Source: Tetradesmus obliquus
Taxonomy: Eukaryota; Chlorophyta; Chlorophyceae; Sphaeropleales; Scenedesmaceae
NCBI GenBank assembly: GCA_030272155.1
Contig: CP126197.1
Span: 4,332,001-4,396,000, forward strand
Direction of reading: 5' to 3'
Length of the DNA: 64,000 bases
The translations under genes were made by a program, and so were the position numbers. Under the pieces are notes generated by a model. The model searched no databases and had not been told where the DNA came from. It worked only from the letters and a program-made list of their open reading frames with translations. Each line of letters opens with the position of its first letter. Position 1 is the stretch's first letter. Shown piece by piece: positions 1-64,000 of this stretch.

Positions 1-98
1 TGCCTGACATAGGTCTGCCTGTCTGGCCAAAGTGATGGCACGGGGCGCTGTGCGCTGCAGAGTTGCACAGGATCCTCCAGCAGTGTCGGAATGCATGC

Positions 99-102
<4 letters not shown>

Positions 103-148
<46 letters not shown>

Positions 149-150
149 GT
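103..150 (+). repeat. CAG trinucleotide tract
   Basis: Near-perfect CAG run with one CAA and one TAG interruption, left of the first recognisable oxidase exon and presumably intronic. No supportable coding exon was found between 1 and 386. A GATCT-type short repeat lies at about 345-371. Confidence 0.8.
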
Positions 151-386
151 AGCAGCAACAGTGCTCATATGTGACTTGCAGCTGCCCACAGCGCATTAGG
201 CACCGGTGTTGGCAGGCTCAGCTAGCAAGGCAGCCTTGTGCGCATGTGTACACACGGCTGATGTTGTGTGCACGTACCGACGTCAGTACAGTGGTGACAA
301 GCACGCAGCTGACTCCTCCAAGTGTCACTACGCCCGCATGTCGATCTGACACCCTGATCTGATCTGATCTGACCCTGTTACTGCAG

Positions 387-1962
387 AGTTTCGGGTGGAG
401 ACTGATGATGACATCGATGCAACGATGATGATGGTCAACGGCCGCGTCTCACCCCGCCACGTGAGCGCCAGCATACTGAGCCATCCTAGAATGAGGTCGG
501 CTGTCCTGCATCGCCCTGCCAATTGTGCTGTGCCTTTCTTCAATAAACTGCACACAACCATTCCAGCAGGGGGACATGTTTGTACGGGTGCTCGCAGCAG
601 CGCATTGTCAAAACCTTGCTCCATCACTTTGACCAAACAAAAACCGTTCAACCTTGTGCATTTGCTGCAGGACGTGGTGCGTGAGCCGTACAGGCTGCGT
701 GTGCTCAACGGCTGCAATGCCAAGGCACTCATCCTGTACTTCAGGTGCGTTTGGCACAGGCATTGCTTTTGCTCCTGGCAGTTTGTTGTGCCTGCTTGTG
801 CCTGCTCTGCTGCAATGCAAAGGCACTTATCATGTACTTCAGGTGAGCAAGCTCCGTGTTGAAGCTATGACCCAATAGATGCGCTGCTGCTTGGAGGTGT
901 GCATGGTCCTCTTTGCTCATTGTGACTCAGTGGTTGCAGAATGTCATCATGTCATGACATGTTTAGGCACACTGCATACTGCAGTATTACTGCAGTGAAT
1001 GTTTTCAAATATACATGCATAGTTGTAAGAGACGCGGCCACCCAAAACAAATAAGATGACATATGCGTGTGTACTGCTGTGTGATTTGTGGTCCTCCCCT
1101 GCAGCACCACGCAGCCCACCGCAAACAACACTGTGGTTACTACATTCATCCTGCCCTTCTATGCCATCGGCATGTCTCACCCTACTTGACGCACCGAGCT
1201 TTCCCCTGTTGCATGTTTCTTGTCTCCTGCAGCACCACGCAGCCCGCCGCAAACAACACATGTGGTAACTGTACAGTGGTAACCACAGGCATCCTGCCCT
1301 TTTGTGCCATCGGCATGTCTCACCCTCCTTGACGCACCGAGCTTTCCCCTGTTTCATGTTTCTTGTCTTCTGCAGCACCACACAGCCCACCGCAAACAGC
1401 ACTGTGGTAACCACAGGCATCCTGCCCTTCTATGCCATCGGCAATGAGGGCGGCCTCTTCCCCTCAGTGGTGGGCCCTATCACCGACACTGGAGTGCTGA
1501 TGGGGCCGGCTGAGAGATATGACCTCATCATTGACTTCAGTGCTCTGAAAGCAGGTGCGATCTGCGGTGATGCTTGTGCTGCTCTGCCATCAGGGCTATC
1601 CCTGGATGTTGCTGCACATACTTTGCAACGGACCTGAATACTGTCATATGGCGCAGCTGTTGCCGGCAGGCCACAAGATGTCAAATGCACCACCACACAT
1701 GCCCACGCCCTACAGGCGCCCAGGTGTACATGCTCAACAAAGGCCCAGGAGGCCCCTATGATGGCAGCAATGCGGGGGACGGCCTGACAGTGCACACCGC
1801 ACAGGTGAGGTACATACAGCAGGTTGAATAACAATTTATTGTTAGAGCATATGCCTGGTATTTTCCCTTGCAATGTAGCCAAGGTCTTAGATACCAAGCA
1901 TGCTGGACGCACACGTGTGCACTGGCCGCCATGAGCTGCATGCCAGCTGATCCCTGCACTGG

Positions 1963-1995
<33 letters not shown>

Positions 1996-3850
1996 GCATG
2001 CATTTTTGCAGGTCATGAGGTTTGACGTGACAGCAGCTGCGCCGGCTATTGGACCGTTTGATGCTGCAAAGCGTGCTGCTCTCAACGCTGCCCTGAGAGC
2101 TGACTACAGCAAAGCCATCGTTGCATTGGCAGCTGCAACTGTGAAACGCCAGGTGTGTTGAGCCGCAGCACTTATAGCACACGACTCGATTGGCTGCAAG
2201 AAGCCTGCTGCTGCCCGTCAACCTACGGGCTGCATGCAAACCGTTGTGTCCTATATGCTCTTGACCAAGTTGTGTCCATGGCAGTTCACAGGCCTCAGCC
2301 TCTCAGTCGCTGCCAAACAGACTGCCAAGTCAACAAATGCATCAGGGCTTGAATGATCACCACAGCAAAGCACAGCACTGCTGCTGCATGCAATGGGTGC
2401 CTAGCTATGATAAAATTGCAACTACGGCTTCATCTGCTGTGTGCGCTTGCAGTTCACACTTCTGGAAGAGTTTGAAAGTGACCACCCGGTGGCTCAGTAC
2501 CTCGGCACTGTCGATGCCAGCAACGCCAATGCACAAAAAGGGCTGGAGCAACACTGGAGTGCCCCTGTGAGCTATTTTGAACGGCCAAAACATATTTATT
2601 TTCTTATGTTTGTTATGTTATATTATATTCTTATGCTTGTTATGTTACCTTCCTTACTCCAAAGCAAGTGTTGCTGCTGCAGCCTATCAAGAAGCACGCA
2701 CTGCTGCTAATAACTACACACACCTTCCTTGTTTTGCACAGCCGTGAACCTTGCATGTGGAGGCATTGCGCATCATGGAACTTTGCTGAATGTGGTGCCC
2801 GTGTGCTGCAGGTGTTGTTTTCGTCTGGCACCAATGCCACTCAGGAGTGGACCATGATCAACCTCACCCCTGATGCACACCCCATCCACATCCACGAAGT
2901 GTTCTTTGAGGTGCGTCTCTGGTCCGTCCTTAGGAGGTCAAGGATTCGAAGGCATGAGTTGCATGAAGGGTACGCCACTGGCGTGACACCGTACTTCACA
3001 TACATTCCCCAAACGAAACATAGTGCCGATCTACGTGACTGTGCGCAAGTCTCTGTGCCTAACCCTGCCTGTGTGCCAACCCCTAGGTGCTGGCGTCTAT
3101 CTGGTGCCTGTCCTGCAATGCTACGCCGCATCTGTTGATGCTAGCGGTTGTGGTGTGGCCAAGGCAGCAGCCGCGGCTGCAGCACAATGCTGCGGCCAAC
3201 TACATGTGCCGTCAGCATGCCACGTTTCTTTTTACCAGTCCCCATCACGTCAGCTCAACACAGCCATCGACTCTCCTGTCCTGGCGCAGTGACAGCCAAG
3301 CTGCGCCGCCGCACATCAATCATGATGCTGCCGCTGCATTGCAGCACCGTATGTTTCACCCTACTCCTGCATCACCCACGCTTCAAATGTGCTCCAGGTG
3401 GCTAGCTATGAGAAAGTAGACATCGATGAGCAAGGCCGTTTCAGATTCACGGGACAGCTGGGCCTGCCACCGAGCCTGCTGCAAGGGCAGATCATCGCCG
3501 CTGCATGTGATGCCGGTCAGTGCCGTGTGCGCAAGGACACTACGCTGATGCCTCCCGGCTATGCCACCACTGTGCGCATGAGGACCGCCAACAGGGCCGG
3601 CCTGTTTGTGTGGCACTGGTGAGACGCTGCACGAAGAATAGAGTTTAAGGTTGTCTGTGTCTGCCTGTAAATTTGCTGTTGTGGCTGTCTGCCTGCCTGC
3701 AAGGAAGGTGGGCATGTCTGTGTGTCTCCTAGTGCACAAGCATGTGTTTGTGGCACGGCACATGTGTCTGTGCAGCCTGCACTTCTGTGCTCAAGATGTA
3801 CAACACAGTTGAATGTGCCGTTCCTGTATGCCGGCCGGGTGACTGATATG

Positions 3851-3899
<49 letters not shown>

Positions 3900-4014
3900 C
3901 TGCAGCCACCTGTTGGAGCACGAGGACAATGAGATGATGCTGCCTTGGTGCGTGGGCAACCCGGGGTACATAAACCCAAAGACTGGCAAACCAATGTGTC
4001 CGCCACCACGCTGA
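387..4014 (+). CDS. CotA-like multicopper oxidase, 3' part
   Basis: Exons by splice sites and phase are 387-460, 671-744, 1376-1554, 1716-1804, 2012-2152, 2453-2566, 2812-2910, 3398-3618 and 3906-4014. They join in one frame to 365 residues ending in TGA. The second and third cupredoxin domains are present: an RLRVLNGCNAKAL-like segment, a GPAERYDLIIDF segment, HPIHIH at about residue 246, and HCHLLEHEDNEMM at about 329, formed across the last intron. HCH with the following H and M are the type 1/type 3 copper ligands of the family. The layout resembles CotA/bilirubin oxidase-type laccases that oxidise phenols or metals with O2 (family knowledge). The N-terminal domain, with the HxH motifs, is missing and presumably lies left of the window. 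Localisation and substrate cannot be judged. Introns contain copied junction segments (810-842, 1099-1369) and a CTG tract. Confidence 0.9.
810..842 (+). repeat. Copied exon end plus donor (oxidase)
   Basis: Imperfect direct copy of the last ~33 nt of the exon ending at 744. It is followed by its own GT donor at 843 (GTGAGC), while the original has GTGCGT. It lies in the intron downstream of the original. Confidence 0.85.
1099..1443 (+). repeat. Three tandem copies of an acceptor plus exon start
   Basis: Units start at 1099, 1227 and 1370 with CTGCAG and run into the exon sequence that codes TTQPTANSTVVTTG in the third copy. The first two units are about 128 and 143 nt and include pyrimidine-rich intron sequence. 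Unit 2 has a small internal insertion. Only the third copy continues into the conserved AIGNEGG oxidase sequence, so it is taken as the real exon. Confidence 0.9.
3853..3902 (+). repeat. CTG tract ending in a 3' splice site
   Basis: About 15 CTG units run directly into CCCTGCAG, the acceptor (ends 3905) of the oxidase's last exon, in the place of a polypyrimidine tract. Confidence 0.85.
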
Positions 4015-5188
4015 GATGCAGGCAGCTGCGGCTGCCTGAATCCTGCCGAATAGTTGCAGGAGCCAAACATGCTGGGTGCTACGCATGCAAGATGAGCGTG
4101 TTTGAAAGAGCTGCAAAAAGGACAAGAGGTGAATTGTGTACACAGATCATATAAACATCATTTTGGTGGCGTCATGGCATGGGATGGGATACACTGGGAA
4201 CTGGGGATAACAACCTAATGTGCGTGGTACAATGGACGCAAACCCCGATGCTTTGTTGGCAGAAGCTGGATGCCATGACTGCTTTAGCGTGGCTGTGCAA
4301 GGGGCTTGGGCAGGAAAGCAGCAGATTGCAGCTGTATCAGCACCTGGCTGCAAATGTTGCGCAGAGGACGGTGAGCTGTTTGATACACGATGTCAACATA
4401 ATTCAGTCATCATATTATGCATGTGCTACGTGTGCTCTCTGGAAAAAATGCCATCGTTAGGGTGCCTGCCAAAGAGTGCGTGGTTGAACTGGGACGTGTT
4501 GGGGTCTGTTTGTTGTGTGGCACCGGTGGCTGGCTGCCGGCGGGACTCCTGCTTTTGGTGCATTGCAGGAGTGGGCTGGAGTTGCATTGTCGTCACGCGC
4601 ACGCGGCAACTTGGCAAAAGACAGAGTTTGGCGCTGAAAAGGTTTGACAATGCGCAAGACGGGTCCAACTCTTGATGTAGCGTTTGTGCTGGCGCCAGCT
4701 GGCGAGAGTGCACGGTGCATGATGCCAGGTATCAACTTGATTATACTTGATCAGTGCGGGTGATTGAGTGACTACCCAGACCGCTGCAGCTCCTGGGTAA
4801 GTCAATGCTGGAGAGCGTGTGTGGCCAGGGGACGGCCCCCTGTGCTCCACGCCCTCTGCCTGAGACTAAACGAGCCATCATAATTCAGAGCACTACTGCA
4901 GCATGCAGCATGGCCAGTGCATGCATGAACTTGGTTTTGATTGGAATGCTGTGACCGACCCGGCAGACTGAGCAACTTTGATCTTGCATTCAAGGCGACC
5001 TGTGCTGATACACCGTTTGGCAGCGAACCCGGCAGCACAGTTAGCTGCCAACATGTTTGGTGCAAGTACTGTGTACGGCAACGGGTGGGCGCTGTGACTT
5101 ATGTGAACTTGGCATCATGCACAGTGGCAGTGTGCATGGCTGCAGGCAGGCATCTTGCTGTGGCTCATTGTGATTTAAGTTGTTGGTC

Positions 5189-5193
5189 TGTAA
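5189..5193 (+). terminator. Candidate TGTAA poly(A) signal, oxidase
   Basis: TGTAA is the usual chlorophycean polyadenylation signal. This copy is about 1.17 kb after the oxidase stop, at the end of the G/T-rich flank. Confidence 0.4.
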
Positions 5194-5626
5194 ATCCGCT
5201 TACAGGCACGTTTTGAACAGCAGAATGCATGCCGCACAGGATTTTCGACTGTCGAAGCAGTAGCATGGCAGCAAGCATGCGGCGCAGCAATGCTGCATGT
5301 GTCCGCCCCGAGCCAGAGGGAGGCTGCACACTTCAAATCGAAAGTTTGAGAGCGATCCTATGTGGGATGTTATCTAAAATGAAAGTTGGTAGGTTGTTTG
5401 CAAAAAGGACCTCTGGTCCATGCTTTGACCAGGGTGCTGGACACACCACAATGGTGCGCGGCCACAGCAGCAGCAGCAGCACATGCATGAAGGGTCCGCA
5501 GGGATCATGAAGCGGTGAAGCAGAGCATGCGTCCTGGGAGCCGTGGCGTTTGGCGCAAACGCATGGTGTTTGGTCTGAACGCATGGTGCTTGGTGTTCAA
5601 AGGGTTAACCCGGCCGTTGCCAGTAA

Positions 5627-5631
5627 TTACA
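5627..5631 (-). terminator. Candidate TGTAA poly(A) signal, WDR27
   Basis: Minus-strand TGTAA about 265 nt after the WDR27 stop codon. Confidence 0.45.
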
Positions 5632-5892
5632 ACTCTGGCTGATGCGTCATAAGGATTCTGCATCGCCACGTTGCTGTACATTGCTACATAGACGTTTGAG
5701 TGTGATGCACGACGCCTAATGCGTATGTCTTTACCACATGTCATGTGCAAACTGGACACGCTCTGGACAATAGCTATGCAACAGGTGACACCAATCAACA
5801 CTCTGCCGACCCTACTTCTTCAGCTCTCCTACCAGTGTACAGTCACTTCCAGCTGAACTACTGCTTGGCTACTGCACTCACGCTGATACATG

Positions 5893-6130
5893 TCAGTACA
5901 CGTCCCCATAGCAGTGCACCCGCCCATCCATGCAGCCCACCATCAGCTCTGGCCGCCAGGGGTGGAATGCCACGTCAGTCACAACCTCCGCATGATGCCC
6001 AGGCGGCCGCAGCCGGCCCAGCATGCTGCAGCTGCGCAGGTCGTAGACATATGCTGCCTTGTCCTCGCTGCCAGTGGCCAGGTAGCGCATGCAGGGACTG
6101 AAGGCCAGGCCAATCGGCATCTGCAGCAAT

Positions 6131-6161
<31 letters not shown>

Positions 6162-9100
6162 TGGCAGCAGCACATGCAGTGAAGATGAGAGGCATGCGGT
6201 GCACTATATGTGGGAGACCAGCTACGCATAGCCACCTACCACTCTGCCCTGACACTGCTGGCTTTCTCAGCATCCGCAACCCAACACCCAGCACCACACG
6301 CTGCAACAACTAATGTGCAAGTGCTGCGGTTACACCACAAACGCCGCACCTGGCTGTTCTTGTGTCCAGTGAAGCTCCTCACGCAAGACCCGCTGCGCAC
6401 ATCCCACAGCTTGACCACCTACACCAAGGTGCAAGTGCTGTGTGGTCAGTGTAGCAGATCCCTCACCTGGGAGTTTTTGTGTCCCGTGAAGCTCCTCACG
6501 CAAGACCCGCTGCGCACATCCCACAGCTTGATAACGCCATCAGGTGCAGATGACGCAAACAGCTCATGGATCTCCCGAGGGTGGCTCACAAAGGGCGAGG
6601 CTGAGGGCTGCACCAGCCGCTGCACTGGCCTGGCATGTGCATCTGGGATGCTGCAGGCCACCTGCGTTGCACAAGCAGGCACGGCATGCTAGTAATTTGA
6701 CAAGATGCCGCTGTGTTGCAAGAGGTGTCGTGACTGGTGTCAAGTCAGCTGCAGCTCCAAGGCTGATGCCGCCCTAAGATAGCTCATACCACTGTTGGTG
6801 CTGCTATCAGCCGCCGCAGCAGCAGCAACAGCAGCAGCCCACCTGCATTGTGGCAGCATCCACCAGCTGTATGCTGCGGTTGCTGCACGCCAGCAGCAGC
6901 AGCGTGGACAGGAAGCTGTTTGCTGCTGCGACGTCTGTGATGGCCTGGCAGCTGCTGGCATAACTGCCGGCCAGACTGTAGCTGCCGCTGGCCTTCAGGT
7001 GTGAGATGTCATCCTCTGCTGTAGCCTCTGGCAGCTTGTATCTGCGGGCATGCACCACATAAAGCAGCAGCATTCACAGATGCATCAGTATTGTCACGAG
7101 CCCCTCAACAAGCAGCAAACAGCAGCCGCCTGCAACTGAATGCATCTGTTCAAGTCATGTTCCACCTTGCGTCCTGCTTGCAGGCTTGCGTTCTGGCTTG
7201 GCTCCCAGCAGCACGTGCCAGCACCACCCTACCTATACAGGTGAAGCTTGCTGCCTGTCGCCAGCAGCACAAACTGGTCCACGTAAAAGAATTGAGCAGC
7301 AGTAACCTCAGACAGGAAGCCCTGTGCTGCGGTGCTGCTGCCGCTGCTGCCATTGCCGCTGCTCCGGCGCACAGTGCCGCCGCCGCTGCTACTGCTTGCC
7401 CCCCTGCTGCTGCTTGACCTGCCGAGCGCAGGTGTTGCGGCAGGTCGGCTGATGCCGCTGCTGCTGCTTGACCTGCTGATGCCGCTAGCCGCCGCCGCCT
7501 GCTGCTGATGCTGCTCTGCAGCAAAGGTGATGACTGCGGAGGGGTTGGAGCAATTCCAGAGCTTGGCAGTCCTGCAGATGAGGGCATGCAACAACAGCAA
7601 GCTATCAGAACAGCAGTGTTGACGCAGCTCCAGGTGTATCGATGGGTGGAGTCCCTAAATGCCAAGTGCTCAAACTGACTGCTTCCCCAAACAAAACGCT
7701 TACACAACCCCAAGCATCACAACTTATGTAATGTCATCGACTAGGGTTCACACCTGTCTGCTGATGCGGTCAGCAGCAGCTCTCCGCTGTGGCTCCAGCA
7801 GCATGAAACATACTAGGGTCACAACCCCACTACTGTCCAGTCCAAAAAATGTATTTACTTGCCCAGCCAGATGCGCACGCAAATCCTTATGCACAGCCAG
7901 TCAAACTTTGACCAGCCGTCAGCGTACCTGTCTGCTGATGCGGTGAGCAGCAGCTCGCCGCTGTGGCTCCAGCTGGCAGCGCTGACCGGCCCGCCATGGC
8001 CCACAAAGGTGGTGCCAGCGCCCGAATGCCTCGCCAGCGGCAGCCACAGGCAGCGCGCAGTCTTGTCGGCAGCGGCAGTGAGCAGCCTGCAGCCGTCACC
8101 TGCAGGCAGTTCAGCAGGACAAGGAGTGCCAGCAAATGCACTAAGTGAGCCGCTGCACGCCTCCAGTCCACGTGGCCTGGCACAACCCAGCACTTCAACA
8201 CCACATTCGAGCCCACTATGTTGCATCGCACTTCATCCCCCTCACCCGCAATCGCCAGCCGCAATATGCCGCCGTTGTGCACAGCCTGGCCACCCGCCAG
8301 GCTCTGCTCTGCCTGCAGCTGCCACTGCCCAGGAGCAGCAGCATCCAGCGGGTACTGCCGCTGGCCAGACAGCTGCTGTGCCAGCAGCTGCGGCACCTTG
8401 CTGGCACTGGGACCGCCGACTTTCACAAGAGCTGGCTTGGCCTGTCGTGAAGGCGACACAGGAACGCGGCGGCAACATGTCAATATGTGTTTGCGTGCTT
8501 TGTTGTCTTCTGTGCTGTGGCATGGCAGCGCTGGTCACGCGACAGTTGGATTGGAGGTGCGAGCTGCTTGCGCACACTGTCCATGCATAGCATGCAGGGG
8601 CGCCAATGACAAACGCAGACAATCCATATTTGTTGTATACATTTAAATACTCTGCAAAGTCTGCTGCCTCCAATGGATGCTGAACCCGGACCCCCAACAT
8701 GCACACACCTGCCCCAGCTTGACCTTTGGCTGCACAAAGCCGTAGCCGCTGCTCTTGATCTGCCTGTGGAAGGTCACAGGCTTGTCCGGCAAAGGCTTCT
8801 TGGGTTTGGGTTTAGGAGATGCTGGAGCCCTGCTAGCACCAAGCTTTCCGGCAACCCTTGATGCTGCTGCTGCTGCTGGTGGTGGTGGCTGAGCTTTGTT
8901 GTCAGCTTGCCACGTAGCCCGCTGCCTGCCTGGCTCACTGGCAACATCTGCGGGTGTCAAGCCAGGAGCTGCTGCTGCTGCTGTTGCTGAGATGGTGCAA
9001 CCACTGCTGGTGCCTTTGCTGCCATTTCTAGGCAACGATGACCCAGATTGGGCACTGCTACTGGGCCTGCTGCTACTACCTGGTTTGCTGCTGCTGCTGC

Positions 9101-11965
9101 TGCATCTAGCGCTCTTGTCAAGCAATGGAGAGCCATCTGGCAGTGGCTGGGTTTGAAACACTGATAGCTGCTGTTGCAGCTGCTTACTGGACGCTGAAGC
9201 TGCCGTACTGCTGCTGCTGCTACTGAGCTGGAGAAAGGATAAGCTGCCACTGGTGCTGCTGTTGAGAGAGGCCAGGCAACACAGCGTGTCTAGCGGGTTC
9301 AATTGCTGCTGCTGTGGATCACAGGCTGCCGCGAAGCAGCATGCTGCTGCAGGAGGCTCCACATCTGGCAGTGCGCTGAAGCAGGCAGCGAGCCTGGCTT
9401 GCAGCTGCTGGTTCTGTGCTGATGGCTGCTGTAGTTGACTTACAGGTGTTGCGCTGCTGCCTGCCGCTGATGGCTGCCTGCAGCAGCAGAAACACAGTCA
9501 CAACTTGTGCGGTGGCTGCTGGAGCAGCGCTTGATGCACAGAGGACTGCTCACGTACCTTCTCAGTGCAGCTGTGTACGGTGCGGCGAAGCTGCTCCATA
9601 CAACCGGTCGCACCAAACACAATGGAGCCTTGCAACTTGATATGCATAAGCAGTGCTGCCTCAAACAAATACAATGCTCACCTTTGGCTGCTGCTGTTCA
9701 GGCTCTGCTTGGACTCTTTTGCTGCCAGCAGCATATCCTGCACCCTGCCCGCCTCCATTCCAAACAAGCAGCAGTGCTCAACCTCCCCATTACCAACATT
9801 GACAAGCAGCAGACCCCGCCGCGTGCACACCAGCAGCTGCGGCGGCGGCTGCAGCAGCTCTTGAAGCAACGCATGCTGCTGCTGGCTGTGGTAGCTGCTG
9901 CGGTACTGGCTGGCCCCAGGCTGAAAGCCTTCAACTGCATTGCAAGCGCTGTGGCCGAGCAGCCCGCTGAACTGCACAAACTGCATGCCTAAGACACACC
10001 CACTTCCTTCTGCCTGGGCATCTGGCAGAAGCTCTACTGCACTTGCAGGATTGCTGCTGCCGCTCATGCTACCAGCTGTCCCTGACATGCTCATGAGCTC
10101 CTGCAGCTGCTGCCGGACTGCTTGCAAGCCAGCTGGGCCAGCTGATGCTGCTGTGACAGTTTTGGGACCAGTAGCTAGGCTGCGCTCTGCTGCAGCTGCT
10201 GCTGCAGCTGCTGCTGCCGCTGCCGCCACTTGCTGTACTGCCCTTGACACATCTAGAACCTGCATATATGCAGTTCAATGGCAGCCATGATTAGTTTGGC
10301 ATCTGAAATGGATACTTTGCTACCTGGGTGCTCACGGTTCATAAGGCTTGGCAGATACTCATGCAGCAGCAATGATGCAAGCGCAGCAATTTCCTGCTCA
10401 CCTGCATCTCCCTGCAAGCTGGCAACTGTGCCAGGTCAAACTGGCGGATGCTGCCATCCACACAGCCCATTGCCAGCCTGGCAGCAGCAGCATCCACGGC
10501 CAGGCACGTGGGCACAGCAGCACCCAGGATGCTCGACTGGTACAGCATCTGCCCTGCCTGCAGGTCCCACACCTGCAGGAACGCATGATGCAATGATGTG
10601 GGCTGAATTGCCTGACGGACGCCATGGCAAGCAAGCATGTCACCAGCACCCACATTGACCCGGGTCGCTTGCAGGACACTAGAAATCGCAAGGCAGGACC
10701 CCCAGAACTTTGATCTGAAGCCGCATATCACTTGCCGCTTTCATGCTGTTGAACTCATGGGATAAAGCATCAGCAGCAAAATGTGCCTCCCACAGTATTT
10801 GCTCACCTTGAACGTGCGGTCCTCAGCTGCTGTCACCAGCACATGCTGATGACAGGCGCTGAAAGTGAGCGCAGAGATGGCCCCTTGATGCCCCTCCAAC
10901 CTGAATAAAAGCCACAACAATCAGCCTTATGGATGAGGCCTAAAACATATATGGTACAAGCACGGAGTCATAGGTGGTTCTCGCAAGCTTGAAAGCTTGC
11001 AGTGGTCATCCCTATCTGGTTCATCGCAGTTTGGATGCAGCCACACATGCACAGGTGACTGCTGTGAACAAACACTCAAGCAGTCACAGCTGCAACAGTG
11101 TGAGTAGCATGTAATTATCTGCCACATGGTCAGCAGCACTCACCTAAAAGCTACCTCAAGCTGCCGTAAATCCCACACCAGCACAACACAGCCGCTGCCA
11201 ACTGCGAGCAGCGCACCAACACTGCTGCTGTCGCCTGCTGCCACTGCCAAGGCCTGAGAAGGACCCAGCTGCTCTCCATCCAACAGCCGCAGGGGTGCAG
11301 GCACTGCCTGGCGGTCTGCTGCAGCTGCGTAGGCATCTTCCAGGATCCATAGTAGTACACCACTGGGGGTAGCTGCTGCGAGTAGCGTCTGCTGCTGCTT
11401 GTGGGGCAGGCTTGGTGCGCGGTTCCTGCTGAGGCCTGTTGCAAGGACACACAATACAGCATAGCCTTGTGATTTGTGATAGTACTGGTTGCGTGAGGGC
11501 AACAACCGTCACAAGGATGCTTGCAGGAAAGCAAAGTCTACACGTGCGAGCGTGCAACTGTCCCGTTAGTTGTGGGTCTGGCGGTGAAAGCAACCATAAG
11601 AGCAGTTGATGCAGGTGATTACACAGGTCAGTACCTTCTGAGACAGAGGCAAAAGCCCACCACGGCCAACTGAGACATATGTACAGTAGAAATCAGTTGC
11701 TGCTGCTGTTTCGCGCAGTCGTGGTAAGACCGTGCCAAGGAAATGACTCACCAAGTTGGCGGGCATCACACTGATGGATGTGCAAAGCAGTACATGGCAG
11801 GAAGCTGCTGCTGAGCACCAGAGGCTCCAGGTCCAACTTCGGCAGGTAGCAGACAGTGATGCTGCTGTGCTGCGCGCATGCTGCGTACTGCTCATTTGCT
11901 GCGCAGGCATCTGCTGGTTGACCTTCCGCAGCCAAGTCTACTTCACCACAAACAGAGCACTGCAT
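5893..11965 (-). CDS. WDR27: WD repeat-containing protein 27
   Basis: The exons, 5' to 3' on the minus strand, are 11965-11752, 11435-11144, 10900-10807, 10572-10402, 10259-9682, 9570-9558, 9428-8709, 8441-8246, 8099-7928, 7571-7233, 7041-6843, 6661-6467 and 6120-5893. All phases agree, giving 1136 residues. Diagnostic resemblance to animal WDR27 includes TAAEDRTFKVWDL, FHRQIKSSGYGF, AAQFFYVDQFVLL, AHARPVQRL and the terminal GLAFSPCMRYLATGSEDK followed by a final WD unit. Two beta-propellers are separated by a Ser/Gln/Ala-rich linker. WD proteins act as scaffolds; the specific role of WDR27 is unknown to me. The 13-nt exon (9558-9570) rests only on splice sites and phase. Two introns carry copies of the preceding exon's end. 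The gene is divergent from the acetolactate synthase subunit gene. Confidence 0.9.
6132..6162 (-). repeat. CTG (sense) tract near WDR27 last acceptor
   Basis: CAG on the + strand, hence CTG in the transcript. It lies just upstream of the acceptor for the last WDR27 exon (exon starts at 6120). Confidence 0.7.
6350..6414 (-). repeat. Copied exon end plus donor (WDR27)
   Basis: Copy of the end of the exon finishing at 6467, coding the same KLWDVRSGSCVRSFTGHK residues with no stop, followed by a donor (GTGCGG). Flanking similarity at about 6313-6338 and 6425-6445 shows that the duplicated unit was about 118 nt. Confidence 0.9.
7753..7798 (-). repeat. Copied exon end plus donor (WDR27)
   Basis: Copy of the last ~46 nt of the exon ending at 7928 (coding SHSGELLLTASAD). 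Its own donor GTGTGA lies at 7752-7747, in the downstream intron. Confidence 0.85.
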
Positions 11966-12393
11966 GCCTGTGATGTAACTTTTCTAACCAAGAAAATCAA
12001 GACACCGTGACCTTCAGGCTGACGTCCAAACTGAAAGCAGGACAGTCGGGACAGCCATAACCAGCTGCAGTCAGGTGCACAGCACACGCCTGCTACAACA
12101 ACTGCAGGTGATCAAGCAAGTAACCAAATGCAATGAAAAGTTCAATCACAAGCATATACAAATTTCACGCTTCATGCGAGTGTTTCACGGCAAGGGCTTT
12201 CGACACATGACAATTCTTTGTGTTGCCGCCAAAAGCAAAGATCGCACCACGAACATTTCGGAAGAAGAAGCAGTGGTTTTTGATTGGATTGCACCGTCTA
12301 GATCGCGTGGCACTGAGTGCTGGCACTGGTGTTGACAGCTGCTTGCATCTGGTTTACCACGCCCGGTGATCGGGCCAACTGAACACAGAAACC
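11966..12393. promoter_or_regulatory. Divergent upstream region WDR27 / ALS subunit
   Basis: 428 nt lie between two head-to-head start codons. The part at about 11980-12290 is A/T-richer than its surroundings. No TATA box or named element could be assigned with confidence. It should hold both promoters and 5' UTRs. Confidence 0.5.
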
Positions 12394-15300
12394 ATGCAAA
12401 TGCTTAACTGTTGCCATGGCGCTCAGCGTTGCGCCAGTAGGCAGTCGCAGCATGCTCATGTCGCTTCGTCTGTCAACAGCAGCCACCGTGCCCTCCGGCT
12501 TCAGCGGCCTGCAGCACCCAACAGCAGTCGGAGAGCTGCAGTTAAGGTAACAATAGCTGACTGCGTGCTTGCTGGTAGCTACCAGCTCAGTACGTGACCC
12601 CTACTGCTGTGCCTCACTGCTGCAGGCAGCAGCTGCCACATTGCACCCTGGCCCAGACAAGGTGAGCTGCAGTGGCTCAGCAAACCCTCAGCAGCAAGCT
12701 GGTGCGAATGAACGAAAACATTGACCAGCAATACATAGCTGTTGGCTGTCTGCCAAGCTGTGTTGGTCGGGCATTCTTTTCAACTGCTTCTCGTTGTGCA
12801 CTGCGCACATGTGTCCTGCAGGACTACGACGTGTATGTTGCAGAGAAGCAGCCGCTTCCAGCAGGCGAGGAGAAGCACGTGATTTCTGTCTTCGTGGCAG
12901 ATGAGGCTGGTCTCATCAACCGCGTGGCTGGAGTGTTTGCCAGGCGAGGTGCGTGCAGCAGCAGGGCTGCAGCAGGCGCAAGTGCTACTACGGCGGTTGG
13001 ACAGTGGCAGCTGTGCAGCAGCTGCAGCAGCATTGCCGCCAGCAGGCAGTGCATATGGACAGCATGTTCATTGCAGCGTTTTCATCCAGAAAGCTGTGAG
13101 CCCGAGTGATGTCTGAACTTTTGGCAGGATTGACGTCAGCGTCCCAGTGGAGTCAGCAGGACAGTGAAGTTGCGCAGCAGCAGCGGTAGCAGCAGCAGCA
13201 GCAGCAGTGCATGCTGGGCAGCTGCGGACAGGTTTCACAGCAGCAGTTGCCGGAACATCACGCGCAATGGAAGTTACCTGCACACGCAGCAGTGCATGGT
13301 TGTGACCACAGTCAGCATTGCTGATTCATTGCAGCTTGCTGTGTTGATTGCTGATTCCTGCAGGCTCGAACATTGACAGCTTGGCTGTCGGCCTCAACAA
13401 TGACAGAGCGCTGTTCACCATTGTCGTGAATGGCACCACGCAGACAGTGGTGGGTGGCAGTGTCGGTGCTCAGATGAGCTAGTCTAGCCCCACCAGCAGC
13501 ACAGAGCTACAGCTCACAGCAGCAGGAGACTCGATTGATGCTTGCGCAGTGTTAGTATATGCACACAACGGCAGATGAGCAATTGAGAGGATTATCTCAG
13601 TACCAGAGGCTGATGCCGCGTCAACCCCTGCATAACATTCAAGTGTCTGTTACGCTGTAACGCTGTTACGTGTGCAGTCAAACCTTGTGAAGCAGCTGGG
13701 CAAGCTGGTGAAAGTGCGCTATGTGGAGGACATCACAAAGTCAAAGCGCGTGGGTGAGTGGCGCGGACGCATACATACCGCCAAAAATGGAATTCTTGCA
13801 GGGCTGCAGCATTCCAGGCACAGGATGTGACGCTGGAAATCAGCACCAGCCAGTGGTGTGACAGCAGCATCTGGTATGGAAGCCAGCGGCTGGTGCAGCA
13901 TCAGCAGCAGCTTGCAGGCGAACGCCGCGATTCTTGTCAGCTGCACAGCCGCCTCTGAGACTGAGGGCGGCAGCAGCAGCAGCAGCAGCAGCAGAGACCG
14001 ACAAGTGTCAATTCCAGGAGCTGCACTTGGTTCGGCGCGCTTTGTTCCGCGCCAGCTGCGTACCAACACGCCGACTACATGTCTTTGCAGCTGTCTGTGA
14101 TCATAACATGCTGTGTACATTCATGTCCAAGGTGCTCACTCACTTTGCAAATGTATGTGTATTGCTTGCAGAGCGCGAGCTGATGCTCATCAAGCTGCGT
14201 GCCCCGGCTGGCCCAGCACGCACTGAGGTGCTGCAGCTGGCAGAGATTTTCCGCGCGCGTGTGGTGGACGTGAGCGAGCGCGGCATCACGCTGTGCGTGT
14301 CAGGAGACCCCGGCAAGGTGCAGCGCAGGGTTTGCTTTTGTTACTGTTTGTGGTTTTGTTGATCACTTATAAATAGCACGTGGACGTGAGCGAGCGCGGC
14401 ATCACGCTGTGCGTATCGGGGCACCTGCGGCAGGTGCGGTGGTGCACAGGCAGCGTGACGTGAGCCCCAAAGTCTACAGGCACATCGTCTGGTGACACAG
14501 GAGTGGTTTACCAGAAGTGTTCATCAGCAGCCTCCTTACCTCCTTGCTGCTGCTGCTTCCGGTGTTGCAGACCGTGGCCATGCAGAACGTGATGACCAAG
14601 TTTGGCGTCATGGAGGTCTGCCGCACCGGGCGCATCAGCCTCAAGCGCGGAGAGGCACTGCTGGAGCAGGTCAAGACGCCCACGGAGCGCCCCGCACACC
14701 GCGAGCGCAAGACCGAGTGAGTGGTGATGTGTGTATGCAGAAAGCGTGCGTGTGTTGGCTACCGGCATGCAGGCAGATATGGTTTTGGGTTTCCCAACCT
14801 AAAAAAATTGGCGCAGCTCGCCGGCCTTGCTCCATCATGCGTGTCTTTCGCCAGACTCATGCATAGATACGCCACGCTGCCCACTCGCTGCATTTTTTGC
14901 TCTTCGCCGCCGCCTTTCCAGCCTTTGTTTCATCATGATGACATATGCATAACACTTCTCCCTGCAGCTCGCTGCCGGTGCCTGTCTCGCTGGAGTCCCG
15001 CGAGGCTGACGTGTACATGGTGGAGAAGGATGACCTGTCGGGGCCCTGGGAGGTGACCAACGTGCTGGCGGCACCGCAGCAGTACGAGAACGACCGCGGC
15101 GAGGCGCAGAGCGGGGAGTTCCAGGCACACACGCTGCAGATCCTGGTGGCAGACGTGCCCGGCGTGCTGCAGCAGGTAGGTGTGAGAAGGTGTTCTGGTG
15201 TTGCTGCTAGCGTGTTGGGGGCTGCGCTGCAGATCCTGGTGGCAGACGTGCCCGGCGTGCTGCAGCAGGTGCGGTTTCAGAGATAGCTTTTGGTGTCGCT

Positions 15301-17260
15301 GTGGTGTTGCTGTGGTGTGGTTGTGGTGTGGTTGACAGGCGCACATGCTGCAGATCCTGGTGGCAGACGTGCCTGGCGTGCTGCCGCAGGTGCGGGGTGA
15401 CTGCATGGCATTTGTATGTTGCTTTGGTGTTGCTTGCAGCAGGGGCGCTGCAGCAGGCGGGAAGAGTCTGGGAACAGGCACAGCCTGCAGGTTTCCAGGC
15501 AAGGGTTGTTGGCGTCCGTGCTTTTTCACTGAGTGTCTGTCCCGCCTGGACAGACACCCAGGCATTCAGCCTTGCACCCACGTCCACAGCTTGCTGAGCT
15601 TCTCTGCTTCTGTTTTTGCTCTCCCTCTGTTGCTGCTGCTGCTGCTGCTGCCGCCCAAGCGCAGGTGACGCAGGTGTTTGCGCGCCGCGGCTACAACGTG
15701 CAGAGCCTTGCTGTGGGCCCCAGTGAGACGCCCGGTGACTCCCGCATCACCATGGTGGTGCCCGGGACACGCCAGAGCGTGGACAAGGTCATCAAGCAGG
15801 TACGGCATGTGTGTTGATCAAAGGTCTGAAGGTTCAGTGTTGAGTGAATTGTCGGTGCATGGCAATGTTGCCGCATCACCATGGTGGTGCCCGGGACATG
15901 CCAGAGCGTGGACAAGGTCATCAAACAGGTGCGTGTGACTGCTGTCATGCCACTGTCACGTGTCTTCCCACCTCGCTGGGCAAGCTGACAGGAACTGGTC
16001 GCTGGGTCACGGGTGGGTCACGCGTGGGAAGAAAAGCCATCTTGGAGTTGCTGAATGGCAGGTAGCCAAACTGTTGTACCTGTCACTAGGCTGGCAGGTA
16101 GCCAAAGTGTTGTACTTGTCACTAGGCTGGCAGGTAGCCAAACTGTTATATTGTCACTAGGCTGGCACAGCATCTGCTACTGGGCATGGCCTTATTGTTT
16201 GTTTCCCGTACTGGTGCTGCTGCCGCCCCTCAGGTGAAGAAGCTGGTGTATGTGAAGGACGTGGAGGACATCACTGCAGTGCCATACGTGGCCCGCGAGC
16301 TGATGCTCATCAAGGTGGGAATCACCTTTTGTATTGCTGTCATGCACCTAATTAAAAGCTTGTACTTGGGCTTGCACTTTGGTTCTGTGTGTTTGTGCGC
16401 GCTCGCGAGCTGATGCTCATCAAGGTAGGCTGGCGCTTGCTTGGCATGAAGCTGGTTGGATAAGGCAGCTGCACTGGAGCCTGTGCTTGCATGTTTGTGC
16501 ATGTGCTTATGTGTGTTTGTTTGGGGCCAACCAACAAGGTGAGCAGCCCACATGGCTGGGCTTACCTCCTGCTTCTGCTGCTGCTGCTGCTGCTGCTGCA
16601 GGTGCGCTGCACTGCCAGCCAGCGTGGTGAGCTGCGCGACCTGGTGCAGATCTTCAGGCTGGGTGTGATTGACGTGGCACACACCACCATGACGCTGGAG
16701 GTGCAGGGCCGCGAGGACAAGATGAGCGCCATCGCAGACCTGCTGGAGCCGTATGGTGAGCTGTTGTTTGACCAGAGTTTGACTTGTGTCTTTGACCAGT
16801 TTTCAGGCTGGGCGTGATTGATGTGGCGCACACCACCATGACGCTGGAGGTGCAGGGCCGCGAGGACAAGATGAGCGCGATCGCAGACCTGCTGGAGCCG
16901 TACGGTGAGGAGCTGTTGTTTGACTGTTGTTTGACCGATGTTTGACCAGGGTGTTGGACCGATGTGTCTAAAAAGGCGTCCAGAGAGCGCCGTGGGAAGT
17001 GAGAGATTGTGCCCTTGATGTTTCTTCATGCTGTCAGCAGGCTGCACACTCGGTTCGCAGACCGATATGTACTTAGCACAGCACAGCTCAGATGCCACAG
17101 TTCCACGTATAGTCAGCTCTGCTGAAACTTTGCTCTGCCTGCTGTCTCTGCTGCAGGTGTGCTCGAAATCGCACGCACCGGGCGCATCGCGCTCACGCGC
17201 GAGTCAGGCGTGGACACAAAGTACTTGGAGACGATGCGCAGCAGCACGCGCATCTTCTGA
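12394..17260 (+). CDS. Acetolactate synthase small (regulatory) subunit
   Basis: The exons are 12394-12546, 12626-12661, 12822-12948, 13364-13449, 13678-13753, 14172-14317, 14571-14716, 14968-15175, 15665-15799, 16234-16314, 16602-16755 and 17157-17260, in frame throughout (483 residues, TGA). An Arg/Ser/Ala-rich N-terminus of about 50 residues suits a plastid transit peptide. There are two copies of the ACT plus C-terminal unit, as in plant subunits. Each has the FARRG(S/Y)N motif, an RELMLIK helix, an FR..VVDV-type strand and an [10 protein letters not shown]-type end. The protein activates the catalytic subunit and gives valine/leucine feedback control in branched-chain amino acid synthesis in the plastid (family knowledge). 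ATG 12394 is the first in frame; ATG 12400 is possible. Five introns hold copies of the preceding exon end. Confidence 0.95.
14377..14433 (+). repeat. Copied exon end plus donor (ALS subunit)
   Basis: Copy of 14260-14317, the end of the exon that codes [14 protein letters not shown], followed by GTGCGG at 14434. The last ~20 nt have diverged. Confidence 0.85.
15225..15389 (+). repeat. Two extra copies of an exon end plus donor (ALS subunit)
   Basis: Copies at 15225-15268 and 15336-15389 repeat the end of the exon finishing at 15175 ([14 protein letters not shown]). Each is followed by GTGCGG. The second is preceded by an AG (15337-15338), so 15339-15389 could splice as a 51-nt in-frame exon. 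Confidence 0.9.
15871..15928 (+). repeat. Copied exon end plus donor (ALS subunit)
   Basis: Copy of the last ~58 nt of the exon ending at 15799 ([19 protein letters not shown]), nearly identical, with a GT donor at 15929. Confidence 0.9.
16055..16163 (+). repeat. 35-nt minisatellite, three units
   Basis: Three tandem units of about 35 nt, each starting GGCAGGTAGCCAAA, in the intron before the exon at 16234. Every unit carries a CAGGTAG string that resembles a splice donor. Confidence 0.9.
16402..16424 (+). repeat. Copied exon end plus donor (ALS subunit)
   Basis: Copy of the exon end at 16314 (RELMLIK), with a donor at 16425 (GTAGGC). Confidence 0.8.
16572..16600 (+). repeat. CTG tract ending in a 3' splice site
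   Basis: CTG run leading directly into CAG, the acceptor of the ALS-subunit exon at 16602. Confidence 0.85.
16802..16904 (+). repeat. 103-nt copied exon end plus donor (ALS subunit)
   Basis: Nearly exact copy of 16653-16755, only a few mismatches by eye, with a GT donor at 16905. It is the longest single copy seen and would read [16 protein letters not shown] and onward without a stop. Confidence 0.95.
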
Positions 17261-18692
17261 GCAAGACACACCTTCCCAGTGTGGTTGCGCAGCATGCAGT
17301 GCAGCGTTGGTTGCTTCCTGGGCCAAACTGGGCGTTCCTGCAGGAACAGCAGCAGCAGCAGCACGCGCTGCTCCTGAGCGTGGTGTCATAGCCCTTGTGC
17401 TGCAGTGCATCTGGGCATGCTTGCAGGAACTGCAGGCTTCATGTGTGGTGGCATAAGCACAGCAGCAGGGCAGGGGGTGCGCTGTATTGCTGATAGCGCC
17501 GCTCTATCAGTGGCTGGTGCTGTTATGCTGAGGCTGCGGGTCTGCTGTGCTGCTTTAGCAAAATGGACTGGTAGTGTCATCAGGTGTATTGTCGGCAGGG
17601 TCACAGGTTATTGTGGGATGCGGATCGTTCTCTGTTTACCCTTGTGTGCTAGGGTTGAGCAGATTGAGGTTGAGGTTTTGCTTTGCGCCCTGGGTTGGCG
17701 CTACTGGTTATGCTGAGCAGGCTTGCGTGGCCTGGCCCTGCAGGTTACAACTGAGTCACCATCGTTGTGTAGCATGCATCAAGCAGCAGCAGTGCCGCCA
17801 GCATTGCGCCTGCTAGCGGCTAGCAGTGGTGGTGCCGTCGCGCCTGCTGATGTTTAGCAGACGGCGGCACTGCTACATATACACGGCTTCGTGTTCACAT
17901 ACATTGTGTTTGTTACACTGTTGTTCACCACTGTAGAATCTCTACACCAGCAGAGCACACCTGTCGGTGAACACTTGCAGGCCATGCGCTGGTGTGTGCC
18001 TGGTGCTGTCATATGTTATGCCTTGGCCGCACATGCTGCCAACCTTGATATGTTGGTGTGTTGCAGGCCAATGCATTTCTATCACCTTGCAAGCAGACAC
18101 AGCATGCAGCACACCAGCTGCTGGTGTACACTAGCTGCTGGGGTGCTCTGAGTCAGCATTTGCTGGTGTGTGTGCGTGCGTCAGCAGGTTGTGCACCCAA
18201 GCCCATTATGCCTGACTATCACGCTAGCATGATGCGCAACAATGCGTGTAGCAGCCATGCAATCATGGTGGCCCACAAGCAGCTTGCGGGCGGCAGCAAC
18301 GTGGTCAGCAAGACAATACTGCACTGTATGTACACTGCAAAGCCTAATTGCTGTCACGTAGGCTCCTGAGATGGCGTCAACTTGCCACACGTGGTGTGGA
18401 CACACATCAACAGTTGTGGTGCTTGTTGTGGGGCACAGATGGGCTTCCCATCTGGATGCGGCATGCACGCACTTGGCTGCTCTGCTTGGTGGGGTGCCAT
18501 GTGAAAGGACGAATCCACACGGTCATGTGGTGTAACGTTGGGTGAGATGGCTTGGTTTTCCAGAGCACAACAGCTAGCAAGCCACAGCCGCTCAAGGGCT
18601 CTTGAGCTTCAACGCTTCAGCAGCGCAAATGTGAGATGCAGAACAGCAAAACTGCATGCGCATGCTTGCCATGTAAAATGAATGATCCAGCA
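17261..18692. other. Convergent 3' flanks of ALS subunit and membrane protein
   Basis: No coding exon was seen. The + strand is G/T-rich to about 18590 and then A/C-rich. The change fits two transcripts meeting, with the ALS subunit 3' UTR about 1.27 kb long. TGTAA at 18531-18535 is a good poly(A) candidate. A possible hairpin with about 12-nt arms (AGCAGTGCCGCC near 17788 and its complement near 17863-17874) lies in the ALS-subunit flank. Confidence 0.45.
18531..18535 (+). terminator. Candidate TGTAA poly(A) signal, ALS subunit
   Basis: TGTAA 1.27 kb after the stop, just before the + strand base composition switches. Confidence 0.45.
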
Positions 18693-19907
18693 TCACATGT
18701 GCATAGCAACCACAGCGCCAAAGACGGCTGCCGCCAGCGCCAGGCACGCTGCCACTACCAGCGCAAACGCCTGCTGCTTGCTTTTCAACCGCAGCTTTGC
18801 AACAGCCGCCTCCAAACCCTTGTCAACGACAGGCGCAAACGCCAGCGCACCACCAGAACGCAGCAGCTTGGTGACCTGCAGGGCGCAGCAGCAGGGTGCA
18901 CTGCAGCTGTTGCCTGCTGAAACAGAAACTCAAGCTGAAACGAGAAGCCAGCCAAAGGGGAAATGGCGTTGCATGAAGTTGCGGCACTGTAAGCTAGCAA
19001 GGAGACCGAAGCCAGCAGTTGCTCTTCCCACTGGTATTACAGATGAGCCTGCTTGTCAGTCCTGCTGCTGCTGCTGCTGCCGCCGCTGTCGCTGCCGATG
19101 CTGCGCTGTTGTTCACAGAGAGTTTGCATATAGCATGAAAGCATGGAAGTATCCTCAGCACGTTTCAGTCGAGAAGCGCGGCGAAAGCATTCATAAAGCT
19201 GTTGTGGTGAGTGTCGTGGCTGCTGCTCACCTGGCTGCCAGCCCACACCAGTGCAAACACCTCCGCAGCCTTGCGCATTGCTGCCTGAGCGCCCAACCCT
19301 GCAGCAGACACACGCATCATTCGTCATTTGCTAGTATGACCGGTGCATGCACAGGAAAGGTTGCAGCGTATCAGAGTACGCATCGCAGAGGCAGCAAGGC
19401 CACATCCTGCCAAACCAGCTTTGGTGCTTGCGGTTGGTTGCTTGCTCAGCCTGCCAGAGCGTCGCTGGATGCAACCTCAAGCAGCAAAGCAAGCAGCAGG
19501 TCTCACAACTGCGCGCAAGCAACTGGCAGCTGTAAACATGGCCAGCTGCAAGCAAGTCACCGTGCAAGCAGTGCGATTGCTGTACAAGGTATTGATTGAA
19601 ATTGTCTGCTCAGGCCAGGACACCTCCCAGAGCATTGATGCTACACATGCTCGGCACAAACAGGCCAAGCCACCGATGAGCCACACTGCATGCTCAACCC
19701 TGCAGAGCGCTGCGCATCATCAACAGTCACAGCAGCAAGCGCACCTGCAGGCACATTTGCAACAGTGAACCACACCACCAGGAAGGCCACTGTGTAGTAC
19801 AGCGTGTTAAACAGGCCATACGCAACCACGCCAGCAAGGCCCAGGGACTGCAGCTGCTCCCGTAGCTTGCGAGTGTCTTGATTCCACTTCTGCAAGGTGC
19901 CAAGCAG

Positions 19908-19949
<42 letters not shown>

Positions 19950-20433
19950 GCTGCTGCCGCCGCCTGCTGCGTTGCCAGATGCTGATGCTTGCGGAATGAG
20001 CCGTTGTGATTTCCGCGGCAGTATGTTGCTACATGAGGGGCGGCCGCCCCTGCTGTTGCTGCTGCTGTGCTGCCACCCTCTTTCGTTGCTGCTGTTTTTC
20101 TGTATAATGCAGCTGCCGCTGCTGCCAGGTAGTTCACTTGTCCAGCTGCTGTAGGCTCTGATTGTGTGGCAGTGCGGCAACAGTGCCCTCTTGCACGCCA
20201 TGTGGCTCGTGTGCTTGCTGCTCAACTGCAGCAGCACAACGCAACAACATACAAAAAGGCCTTCGCATAGGCTGCTGCATCATATGTATTGACTTACCTT
20301 GCAGTGTAACATGGTTGATGGGACGGTGCAACATCACATTGGCAAGTGTTGCTTTGACCAACGCATCACTTTGCTGTGGCTGAGTTGGTGTTGCTACCAA
20401 TTGATGCAGCAGGAGACTGCAGCCCACCTGCAT
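18693..20433 (-). CDS. Small organelle-type two-helix membrane protein (plant family)
   Basis: The model has exons 20433-20298, 20155-19745, 19298-19231 and 18875-18693, 265 residues. The conserved core is KLREQLQSLGLAGVVAYGLF, a hydrophobic helix (YYTVAFLVVWF), then VWAGSQVTKLLRSGGALA, PVVDKGLE and a C-terminal hydrophobic helix (ALVVAACLALAAVFGA). Plant proteins I recall with this order are plastid or mitochondrial membrane proteins of unknown function. The N-terminal third is a Ser-rich leader. The two last junctions are certain. The first intron is less sure: it uses a perfect AAG|GTAAGT donor but needs a CAGAG acceptor at 20156-20160 to keep frame. Sense AGC repeats near 19914-19953 code poly-Ser. 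It is divergent from the zinc-finger gene. Confidence 0.65.
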
Positions 20434-20968
20434 GACTGTCGTGTGACGGACAGACGTGCACACCTTTTGGCTGCACATTATGTGACCTGGCTGGACTGCT
20501 AGTGTTGATGCAGGCCGCCTGGCACGCGTGCACAAACCACAGACACTGCCAAACAGATTCAGCAGAGCTCTCTCAAGATGCTGACAGGGCTTTTATGTGT
20601 CATTTTAATGCCTATAAAACGAACAGTGGTAAGAACAGACAACGGCAGGCATTCAACACAGGTGCTTGTAGTGCTGAAGCTGGTGCTGCTACAACGCGTA
20701 CATCACCAGCTGGCAATAGAGTGGTGATGGCTTCACTTGGCATGCCTTGAAGCTAATATCACCTACATGGTTCTTTTCTACAAAAAGCCTGCGGAACCCA
20801 CCCCACCGACATGTTACGCGCGTTGTCAACACGGGGACATAGAAGCCCTTTCGGTCGTGAGCATCAACGTTCCACAGTTTTACCAAAAGTAATATCATTG
20901 TTCTGGGCTTTGCTTCTTTTCACCTTTTGTAGTTCGATACGCAGAGCCACAGAGTCGGGCCATTCATC
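20434..20968. promoter_or_regulatory. Divergent upstream region
   Basis: 535 nt between head-to-head start codons. The stretch at about 20740-20940 is distinctly A/T-richer and repeat-free, as a promoter region might be. No specific element was identified. Confidence 0.4.
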
Positions 20969-22361
20969 ATGCTCAGCCAGCAGCTGCTAGGGCGCCCGCT
21001 ACGGCTTGTAGCAGGGCCAAACAGAAGCTGTAGATACGTGTGTCGGTCGTTGCATCATCACGACCCTTTCCCGGAGCGTCGGTGGCCAGTGTGAGCTGCA
21101 GCATTACGTGCTTTGGAGTGCAGGATGTCGGTAATGCTGATCATGCACGGTCTGGTCAGCGTTTGATGCACCGCACATCATTCGGGTCGCTGTGAGGAGC
21201 CATGGCAGTGCAGCTGACCGCTGGCTGTGTCGATGGCGCAGTTCCGAAGGCCTCCCGCTATCGCTGTTCCACCCTTACAAGAAGCTGCCACCGGAAGGCA
21301 CGGTAAGCTTGCAACATTTTGACTCACGTTGATGCTGTCAGTGCACTGCCCGCGGCCTTGACCACCTGGTTGTGCTGCTTGTCCTGCAGACTGTTCCTGC
21401 TGATGAGGAGCTGTGCGACCCAGAAGAAGAAAACTGCAAGGTGAGTCATTACTGTACTAACAAAGAAGAGGCATTGGGTGCTTCTGTCTGCGCTGTATGT
21501 AGGCTGTTGCCCTGCAGTGCAACATCTACTACAGCCTCCCAAAGCATGGAGCCGCACTGCTGTCCGCTGCCTGCTGCTCTGCCACACATTCGGCTGGCAT
21601 CTTTTTTCTGCATACAGAAGCTTCAGAAAAATGTGGATGCTTTTCCATCACTGCCTGCTGTTGACCATGGCTGCAGACGGTGCTGCATGTGTATGAGGCG
21701 CGCTGCACCATTTGCGACGGCACAGGATGGGCTCGTGCGCCAACAAATGGCAGGCGGGGGCATCTGGGCACCTGCATGACATGCCATGGCTTGGGTAAGT
21801 TCAATACAAACACTTTACAAACACTGCTTGCATTTTAAAGCAATGACGAGGTGTTTCCTGCAAGCAGCTGGCCGCAAAACGCCCATGATGGTTCTTGCAG
21901 TGTGTTCCTGCAGGCTGGCAGCGTGCAGCCCAGCAGTGCACAGCAACCCAGCTCTAGTGCGAGTTATGGCAGCAGCTGCTGCAAAATCAACACGCAGCAT
22001 GCTCTGTGTGATTTCCGATGAAAGTTGCTTTGGCTCAGCAAGGTGCTCAGCACAGCACAGACTCGCGTATGCTGCTGCTGACGCTGGTATGCTGCATCCT
22101 GCATCTTCTGAATGCTGCTGTCCTGCAGGGTACGTGCGGCGCACCACGTCGCGCTTCTGCCCGGATGATCCTGACAAGCACATGACCATCAACAGGCCGC
22201 TGACATGGAATGGCAAGTTTGCAGCTCGCTTTACACCCATCAACATCGACAGAACCCTTGGGAACAAGGGCGGCAGCAGCAATGGCAGCAGCAATGGCAG
22301 CAGCAATGGCAGCGGCAGCAGCAGCAGCAATAGCAGCGCACCTGGCCAGTCGATGCGCTGA
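20969..22361 (+). CDS. Small DnaJ-type zinc-finger protein
   Basis: The exons are 20969-21090, 21242-21302, 21390-21440, 21677-21794 and 22129-22361, 194 residues, in frame to TGA. The N-terminus (Arg-rich, few acidic residues) could be a plastid transit peptide. The core has CTICDGTGWA, a short Gly/Arg-rich spacer, then CMTCHGLG: two CxxCxGxG halves like half of a DnaJ cysteine-rich zinc domain, with no J domain. After it comes a conserved-looking CPDDPDKHMTINRPLTWNG stretch and a Gly-Ser-Asn repeat tail (22273-22340). Such plastid zinc fingers often assist protein assembly or disulfide handling (family knowledge). The specific role is unknown. A short exon between 21440 and 21677 (near CNIYYSLPK) cannot be excluded. 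Confidence 0.7.
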
Positions 22362-25007
22362 TGTGGCGGCTGGGGTCTGTGCTACTGGGGGTCTGTGCTA
22401 GTGCTGCACTCCCTGCTGATGCTGCAGCCGCAGCAGCAGGCGCAGCAGCAGAAGCGCGCTGTAGGCAGGCGAACACATATGGTGGGTTGGGTGGGACGAC
22501 TGGAATGAAGGCTCGGTTATTCTGGGATTTTTGTGTGTGTTGCATGCAGCAGTCCCTGCTAGCCAGGCAGCAGGCAGTTGCTGCTTCTGTGCAACGCTCA
22601 TCAACATGCAACTCCCTGGTGGTGAAGCTGTGGTAGCAGCCCTCAGCAGCTTCAAGCGGAGGTATGCTGCAGTGTACCGCACAGCAGTGGCGCTATGTGC
22701 ATGTGAAGTGCAACACCCTCACTGCAGGCATTTATTGTGCGGTGGCAGGGGAATGAGCTGTTCTTTTGGTGGCTGATGGCGAGCCTTCTTGGCGGCTTGG
22801 CATCTATTAGAGTGGCGCTACGTGCTTCTAGGCTTTTGTGTGCATCGGCCAGCATGTGCGAATGTCTGCGGATGTCGGGAGTTGTCTGCCACAGCTGCAG
22901 GGCTGTGCGGCGCATGAGTGGTAGATGGGCGCATATAGCAGGTGTGTGGAGTACGGCCGTTATCATGTTGCTGGTGGCGCTAGCATGCTTTTTCCTCGTT
23001 GATGCTCTGTGTGTGTTTGTGCGGCTAGCAAGAACCAGGCATAGGAGGGGAGCAGAGCAGTAGCCCTGCATATGCCGAGTCTGCAGCCGCCTGTAGCTAG
23101 TTTGGTTGTGCGATGGTGCACAGCTATCCTGGCGAGGGAAGTTGCAGCGGCTGTCATGGCATCTGCGGCAGGCGATACGTGTGTCGAAGGGGCACAGTTT
23201 CTGCTCCCACCCTTGCAGCTTGGGTGGTGGCAACTATTGCCTCAAAGTGTTCAGCGTGTACAAGTAACATGGTTCGGCCTGTCTTGTTTTGTGTGTCGGC
23301 ACTGTTGTGCGCTGTCGCCTGCCTGTTTGTAGCTGTAGGCCCACGGGCTCAGCTGTGAAAGGCGCCGTGCCGCAGTCATGGCCGCAGCAATTGTATGCGT
23401 GCTGCATTGTGTGCTGCAGTGTGTGAGGGAAGCAGGTGCCTCCACTGCTGGTTCTTGCACCCGCGCCTGTACTGCAGTGCCAGGGCACACTTTTGGCTGG
23501 TACAAGTACACTGATGTTTGGGGCTGCTATTGATGCGCCCCTGCTGCAGCATTGCAAACCCTACCTCTGCCTGCAATGCTGCACTGCTGCTGAACTGACT
23601 TCCTTCTCATATGCTACGCTGTGTACACACGTGGGTTGCGGGAGTGTGAGCCTAGTCGCCGCCAGCAGCACGACTGATTAGTGTCGCGCAGCACACGTTC
23701 AGTAGCACTGTGTACTGTATCCAGAGCTGCGCCTGGCATGCATGGCGCAGCGCGCCTGCGGTATTAGGGGTATCTGTTTGTCTGTCTGGATTCTCTTCGC
23801 TCTCTCTGCGGGCAGGCTTTGCCACTTCAGGTGTGCTGTGATCAGTGTGTTGAATCAATCCACCAGCGCACCCGCAGCTACAGCTTCTGCGGGTGCCGCT
23901 TGCAAGTGCAGCTGTTCACACAGCCAGCAGGCAAAATGCCAGCCCTGGTTTGGTTGCCAGCTCTTACTCACTCTCTCTTGGTATGCGTGTAGGAATGAAT
24001 GTAGGTATGGGGGAGGCAGGTCTGCGTGCTTTTAAAGTGCTTTACTCATGTTGCGTCTGCAATCAAGCGAGGCTCCTTAGACCGGCGTCAGTTAGCAGTA
24101 TTGGTGTTTTGCCGTGCAGGCCCTGCAAATGGGCGCGCAGTTTGTTGTATCATCCTACAGTGTTTGCTGGCAGCCAGTGGCGGCCTAGGCTGGCGGTCTG
24201 TGTTGTACCTGTTTGCTCCTCTTTGTTGTGCTTTGCTGCTGTGACCCCAGCCATCCTTTGTCATGTGCGACGCACCACCGCATTCACCGGGCTGTTTTCT
24301 ATTGCCTGCTGGTTTTACGTTCCGTAGTGGCATGGCTCACTTGCAGCACGGGCGTCCAGGTCGTTGCCTCTATCAGCCGTTGCATATCAAGTAGCACTGA
24401 CATTGGCTGCTTTGGTTGAAAGTAGAGGAACAGGCTGTCTAGGCTTTGGCACCAGCTTTGTGCGGCCCCAAGCTATCGATGTATCCAACATTGTCATGTC
24501 TTTTGGTGGCAGTACTTTGTCATGTGTGGCAGCATCTCCTTTGCTGACTGTGCACCTGGGTCCGCTGTGCTTGTCATTCGTGGTCACAGTGTGCTGCTGG
24601 GTGTGGTTCTTGGGCTTTGGCTGTCTCTCACACTGAGCAGCAGCCGCACAAGGCAGCATGCAGTCGCCGGTGCCATGCTGCTGTCTTATTGTCTTGCGCT
24701 GGCTTTGCTGGCGCTAGTCATGCTTTGCGCTGACAACCACAGTGCTATGATACCTTCTGACACAGTAACATTTCAACATCGAGACAACAGACCATGCAAC
24801 CCTCGCATTCCCACCTGTGACAAGCACTGCTTGACAGGCATCGCACTACGGTGCTAGTGGCACCAGACGACGGCGCCAGCTGTTACACAAATGCCTGCAA
24901 GCCTTGCACAGTTCAAGGCGCTGGGCCGTTGTTATCTTTGTGACAATCAAACCACAATAAAACCTAGTCATCCAAAACAGCCTGATCATGCAAACGACAG
25001 GGCGTCA
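22362..25007. other. Long convergent 3' region, no gene seen
   Basis: 2.6 kb without a recognisable coding exon on either strand. It is strongly G/T-rich on the + strand to about 24730, then A/C-rich. This suggests an unusually long 3' UTR of the zinc-finger gene (up to about 2.4 kb) meeting the short adenosine deaminase 3' UTR. Minus-strand TGTAA at 24883-24887 is the likely deaminase poly(A) signal. I found no + strand TGTAA here, so a separate non-coding transcript is also possible. Confidence 0.4.
24883..24887 (-). terminator. Candidate TGTAA poly(A) signal, adenosine deaminase
   Basis: Minus-strand TGTAA about 120 nt after the deaminase stop codon. Confidence 0.5.
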
Positions 25008-28000
25008 TCATGGCAGCAGCTTGCGCATGTCGTAGAAAGGCGCCCCTTTGCTGAGCCACTCTGCTTCAAAGGCAGCAAGGTCATCCTGCACCTTGCTGTA
25101 TATGCGCGCCTTGAGCTGCGGCTCCTTGATGAATGAGTAGCGGATGCTGTTCAGCACCATGGCCTTGATGTCAGCATACCTGCAGCAGCAGCAGCAGCAG
25201 CAGCACAATGGCAGGCGAAGAGCAGGAGGGGCTGAGGAGGCAGCGGCAGCTACGGGGCGTTGCTGCTGGCGGCTGCCGGCCTGCTGAAATGCATGCCACC
25301 TCTAGGATGCGCTGAGCTGCAAATTTGTATCGAGCACAATCACGTGATCACGTGAGTGCACTGGGTTCATTTGAACACGTTTAAATGTTAACACAACAGA
25401 GTACATTGCAACGAGCAAGCTCACCTGACATTGTCATACTTGTAGGCAAGTGTCATAAACTGCTCAGTCTGGCTGGTGCGCAGAATGCCCGGGTCATCAC
25501 TGGACAGGACCATCTGGCAGTGCAAGGAAGCACAGCAGCACAATGTGAGAGGATAGTGACATATGGAGAGGCAAGGCAGCGCAGCAGCACAATGAAAGAC
25601 GATAGTCTGATGCACTAGGGTTTAGGTTCGTTTTACGGCTGTAACCCAGTGGGTTCAGGTTTTTATACCCAGTGCGCAGGTCGTGCAGTCAACTTTGAAT
25701 CACATGCATGGCAGCACAGATATCTACACCCCCATGTACGGCCTGCTGCAGCAACTATTAATGAGCCCCTATGAGCCTCTCGTTGGCACCTGACGGGGGG
25801 TTCCCACTCCTCGTTAGGGTGGAGCATGTAATGCAATGTAATGTACTGATGAGTTCAACACTGGCCAGCCAGCCAGCTGCAGCTCACCGGCACGCCTGCT
25901 GCAAAGTACAGAGGGAAGGAGTGCCTGTCACCCTCACTCTGTGGCAAGACAAACTCGTTGCTTGTCAGCAGCACCTCCAGTGCCACCTGGCAGCAGCACA
26001 GCAAGTGATGTGTTATGCTGTGTTATATAGAATGACAGTTGTCTTATGCACACGGGGTTCTGGCTATCTGAGTGGCTGCAGTAGTGCCAGAAGGCAGCTA
26101 GCAGAGGCAGGGGGTCCGTCAACACAGCCGTGCGCCAACACGGATGGGGGGTAAGTGACGATCACTAGTGGCTGTGGATTTGCGACAACATGCTATCGGG
26201 CTCACACAATCTAAGATGGTATCTAAGATGGCATCTAGATGGTATCTAGATGGTATCTAGATGGCATCTACGATAGTGCCAGGACCCACATGTAACTATC
26301 CTCTCTCGCTAGTGCACAGTGCTGCCAGCCAATCAGACCGGCCTTTGCATGCCGCTTGCATCATGTGCTCTCTGTGTTGCTATGCGAAATGGCATCACTG
26401 TCTTAAGCTTGCACAGTGTGCTGCTGCATCCTAGAGGCGGCCTGCATTTCAGCAGGCCGGCAGTGTGCTGCTGCATCACAGCAATGTCTGTTATGGCACC
26501 GAGTGGCCTAGCAGTTTTAGAAACAAAATAAACCTCTATAAACCTAAGAGCCTGGCAACACCCACCCCATGCTTCAGCATGAACTTCAGGGTGCCTTCCA
26601 CATCATCTTCAAAAGGCAAGTCCTCGCCATGACCAATCCTGGGATGGACAACAGCAGGTGTTTCGATATCACTGTTGTTTGAATGGTTCCAGAAGTATTT
26701 CAAATGGAATATGTCGAGCGATGCAGCCACAGCAGTGCTTGTGCTACAGGCGCAGCAGCATACTCAAAGACGCGGTTTGAAAGGTCAAATTGAAAATAAT
26801 TTGAATCGGAGCCTCCTGCAAGCTTGCCAACTGTGTAGCGCTAAGCTGCGCTGCCCTTGCAAAGCGCGCAGCGCTAAGCTGTGCTGCAGCTGCATACTTG
26901 GCTGTTGCTCATCCTGCAGATCCTGCCGCAGAGGGTCCTTGCTGCGCAGCTGGTTCTGATTGTGGTTGAGCTCTGTCTGGCTGGAGCTGGCTTCCTGCAG
27001 AAGCTGTAGCTGCTGCTGCTGCTGCTGCAGGGAGGCTGTCTGCCAAGCCTGGTTCTTGTTGTGCTGCTGTGCTTCAGCTGTTGCTCCAGCAGCTGCTGCA
27101 GTGTCCTCTCAAGCTCAGTCAGCAAAACAAGCATGAAGGCACCTACCTGTGTGCCATTGCCACAGTCACAGAGTCCTTCACATGGTGTGTCAGGTCCTGG
27201 GGTTCCGCCAGATCTGGCGTCATTTCACCGGCATGCAACGCCACACGCACTGCGGGGTACTTCTGTCGCAGGTAGCGCACCTGCAGCATGCACAACAGCA
27301 GTGACAGGCAGGCAGCGCCGTGTGTAGCAGCAGGTACAGGCAGCACAGAGCATTCATAGCCGCAGTGACAGGCATCACAGTGTTGCAGCACGGGGCAATC
27401 AAAAAGAGGCGTCATCGTCATCATCACACGCGCACAGAAGTCCCACCCACCCAATGAACGAATGAATGAGCTGCGCGTGGTGTGTTCACACTGAACACCC
27501 GTAAGTTAAGGAAGGGGACGTGTGTGGCGATGAGGATACCTCATGCGGATATGTTACGCGCCTCCACGCTCCTAAACCCACCCACCCACCATCTGCATGT
27601 GCAGCCAGAAGTCCCGCAGTGCCGTCACATCCGTCTCCGCCCCCACCAGGTTCACGCCCACCACCAGGGGGCTTGCCTGGCTCGCCATGAAGGAGACGGC
27701 AAGGCCCCCAAACACATACAGCGGCGGCAGCACGCGCGCGCCGTACGCGAGATACCTGCAGCAGCAGCGGCAGCAGCAGCAGCAGCAGAACTTTTACATG
27801 TGAAGATCCTGACATTCTTGCTGCTGCATCCTTTTAAGGTATTTGGGCTGATTGTAGAAGCGTGTTGTTCTTCTCAATCCACACAGGTAGACTGCTGGAA
27901 GGCCGACTGTATGTGCATGTGCAATGTGCAACGCTGGCAGCTGCGCCGGCAGCAGCAGCAGCAGCAGCAGCAGCGCGCGCACCTCATGGTGAAGTTGGCA

Positions 28001-28441
28001 TCATCAAACCCAGAGCCCACCAGCTCCACATTCTTCACATACTTGTCTGTGATGTCCTTCCATGTCGCTGCGTCCACTGTTTGAAACACCTCGCCTAGCA
28101 GATGCGCTGCTGCTGTTGCATTGCGAGCCTCCTGTACTGCCAACAGCTGTGCTTCAAGGCTGGCATCAAACCTGGGGCCTCTGCAGAACACAAAGACAGC
28201 AGCAGCAAAAACAGATTGTGAGCAGCAGTTCAACACAGAGAATGTGTTGCGCCTGCTTCTACTGTGGGTGTTCCATGCAGTGCGGCAGGTGTGGCAGTCA
28301 CCAATTTGCCAGGCAGCTTGGCATGTACTGCCATACGACAAGTTCAGCAAGTGCTGCAACACAATGAGTACACGACATGCCAGATGCACATCATGCAGCG
28401 CAAACATGGCTGCTTTGGGGCGACTAGGCCGCTGCCGCCGC

Positions 28442-28490
<49 letters not shown>

Positions 28491-30797
28491 GCCAACACAG
28501 CACCATCACCTCATGCCACAGCAAGGCCACAAAAGATCTGCAGACCCCGCCTTGGTGCCAGCAGCAGCCCGGCAGCCGGCACCACCGCACTTCACACATT
28601 TGTTGGTAAAGCTGCTTGTAACGCTCACTTGGGTCCAGTCAGCATGACCTCCATGTAGGCAATGTTCTGGCCCACTGCATTGTCTTTTGTCCACTGCAGC
28701 ATCTTGCGGACATCAACATCCTGCAGCAGCACAGCACACATAAACCTGTTTGTTTGTCATAATCATAGCAGGATAGATTTGACGCCCACCTCATCCGACT
28801 ACTCTCATCTGCTTTACATGCTGAAACTCTGGAAACTCCATGTTACCAGCACACATGCATGCGCGACACATGCGCTGGGGGACCTTGGGCAGGGGGTCTC
28901 CTGGCCCAGCAATGCTTGAAGGTGCGCAGATTTGCCTGTTTCATGTTAGACTGCCCATCTTGACATGCACCCGTGTCATCAGCCTGCAGCAACTAAGTGC
29001 ACTGTCGCCATCAGCCCAGCCACCTCGAGTACTGCGTAGACATGGACAGAGCAATCACACTTCATCTGAGAAGCCATCGCTTGGAGTCAGTGCTTCTCTA
29101 ATGCATTTACATCGCCCAGCCAGCCGTGCATTTGCTCACCCTGGCTGGTGCTGCCCCTGCCTACTTGCAGAAGCGTACTACAGAGCTAATAAGCACGGCC
29201 CGTGGCTGAGAGGAAAACAAAACTCATGCGGCGGCAGTTGTGTGGCATTGTGCCGCAAACGCATGCACGTAGTATCTAAACAGCAGTGTCATATCTAGTA
29301 GCTACACCCGCACACACCTTTGCAGCGCTGAACTTCCCAAATGTTTTGAAGAAGTGGTCAGCTGGCGTCTCGCGCCGTTCCGGAATGTAGTTGTAGATGC
29401 TCCACTCCTCCAGCAACTGATTCCTGACAGCTGGGAAGGAGCCGTTGCTCACGTATGCTTGCAGGGGAGTCCAGTCACAGCTGTCCATGGGTTTAGGGCT
29501 TGCAGGCTTTACAGTGGATGTGGCTGGGCACAGCAGCAGGTTGCCCGCCACTGCCTGCTGTATTAGAAGCTCAGTGGCGATGCCGCCGCTGCAGCAACAC
29601 ACAGCAAAGCACAGCACAGCACACACAGAGCAGCATTGCTGTCAAGCTGCGGGCTGCACTGTAGCTTTGCAGGCTTATGCACTTGTCGCCTGCATGGTCT
29701 CAAGGGCTCACTGACAGATGTCTTACAGGTTACAGGCCATGTATCCTTCAGGTTTCTTGTGAAGGTGCAGGGAAGTTAGTTGCCGGGCACTGCCCGGATG
29801 ATGCGCTTGTGTAATGCTGTGCTCGCGTCAACTGCGACAGTCAGTGCTGAACCTGCCAGCTCCCGCCTGCCTTCATGCCCCAGCTTGCTTTAACTTTGTT
29901 GTGGATGCACTGCAGGTGATGGTGTCGCAGCACGGCGTGTGCACAAGTATGCTGGTGTTGTATGCAAACTCTCTGTCAACAACTGGTAAGCTAGCCCAGA
30001 CTCTGGCTGAGATGCTGCGAGTGAAAGCCTGTCACATGCACCCGGGGTAGGTTAAACAATGTGTCGAGCCTTGGAAGCAGCAGTGCTTCTGTGCCAACAT
30101 TGCGGGCGCCTGCTGCAGCAACTATGGCACGTGCATTGCGGCAGCAGCAACCTGGGCAGGTAACCCTGTGGAGGTGCAGGCAGCAATGACGCCACCCGTG
30201 CCTGTGTTGCTGCTGGTGCTGGTGCTGGTGCTGGTGCTGGTGCTGGTGCTGGTGCTGGTGCTGCTGCTGGTGCTGGTGCTGGTGCTGGTGCTGGTGCTGG
30301 TGCTGGTGCTGGTGCTGGTGCTGCTGCTGCTGCTGCTGCTGCTGCTACAGTTGCACCAACCTGTAGTGATAATGCAGTTCTGCTCCTTTTGGAAACCTGT
30401 CAAGGCAAATGACGGCTTATGAGCAGCGTACCTCCAATGTGCAAGTGGCAGATGACAGCAGCATGCTGCAGCACATGCACGACATCCACAGACAGATTGC
30501 TGCGCCCCTAGCTACTTGTGTTGCGGCAAGCCATTCTCACGTCTTGAAGAAAGCACTCAAAGCGCCTCTGCTGTTGCGAATCCTCTCAAACGAGGCATCC
30601 ATAGCATCACTGGACGACTGAGCCTGGGCGACTGTTCCGGCATTTCCGTCGGCCGCTGCTGTGCTTACGGAAGACGGTTGACTAGCTTTCGGCGCAAATC
30701 CGGGAAGAACGAACTTGCTTGTTCCGGCTCGTGCACCCACAAGCAAGGCACACAACAGCACTGCCAGGAGCGACATGGCGCGTGGACTGGCAAGCAT
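25008..30797 (-). CDS. Secreted adenosine deaminase family protein
   Basis: The exons are 30797-30541, 30396-30361, 29588-29318, 28720-28629, 28180-27983, 27755-27590, 27280-27147, 26638-26566, 25986-25888, 25513-25425 and 25179-25008, 528 residues, all phases consistent. An N-terminal signal peptide (MSLLAVLLCALLVGARA) points to the secretory pathway. Catalytic motifs in order are FPKGAELHYHY (zinc HxH, about 94-96) on a 36-nt exon, HAGE at about 356, RIGHGE at about 385 and SSDDPG at about 446. These match the adenosine deaminase fold, which hydrolyses adenosine to inosine and ammonia. Length and signal peptide resemble the long ADGF/bacterial 'adenosine deaminase family' type rather than cytosolic ADA. 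ATG 30776 is an alternative start. Extracellular purine nitrogen scavenging is an inference. No junction copies were noticed in its introns. Confidence 0.92.
26210..26276. repeat. ATCTAGATGGT minisatellite
   Basis: About five degenerate units of 13-14 nt (ATCTAAGATGGT / ATCTAGATGGT) in a deaminase intron. Confidence 0.85.
28441..28491 (+). repeat. CTG tract (CAG in the transcript)
   Basis: About 16 CTG units in a deaminase intron. The transcript strand reads CAG, an exception to the CTG-in-sense pattern. Confidence 0.85.
30198..30351 (+). repeat. CTGGTG hexanucleotide repeat grading into CTG
   Basis: Roughly 150 nt of CTGGTG units interrupted once by CTGCTG and ending in a CTG run. It is intronic, 10 nt downstream (in the transcript sense) of the 36-nt catalytic microexon of the deaminase. 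Confidence 0.9.
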
Positions 30798-32426
30798 GCA
30801 TGTGCTGTACGTGCACGGTTCAAGGGCAAGTAGTCTTTGCAAGTATGATAGCGAGGTGTCGCACAGAGCAAGCGCCACAGTGACACAGCATGTTACTCGG
30901 TACCTGCAGTGTGAGTGTCACCGGCGATGTCCTTCTGCGGACTTCAAGTGACTATGTGCACTGCAGTGTTCCAGATCATCTTTGATACGTGAATCTGCGC
31001 CCGGGTGTACCTGAGGATCCGTGGCAGCAGCAGCAGCAGCAGCAGCAGCAAACGTGCAGCCAGCTAGCACTGTGACATGGCACGCGCCCAGCAAGGTCTG
31101 CAAACAATCAATAAATCTCCGCAGGGTGCTGTGTTAAGAGTTTTAACGTGCATGCAGGTCACACTTTACGGGGGCTGTCTCCGGCTTGAAAGCTTCCAAG
31201 GTGTACATGAGAGCAGGACTGCTGAGAAGGCATGCCGCTGTGCAACACAATCGCCGCCCTGACAGGGCAGTGCCAAATCCATGTGTTGGCAGTGCCGTAT
31301 CCATGTGTTCAAGATGCGTGCTCTGTGTAAATTCGAACGAATATTTGACTGACGTATACCAGGATCCTCCAGATCTCCAAGAAACTGTGTGGAGATTGTG
31401 ATCGTTACAAGCCGGCGTCCAACTCTGCTGCGCCGGAAATGAACTAGTTCCACGCACCACCCTCGTCCAGAGCCCAGTATGTACAGAAACTGCTGCACCC
31501 CAAAAGCAAGCAACCCAAAACAACAACACCCAAGGTGTGAGGACGGCACGTGAAAAAGGCAGCACAACACAGTGTCAGCAAGCTATGCCAGCATGCAGAG
31601 GCACAAACAGCTTGCATGCATTGCCTGCTTTTCTGCGGTGGCGCAATGGACGTGCACAGTCACAGCACCTGAGGGCTTCCACCAATCGTACACGTGCACG
31701 GTGTAAGCGAATCAGTATCATGTGAAAGAGTCTGAACACATCAGCGGGCACCCAAACCAAAAATGAAATGTGTTGCTTTCAAGGACCTGCTGCTGCCACA
31801 CACCCTCAACTGCAGTGGCTCCTTCCTGACCGCATCGTTCACACACAGCCTGTCGAAACCTGCCTACTAAGCATAATAAAGTTTCCTCATTCACCTGCCA
31901 CAAACATACTGCTGTCGCCAGCGCTGCACAAAGCCACGGCACAGCACCCCGTCAAACCACAGCACAGCAACACGCCGCGACGTGGCACTCCCATTGCAGG
32001 CCACAGCAGACTTCCAGCAACGCCATAGCTGCCATGGCCACATACAGCTCAAAAGTCACGGCATGCAGCACAGGGACTGCAGCACACCCACACCCACACA
32101 GCAGCGCCGCAGCCGACAGCAGACCATCTAGTCTCGTGCAGCGCTGCGCAGTGAGTGCGGCCGCTACCCAACACACCACAAAGCGAAAAACACACCGGTG
32201 GTATCACCCTGGCATTTTGCATCCCACATCCCACCAGCAGCCACAACACCAGCAATAACCACCCGGTGGCTGACACTGCATGTGCATGTGCCCACGCAGC
32301 ACCCGGCACCTTTCCAACACCGCACAGCCCACCAGCTGACAACAAAGCACCCACGCAGCACGCCTCTGATCTGATCTGATCGACACTCGCCATTCCACCA
32401 ATAGGATGCATACAAATGCACACCCA
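30798..32426. other. Deaminase upstream region and 3' flank of giant gene
   Basis: No coding exon was recognised. The + strand is A/C-rich over 31450-32400 (G/T-rich in the sense of the giant minus-strand gene), fitting a long 3' UTR. Minus-strand TGTAA at 31405-31409 is a poly(A) candidate 1.0 kb past that gene's stop. The remaining ~600 nt would hold the deaminase promoter. A CAG tract lies at 31023-31050. Confidence 0.4.
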
Positions 32427-35400
32427 TCAGTCGATCAGGCCAGCCATCATCTCCTTGGCAAGCTTGCTCATCTGCGCATCCACAGCGCCAGGAGCACTCA
32501 TCGGGCTCGTGCCAAGCACCAGCTCAGCAACATTCGCTGATGTTGTCGCTGCTGCCACCTCCACCTCAAGCTCCTGGCTGCGGCTGTAGCTGTGCACGCT
32601 GCTGCTGCCGCCGCCTGCTGCGCTGCCACTGCCGCCAAAAGCAGCAGCCGCAGCAGCAGACAGATTTGGATGCGAGGAAGAGGTGAGAGGGCTTGGCCAC
32701 AGCGCACGCATGCTAGCCGCAACACTGCTGGCTGCGCTGCCAGCTGTCGCTGCCAGCGGCGCCCACACGCTGCTGCTGCCGCCAAAGACACCGAGGCCTG
32801 CGGTGGTAGGGATGCTGCTGGGTGAAGGAGTGCCTGCACCTGCAGCGCTGACAGCTGGCATGCCGACTGTCGTAGCTGGCTGCAGGAAGGCACCTGGCAC
32901 GCCCATGCCTGCTGCTGCTGCTGCCGAGGTGCTGCTGCTGGGTGGGGTGGTGGTGTAGTCTTCTGCTGAGAAGCCGGGAGGCAGCTGGTCATCATCAATG
33001 TTGAGGGTGAGGCCCCTGCTGCGCCCCTGCTGCTGCTGGTTGCCGTACATGCTGTCAAAGCCAGGAGGCACACCGCGGCCGCCGCGCGTGGCAAACCGCT
33101 GCATACCGCCATTCGCCGCCGCCGCTGCTGCTGCTGCGTGGTGCAGGTGGTGCTCAGGCACGCTGCTGTAGCTGTTGCGCAGGCTGGCTGCTGCCAGCTC
33201 AGCAGCAACATACGCATCCATGCTGCTGCCGTGGCCGTGGTTTAAGCTGAGGGGTGCGGAACCGCCGGCCGATCCAATGCTGCCATACCTGGCAGCCTCT
33301 CCAGGTCCCGCTGCTGACAGCAGCTCCAGCAGCTGCTGCTGCTGGTGCATCGGCAAGCCGTACTGCTGCTGCTGCTGCTGGGGTGAAAGCGCAGGTCCCA
33401 TGCCGTCTAGCTGCTGGAAGTGGTGGTGGTTGGGGCTGGTCAAACCTTGGTCAAACCCTGGGCCGCCGAGCAGCCCCTGATCTGCGCTGCGGTAGCCCAA
33501 CAGGCCGCCCTGCTGCTGCTGCTGCTGGTAATCCAGGCTTGCAGGGTCCATTCCGGCATCATTACCTGCCCCATAGCTGCCGTGGCTGCTGAGCAGTAGG
33601 CCGCTGCTGATCGGCAGATCGCCCAGCAGGCCTCCGGCGCCACCAACTGGTGACGGCCCGCGTGCTGGCAACCCGCCGAATGCAGCAGACGCACTGCCAT
33701 AGTCGCCGTGTGCAGGTGAGCTGACATTGCCATACGCGCCGCCGCCAAACATGCCTGCCTGCTGGTGGTACTGCTGGGCCTGCTGCTGCTGGTACGCATT
33801 ACCCTGCTGCGCTGCTGCTGCCTTCCCAGCCTGCGACAGCATGGCCGGGTTAGGGTTGTAGGGTGCTGCCTTTGGGTTCAGCTTCTTGCTGGGCGTCGTG
33901 GCTGCTGCTGCTGATCCTGAGGGCGGCCTGCCGCCGCTGCTGCTGCTGCTGCCGTCCTCAGACATAGCTGCATGCCGGGAGCCCCACACAGACTGAGCAC
34001 CGTGCCGCTGCTGCTTCTTGTGCTGCCCGCCTGCTCCCCCATAATGAACGGCTGCTGCCACGCGAGCGCCTGCTGTCAGGCCAGCAGCAGCAACCGCGGG
34101 CGGCGTCACTGGAGGAGTGACGCCAGCAGCAGCTGCTGCAAGGCCACGCTGCTGCTTCGTTTGCTGTGCTGGAGATACGCCAGATGCCGCATTGGCTGCT
34201 GCTTCTGCCTCTGCAGCTGCGGCAGCTGCGGCTGCTGCAGCTGCTTTGTTGGCTTTGGCCTGCTTCGCTGCTGCTGCTCTCGCAGCTGCTTCCTCCAGGA
34301 GAGATGCCTGCTTGGCAACAATGGCAGCAGCTGCATCTGCATTCTCAGGCTTGCTGCAGACGCTGGTGCTGTCAGCTGCTGCTTTGCTGCCCTTGCTGCT
34401 GCTGCTGCTGCTGAGGCTCTGTGCAGCCCTGGCAGCTGCCTGCTGCAGCTGGCTAACCCCTTTGCCCTTGCGCTTGCTGCCGCTGCTGGCCTGCTGCTGC
34501 TTCTGCTGCTGCTGCTGTTGCGCAGGTGGAGATGCTCGTGCTGCTGCTGCTGCTGCTGGTGGTGGGGACAGAGGTGAGGTGGCGGTGTCTCCAGTGCTGT
34601 ACACATCTTCCACACTGGATCCAGAAGGCTCGGTTGAGATGGGATGCGAGCTTACGCTGCGGCTGGTGCCACCAGCAGCTGCTGCTGCTGCTGCCTTGGT
34701 GCCGGCTGCCGACATGTCAGACATGCTGCTGCTTCTGCTGGTGGTACCGCTGGCGCCGGCCTTGCTGCCGCTGCCCGGCTGCTGCTGGCGCTGCCGCTTT
34801 GAGGCGTCTTTGGATGCAGGTGTAGCTACTGTTGAAGACAGGATGGGGCTGCCTGCTGCTGCTTCAGCGCTTGCTGTTGCTTCCGCACTTGCACTCGCTG
34901 CAGCTGCTGCTGTTGCCATGCCGACACCAGTAGATGATGCACGAGACAGGCTGCAACTGGAAGCTCTGCTGGGCGAAGCAGCGCCTGCGTCAGCAGCATC
35001 AGCTGCTGCAGCTGCAGTGCCGGAGGGGTGCGCTGCAAGACCGAACAGCTGCAGCAGCACACGCTGCAGCTTCCCAATCTTGCTGCTCATGTCATGGCTG
35101 ATGTCGGCATCTGCCCCGCTGTCTCCAGCATCACTCGCGCGCTGCATGTACTGCTGGTGCTGCTGCTGGCCAGCCCCGGCCGCCACTCCTGCTGCTGCCG
35201 CTGCATCCTTCTTAGCTGCAGCAGCCTTGCGGCCTTTGCGTGCCTCTTCCTTCTTTAGTGCTTTGAGCCGTGCCTTCTCTGCAGCTGCCTTTTGCTGGTC
35301 CTTCTTGCGCCGCTTATCTAGCATGACACGTGCGCGCTGCAGCAGTCCCGCCTCGCCTAGATCTGCTGCTTCTGCCTCTGCAAGCGCAGCCTCAAGGCGG

Positions 35401-38400
35401 CCAGTGTCTGTGGTGTTCATGGCGACACGCAGCGCTGCTGCCACCAGCCGCTTCTGCTTGCTGCCTGCGCTGCTGCCGCTGCCAGCGCCAGATAATGCAC
35501 TCGCATCCCACGCATCCTCACCAGCAGCAGCAGCAGCTGCTGCGTCGCCAGGCCCCCCGCCGCTGCCGCTGCCGCCACTGCCCGGCAAGCCCCCAGCCGC
35601 AACATCCCCCGCCGCACCCCCGCTGCTTGTAAAGCTGGCTCCACTGCCGCTGCTTTTTAAGCGGCCAGTGCCAAGCCCTAGCAGCACCAGCCGCGTAGCA
35701 ACCGTGCCGCTGCTGCTGCCGGCAAAGCCGCCGCGCCGCCGCCGCTTGCTGGCTAGATACAGGCCCACACTGGCTACAGCGCAGCCGGCAAGCGTCAGCG
35801 GCACCAGGGGATCGTCCCTGTCCCTTCTGCCTGCATCTCTGGCCAGCTTTGCCATCTGTTCCTGCAGCTGCCTGTCCGACAACTCGCGGTCGGTCAGCGG
35901 AAAATGTGCATGGTGATGCCCATGCCCGCTGCGGTGCCTAGCAGCTCTCCCTCCTCCCCCAGGCCCCACTCTGCTGCCTGCTGCATCCCCGCTGCCGCTG
36001 CCATCACCTTGCAAGCTGCCCTCGCCCCGCTCGCCGCTCGCATTTGACCCATCGCCCCAGCCGCCGGCCGCACCACCGCTGCGGCCGCCGCTGCTGAACG
36101 CAGCTTCCGGCGGCATGCGGCTGCGCAGCCGCGGCGTGTAGGTCCCAACCGCCGGCGGCTGCGGCAGGCTCGCCGGAAGCGGATCCAGCGGCATGCGCCG
36201 CCGCGGCGGCTTCAGCGGCGCCTTTGCACAGCTGCCGAGGTTTGGCACTAACACGCTGCAGGTGGGTCCTGCGCGGCCCTCCAGCAGTGCGGCTTCATTG
36301 CAGTGCTTGGGTGCCGGGGTAGGCAGCCGTCCTGCAAGTGCTAAGCTGCGGGCTGCTGTGAGGCCATCCAGCGCTTCAAACAGAAAGTCTGCCTCCTCTG
36401 GGTCAAACGTGTTGATGATGCGGTCAACGAGCGCGGGCACGTCCGTGTAGAAGTAGTAATACACACCTTTGAACGGCGTATCGAGCGCAGCGCCGCTCGC
36501 GCCTTCTGCTGCCTTGGCTTTCAGGACCTTCTGCTGCTGCGGAGTGAGGCTGCCGCCGGTGGTTGGCAGCGTCACACCGGGCGGTATTGCACGTATGTGC
36601 AAAAAGCCGCATAGCTCCAGTCCTGCGCGGTTGTGCGGCTCACCACCGCTGCCGCCGCTGCTGCTGCTGCCGTCGCCAGGTACAAACCAGGGCTCGCTGC
36701 CAAGCTGCGTAGGTCCCCCTCCTGGGCCGCCACACATTGGCACTGACGCCTGCCCAGGGGGTGGCACATCCAATGCTGGATCATCGCCCACGCCTGTGCC
36801 ATCGCCTGCACACGCGCCTGGCCCTGAGACATGTGCCAGGCCAGTGCGCTTGTCTATGGTAATGGCCTGCGCTGTCACCCAGAGCGGCAGGTAGCTGATG
36901 CAGCGCCCCTTTGCATCATTGCGCCTGCAAGCTACATCCAGCTCTGCAAGGTAGTCTGCAGGCACCAGGGTTAGCAGCCGGAAAAACACCCGCTGCATGT
37001 ACTGCGCCACGTGCTCCTGCGGCTTCTTCAGCAGCGCAGTTACATGGCTGTTGAAAGGGTCTGACAGCGGCTCGATGCTCGGCAAGCTGCCGCCGCTGCT
37101 GCTGCTGCTGCTAGAGGCTGCCTTGCCACCGCCAGGGCCCGCTACATGCACCGGCAGCCGCAGCAAGGGCACTAGCCGGAGCAGGTAGTCCCCTTTGCTG
37201 CTGCAGCCGGTGCAGGCAATGCCGTGGTGCTCTAGCACCTCTTTTACTCGGCTGGTTTTGAGCTGCGGCAGCAGCTCAGCCGCCATAGCTGAGATGGTGG
37301 CAGCTCGCCGGCTGATGGCTGTCACGCTGTCTGGCACAAGCTCATCGCCGCCTTTGAGCAGCGCTGTGGCAAGCTGCAGCAGCTCCATTGCCTCGGTGAG
37401 GTCGTCAACATCCCGCTGCTCCTGTTGTGGGACGGCGACAAGGTACAAAGCAAAAGAAAGTGGTTAGCATCTTGTTGTTCGTGTTGTGGGATGTCAAGGC
37501 AGCAAGGCATGAAGCAGACAAGTTGTCAGCAACTTGCTGCTGCTGTTGTAGTGCGGCAGTGTCAAGGCAGCAAAGCATAACGCAGCGGCAGCTGTGATGA
37601 GACGCTGCTGTTTGCATAGCCAGATGCCGTGCCACATGCATGCCAGCTAGGCATCATGAAGCTGGTTGCTGGGCTGGTCACGTGATACAATCTACATGCC
37701 AAGTGCTGCTGGTCTGAAATATACATGCCAAGATGCAAACGTCAGCTGCGCCCAGGAGCAGCAGCATCATGCTCTTCTATCACTGGCTCCTATCGCTGCC
37801 ATGATACTACTCTCAAGCTGACACAGCCAACACTACTGCTGCTGCTGCCCCTGCTGTGCACCAACTGCTGCTGCCGCTCACCCGTGCCAGCTGCACCAAG
37901 CAATCCGAGCGCAGCACCAGCATGTTTGCCAGGTCCATCTTCTGCCGCCTGAACAAGCTGCCTGGCATGACCAGCCCCTGCTGCCAGCGGTCTAGGGTTT
38001 TCTGGTCTGCATACGCAAAGAGCCGCAACGCGAGCGACTCCTCTAGCGCTATGATCGCCTCATCGTATTCTGCTTCCTGGTACGCGTGTCGCGCTATGGC
38101 GTACAGCGACACCGAGGACAGTAGCCGCTCCCTGCAGGAAGGTGCAGGAAGGTGCAAAAACAGACAGACACAAGTCGGCAGGCTCAGGTGAACAGCAAGG
38201 TGCACAGTGAGCGCGCGCAACTCAATAAGCGGAAAGTCATGCAGCGCAGAACTTGCGGTGCACCAGCAACATGCGACTGCAGTTCCTGCAAAGCTTACAG
38301 AGGCATACAGAGGCATGCGCCGCACCGCTGCTGGCTGCAGGACAGCACAGTGCACACTGCTGAGCTGCTCAGCCTGCTTGCCATTCCCAGTAATGCAGCC

Positions 38401-39672
38401 AGCATGCTGCTGCCGCTGCTTGTATTACTGCTCACCATCCTTTATCTCCTGCAGCCCATTTCGATAGTGTTTCGATCGCATCTGAAGCCCCTTCCTGCAA
38501 GTCGCAGTTGGCTGGGTCTCCCTGCTGACGCAGCGGCAACACACGCAGCAGCAACAGATGACGAGACTGTCATTGGCGGCCGCTAGGCAGCTAGGCGTGC
38601 AGGCACAGAACACGCCACAACTGCCACAGCTGCCAAAAAGCAAGCAGCACTTGCTGTGATGTTCTACCATTGCAGCAGACAGCAGCGTTGGAAAGCTGCT
38701 GTGTTGCCAACAGTGCCTACAGCTGCCTGCTAACAAGCTGTCAAGACAGCTAGCGGCAACACCCTGCAGCCAGATAAGAGATGCCAGCTGTTGATGCTGC
38801 AGAAGAACGAGCAGTCCCACCAACCAAACAGCTGCTGCCGCATTGCTGTTGCCAGCACGGCTGCTGTGCTGTGCTGGCAGAGCTGAGCAGCCGCTGCATG
38901 CAGCTGCAGTGCGTGCTCACTTTGCACTGCTGGTCCCGGACCATCAGCGAGGCCACGTGTGCTGTTGCCTCCATGCGCCACTCAGGCGCAAAGGTCTTAC
39001 CAGCTTCGGCAGCAGTGATCTGCACATGTGCAAGCAGGCCAGCCAGTGACAGACGGCTCAAGTTTGATGCGGCACAGCCTGATCATGCAGACTCGCGGAC
39101 GTGCTGCAGCTGCCCGTAAGACAATCAGCTAATTGAGCAACCTGTGCAATGGCTGCTGTCTACTGCTCAGCTGCACAGGTGATGATGCCAGCGCTGGTCT
39201 GCTGCTGCTGCCACTGCTGCTGAATAGCATGTCTGCTGCACCTGGCTGTGCAGCCGCTCGCCACATCGCCAGACGCTGCTCCAAACACACATAGCGGTCA
39301 ATCTGTACGCACTGAGCAAGCTGCCGACCCGCTGCAGGACAGGCCCACCTGTTTGTTTGCATTTTGATATGCGAGGGCGTGCCCCACTGCCCGCACAGTA
39401 AGGAGCAGGAAAAGCCACAAGGCTAAGCCTACAAACATTGCAAAGCAACATCAGTCAGCGAACCGTGCAGCCCAAATCGATGTTGGGCTGCTGTGGCAGT
39501 GCTGGTACTTGCTGCAGCAGCCCCTGGCAGCTAATGCTGAGTTGCTGGCATCTTTAGATTCATACGGAAACAAAAGGCAATCAATCAACGGCCAGCATTC
39601 CGATCCTGCAGCCTCTCTTCGCTGCTGGGTGATGCAGCTTTGTTCCGCCTGCTGACCTTGTTGCTGCTCCAT
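32427..39672 (-). CDS. Giant low-complexity protein of unknown function
   Basis: The solid part is one exon, 37421-32427, open for 1665 codons and ending KEMMAGLID. Upstream exons are 39331-39242, 39078-38921 and 38127/38131-37882, with a possible first exon 39672-39657. The N-terminal part is ordinary globular sequence with a TPR-like EYDEAIIALEESLALRLF and SRVKEVLEHHGIACTGC. Further on is GVYYYFYTDVPALVDRIINTFDPEE. One candidate membrane helix (PLTLAGCAVASVGLYLA, followed by Arg/Lys) codes near 35750-35830. Most of the rest is Ala/Ser/Gly/Gln-rich and disordered-looking, with poly-Gln near 33360-33540. I do not recognise the family. The frame across the 38.1-kb acceptor works only with the GAG acceptor before 38127 or an unseen small exon. 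The 5' end is uncertain. Confidence 0.6.
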
Positions 39673-40646
39673 CCTGCAGAGCTGTCACTTGCAAAGTTGA
39701 AGTTTTGCTCCTGGTAGCAGCATCGCAGCCCCCGTCCGCACTGCATGCACTGTGCTCAATGTTGTGCTTCCATCACTGTTCTTGCATCTGCAGGTGTCTT
39801 GTATTATAATTGTCGACCTATGTAACACTTTGTTGTTGTTCGAGCCTACTGCAGCCCACCCCCCAACATGTGCAACACGGTCGAGACCGGAGACGCTGGG
39901 GAAGGGTGTTTTGTCAGAAGAATGTCAGCTGTCGCCGCAGAAACTGACAACGCAATAAGTATAAACCTCATTTCAAATAACTCAGAGATCGCAAGCAATG
40001 AAAACTGCAAGAGCCAGTCGCCAGCACCAGCAGATTGCAACCTGCTGTCGTGCTGCTGCTTCTGTCACGTCGTGGACGATCCCTGGTATTTTACGGTAAC
40101 ATAATAAGCATGTCAAAGGTCCCATACGGTGACGTTGACCATGAGCAAGGTCTTGTTTGACCCGTTGACATGCCAGCTCAGTCAAGCAGAGCAGCCATTG
40201 CATTAGCAAGGGCAAGTAACACCGGACAAGCAAACAGCGGCCGCCTACGCAAAAGGAACAGTACAAGAATTAGAAAGCCGTGCTTTGCTTAGTTGGTGCA
40301 TGCCCGGTTTGCTACCAAGTCAGCTGGGCGCGGCAGCTGTCCCAGACTCAAACAGGACAGTTCACAGCTGAGCTGGTAGCACAAAAGCGCTGTCTGCTGG
40401 AAAATAACGCCCCCAAGTGCATAAAATGCAAGTGAATAAGGCTGTCTGGCAAAAGTACGAGCTTGACATGCCCAGCTGCAATGCCTGATAATCCCATTCC
40501 CACAACATGCATGCAGCGCGGCACTGCAATGTCAACTGGACATGTGCAGGTTATCCGCATGCAGGTGGTTGTTGAGAGGGCGACAACAGAAATGGTATAT
40601 GTATCAGGTACACTACTTCAACCAAGACTAGGGCCTAGCTAGCAGC
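39673..40646. other. Region between giant gene and HDAC
   Basis: About 970 nt with no coding exon seen. It should contain the promoter of the giant minus-strand gene and the HDAC 3' UTR. 39750-40300 is A/T-richer than average. No TGTAA was found on the minus strand, so the HDAC end is not placed. Confidence 0.35.
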
Positions 40647-43278
40647 CTAACGCAGCTGCTGCTGCTTGCTTGCATCTCGTACACGCCTGGCTTCAGCCCG
40701 CTTTGCATCCATCACCCGCCCAAAAGCTGGCATGTGCTCCGCAGCGGCCCTGTGCAGGTGCATGTGCCGCTGCACGATGTGGCTATGATCCTCCTGATAC
40801 CCTCCGCCAATCGCACATGCCACAGGAACGCCAAACTCTGCACATGCAGAGAACACTGCATGGTCTCTTTGTGCAATGCCTTCATTGCTGAGAGCAAGCT
40901 TGCCAAGGGCATCATCTCTATGCACATCCACACCAGCATTGTACAGCACGAGTTCAGGCTGCACCCGCTGCAGCAGCGCTGGCAGGGCCTCCTGCAAGAC
41001 CTGCAGCAGTAGGGAGCGCCGCACGGCAGGCACGCGTGTTAGTATGCATAGCGGTGTGCCGCACGTTCCCTAGTGAACGAATAGCCGTGAGGTGATACTT
41101 GGAAACAGCTGGCAACAAGCACAAGCTGCAGCAAGGCGCGTGCGCACTTGCAGCTGGGCAGGACAAGGAGGACTTCTTCCTGAAAATCATAGTCATTGCA
41201 GAACTGGCAGTGCCAGCACCTAGAACGTATTTGCAGCAATCATGCAGCTCCGCAGATAGCAACGTAGCCTGCTGCACGGCGTATAAAAAATACCATGCCA
41301 TCCTACTGCTTGGGCATCATGGCACCAGCCTGCAGCGTGCACAAAAGTTCTTGTGCCCAAAACTTTTGCTGGCTGCCCACCTGCAGGTACTCTGCATCCC
41401 CGGTGCCTGCAGGGAGCGGGATGTCCCAGTCTGACTGCTGCACCACAGCAGGGAAGGACTGCTGACCGCAGTGCATGCTAAAGGTGAAGACAGAGGGGTC
41501 ATCTGCGTGTAGCAGGCAGGGCAAGTAAGCAGGGTGTGTGAAAGGTGCACAGGAGCTGCTCCTGCATCAGTCAACAGCATGCCACACGTAGCTGGTGATA
41601 ACACTGCATGCCTGTACATGTTGCGCAGAGGGCACTGGCAGGCAGCACTGCAAATCAAGAAGTGTTACATGACAGCCACAGCAGCAAGCATGGCAGGACT
41701 GCAACCCCAGATTCATGTACGTTGCAGATGATGTGCGGCCTCACCTGCAAAGATGGTGGCACTGCCATCTCCCTGGTGCACGTCCAAGTCCAGCATCAGC
41801 ACCTGTCCAATGCCTGCGTCACGCTGCGCAGCCTTGCCTGCCACTGCCAGGTCATTGAAGATGCACCAGCCTGCAGGGACAGACAGCAGCGCACAGCCTT
41901 AGATGCTGTTGTCATCGGCCGCAAAGCATCACCACACTTCAGCACAGACCTTAGCTGAACCAGGTGATATGTTGCCAGTGTATTTCCAACAACAACATAT
42001 ACTTGCGTGTTGATGACAGGGCCGACTGCAACACATTTTACACCTGTAACCAGTCGCATGATAGTGCTGTTGCTGCTGCTGCTGCCATGGCTGCCGCAGC
42101 ACATACATAAGCCTCTCAGCTTAAGCCCACACCTGAGCCGTGCGCTCTGTGCGCGTGGTGTGTGCCGCCATTGCACATGCACGCCACTCCGTACTGCAGC
42201 GCCAGCCGAGCTGCAAGCGCGGCACTGCCTGTGCCTATCAGCGTGCGCTGCACCAGCTGCTGCGACCAGGGCAGCCCGATGCTGCGCATCTGCTGCTGCG
42301 AGATGCTGCCATTGAGGAAGCTCTCAACATACTGAGGGTCGTGCGCCAGGCACAGTGTTGCGGCATCTGCGGGGTTTGCAGGAAACAACAGAGACACACG
42401 CTTAACACAGTTGAAGCGTTAGCGTTGCTTGAGCAGGGCTGGTGGCACACTGCCAAATGTACGACAAGTGTTGTAGTTGCATTACCAGGGCACCTTGTGA
42501 ACCGCTGCTGCACGTTATTTTGACCTGCAGCAGGTCTGATGTGGCTGCAGCCTGCCTCTGACAAGCATGCAGTGCCCACTGAAGACTCTAAACCACACTT
42601 CTACTGCTGCGGAACGTGCTGCTGCACTTGCCAGGGTATGTTGGGGTGAAGGTGAGCTGTGCAAGGCCCTCTGCTTGTAGGGCCAGGTACAGCAGGTGAT
42701 CTTTGGGCATGGGGAAGCGGTGGCCATCTGAGCAAATGGGAAAACACGCGCAGCAGTTGAGGATGCAGATGTGGAGATATGTTACATGCATGTTACAAAG
42801 ATCCTTGTATAAGCATGTCCACTATTTTGTGGGAGTGGGGTGCAGCTGATCAGCACACACTGACGGCCACATGCACAGCAGCATGTCACCGAGTCAGTTG
42901 TAGAGGTACCGTGGTACCATGGCTCTAATTCTGCTGCTGGCAACGGCAAGAACTGCTGCCGCTGCTGTTGTCGACAACTGCGCCTGCACAGAAAGCTACT
43001 CTGCAGTGTTTAGCCGCTTCCAAGGTTCTAGCCTGAAGTGCCACTAGTTTCTTGCAACTTGGATGTTTGAGTTCAAAGTAGCTGAAGCACCAAACGTATG
43101 TACCTGGTATGGGCTGTATTTGAAAGTCAGGATGATAAACAACTGGATGTGGCCTTGCTGGCGTGGCTGCTGCTTTTGATTGTGTGGTGTGCACATCAGC
43201 TGCTTGACTCCAGCACCTGCAACGCGACCCCCGGGACAGACGCATCCCTCCTAACGCATTAAGCTGCCTTGCAAGCAT
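40647..43278 (-). CDS. Histone deacetylase, class IV/AcuC-like
   Basis: The exons are 43278-43104, 42727-42632, 42366-42133, 41870-41745, 41502-41381 and 41000-40647, 368 residues, TAG stop. Family landmarks in order are HPVVYHPDF, FPMPKDHLLY, NGGTHHAHRAHGSG (active-site His pair, about 160), GWCIFNDLAV, LDLDVHQGDG (metal Asp about 198 and His about 200), YNAGVDVHRDD (metal Asp about 276) and GGGY. The catalytic set is complete, so a zinc-dependent lysine deacylase is expected. The size and FPMPK motif fit HDAC11/AcuC types. An Arg/Ser-rich leader of about 45 residues before the domain may target an organelle rather than the nucleus (inference). The intron after 42632 begins GC (GCAAGT), a GC-AG intron. 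The start is the first in-frame ATG. It is divergent from IMPL1. Confidence 0.93.
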
Positions 43279-43667
43279 TTGAAAGGGTGGCAGCTGGTTG
43301 TGTTGCTGCTTGAGCACTACTGTTCTGACTACCGTTCCTGTGTCCGTAGCAGGAGGTGCCAGAAAGGAGAAACGTTAGTACCTTAGAAAATTTATATGAA
43401 TTGTTTTATACGTCGGTGGCACATGTACTCTTTGCAGCTGCTTGCTCTCGTCTGTGTAAACCTGTCACCCGCACGTTGCCCTTGTTACAGGTGCAGTGCC
43501 GGCAGTTGATCACAGCCACACTGCAATTCTTTCACACCACGGAACCTATATGTACCTTTAGCACCGTGCCACAGCAGCTGTGCTCGTCTCGACAGGCCGT
43601 GTCTCGGCGTTTGCAACGCTCACCGCGTCCGCCTGATCTGATCAACACCAAATATCGAAGTAATTCA
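43279..43667. promoter_or_regulatory. Divergent upstream region HDAC / IMPL1
   Basis: 389 nt between head-to-head start codons, A/T-richer around 43370-43420. No specific element was recognised. Confidence 0.45.
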
Positions 43668-45965
43668 ATGCAGTCGCTGAAGTACCGGCACTCCAGCTTG
43701 CGACAATGCAGCAGGGCACGCAGCAGTACATTATCCCGACACAGGCTGGTGGTGCAAGCCAGCAAGGTGGCAGTGAAGGACTTACGTGAAGTGGCCGAGA
43801 AAGCAGCAACTGCAGGGGCACAGGTATGATTGTTTGCTAGCAGCATTCCTCTGCTGCAGCAGAATGATTATAGCTGCAGCAGCAGCAACAGCACAGCAGC
43901 AGCACATACTATGAGTAGTACTCAACTGTCGTGATCAGGCGATCTGGCATTGGCACTGACTGCACCAAGTGTATGCTCATCAGACTGCCTGAAACCTCAC
44001 TATTCTGGGCTATTCATGGCAGCTGGTGTTATAGCCAGGTGGCACTGATCTGATGTGTCACAGCACACAAGGCTTGCAGGACAGGCAGGATTGCCTGACA
44101 GCATTCACCAGACCTCATTGAGCACCCGCCTATCATTCTCTGCGCAGGTGGTGATGGAGGCACTTGATAAGCCGCGCAACATCCAATCAAAGGGTTCCAT
44201 CGGGGACATCGTAACAGATACAGGTACAACTAAGCAGCGTGGCTCCTCTTGCAAACCCTTGGTGCAATAGTAGCAGGCAGCAGCAACGCCGCTGAGTCCA
44301 CATGGTTGATTGCAAATGTTGCAGCAGTTAGCATCAGCATGCCTGTGCGGTGCTGTGCATCAAAGCAGTGATATCTACAGTTGCCTTCACTAGCATGCAT
44401 ACAGGCAGCCAACACTGCACAGCTTGCAGGACCCCACCCAAACTCACCACCTGCCAACAAACCCACACGGGCCCCTCTTTTCTGCGGCTGCCTGGCCTGC
44501 AGACCGGGCCAGTGAAGCAGCGTGCATTGCAGTGCTGCAGGCTGCATTCAGTGACCACGCAATTTTGGGGGAGGAGGGAGGCATGACTGGCAACGATGAC
44601 TCAGACTACCTGTGGTGAGCTGTCCAGCATCCAGCAGTCAAAACCTAGCAAGAGCACGCGCAAGGAAACTGAAGCACTTGTTGTGTGTTCAAGCACTAGC
44701 AAGAGCAGCTGCAAGGCATGACTGGCGGCGGTGACTCAGACTACCCGTGGCGAGCCGCACCCCCCTGAGGGTGTGAGCTAGCCAGCACCTAGCACCACGC
44801 ATCCAGCAGGGCCAGCTGCATAGATGTGGTTGCCTGTTGCGTGTTGGGAGGCATGACCAGCAACAATGACTCAGACTACCTGTGGTGAGGCGTGGCCGCT
44901 AGCCAACATCCAGCAAGAGCAGCTGCGAGGGAACTTGTGTGCCATAAGTAACCTGGTGTACCCATGGCACAATGCAATAGCTGCAGAACTTTACATGGCT
45001 ATGCTTCTGCTGGGTATTACGATGCAGGTGTGTGGACCCTGTGGATGGCACCTGCAACTTTGCACACAACTACCCAGGCTTCTGCGTCTCTGTGGGCGTG
45101 CTGAGGCATGCACTGCCAGTGGCTGGCTGCGTCATTGAGTTCACAGGTGCGCGCACTATTAACAGCGATCCCCATATTCATTCTCCGTATATCTATGTCT
45201 TTTATATAGCTTTCTAAGGGAGAGGGCTTCATCAATATGCCAGCAACGTTGATGTTGGAATGTGCTGATGCAATCGCAGTTGCTGTTGGTGTGATTGAGT
45301 TGTACAGCTCTGCACAAGGTCTAGCCTCCACCAACCGTGATCATGACTTATGTACTTGAGCAGTGGTTTCGTTCGTGCGTCATTCCGAGTGACAGCAGGG
45401 CACAACTGAGTGCTGTGCCTTGGCAGCTCACCGCAGCGGTTGTGTTCAGCGCTGGACACCAGCTGCTGCTGTTGACACACCAAAAGAGCACCAGCATATT
45501 GATACCAGCACGCGCAGGCAGCAGAAGCACACGCTCACCATCATCCAACTCCACTCACCCATGCACATGTCACATATGATGTGTGGATGCGTGCAGGTGG
45601 CCCTGGCAAGTGGTCCACGCGCACCTACAGTGGCGGCCGCAACCTGGGCTCCACTGTTGATGGCAAGCCGCTGCTGGTTAGCAGCATCAAGAAGCTGGAG
45701 GACGCCATCATCGTGAGCCGCTGCTGATCTTTCCATGCATTTGTTTGGTCTACGTTTTTGGTCTAGGTACTTGGGTTTCTGCCTGATGCTTGCTTGCTGG
45801 AGAGCAGCATCAAGAATCTGGAGGATGCCATGATCGTGAGCTGCTGACTGATTCGGTATGATTATTGGATCTATGTACAGCTTGAGTGTCTGCCTGATGC
45901 TTGCTTGCTTTCTTGTCAGCAGCACGAAGAACTACCCACCATGAGCAGCTGTGCCATTCTTTGAC

Positions 45966-46003
<38 letters not shown>

Positions 46004-47088
46004 CCACGGAGTTCAACTACCACGACGAGCAGCTGTGGCAGAGCATGACGCAGCTGTTCCGGGAGTTCAGCATGAAGGCCATGGGCATCCGGGCATCAGG
46101 AGCAGCAGCAGTCAACCTGTGCCACCTGGCTGCAGGTGAGCTGCTGAATGTGTACGGCCATACCAGTACCAGTGGTTGGGATGCAAACAGGTCAAGCAGC
46201 ACAGGACGCCAAGATTACACAGGGTTGTGTGCGTGCCATGTCTTTGGATGGTTTGGCGGACAGCAAATGCATGTAGGCGATGCCTTGAATGCTGCCACTC
46301 CCACATGCCGACAGTTGGAGCCTTGGCTCCATACACAGTAAGTGCGCTGCGCACTCTGTGGCCTGCCGTGACAAATTCACCGCAGGCGATAGTTTAATCA
46401 CTCCCTGTCATAACTCAGTTACTGCATCAAGCACTCATGATGCTGCTACCTCGCTGCCTGCAGGCCAGATACACCTGGTAGTCAGTACAAGCTGAAGCCA
46501 CATGATCTGCATACGGTCTTATAATTTAGATTGGTGCTGCTGCGCGCAGGCCAGATTGACGCATACTATCAGTACATGCTGAAGCCGTACGATGTAGCAG
46601 CTGGCATTGTCATCTTGGAGGAGGCTGGCGGGCGTGTCACGACAGCGGATGGTTCGGCCTACTCTGTGTTTGACCGCTCGCTGCTGGCAACAAACGATGC
46701 GCTGTACGAGCAGGTGTGCACATTGGGCAGCATGCACGATGCGTGTGCTGTGTGCGCTTGCTGTGTGTCATACGGTGCATCTGAGAAGTGACTGAACAAG
46801 CTGTGGATCAGATGCTGCTAGGGCAGGTTCGTACTATGACACGACATTCGTGTAGTGCCTGCTGGTTGCGCTCAGCTTGCTGTAGGTGCAGCCCATGCAC
46901 AAATGATGAGCGTCATCCAAAACTGATTGTACTGCTGCTGCCGCGGTCGTGTTGCTGCGCTGCTGCAAGTGCAGGTGCTGCAGGTTGTAGAAGGCCCAAC
47001 CAGCAGAGCCATGCAGCAAGGCGTGCAGTTAGGGCCTGCAAACGTGCCCAAGGCATACCGTGTGCGGTCAGGCAGGCAGCTGGAATGA
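43668..47088 (+). CDS. IMPL1: Inositol monophosphatase-like phosphatase, plastid type
   Basis: The exons are 43668-43823, 44148-44223, 44503-44614, 45028-45146, 45597-45712, 46003-46135, 46550-46713 and 46975-47088, 329 residues, in frame. Similarity to plant IMPL1 is strong: QVVMEALDKPRNI, ILGEEGG (about 98), YLWCVDPVDGTCNFAH (about 113), GAAAVNLCHLAAG, LKPYDVAAGIVILEEAGG and FDRSLLATN. The Mg2+ and catalytic residues (Glu of GEE, Asp/Asp/Thr of DPVDGT, Asp of YDVAAG) are present. Deviations from the usual motifs are DGTT to DGTC and PWD to PYD. The N-terminus is Arg/Ser-rich and suits a transit peptide. The enzyme removes phosphate from inositol phosphate or related sugar phosphates in the plastid (family knowledge). 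Three introns hold copies of neighbouring exon ends or starts. Confidence 0.95.
44715..44884 (+). repeat. Two extra copies of an exon end plus donor (IMPL1)
   Basis: Copies at 44715-44749 and 44847-44884 of the exon end 44577-44614 (GGMTGNDDSDYLW). The first has lost the donor GT (GGCGAG). The second keeps GTGAGG at 44885. Confidence 0.9.
45803..45835 (+). repeat. Copied exon end plus donor (IMPL1)
   Basis: Copy of 45681-45712 (SSIKKLEDAII) with a few changes and its own GTGAGC donor at 45836. Confidence 0.85.
45968..45999 (+). repeat. CTG tract at a 3' splice site
   Basis: CTG run leading into CCAG, the acceptor of the IMPL1 exon at 46003. Confidence 0.8.
46454..46506 (+). repeat. Copied acceptor plus exon start (IMPL1)
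   Basis: Diverged copy of 46542-46594 (CAG acceptor and the exon coding GQIDAYYQYMLKP). It lies upstream of the real acceptor. Confidence 0.75.
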
Positions 47089-47617
47089 AGCAGTGGCATT
47101 GAGTGACTATGACTTGTCGAGCGTGTGAAAGGTGGCTGTGCATGTGTGATGGTGTGCGATGCTGAGGACCAGTGAGCACTGCTGCTGCTCCTCTGGTGGC
47201 GGTTCTGCCAGCTGCCGTCTTGTACAGCTGATCTTGGCGGCTCATTGCGCTGTTTTCGTTGCGCGACTGTGCCATCGACGGTGGGCTGACGGATGTATGT
47301 CCGGCATCGGCCTTCGCAGAGTCACTGCTGTTGTCTCCCGCCAAACTCTGTGCATTTGGCGCGCATGTCGCGAGTAACGCTCTGAAGCGTATCGCTTGAA
47401 TCATGCTGTGGTAATGAAAAACGTTATTCAATAATTTCGAGGTTGTAATGGCCTCTGACTGTCATTGGCACGCGAGCCTGCCAGGCTGGCATGGCTTGGC
47501 TTCTCCCGTCTCAAATAACTACGCTGAGTTACGGTCATCTAGTACGGCAATATATTTAATGAAAGGTATCTATACCTTCTTCTTAATATCAAACGACACC
47601 ATGTGCCACGAGCAGCA
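47089..47617 (+). other. IMPL1 3' UTR and methyltransferase upstream region
   Basis: Holds a TGTAA at 47444-47448, about 360 nt after the IMPL1 stop, then about 170 nt of A/T-rich sequence before the methyltransferase start. Confidence 0.5.
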
Positions 47618-47621
47618 ATGA
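47601..47621 (+). promoter_or_regulatory. uORF overlapping methyltransferase start
   Basis: A six-codon reading frame (MCHEQQ) whose TGA overlaps the downstream ATG as ATGA. If translated, it would place terminating ribosomes exactly on the main start codon. Confidence 0.5.
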
Positions 47622-49770
47622 CCATTGCCGTATGTGCCAGCGCCAAGCCGATCTACATTTTCGCAACCATACCACCGACAAATCCATCAAAAAAATGTCG
47701 TTGGATTTGCGCCTCGCTCGTTAGCTTGCTGGTAGTGCTACTATTAGCAGAGACGTGCTGGCAGCAGCAGACTCAGCATCAGCAGCATGGGCAGAGCTTG
47801 ACCAACACCCAGCTTTGGTTTTTCAAAAAGGAAACAACACATACATTTCCTCAGGGTCCAGATGCGGCTCTGTGGCCAGATGAGGCTCAGCAGGTGCGAC
47901 CTTTTTTGGCTTTGCCAGCAGAGTACCAGGCGCTCAGCAGCTGCAAGCAGCTAGGTACACACATGCGCTGAGCGAGCAGGCCAGCTTGGCTCCTCAACTC
48001 CAATGCCCCATTAACCCATACTACCTAGTAAAGAAGCTTATAACTGCAATTTGTTTCCAACATGCAGTACTATGCCAAGCTGGAAGGCATCCTGTCTCGC
48101 TACTTCCCAGCAGAGATGCCGCCAAAGCATGCACCACCCGCCCAGCTGAGCAACAAGCAGCGCTACCTCCGCACCCACCTCCCCCGCTTTGCGCACACGA
48201 TGCTGCGTGCACAGCCGCACATTAAGCCTGGCTCCAGTGTTGTGGCGCTAGGGGAGAAGGGCCATGTGCCGGCGCTGCTGCATGCGCTGTTTCAGCCAAG
48301 CCTGCTGAAGGTCACCACCATGGAGTACCCTGGTGAGCACAGCGAGAGCAATGAGCTATAAAAAGAGGATGCATTGTAGTATCACCAAGAAGTGCATTGC
48401 TGTCGCAGCTCTCCCTCAAGGTGCAGGTGTATGTTGTGGCAGTGGGACTGGCAACTAATGCATGTGACAGATGTCAGGTAGCAGCAGCAGCTGCGGTTGT
48501 GCAGTTGCAGAACTGTTAACAAGGCCTTGTGAAGGCTGTACTCTGCAGAAAAGCATGAATAGATTGCTTTGCAGCAGTTGACACCGCGCCACAGCTCCAG
48601 CCACTCACACGCAACTTGTCATGCCTTTTGGCACGCCAACCCTATGTGCCATGTGCCGCTGCTGCCCCATGTGCTGCAGGTGAACTGGTGCTCAATGACA
48701 CCCTCACCAACAGCAGAGTCAGCATACAGCAGCTGCAGCACAATGCCGAGATGGAGCCACTGGCATTCCAAACCGGCAGCATTGATGCTGTGTTCTTTTT
48801 GGAGGTGCTGGAGCACCTGCAGAAGGACCCATTCTTTGCAATCCTGGAGATGCATAGGGTGCTGAAGCCAAATGGTGAGCGTAGGGAACGCAGTTGCAGC
48901 AGCTGCAGGGCCAATTTGAGGTTGCTGCTGTAGCAGATGTTGCATCACGGCTTTAGCTTGCTGCTGGCAACTTGTGTACGTTATCAACCTTATCAAGATG
49001 TAGCAGCCAAACAACATAACTGCAGCAATTAGCAGTAAGAGCTGCTTTGTTGTGACCCAACAGCAACAGTAGAGATTGAGTAGAGCATACAGAAAGGGTC
49101 GTCTGTGTGTGATTCAACTGCAATCGCAGAGACCTGGGAGTACGGGGATGCTGCTGCTTGCAACTAATGGTCTAACATGCTGCATACTATGCAACTAAAC
49201 TAGTTTGACAATCGCGTGTCGCCCTGAAACCTGGACCCGCCTGCAGGCACTCTGTTCCTCAGCACACCAAACCTTGGGGGCTTCTCTGCACTCGCACGCC
49301 TGCACAATGGCTGGGGCCCCTACGCATACAGCAAATACCTTTCAAACGAAGATAGCACAGGCTCCATTACACACGTGAGGGAGTACACATGGCGGGAGCT
49401 TGAGCGATTCCTGGAAGTTGCTGGATTTGCACCAACCCTAGCATCCTTTAGCCCGTATCCAGGAGACAAGGAGTTCTGGGATTTTGCAGCGCAGCAACCG
49501 AAGCAGCAGTACCAGCAGCTGCTGGCAGCACTGCCGCAGCAGCATCAAACATTGGACAAGCTAGGCAGTACGGCGTTCCTGATTGCGAGGAAAGTACGCA
49601 AGCCGTACGAGAGGCGGCCGTGGCAGCTGTATGCATATGCGACGCAGTTTGAGTTTGCGGGGTATCCAGTGTGCCGGCACAAGCAGCATCAGCGGCTGTG
49701 CAAGCCAGTAGTTGGGGCTGAGGTGGGTAGTGAGGCGGGAGGCAGCAGTATCCGCAGTGTCAGGAACTAG
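47618..49770 (+). CDS. Membrane-anchored SAM-dependent methyltransferase
   Basis: The exons are 47618-47893, 48068-48332, 48680-48874 and 49247-49770, 419 residues, in frame to TAG. A single hydrophobic helix (ASLVSLLVVLLLA, about 32-46) after a short basic N-terminus predicts a type II membrane anchor. The rest is a class I methyltransferase: a degenerate motif I (VVALGEKG), AVFFLEVLEHLQKDPF, MHRVLKPNGTLFLSTPNLGG, then a REYTWRELERFLEVAGF helix typical of Methyltransf_11/23 enzymes. Substrate is unknown. A Golgi or ER lumenal target is suggested by topology only. The first donor was chosen at 47894 because it keeps frame into exon 2; reading on to 47955 would not. The stop of a uORF overlaps its start. 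Confidence 0.8.
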
Positions 49771-51400
49771 AAGACAATTGTTGCAACAGGCTGTCACACC
49801 AGCTGCTGCGGCAGGAGTAGCCCACGTGTGACATTTCCTCTTTGGAGTATGTTACTTGGTTGATTCGGTTTGATTGCATACATACCCATCGCATACATCA
49901 CTCCATCAGCAGCAGCAGCTAGTGCCGCAATTGGTAGGGACAGTGGAGCATAATCTGTTTTCGTAACAACAGATACATCCTGACCTTGCAAGTGTCAATT
50001 GAGCGCTCGCTCACTCAGTGTCATCATCATCATCATGTTACCATTGAAGCCATAGCAACGCTCACTCAGTGTGTTGTCCAGACCAGCTATGGCGCCTGGA
50101 AACATTGTTTAACAATATGGAAAACGTTGTTACACTGCTGCATGCCTTCCCATTAAGACCTGCCCCTGGCCTTGTTACACCGTGCCAGCATCCAGTGTAC
50201 AGCAGCTCGCAAGCCTGCATGTACTGCAAAAAAATGCGATCGTCACCAGCAGGCAAGGACCCACACATACATACTACGTATGTGCAGATAGTATCTGCAG
50301 ACGTGCACATACCACACGCACATGCAGATCAGACGAGTTGCCAGAAGCTCGGGTGACCAAGCATCAAGATCACCTCTGCATACAAGCAGCAATTGTGTGC
50401 ACGTCAGTGGCACCACATGCAGCAGCAAACAATTGCATGTGCTGTAATCACGGCATGCAGCTTGAGACTCCCTTTTATTGCTGCCCAACGCAGCACCTAC
50501 AAGGTGTCGAGCAAGCAAATGAATGCTTCCGCCAAGTCGTATGGCAGACCAGCAAGGAATATTGAAGTTATCAGACAGTGCTGGAGCTGCCTCACCCAAT
50601 GCAGGTCATGCAAAACCCAATTCACGGTCCCCTGCTACACACTGCATACTTCCCAAGCACGCTGGCTGCACAGATTTCTCACGTGTTCCTGCACGATGTT
50701 CCTGGACTCAGCAACTGTCATAGATCCGGCAATGAACTCCGCTGTACCTCCTCCTCTCACATATCGCTGCTGCTCCTGCTGTGCCAGCCACTCCGGGAGC
50801 CGCGTAACCAACGTCCGCACCGCCGCAGGTGCAGCTGCAAGAGCTCCGTCCCCAGCCCTGTACGCCCCTTTCCTCTGCAGAACTGTACTTCCCATTGCTG
50901 CTCCTGCTGTGCCACTGGCTGGCAGCAGCGCAACAGACGTCAGCACCGCCGCAGAGCAACTGGACCAGCCTCATCCCCAGCCCTATACTTCCTGGTCCTC
51001 TTCAAGCTTCACTTCCCATTACTGCTCCTGCTGCGTTAGCCAATCCGGCAGCAGCGCAACAGACGTCAGCACTGCCGCAGGTGCAACAGCAAGAGCTCCG
51101 TCTCCAGCCCTGTACTCCCCTTCCCTCTGCAAAACTGCACATTCCATTACTGCTCCTGCTGTGCCAGCCACTCCGGCAGCAGCGCAACCGACGTCAGCAC
51201 TGCCGCAGGTGCAACTGCACCAGCCTCAACCCCAGCCCTGTACTCCCCTTTCCTCTCCAAAACACACTTTCAATTACTGCCCCTGCTGCGCCAGCCACTC
51301 CGGCAGCAGCGCAACAGATGTCAGCACCGCCGCAGGAGCAACAGCAAGAGCTCCGTCCTCAGCCCTGTACTCCCCTTTCCTCTCCAATGCCCACTTTCCA
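49771..51400. other. Convergent 3' flanks of methyltransferase and HAD gene
   Basis: No independent gene was seen. The + strand is A/C-rich from about 50180, fitting a 1.2-kb HAD 3' UTR that contains the tandem last-exon array. Minus-strand TGTAA motifs at 50174-50178 and 50130-50134 are poly(A) candidates. The methyltransferase end is not placed. Confidence 0.4.
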
Positions 51401-51530
51401 TTACTGCTCCTGCTGTGCCAGCCATTCTGGCAGCAGCGCAACAGACGTCAGCACTGCCGCAGGTGCAACAGCCCCAGCCTCATCCCCAGCCCTGTACTTC
51501 CCGGTCCTCACTAGAATGCCCCTGCAGCCA
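50771..51530 (-). repeat. Six tandem copies of the HAD gene's terminal coding segment
   Basis: Units of about 124-128 nt start (+ strand) near 50771, 50898, 51022, 51151, 51278 and 51404. On the minus strand each reads the residues KYRAGDEAG..APAAVLTSVALLPEWLAQQEQ or a variant, and most keep TAA in place. The unit at 51404 is the one joined to the rest of the gene. The others lie beyond its stop. Confidence 0.9.
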
Positions 51531-51798
51531 GCATCCTGTGCACCCCCAACATCTCCTACCACATCATCACCCACCATAACCACCTGCTCAGGTTTTAGGC
51601 CCAGGGATTGCGCTGCCAAGTGGAAAACAGACGAGGCAGGCTTGCCGAGTACTACTGCTGAGGTGCCGGTGGCGTATTCAAGTGCGCTGGTGAAGGGTCC
51701 GACATCGAGTGAGAGCCCGTCTGGGGCCATGTAGTACCTGAGGGCAGGCAGGCAGTTCAGCAGGTTTGGTTGGCAGGCATGTGATCAGGTTCTGTTGG

Positions 51799-51846
<48 letters not shown>

Positions 51847-52477
51847 TGAGCATCAGGCAGGTAAGCAGGTTGGTAGGCAGGCACGCAGGCGGGCAGGTGA
51901 GTGAGCATGCAGGCATGCAGGCATGCAGGCATCAACACCAACACAACAACAGCCATGACCTGGAGAGTCACAAAATATAACAAGGTTTGTGAACGTACAC
52001 AGCATAAGCAGGGCGGCAGGCTCACCGTGACTTGCCCAGCGACAGCAGCTGCGGTGTCGGCTGCTGCATCATCAGGCGGAAGGCCCGGTTGAGCGTCTCA
52101 TAGCTCCTGCAGCAGCAACCAGTGACACACACTTGCGCAACCACTATTAGCAGCGCCCGGTTGTACTCTGTGACTAGCAACAGCGCACAGGCACACATGC
52201 TTGATACCAACACCGCTGAAGCTGCACAGCATGTCTGCTGCTGTGCAATGCAATCACTTGCCGCAGCGCTGATCCTCATTTGACGGGCAGCAATCCCAGA
52301 GCAGAACTATGTTGCGACCTGCTGCTTGCATATCCTACTCACCAGTCAGCGCCCATGTCGCCTATTACAACAGCAGCAGCGCCAGACTCCGCACCATCAG
52401 GCAGCAGCGGGCAGCCCTCAAAGTCCGGCAGCAGCGCAGGAGCCACAAACAGCGCCACAGGCCCTGCAGCACAGCAG

Positions 52478-52512
<35 letters not shown>

Positions 52513-53792
52513 CCATCCGTCCCAGTGTGGCAGCAACATGAGATCCACCAACAGCGCCACAGGGCCTACAGGGAATTAGTGATAGCTGCATTTGACGTTG
52601 CTGGCGCTTCAACAAAGCAACCAGCAGCAGCGTATACTCAGTGCTGGAGCCAGCCACGATGTGAAGTGTCAACACTGCCGCAGCTGCAGCGACTCCATCT
52701 CTCTGTTTGAAACGACCCTTACCCAGGTTGTGCTCCTTTATGTACATTGCTGCACACACTGCAGGGTTGAGGATGTCCTCTGCGCTGCAGGGGATGCCTG
52801 AGGCAGCCAGCCGCGCAGCTACGCCTGCAAGGAACGCACGAGCAGCGCATGACACATGACCACAGTCGCCGTGGGTCTGCTTAGTTGTGAGGAGTCGCAG
52901 AGTATGTAGAGCACGCGTGTGCTGTAGCAGCTGCATATTCAGTGGCATCGGCATTGCTGCAAACTGCTCAACAGCACCTAACCCTAGCCCCGACTGCAGC
53001 GCACGAGCAGCAAACCACACGCTCAGGGAGCTTGCGAGCATAACTTTAGTGCAGCGGTGTGTGTACCTGCGCGCTTGTCTGTGGTGGTGTTGGTCACAAA
53101 CTTGTATGGCACGCCTGCTGCCTTCAAGTGCTTGATGACATCAGCAGCCCCAGGGATGGCCTGCGCTCACATAAGAAGAAGACAGGACGCGTCTACAGTT
53201 TGTCAGAGGAAAATTATTGTTGCACAATAACCAGAAAATGGTGATTTGCAAGTACAACGTTTTGCGACACCGCTGAGTCTCCTGACAGGCTGCTAGGCCA
53301 GGTGAATTATGCACCACTGCACTACCTGCCGGCACACATTGCTTTAAGCACAGGAATCTGTTGGAGACTGTCAGACGCGACCAAATGCGTTTCGACGCTA
53401 TTGAACCGCACCTGGTTGCCGCACTTGTTGCCGCAGCACACCACACCTGCAGGTGTCAGGTGCCAGGTCACATGGTGCGGTGCTGAGCAACGGACATGCC
53501 ATCATGGCACCATGATGGTGTAGTGCACACCTGCTACAAAAGTGTGCTGCTGCTCAATCCCGTCCAATTGCTTGGTCAACAGTAAACTGACGGGACCAAG
53601 TGCTGCACTAGCAGTCAATTGGTGTTGCTTGTGCGCAGGGTGCAAGGCCGAGCCTGTAGAGCCTGTCCTGTGCAACCCACCATCTATGTCCAGCAACACT
53701 CCTGCCACCGGCTCAGAGTCATAGCTGCTGCTTGATGAAGCTGTAGAAGGTGCTAGCTGCTGGCTGTCGACTAATTGGGCGCGAAGACACAT
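51401..53792 (-). CDS. HAD-IIA phosphatase, HDHD2-like
   Basis: The exons are 53792-53681, 53446-53412, 53160-53067, 52824-52723, 52463-52343, 52106-52026 and 51737-51401, 293 residues, TAA. HAD motifs are LLDIDG (nucleophile and acid-base Asp, 35/37), FVTNTTT (about 70), VVLGKP (Lys 214) and VMVGDDVVGDVGGAQ (239/240). Order, length and the ALEYATG..VVLGKP region resemble animal HDHD2/LHPP. Animal HDHD2 as I recall it has a Ser in place of the second motif I Asp; here it is Asp, so phosphatase activity is likely. Exon 2 is only 35 nt and codes CCGNKCGNQ where the family has a conserved loop. Leader is short and Ser-rich. One acceptor has an upstream copy, and the last exon is tandemly repeated downstream. 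Confidence 0.92.
51797..51845 (+). repeat. GGCA tetranucleotide repeat
   Basis: About twelve perfect GGCA units in the last HAD intron, followed by related CAGGCATG units at about 51907-51940. Confidence 0.95.
52518..52565 (-). repeat. Copied acceptor plus exon start (HAD gene)
   Basis: Diverged copy of the acceptor and first ~45 nt of the exon starting at 52463 (GPVALFV versus GPVALLV). It is placed upstream, separated by a CTG (sense) tract at 52483-52510. Confidence 0.8.
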
Positions 53793-55203
53793 CCCCAGCC
53801 TGTGGGGGGCGTTAGGGTGCTGCTGCTTGATGCTCCCAGCACAGCAGGTGTAAGGATGGTGTTGTAGCAGCGATAGAACGACCATTGAATGAAGGAATAT
53901 CCCGGGATCTATTGCGGAAGCAGCTATCTACGCTGTACAGGCGAGACGTTCACAAAACGTGGCAATTGCATAGTTCGACATCACCGCAGTGGTACTTGAC
54001 TGCTAATCTTCACCCAACATGCAATTGTTTTTGTTACACAGCTGCGCACAGATAGTCCGGCACACCTATACACCCTCTCATTCACACCGACACCAACCCT
54101 GCTGAACAGTGACAAACTGTGTCACATGTGCTGCTGTCAGAACTGCGTGGTGTGAAAGCCCCTCAAGCCGAATCACGAGCCAAAAGTGCCTACAAGCAGC
54201 AACGACTACAGTGACAACCACCGGCAACAGCAGCACCAGTTGCACTGCAGGCCATGTGCTATCAATGATTTTGCAGACAGAACACCTGATCCAGGACTTT
54301 GCCTAGGGTAGACAAAGCGCTCCGAGTCACAATGAACAGCAACAAGGAACGCGTTGATTTCCAGTGTGCGAACAAACAGCAGCATGAACAGCTGCTGAGC
54401 AGGCACCAGCAGCTGTACCATCATGCTGTGATCATGCACAGCACAATCTGAGCAGGCCTCGCCTGCGCTACCCTGCTACCACACAGCACTGATTGCAAGC
54501 ACAAATCCAGCATTTCTCACACAAGGTGCAAGGATCTTGGCAGAATGGCATAACAAGCAGCAGCAACCACTGAAACCAGGTAACAACAGGTGTTGAACAG
54601 CCACCTGCCATTGTAGGCACCATGCTCACCCACATGCCAGCCTGCAACCTGCTGCTGCAGCCATCCGCAGCTGCAGCTGCTAGCTCCGCTGCTGCTGCCA
54701 GTCTAGCGCCATGCACATCCTGTGTAGTGGCACGCAAGCGCAGACGTGCAACCAACGCATCCGGACCTGAACCTAACTACTAGATAGTGGCTAGTGGCAC
54801 TAACTGCCCAGCCCGACCCAGCCATCCCAACATCAAGAGTACATGCAAGCCCAACCACCCCTTGCCACAACAACACCCCGCCCCAAGTAGCCCTGATTCC
54901 CTCAACACGCCTGCAGCAGCACAACCCCGGCTGCTGCGCCCATCAGCTACTGCGGCTGCCCGACATCAACCAGCAAACACAGCTCTGCCACCACGCCAAG
55001 CAGCAGCTGCTGCTGGGTGCGCTGCGAACTGCAGCAGCAGCAGCATCCCCCGCTGCAGCTCGCCCGCCGCCGCCTTCCGCTTACACTGCTGCAGCAGCAA
55101 CATCAACCCCCACTCCCCACCCTACCCGCCCCCAAGGCTGTCACAGCTACATACATGGCTGCGCTGGCCGTACACACCGCTGTATGCTGCCACAATGCTG
55201 CCG
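53793..55203. other. HAD upstream region and SmE 3' flank
   Basis: No coding exon was recognised on either strand. The + strand is A/C-rich over 54100-55200, the pattern of a minus-strand 3' UTR. Minus-strand TGTAA at 54034-54038 is a candidate poly(A) signal 1.17 kb past the SmE stop, leaving about 240 nt for the HAD promoter. Confidence 0.4.
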
Positions 55204-55963
55204 CTACTGCTGCTTCACTGTCTGCATCAGCGTGATGTTGTCTCCCTTGAGCAGGATGCGCCCCAGCGGCTTGCGCGTCTTGCGCTTCACAGACACCTCC
55301 TCGGCATCGTCCAGCACCAGGTTCATGTACTCATCAAAGCCGATGATGCGTCCCTCGATGCGCGAGTCGGGCTGCTCGTAGAGCCACACCAGGATGCGCT
55401 GCTTGCTTTGCAGGAACCTGAAGATCAGGTTGATCGGCTGCGGGGTGACAAAGAAGCAGGGGTGAAGAAGCGAGCAGCAGGGGTGAGGGAATGGAAGGTG
55501 GTAGGTGAGAGCTGGTCTGAAGAGGGTGCGGGAAGAGGTGTTGATGGGCACATGAGTGGCGGCAGGGAAGGCTGGGTGCAGGTGCAGGTGCAGCTGGCAG
55601 ACTGAACGCGCAGAATGCATGCAGCAAGCTGCAGAAGCCCGATGATTGCCAAAGACTACATGCTGCTTGAAACGCAGCAGTGAAGTCTGCAACATGCTGC
55701 TGCTTCTGCGCATTAAGCTAGCAGCAAGCATTGCAGCAGCACTGGCAGGTCGCAGCAGATGCTGCTTGAGCAAAGCTGCCAGGTTGCTGCTGCTGGTCTC
55801 TGGCAGACGGTTGCAGAGTGACACCCAACAAGCTTGAGCCAGCAGAGCAGGTGTGCTAATCATTGCATGTTGCTATTCAATGCTGTGATGCTCAGAGGGA
55901 GTCCCTGCTGCTACTGCTGCTGCAGCACACCTGGGTCATAATCTTCTGGACGCGGGTCGCCAT
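55204..55963 (-). CDS. SNRPE: Small nuclear ribonucleoprotein E (SmE)
   Basis: Two exons, 55963-55931 (33 nt, [11 protein letters not shown]) and 55437-55204, give 88 residues against about 92 in animals. The Sm1 motif ([34 protein letters not shown]) and Sm2 motif ([14 protein letters not shown]) are intact and in order. PINLIFRFL before Sm1 is characteristic of SmE. The protein is one of seven in the Sm ring on U1, U2, U4 and U5 snRNAs and works in nuclear pre-mRNA splicing. The basic leader of human SmE is shortened. It is divergent from the CSC1-like gene across 1.7 kb. No junction copies were seen. Confidence 0.97.
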
Positions 55964-57705
55964 CTTGACTACTTTTTCTTAAAACTAAAACGATATTAGA
56001 TGTTTAAAGGAGCGGCCGGGGCGTCCAGGCGTACGGATCGATGCAAAAGTGCAGGCAGCAGCAAGAGCAGCAGCAGCTTCGCTAGTGCAGGTATGTTCAA
56101 TCGTTGATTTTAGAGCAGATCAAAACAGTTCCTCATTCACACTTGGGATCAAGCCTGGGCAACGTCACAGCAGAGCCATGTCATCCTCACTGCTGGACCC
56201 TGTTTGACATATGACGGCTCTGCTGCTGCTCTTCATTGAAGAGCACTTGAAGTGCATCACTCCAAGTGGCTATAATGAGGGCAGCTGGTGGCAGTTTAGT
56301 CGTGTCTCAGCTGTCATCAGCACACCAAGCGTGCCACAGAGTATGACTGTGCATGCCGGTTGATCGGCTGTTGAACCTGTCGGCATCCCAGCAGTTACCC
56401 TTTACAACGCAGCCGCCTGTTGTTCGTGCTACTCAGTCTTCCAGGTGTCTGTCTGCCTTCAATAATGAAAGCCGTGCACGTAGTCAATATGGCGTAGCTG
56501 CTGGTGTGGCAGCGCATAACTTCTGCTAGCGGGAAGCAGACCCTGCAACGATGGGTGCTGCAATGGTAGCAGACTCCCATCCCAGTTACAGCTTCTCTGT
56601 TTCAGACACAGCCCTCTGCATTGTCATTGTTGTGCTCCTGGACAGCAGGCGCTCCAGAGACCAGAAGGCCTGTCTGAAAACAGGGCTGGGACATCATCGC
56701 AGGGCGGATTGCATGTACCAGCGAAGGCTTGGATCAGCTCCCGTCATTGTGTTGAGCTGCAATTTATGCATCCGTCTGCAGGCTGAAATCGAGCTGTGGC
56801 TGCTCCTGCAGCTTCTTGCCCGCATGCTGCAGCTGCTGCGATTTGCAAGCAGCTCTGCCAGAGCACGTAGCCAAGTCAACACTGGTGCCGCCAGTCACTC
56901 AGTTTGGCTGTGTGAGACTGTTGATTAAGTAAACATGCATTCAGCATGTCTGCTCGTGCACGAGCAGAAGTGTCATCATGACAGCTTGAGGGCCCAGGCA
57001 GGCAGCAAGATGTACTGCTCACACGGCTGCTCTCTGCCTCCGAGCAGCGGCAAAATTGCAAGTTTAGACTACAGAATATTGACAAACCAGCCTTTTGTCC
57101 TTCGACGCCTTGGTTCGCTCTTCGTCGGCAGCAGGCGTGACTCAACCCTGACTGGGGCTGCAGGGGCTGTGCCCATCCCGTGTTTCGGGTGCAGCTGGGG
57201 CAGGTTTCCCGGCCGTTGGGTGCGCTTGTTGATTCTGTGGCTGCATGTTGCAGTGTCGAGGTGCCAGGAGACCATCACCGTGACACGGCAGCTCTGCTGG
57301 CCAGCCTGGCTTTTTCGGGTTGCCCGCATACGTGCAAGCGTGCCTCGCCTTTTGATACGCTATAACTTGTAAGGGAGTCAGACACAACCAGGAGATAGCT
57401 TGGTGCTCTGGTCGTGTGCAACCACACTGTCGAGTCCACAACAAGGCCGTTCACGCTCCCTTTCTGTACGCCTCAGCGGTAAGTCTCAGCACTAGTTCAT
57501 CTAACGTACTGTAAGAAGAAGAATGCGTGCTGTGTTAACCGCAGATAAGGTGTCAAAGTCTTGCCATGTCTGCTGCTACCAGAGATGCTGCTGCTGCTCC
57601 TCACCCCCGACCAGGACTGCTGACGACGAGCAGCCTTCCGTCTTTCTTTCCTTCTTTGATTGCAGCTGCGCAACAGCCAAAGCTAGGGAGGCTTGACCAG
57701 CAGCC
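55964..57705. promoter_or_regulatory. Divergent upstream region SmE / CSC1-like
   Basis: 1.74 kb without a supportable coding exon. A pyrimidine-rich TTCTTTGATTGCAG (ends about 57665) just before the CSC1 start resembles an acceptor, so a 5' UTR intron is possible. Sequence near 55975-56000 is A/T-rich next to the SmE start. Confidence 0.4.
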
Positions 57706-60357
57706 ATGGCAGTGACGGGCGTGTCGCTTGCCACAGCACTGGGCATCAACGGTGGAGTGTGCTGCGCTTTCCTCATCATCTTCAGCATTCTGAGGATCAA
57801 GCCCTTCACGCGCAAGTTCTATGCGCCAAAGAGGTGAGCTTGCGCATGCTCCATGCATGCATGCGTGGCCCATCACGCTCTGTGTATGCATGCTTGCTTG
57901 TGTGCAAGTCGCAACAGCAACCGCCGCGCAGCAGCAGCAAATACAACAGCCACCTCCAGCAGCTGCTGCTTGCGCAGTTGATGCGCAACATGACTGATGC
58001 AGGCAAGGACATTGACCCTAACATCTTTCACACTATTCATACTGCACGGTCAACCATCTCTGTCATCACAGGTTTGACCCTGATGTCAGGCCCAAGCCCA
58101 AGAAGCTTCCAAATGGGCTGTTCTCGTGGATCGCGCCCACACTATTCTATGATGAGGGCGAGATGCTGCGGACTGCAGGCATGGACGTGGTGGTCATGGT
58201 GCGCCTGCTGTCATACGGTGAGCAGTGAGTGATGGCCACATCTGCATGTCTGCATGTCTGTGTTGTTGCGTGCAGTTCTGTACAGCATGTGGCTATTGTG
58301 GGTGTCATGAGGGCTTGCAGGACACGGAAGTTATGGTATGTATTATGCCGTTGGTTTGCCCAGTATGCTGACATTTGGAAGCAATGGATGGCAGAAGCAT
58401 TTGCTTGTGTTGCACTTGCCATCACTCAGGTGCCTCTGTTTGTCCTGCAAGAGGGGCAGTGCATCTCCTGCAAGCATACTATGCCCAAAACAGCAGCAGA
58501 GTGCGTTAGTGTCTTGCATGAATATTTATTCATGCGCATTGTGTGATATCTCATATGCATCGTGTTTAATACATCTCTTTCCGCATGTTGCAAGCATCGT
58601 GCAAAAATCAATTGGCTGTAAGACTGTGCTGTCATGCTGTTGGGCAGCTGGCATGCTGGATGCACACACAGCAGCATCTGCAGTGCCCTGACTGCCTTGC
58701 GTGTGTGCTGTTCTGTTGCCTGACTGCGCCCTGCAGGCTGGGTGCTGTTTGCGTTCTGCACCTTCTGGTGCTGTGCGCTGCTGATGCCCATCAACGGCAC
58801 TGCAGGCTTCCTGGTAAGCAGGATGAGTCAGCAGCAGCAGCAGCAGCAGCAGCGGCCAGCGCTATTATCACATATCTGGGGCCGACTTAATCAATTGCAA
58901 CAGGAGCGCAACCTGGGCAGCATGCAGCAGCCAGGGACCCCCACAGCGCATCAATCAATCTTGCACACTCTGTCATTGTTGTCGCCAGCTCCTGCAAGCA
59001 TGTTGTGGAAGTGGGGTCAAGTTAGCCGGTCATCCCCTGAACACTGTCCTGCAGGCGCGCCCGCAGAATTTTAGCAATCCTGCTCCTACACACATGGTCA
59101 CTTCTCAGTCCGTTCCTTGCATTTGCACTTCTTGCACACTATCCTGCAGGCCAGGCTGCCGCCCACCCCTGCCACAAGCGACCTGGACTTGCTCAGCACC
59201 AGCAATGTGCCGCAGGGCAGCCCCCGCATGTGGGCACACCTCATCTCCGCATATGTGGTGTCACTGGTGGCCCTGGGGGTGAGAGCGCACAGGCAGAATG
59301 TAAACCAAAACATTGTCAAATCATACGAACAGCAGCTGTGGGATGTGGTGCAGCTGCGCAGATGTAAGCATGTGTGTGGTAGTGTGGGTCGACTGAGGCC
59401 ACAGCGCTGCAGCAGCAGTTGCCAGCCGGTCCCTGGCTGTGTGCAGAAGGACTGTGGCAGATGTTGGCTGCTGGTAGGCTCCCTTGCCGCGCTCTTGCTC
59501 AGTAGCACAGCTGCATGGTTGCACCCGCCGTTTTCATGCGTGCTACCTGCAGCCAGTGTGCTTGCACTTGTCCTTTTAAGTCAGTGCGTTGAACCGCCGT
59601 GGAGCGCATGTCCCTGCATCCTACCTTCTCATCTGGTTGGTGCCAGGACCCATATGTAACTTTCCTCTCTCATTGCTTGCGCTCTGTTGTTTTGCAGCTG
59701 CTGGTGGGCTTCTCCAACGATGTGAGCCGCCTGCGTGCGCGCTTCATGTCTACGCTGCCGCGTGGTGGCACCAGCCACAGCGTGCTCATCACAGACATCC
59801 CCTGCGTGGATGGCCTGGGCGCAAAGGAGCCCTCCAAGAGCGGTGCAGCAACAGAGCCAGCCGGCTACAAGGAGGAGAGGCTGGTGAGGGAGGCTGTGTT
59901 CTGTTGGGGTACTGCTTTCATTGCGTGTGGTGTTGGCTGTGGTGCGCTGGGTGCAAAGGAGCCCTCCAAGAGTGGAGCAGCAACGGAGCCAGCCGGCTAC
60001 AAGGAGGAGCGGCTGGTGAGGGAGCGTCATTTAAATCTTTATATCGGTATGTTAGTCATGGTATATGGGATGACATACCAACTTAAATCAAAAAACTTGC
60101 AAGGCTGACCTGCTGTGCAGTGACCTCAAGCTGATGCTCTGATTGACAGGCAGAAAGGCGGCCAGTCAGACGGCCGAAAACCTGATGGGGTTTTTGGCCG
60201 CCTGACTGTCCGTCTTTCTGCCTGTCAATCAGAGCATCAGCTTCGGGTCACTGTACAGCAAGTCCGCCTTGCAAGTTTGCAGACTTTTTCCAGATTAGTG
60301 TCCGCCCATTTTTGGCGGGGAGTGGCACCTCGGCCAGCATGCTGACCGGGCAGCTTC

Positions 60358-60389
<32 letters not shown>

Positions 60390-62967
60390 AGGATGCCGAG
60401 CTTGGCGGCAAGGGGTCAGTGTCAGGCCACCACGGCTACACTGCCATTGATGATGATGTGCTGTGCCCCTGGGCAGACGCACGCAGCCAGCTGCGCAGCG
60501 GCAACGCTGAGGTGAGCTGCTGGTGTGCTTTGTGGCAAGTGCATGTGGCCAGCTGCGTGGGTAGATGTGCGGGCGGGCTGCGGTGCTTGCGGCTTATGCA
60601 GCCAGCTGCAGAGCGGCAACGCGGAGGTGAGCTGCTGCTGCTGAGGTGCTTGTCTCGTGCAGATGCGCTGCTGCTGCTGCTGCTGCTGCTGCATGTGCTG
60701 GCTGCCAGCTGGTGGAAGGGGTTGGCGTGGGTGCAATGGTGGCAGACATCTGCGCACCGGCAATTCCAAGGTGAGCAGCATGCACGCTACCCTTACACCA
60801 TCACATCGTCCCAGATCATATCATACACCTTGCACAATGTAACACACCTCTGCTATCCCCTACCCAACAGTTGTATCATCCTAAAGTGACATGCGGTGTG
60901 GTGCTTGTCCCATCGACACGTGCTGCAGGGCTGGTGCATGCGCTGGCTAGCTGCTGTTGGAGGGGGTGGCGTTGTTGTCACTGCAACCTCGGGCTTGAAG
61001 ATGCTGCTCACAGGCAGCAATCCTGCCAGTAGCAGTGGTGGCACACTCATGCAGGTCTGACAGCATGCGTTGCTGATGATGCTGTTGCTGCCGACGCATC
61101 ATGCATCACCTTACCCTGCTGTGCAATCACGCTGCTGAGCGCTCTCTGTGCTGCACTCTGTGCTCCGCACTGCAGAGCATGGTGCGCAACGAGATGGCCA
61201 CCACATATGGGGAGCCCAAGGTGGCTGCGGTCAACGTGGTGTACAACACGGCCAAGCTGGACCCGCTGCTGGCCAAGTACGACAAGAGCAAGAGCCAGCT
61301 GGAGGACATCACGGATGACTACATCGGCAAGCTGCGCCGCGGCAAGGAGATCAAGAAGCGCAAGGAGGTGGGTCCAGGTTTTGCAGCGGTTGGGCGGTGT
61401 TGGGATCAACATGCCGTTTCAGACCTGCCTGATCATCGGCTATGACGGCAAGCTGCGCCGTGGCAAGGAGATCAAGAAGCGCAAGGAGGTGTGGCAGTGT
61501 TGTAGAGTTTTGGGAACTGGGGCAGCAGCAGCAGTTGGAGGCATGGTTAGAAGCAGAAGGGCAGTGCATATTTTGTCAGTGACAATGCAGCAGGCACGTG
61601 TAGGCAAAGAGATCAAGAAGCGCAAGGAGGTGCGGCAGGGTCCGATGAACGACAGCAGCAGCAGCAGCAGCTGCGGTCTGGTGGTGTCGAGACTAGGAGC
61701 CGCAAGCAGAGGGGCAGCGTTAAGTGTAGGGTCAGCAGCAGCGGGCCGAGGTTGTGTCGAGGCGTGAAGAGATCTGCGTATTCAGCAAGCGTATGTAGGT
61801 ACTGTCGAGACTGGCGTAATACACGCATCATGTGCTTCTACAAACATCACACGCTTGCCGCAGGTGTCGCTGCTGCCTGCCATCACCCCGAAGTGGGCCA
61901 AGGAGCGCTACAATGTGGGCACGAAGGCCGTCAAGGTGGATGCGCTGGAGTACCTGCCGCAGGAGATGGAGCACCTGCTGGGTGAGATGAAGACAGAGAG
62001 GGAGGCCATCAAGGAGGCACACCTGCCTGCTGCCTTCGTGACGTTCAAGTGAGTGGCTGGGGCGGCTGGCAGTGCACCAGCGTGTCTGGTGTACGCGTGA
62101 ACTTTAGGTAGGTAATGTTATCAAGGATGCACGCCTGCCTGCTGCCTCGTGACAGTAAAGTGAGTGGCTCTGCCATCAACTGGAGCTCGACTGCGCTTGA
62201 GCGTGGACATGCCATTTGCTGGCTTCTCATGTCGCCTGTCTTCCTGTGCCCTTATGAATCCCTGCTATGCCCTGCCGTTTTGTTGTGCAGCGACCGTGCA
62301 TCTGCCAACGCCGCCGCCACCGGGCTGCAGTCCTACGACGAGACCGCGTGGCGCATCCAGCCCGCCCCCGACAGCGAGGAGATCATCTGGGGCAACCTGT
62401 CCATGCGCTACAAGCAGCGCGTGATGCGCAGCCTGGGCATGTGGGTGGTCTTCATCGCCATGCTGGTCTTCTACCTGCCGATCACTGCGGCGATTCAGAT
62501 GGTGGTCAACCTGCAGAATGCGAGCGCCATCCCCGGGCTCAACGTGATTGTGCGGCTGCCGTTCGTGACACAGGTGCTGCAGGGCATCCTGCCAGGTGAG
62601 GCTGGGTTTGGTGGTTGCTGATTCTTTGTTAGTCTGGATCCGCGATCTGTCCAATTGGGTGCTATACTTAGTTGGCTGCTGTACTGCATGACTTGCATTT
62701 TGAGGTGTGCAGCAGGTGCTGCAGGGCATCCTGCCCGGTGAGGCTGTGGGGTTGTTCGTTGGGTTGTGGGCTGCTCTGTTGTTGTGTGGTCAATGCTCTG
62801 CAAAGCTGCTGTGGGCTGGTTCACACATGTCATGCAACGAATTCAAAGCGTGCAGCAGGCTGGCCAAAAGGGACCGTGAAGCGCCTGTTGTTCACTGTCA
62901 GGATTCTTCACTGCCATTGCTGGCAGGCCACGGCACTGCTGTGACTGACGAGCGCTGCTGCCGCCGC

Positions 62968-63002
<35 letters not shown>

Positions 63003-64000
63003 AGGTCTGGTGCTCAAGATCTTCCTGATCCTGGTGCCGCCCATCCTCAAGGCCATGGCGCGCTTCGAGGGCAAGGTGTCACTCAGCGAGGTGGACTTCT
63101 CAGTCGGTGAGTCAAGAGTTGGAAGAGTGAGGCGTTACAGCAGTGGTGGCACAGGCCTGGCCAGCGACAGCTTGGCAGCAGCAGCAGCAGCAGGCAGCTG
63201 CAAGTCAGGGGCAAGGTGTCACTCAGCGAGGTGGACTTCTCAGTCGGTGAGTGGGGTTAGTGGGCAACAGTGGATGGGTTGGGCGTAGCTAGCAAAGGTC
63301 AGCATGCAGATTGCTTTGAGGGCAAGGTGTCACTCAGCGAGGTGGACTTCTCAGTCGGTGAGTGTGGGGGGTGAGGGCAGCCATGGACGTGCCGGCTGCA
63401 GTGAATAGCTGGTGTTGTTGGCGGTGGAGGTAGCAGCTATGTGGCAGCCTGGCAGCTGCAGGTCTGTACTACAGACTATTACTCGTAGTAGTACTCTGCT
63501 GACCTGCTATCGTTGCTTGCCATCTGCTGTGTTCCTGCAGTGGGCTGCTTTTTCACTTTCCAGGTCTATGCCGTGTTCATCTTCAACCACTGACCTGCTG
63601 CACATTATATCTCACCTCCTGCCGTCCGTTGCTGCCAATGTTCCATGTGAACTTTGTTCCTGCAGTGGGCCGCTTCTTCATCTTCCAGGTCTTCGCGGTC
63701 TTCATCTTCAACTTCCTGCTGGGAACTGTCACCAGCGACCTGCTCAGCGTGGTGAACAAGTTCCGCGAGATCGCGGACGAGCCCACCAAGCGCGTGCCGG
63801 AGCTGCTGGGCGTGGGCGCGGCACAGACCTCCTCCTTCTACATGTCATACATCCTCATCAACGTGAGTTGCGTCTTGCGTGCTTGTGCAAGAACTGGCTG
63901 ATTAGAGAGGAGGGTTGCGTGTGGGCCCTGGCACCATCTTGGTTGGTACGGTGACAGCTGGCTTATGGACAGCCGCAGCGCAGATCTGCGTGTTCTACAT
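57706..64000 (+). CDS. CSC1/OSCA-type calcium-permeable channel, 5' part
   Basis: The exons are 57706-57833, 58072-58217, 58737-58813, 59150-59278, 59698-59883, 60392-60511, 61176-61367, 61864-62048, 62291-62595, 63005-63106 and 63666-63862: 589 codons in frame, then off the right edge. An exon starting near 63984 is possible. The N-terminus holds three hydrophobic helices (GGVCCAFLIIFSIL, VLFAFCTFWCCALLMPI, WAHLISAYVVSLVAL). A long cytosolic RRM-like part follows (SVLITDIPCVDG, NVVYNTAKLDPLL, a charged EDITDDYIGKLRRGKEIKKRK helix). Then come helices WVVFIAMLVFYLPITAAIQM, VLKIFLILVPPIL and FFIFQVFAVFIFNFLL. This order is that of the DUF221/CSC1 family, mechanosensitive or osmosensitive cation channels in plants. 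Seven junctions carry copies in adjacent introns. Confidence 0.9.
59947..60015 (+). repeat. Copied exon end plus donor (CSC1-like)
   Basis: Nearly identical copy of 59815-59883 (GAKEPSKSGAATEPAGYKEE) with donor GTGAGG at 60016. Confidence 0.95.
60093..60278. mobile_element. Foldback (MITE-like) inverted repeat
   Basis: Arms 60093-60182 and 60189-60278 are inverted copies of each other with about nine mismatches in 90 by eye and a 6-nt loop. It is intronic in the CSC1-like gene. No flanking target-site duplication was obvious and there is no coding capacity. It could be a non-autonomous transposon remnant or a structured RNA element. Confidence 0.7.
60358..60390 (+). repeat. CTG tract ending in a 3' splice site
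   Basis: CTG run leading directly into CAG, the acceptor of the exon at 60392. Confidence 0.85.
60597..60626 (+). repeat. Copied exon end plus donor (CSC1-like)
   Basis: Copy of 60482-60511 (SQLRSGNAE) with donor GTGAGC at 60627. Confidence 0.85.
61446..61629 (+). repeat. Two extra copies of an exon end plus donor (CSC1-like)
   Basis: Copies at 61446-61488 and 61602-61629 of the exon end at 61367 (GKLRRGKEIKKRKE; the second shorter), with donors GTGTGG and GTGCGG. Confidence 0.9.
62119..62160 (+). repeat. Copied exon end plus donor region (CSC1-like)
   Basis: Diverged copy of 62006-62048 (IKEAHLPAAFVTF), with matching GTGAGTGGC after it. Confidence 0.8.
62712..62737 (+). repeat. Copied exon end plus donor (CSC1-like)
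   Basis: Copy of 62570-62595 (QVLQGILPG) with donor GTGAGG at 62738. Confidence 0.9.
63208..63357 (+). repeat. Two extra copies of an exon end plus donor (CSC1-like)
   Basis: Copies at 63208-63246 and 63316-63357 of 63064-63106 (EGKVSLSEVDFSVG), essentially identical, each followed by GTGAGT. Confidence 0.95.
63531..63591 (+). repeat. Copied acceptor plus exon start (CSC1-like)
   Basis: Diverged copy of 63656-63716 (CTGCAG acceptor and the exon coding GRFFIFQVFAVFIFN). It breaks at a TGA and lies upstream of the real acceptor. Confidence 0.85.

Follow-up and report, generated by a model that had tools for sequence, protein, structure and literature searches.

Tandem exon duplication, as in mutually exclusive exons, places tandem copies of an exon at a short distance from one another. 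The copies described here, from the green alga Tetradesmus obliquus, differ from mutually exclusive exons in being partial exons that lack one splice site. In the potato RdRp gene, as outlined in PMC4974935, coding sequence and its splice motifs have likewise been duplicated locally, one copy becoming intronic, but that event creates a new intron, whereas here existing introns carry partial copies of exon edges, mostly with unrelated flanks and with coding-like divergence. New introns in Daphnia carry direct repeats attributed to staggered double-strand breaks, and Daphnia introns grow by break repair (PMC4202315). Repeats common to the intron and the exon edge are found in both systems, but those of Daphnia measure 4-12 bp against about 23-103 nt here, and both a fixed step and coding-like divergence, which are present here, are absent from the Daphnia repeats as described in that source. 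Introners are a further example of mass intron change in a genome (PMC9860276); unlike introners as presented there, our copies share no mobile sequence, judging from the CSC1-like gene and the 40 of 156 candidates scored. An introner-like element was rejected on the same search, which returned no multicopy inserted sequence; matches elsewhere were short repeats and one 74% match of positions 63113-63193 on contig C9. Among the titles and abstracts listed in searches of the open part of PubMed Central, none describes recurrent exon-edge copies in introns. The new features are a step of about 120 nt whatever the exon share and, in most pairs, homology that ends at the splice signal together with coding-like divergence.

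The window, a 64-kb stretch of one contig, was analysed together with the 200 kb downstream (264 kb in all), using gene models from an unsupervised gene finder rather than from RNA. A strong copy was defined as a direct self-alignment with a score of at least 50 in the adjoining intron. Across the 264 kb such copies exist at exon ends (24/271) and at exon starts (24/281), giving 48/552 junctions tested when both sides are pooled, while block-shuffled introns yielded 0/271 and 0/281, and reverse-complement introns none for exon ends and none for exon starts. Aligning each exon edge to the intron at the opposite edge gave copies for 5/237 exon ends and 3/237 exon starts. Exon-edge copies in introns are real and far above chance, and chance is excluded. 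The first-pass annotation of the window had proposed aligning exon ends to their introns with shuffled and exon-middle controls; exon middles are rarely copied (1/117 and 1/134), but this last control is geometrically biased, as a step of about 120 nt would put most copies of a middle inside the exon, where they would be selected out. A lower score cut yields 39 donor-side and 34 acceptor-side pairs over 359 modelled introns, spread over 21 of the 51 multi-exon models in the 264 kb. Nor is exon-edge copying peculiar to the window: 10 kb from each of four other contigs contain copies at 8/53 donors and 4/53 acceptors, present on three of the four contigs sampled (none in the C4 piece), with six of these 12 copies in one CAG-rich model on C12. 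The strong preference of local direct repeats for exon edges is real, as 95 of 117 sets link exon with intron, against 17 noncoding and five exonic sets. Both sides of the same exon are copied in 14 cases where 5.8 are expected (p=0.0003), and both copies lie in the same intron in nine cases where 6.4 are expected (p=0.14), counts that involve non-independent pairs, since arrays contribute several each. Scanning the window against Rfam at the gathering threshold returned no match.

In the window, self-alignment shows 16-17 sets on the donor side and 3-4 on the acceptor side, close to the roughly 16 donor and 4 acceptor junctions first counted by eye; the copies are direct, adjoining and recurrent, and their divergence varies widely, all as originally reported. 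By Pfam domains the affected genes encode a multicopper oxidase, a WD-repeat protein (putatively WDR27), an acetolactate synthase small subunit, an inositol monophosphatase (IMPL1-like) and a CSC1-like channel, five of the six genes first named; the sixth, a HAD-like hydrolase gene, drops out as a case of splice-junction copying. In the oxidase gene (+ strand) the exon end and donor at 711-747 have an intron copy at 809-845 (step 98, 92%), and an acceptor with its exon start occurs three times, at about 1099-1172, 1227-1300 and 1370-1443 (steps 128 and 143), in a set (1095..1443) whose homology extends through the intron part and which constitutes a full tandem duplication. The WD-repeat gene (- strand) has exon ends with donors at 6461-6531 and 7926-7973, copied in the intron at 6344-6414 (step 117, 93%) and 7752-7799 (step 174, 96%), respectively. 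In the acetolactate synthase gene (+ strand) exon ends with donors at 14264-14321, 15742-15804 and 16291-16319 recur at 14380-14437 (step 116), 15871-15933 (step 129, 95%) and 16401-16429 (step 110); the same gene holds a copy set at 15122-15177, from about 15225 and at 15336-15391 (15122..15434), and a full tandem duplication of exon and intron at 16653..16949 (step 149, 89%). The inositol monophosphatase gene (+ strand) carries an exon end and donor in triplicate at 44576..44935 (steps 135 and 135, intron parts weakly homologous), a further exon end with donor and copy at 45672..45909 (step 123), and an acceptor with exon start at 46539-46586 that has a weak upstream copy (80%) at 46453-46499.

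In the CSC1-like gene (+ strand) the segments 59815-59892 and 59947-60024 (step 132, 94%), read in the modelled frame, yield identical peptides, their differences being silent; the gene model reads through both, and either donor may be the one used. The exon end at 60483-60525 is copied at 60598-60640 (step 115) and weakly a third time at 60742-60779, and the exon end and donor at 61325-61370 are copied at 61446-61491 and 61603-61641. Single copies accompany the exon ends and donors at 62008-62058 (copy 62120-62169, decayed, with a one-base gap and four nonsynonymous changes) and 62571-62617 (copy 62713-62761, step 142). An exon end followed by GTGAGT occurs three times at 63062..63363, nearly identical but with three different flanks. 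The acceptor and exon start at 63652-63712 have an upstream copy at 63527-63587 (step 125), and the copy of the exon end and donor at 63779..63890 lies 26-136 bases beyond the window end (step 247).

Among the 73 pairs, 48 are junction-limited, their homology reaching 0-19 nt into the intron (0-10 nt in 35); seven have at least 20 nt of intron homology, and in 18 the repeat stops short of the modelled junction. Homology runs no more than 11 nt past the splice site in 24/34 donor pairs and no more than 9 nt in 16/27 acceptor pairs, an overhang in the range that unrelated introns reach through their common consensus. The splice signal is nearly always retained, as had been stated from the sequence alone: GT is kept in 25/26 donor copies and AG in 20/22 acceptor copies. 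The step between copies averages 119.9 nt (sd 13.7; 39 of the 48 junction-limited pairs, steps 85-160), with a spacer of about 74 nt. Exon share and spacer compensate each other within the step (r=-0.60), independent variation would give an sd of 21.6, and a spread as narrow arose in 0/5000 permutations. The distance is often one step of about 120 nt and sometimes about two. Its remainder on division by three is 0, 1 or 2 in 8, 16 and 15 pairs; multiples of three are not favoured, on which ground in-frame retention of copies was rejected. Similar steps recur in other classes of repeat, namely 22/32 full exon-plus-intron tandem sets (93-153 nt), 8/17 noncoding sets (92-153 nt) and 4/5 full noncoding tandem sets (100-129 nt). 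What operates here is local tandem duplication that favours a step of about 120 nt, mostly at the edges of coding sequence, where the additional copy lands in an intron or beyond the stop codon and is tolerated.

The HAD-like hydrolase gene (- strand) contains six copies of its coding end, each about 127 nt, at 50768-51521. Copies 2-6 lie beyond the stop codon of copy 1 and two sequence versions alternate; copies 2-4 remain open and retain the stop codon, whereas copies 5 and 6, the farthest, are decayed and lack it. Gene models differ, one stopping at the stop codon of copy 1 and another using copy 2. This is not a splice-junction case but a set of coding-end copies at a similar step without a splice site, and together with the eight noncoding sets at such steps it leaves the view that splice junctions are the only target unsupported. 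A VTT-domain gene has a five-copy array with two synonymous versions. A cryptochrome-like gene on C7 has a paralogue of about 80% identity on C15 with its own array of the same kind, the copies of which resemble each other more than they do the C7 copies (by eye).

The divergence between copies is that of coding sequence. In 35 junction-limited pairs (599 codons, one stop, six frameshifting gaps) pN/pS is 0.18 (CI 0.12-0.25), against a benchmark of about 0.5 or more that we estimate for a never-expressed copy, and against 0.72 in the seven pairs with at least 20 nt of intron homology (Fisher p=0.008); it is 0.40 in the 18 doubtful pairs and 0.26 across all 73. Codon preference is equal in exon and copy (51 vs 61, p=0.23). 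Taken together, the low ratio and the equal codon preference indicate that, for most of their divergence, the two members of a junction-limited pair both evolved as expressed exon ends. The suggestion that the copies derive from the present exon and then drift is not supported for this class, and neutral copying of the present exon is disfavoured by the same two measures; exon-only copying of identical sequence via RNA was rejected on the argument that it, too, would predict neutral divergence. Decay is nonetheless visible. Nonsynonymous differences are AT-biased in the copy (46 vs 22, p=0.005), which points to decay after displacement, and 22 of 48 copies have a frameshift or at least two nonsynonymous changes. 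Nonsynonymous counts are overdispersed (p=0.002) and synonymous counts only mildly so (p=0.026), a contrast which suggests that decay ages differ while source divergence is similar. Silent divergence of the pairs is about 0.24, and the 128 silent differences over 48 pairs leave each pair with too few to establish two discrete source lineages.

The reading that we favour, with a probability of roughly 40%, combines duplication at the step of about 120 nt with recombination that places a diverged expressed version beside the current exon end, the displaced version decaying. The second version would be another allele of the same exon end, drawn from a very diverse or hybridised population, and recombination, for example unequal exchange, would set it beside the resident one. 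Alternatively, during break repair one end may copy about 120 nt from the homologue, with end joining once copying reaches intron that no longer matches. The outer version would then be skipped as intron and decay, the copies needing no function. The excess of exon-edge sets fits a step that requires exon homology, the alternating HAD versions with the two farthest decayed were counted in favour of a diverged second version, and the two synonymous versions of the VTT-domain array fit it as well; the excess of exons copied on both sides was also counted on this side.

Several points tell against such a recombination. Within a single species, about 0.24 would be an extreme level of silent divergence. 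Intron flanks of sequences that far apart should in most cases still be alignable, but residual similarity is found in only 10/39 junction-limited pairs (2 expected, with other introns as the control; a shuffle control overstated it, at 22/56 with p<0.05), which means that introns diverge much faster than silent sites or that the flanks are of other origin. A considerable share of the pairs has at least 10 nt of intron homology and looks like plain duplication. Survival alone leaves the scarcity of intron-only duplications (17/117 noncoding) unexplained, and the mechanism gives no explanation of the 120-nt step. As for a diverged donor within this assembly, no close second locus appears among the matches listed for four gene stretches: the CSC1-like stretch has no close match, the WD-repeat and acetolactate synthase stretches none among matches that are mostly short or repetitive, and the cryptochrome-like gene only the C15 paralogue, not close enough as a donor. 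On these matches a paralogous donor was rejected for the four stretches.

If diverged alleles are indeed the source, the introns of a single haploid genome would preserve a record of earlier allelic diversity, and the system would offer a natural experiment on repair when diverged homologues match only in exons. One may tentatively go further, though with considerable doubt, and regard introns and gene ends as a store of alternative expressed exon-edge versions, diverged alleles being pasted about 120 nt away by exon-only repair or exchange (allelic introns no longer matching) and returnable by recombination, so that exon edges would act as exchange cassettes.

The rival that survives best, doubtful as it is, invokes ordinary local tandem duplication across exon edges, after which the intronic copy drifts neutrally and nothing more happens. 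It draws on the full tandem units at the same step, with and without exon sequence, on the residual flank similarity and on the clearly decayed copies. We gave it more weight because intron homology of at least 10 nt (13/34 donor and 11/27 acceptor pairs) is commoner than in random intron pairs (3% and 7%). The low pN/pS and equal codon preference are, however, unexpected of a neutral copy, and pairs identical at 50/50 or 44/44 bases have intron flanks without detectable similarity, a state impossible at the birth of a contiguous duplication; for the junction-limited class this explanation is largely contradicted. Somewhat less probable, and in our view unlikely, is that selection filters the copies, unequal exchange or conversion continually promoting them to the expressed position so that intronic copies serve as evolutionary backups. 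The copies retain what promotion would require, the coding part and the splice signal, donor copies match the originals in strength (median score 6.7 vs 6.5), and HAD copies 2-4 are open with a stop codon while the farthest two are decayed. Against this it can be argued that promotion by deletion removes the pair and that conversion frequent enough for selection should erase the silent divergence, and nearly half of the copies carry the frameshift or nonsynonymous damage counted above.

A function of the copies at the RNA level, as decoy splice sites, recursive splicing points or alternative exons, is improbable even though their splice signals are intact. The far end of donor copies has a partner acceptor in 15% of 26 cases vs 25% at random points, and that of acceptor copies a partner donor in 23% of 22 vs 19%. 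With no partner site above background and a step that is not a multiple of three, the decoys or alternative exons first envisaged find no backing; spacers of about 74 nt leave little intron room, the HAD copies lack a splice site and many copies are decayed. Assembly chimeras of two diverged haplotypes or strains are no less improbable. They would account for divergence of a coding kind, for homology that stops at splice sites, for exons copied on either side and for a step shorter than a short read, but the 264 kb contain 0 N in an assembly of 17 contigs, the five- and six-copy arrays and the decay (stops, frameshifts, AT-biased nonsynonymous changes) need time, and the C15 paralogue has an array of the same kind. 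That the copies reflect intron gain through a tandemly duplicated AGGT segment is very improbable, for although many exon ends are AG|GT in the donor matrix, the new intron of that model is the duplicated exon segment with AG|GT at either end, whereas here partial copies sit inside longer introns and, among 15 pairs examined, acceptor-side copies begin with the exon start and some donor ends are not AG. Whatever their origin, the copies let introns grow by a definable step, at a frequency given by the 48 of 552 junctions above, and they mislead gene finders: the one used here took copies as exons when the minimum intron was short and in some cases still did so after the minimum was raised.

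Across the joined sequence, made up of the window and the 200 kb downstream of it (264 kb in all), copies scoring at least 50 were found in the adjoining intron for 24 of 271 exon ends and 24 of 281 exon starts. At the same score shuffled introns gave 0/271 and 0/281, and reverse-complemented introns gave none for either edge, so the copying of exon edges into introns reported in the first-pass annotation is real. Introns on the wrong side of the exon gave 5/237 ends and 3/237 starts, and exon middles, the control which that annotation had proposed, gave 1/117 and 1/134 against the 24/271 and 24/281 of exon edges. Lowering the cut to a score of 44 and using the whole exon edge brings the yield to 39 donor-side and 34 acceptor-side pairs of exon edge and copy, spread over 21 of 51 multi-exon models. 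Beyond the joined sequence, the 104.66 Mb, 17-contig genome was sampled on four other contigs, 10 kb apiece, where copies accompany 8/53 donors and 4/53 acceptors (C1, 1; C4, 0; C12, 6; C15, 5); all six on C12 lie within one CAG-rich model and are weaker evidence. Elsewhere on C15, a 721-base stretch of a cryptochrome-like paralogue (L043, C15:1513940-1514660) carries the same exon end in three copies. An upstream exon copy in this stretch has an in-frame stop (1-64 against 138-201), and by eye the changes that separate the exon end from the first of its copies are silent.

Gene models came from a two-strand hidden-Markov gene finder written for this analysis and trained on the 264 kb itself, which learned the consensus CAG/GTGAG for donors and TGCAG/G for acceptors and predicted 53 genes and 359 introns (minimum intron 95 nt). 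They were checked by Pfam domains for eight trimmed predictions and by homologue alignments for two, one cryptochrome-like (aligned with plant CRY1, 1u3c) and one methionine-gamma-lyase-like (with 5dx5). In both alignments the solved homologue has the copied exon ends a single time, at the position of the exon copy; DAHPFSYMID, which occurs three times in the cryptochrome-like model, reflects copies wrongly included, with no counterpart in CRY1. The acetolactate synthase small subunit gene, split in the models by a full tandem copy at window 16817-16838, is more likely a single gene.

The repeats concentrate at exon edges. Among 117 local direct-repeat sets 95 are exon-intron, 17 noncoding and 5 exonic, even though intron and intergenic DNA make up 65% of the sequence and the zones within 60 nt of modelled junctions 29%. 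Few duplications inside exons are expected through loss to selection; the scarcity of intron-only duplications is not, and favours a process that needs exon sequence. Copies flank both sides of one exon in 14 cases against 5.8 expected (permutation within genes, p=0.0003), an excess for which arrays may account in part, and share one intron in 9 against 6.4 (same permutation, p=0.14). One exon of the methionine-gamma-lyase-like gene (joined sequence 103886-104282) has a copy of its first 63 nt on one side and of its last 68 nt on the other, each with 4 synonymous and 0 nonsynonymous differences.

After extension, homology continues at most 11 nt past the splice site in 24 of 34 donor pairs and at most 9 nt in 16 of 27 acceptor pairs, the level seen between unrelated introns sharing the consensus. 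At least 10 nt of intron homology is found in 13/34 donor and 11/27 acceptor pairs, against 3% and 7% of random intron pairs, so a minority of pairs carry duplicated intron sequence and are probably plain tandem duplications. In tandem register the flanks retain residual similarity in 10 of 39 junction-limited pairs (2 expected), that is, pairs with 0-19 nt of intron homology (48 of the 73); it was undetectable in example pairs with 50/50 and 44/44 identical bases. The claim that copies nearly always keep their GT or AG holds (25/26 donor and 20/22 acceptor copies), and median splice scores of copy and original are 6.7 vs 6.5 for donors and 5.6 vs 6.3 for acceptors.

The step from original to copy is narrowly distributed. 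In the 39 junction-limited pairs whose step is 85-160 nt it averages 119.9 nt (sd 13.7), made up of an exon share of 46 (sd 16) and a spacer of 74 (sd 15) that offset each other (r=-0.60); were the two independent the sd would be 21.6, and 0 of 5000 permutations were equally narrow. Of the remaining nine, seven lie at 231-295, near two steps, one at 188 and one at 372. Full tandem units follow the same step: 22 of 32 exon-plus-intron sets fall at 93-153, and the five noncoding sets at 63, 100, 102, 114 and 129, counts made without the satellite located at 133-142 kb in the joined sequence.

Divergence between exon and copy is coding-like where homology stops no more than 10 nt from the splice site (35 pairs with 599 codons): pS is 0.242, pN 0.043 and their ratio 0.18 (bootstrap 0.12-0.25), with one stop and six frameshifting gaps. 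The seven pairs with at least 20 nt of intron homology give 0.089, 0.064 and 0.72 (Fisher p=0.008 between the ratios). With only the exon constrained we would estimate about 0.5 or more; the ratio is 0.40 in 18 pairs whose repeat stops short of the modelled junction, 0.26 across all 73, and within the 48 junction-limited pairs it rises to 0.31 in the bin of greatest divergence. Exon and copy do not differ in the quality of their synonymous codons (51 vs 61, p=0.23), nonsynonymous differences are AT-biased in the copy (46 vs 22, p=0.005), and nonsynonymous counts are overdispersed (p=0.002), synonymous ones only slightly (p=0.026). Of the 48 junction-limited copies, 15 are free of both nonsynonymous changes and frameshifts, and 22 carry a frameshift or two or more nonsynonymous changes. 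We read these sequence comparisons as suggesting that the silent divergence arose with both versions expressed and that the displaced version then decayed for differing times. Between the cryptochrome-like exon ends of the window's contig and C15, silent changes lie by eye more on expressed than on intronic copies, in numbers too few to count.

Two arrays extend the pattern. In the HAD-like hydrolase gene (window 50768-51521, minus strand) six copies of the coding end lie 125-128 nt apart. The first-pass annotation had placed this gene among its splice-junction cases; the tandem copies are there, but they repeat a coding end running past the stop codon, copies 2-6 lying beyond the stop of copy 1, where one gene model ends. 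Versions alternate, DEAG-type in 1, 3 and 5 (one replacement in 3) and DGAL-type in 2, 4 and 6. An open frame and the stop codon are both retained in copies 2-4. The stop is missing from copies 5 and 6, the former being frameshifted and the latter carrying many replacements. Copy 1 against 3 gives pS 0.19 and pN 0.015, copy 1 against all others 0.27 and 0.070, and the nine comparisons involving copy 5 or 6 give ratios of 0.31-0.93. A VTT-domain gene (L019, joined sequence 168524-169100) has five copies of one exon end at steps of about 124-129 nt, by eye in two synonymous versions with recurring kinds of intron start. A single unequal exchange joining two versions, with later amplification of the pair, would produce alternating versions.

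Step, boundaries, divergence and alternation are observed directly; we infer that a second version, also expressed, was joined beside the resident exon end. One route would be break repair within the exon, in which the broken end would copy about 120 nt from a homologue with matching exons and non-matching introns. Copying confined to the exon would let the strand re-anneal without trace; copying into the intron would prevent re-annealing, and end joining would leave a second exon end. Repair off a diverged homologue would account for the position at exon edges, for the boundaries and for divergence of a coding kind. It leaves the value of the 120-nt step unexplained, and its weak point is the required source, a silent divergence of about 0.24 being large for one species and a single strain having been analysed. 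The nearest relatives found are introns gained through tandem duplication (PMC2891723) and young Daphnia introns with direct repeats attributed to staggered breaks, of which those shared with an exon measure 4-12 bp (PMC4202315); a search of the open part of PubMed Central returned no description of recurrent exon-edge copies with coding-like divergence. Assembly error and a splicing role are both argued against by the HAD and VTT-domain arrays. Alternative exons, suggested earlier as an effect, are not supported: partner splice sites at the far end of the 26 donor and 22 acceptor copies are not above background, and the step of junction-limited pairs is no multiple of three.

Other repeats were noted alongside. 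A GGCA tetranucleotide repeat (window 51797-51931) adjoins the HAD array, and the commonest tandem repeats in the window are CAG/CTG-type trinucleotide runs. A satellite-like array at 133867-136211 of the joined sequence (L015-L016) repeats at 252 and 298 nt with 95-98% identity over about 1.9 kb. Within a CSC1-like intron, window 60093-60278 is 88% identical to its own reverse complement over 186 bases, amounting to a long hairpin or palindrome.
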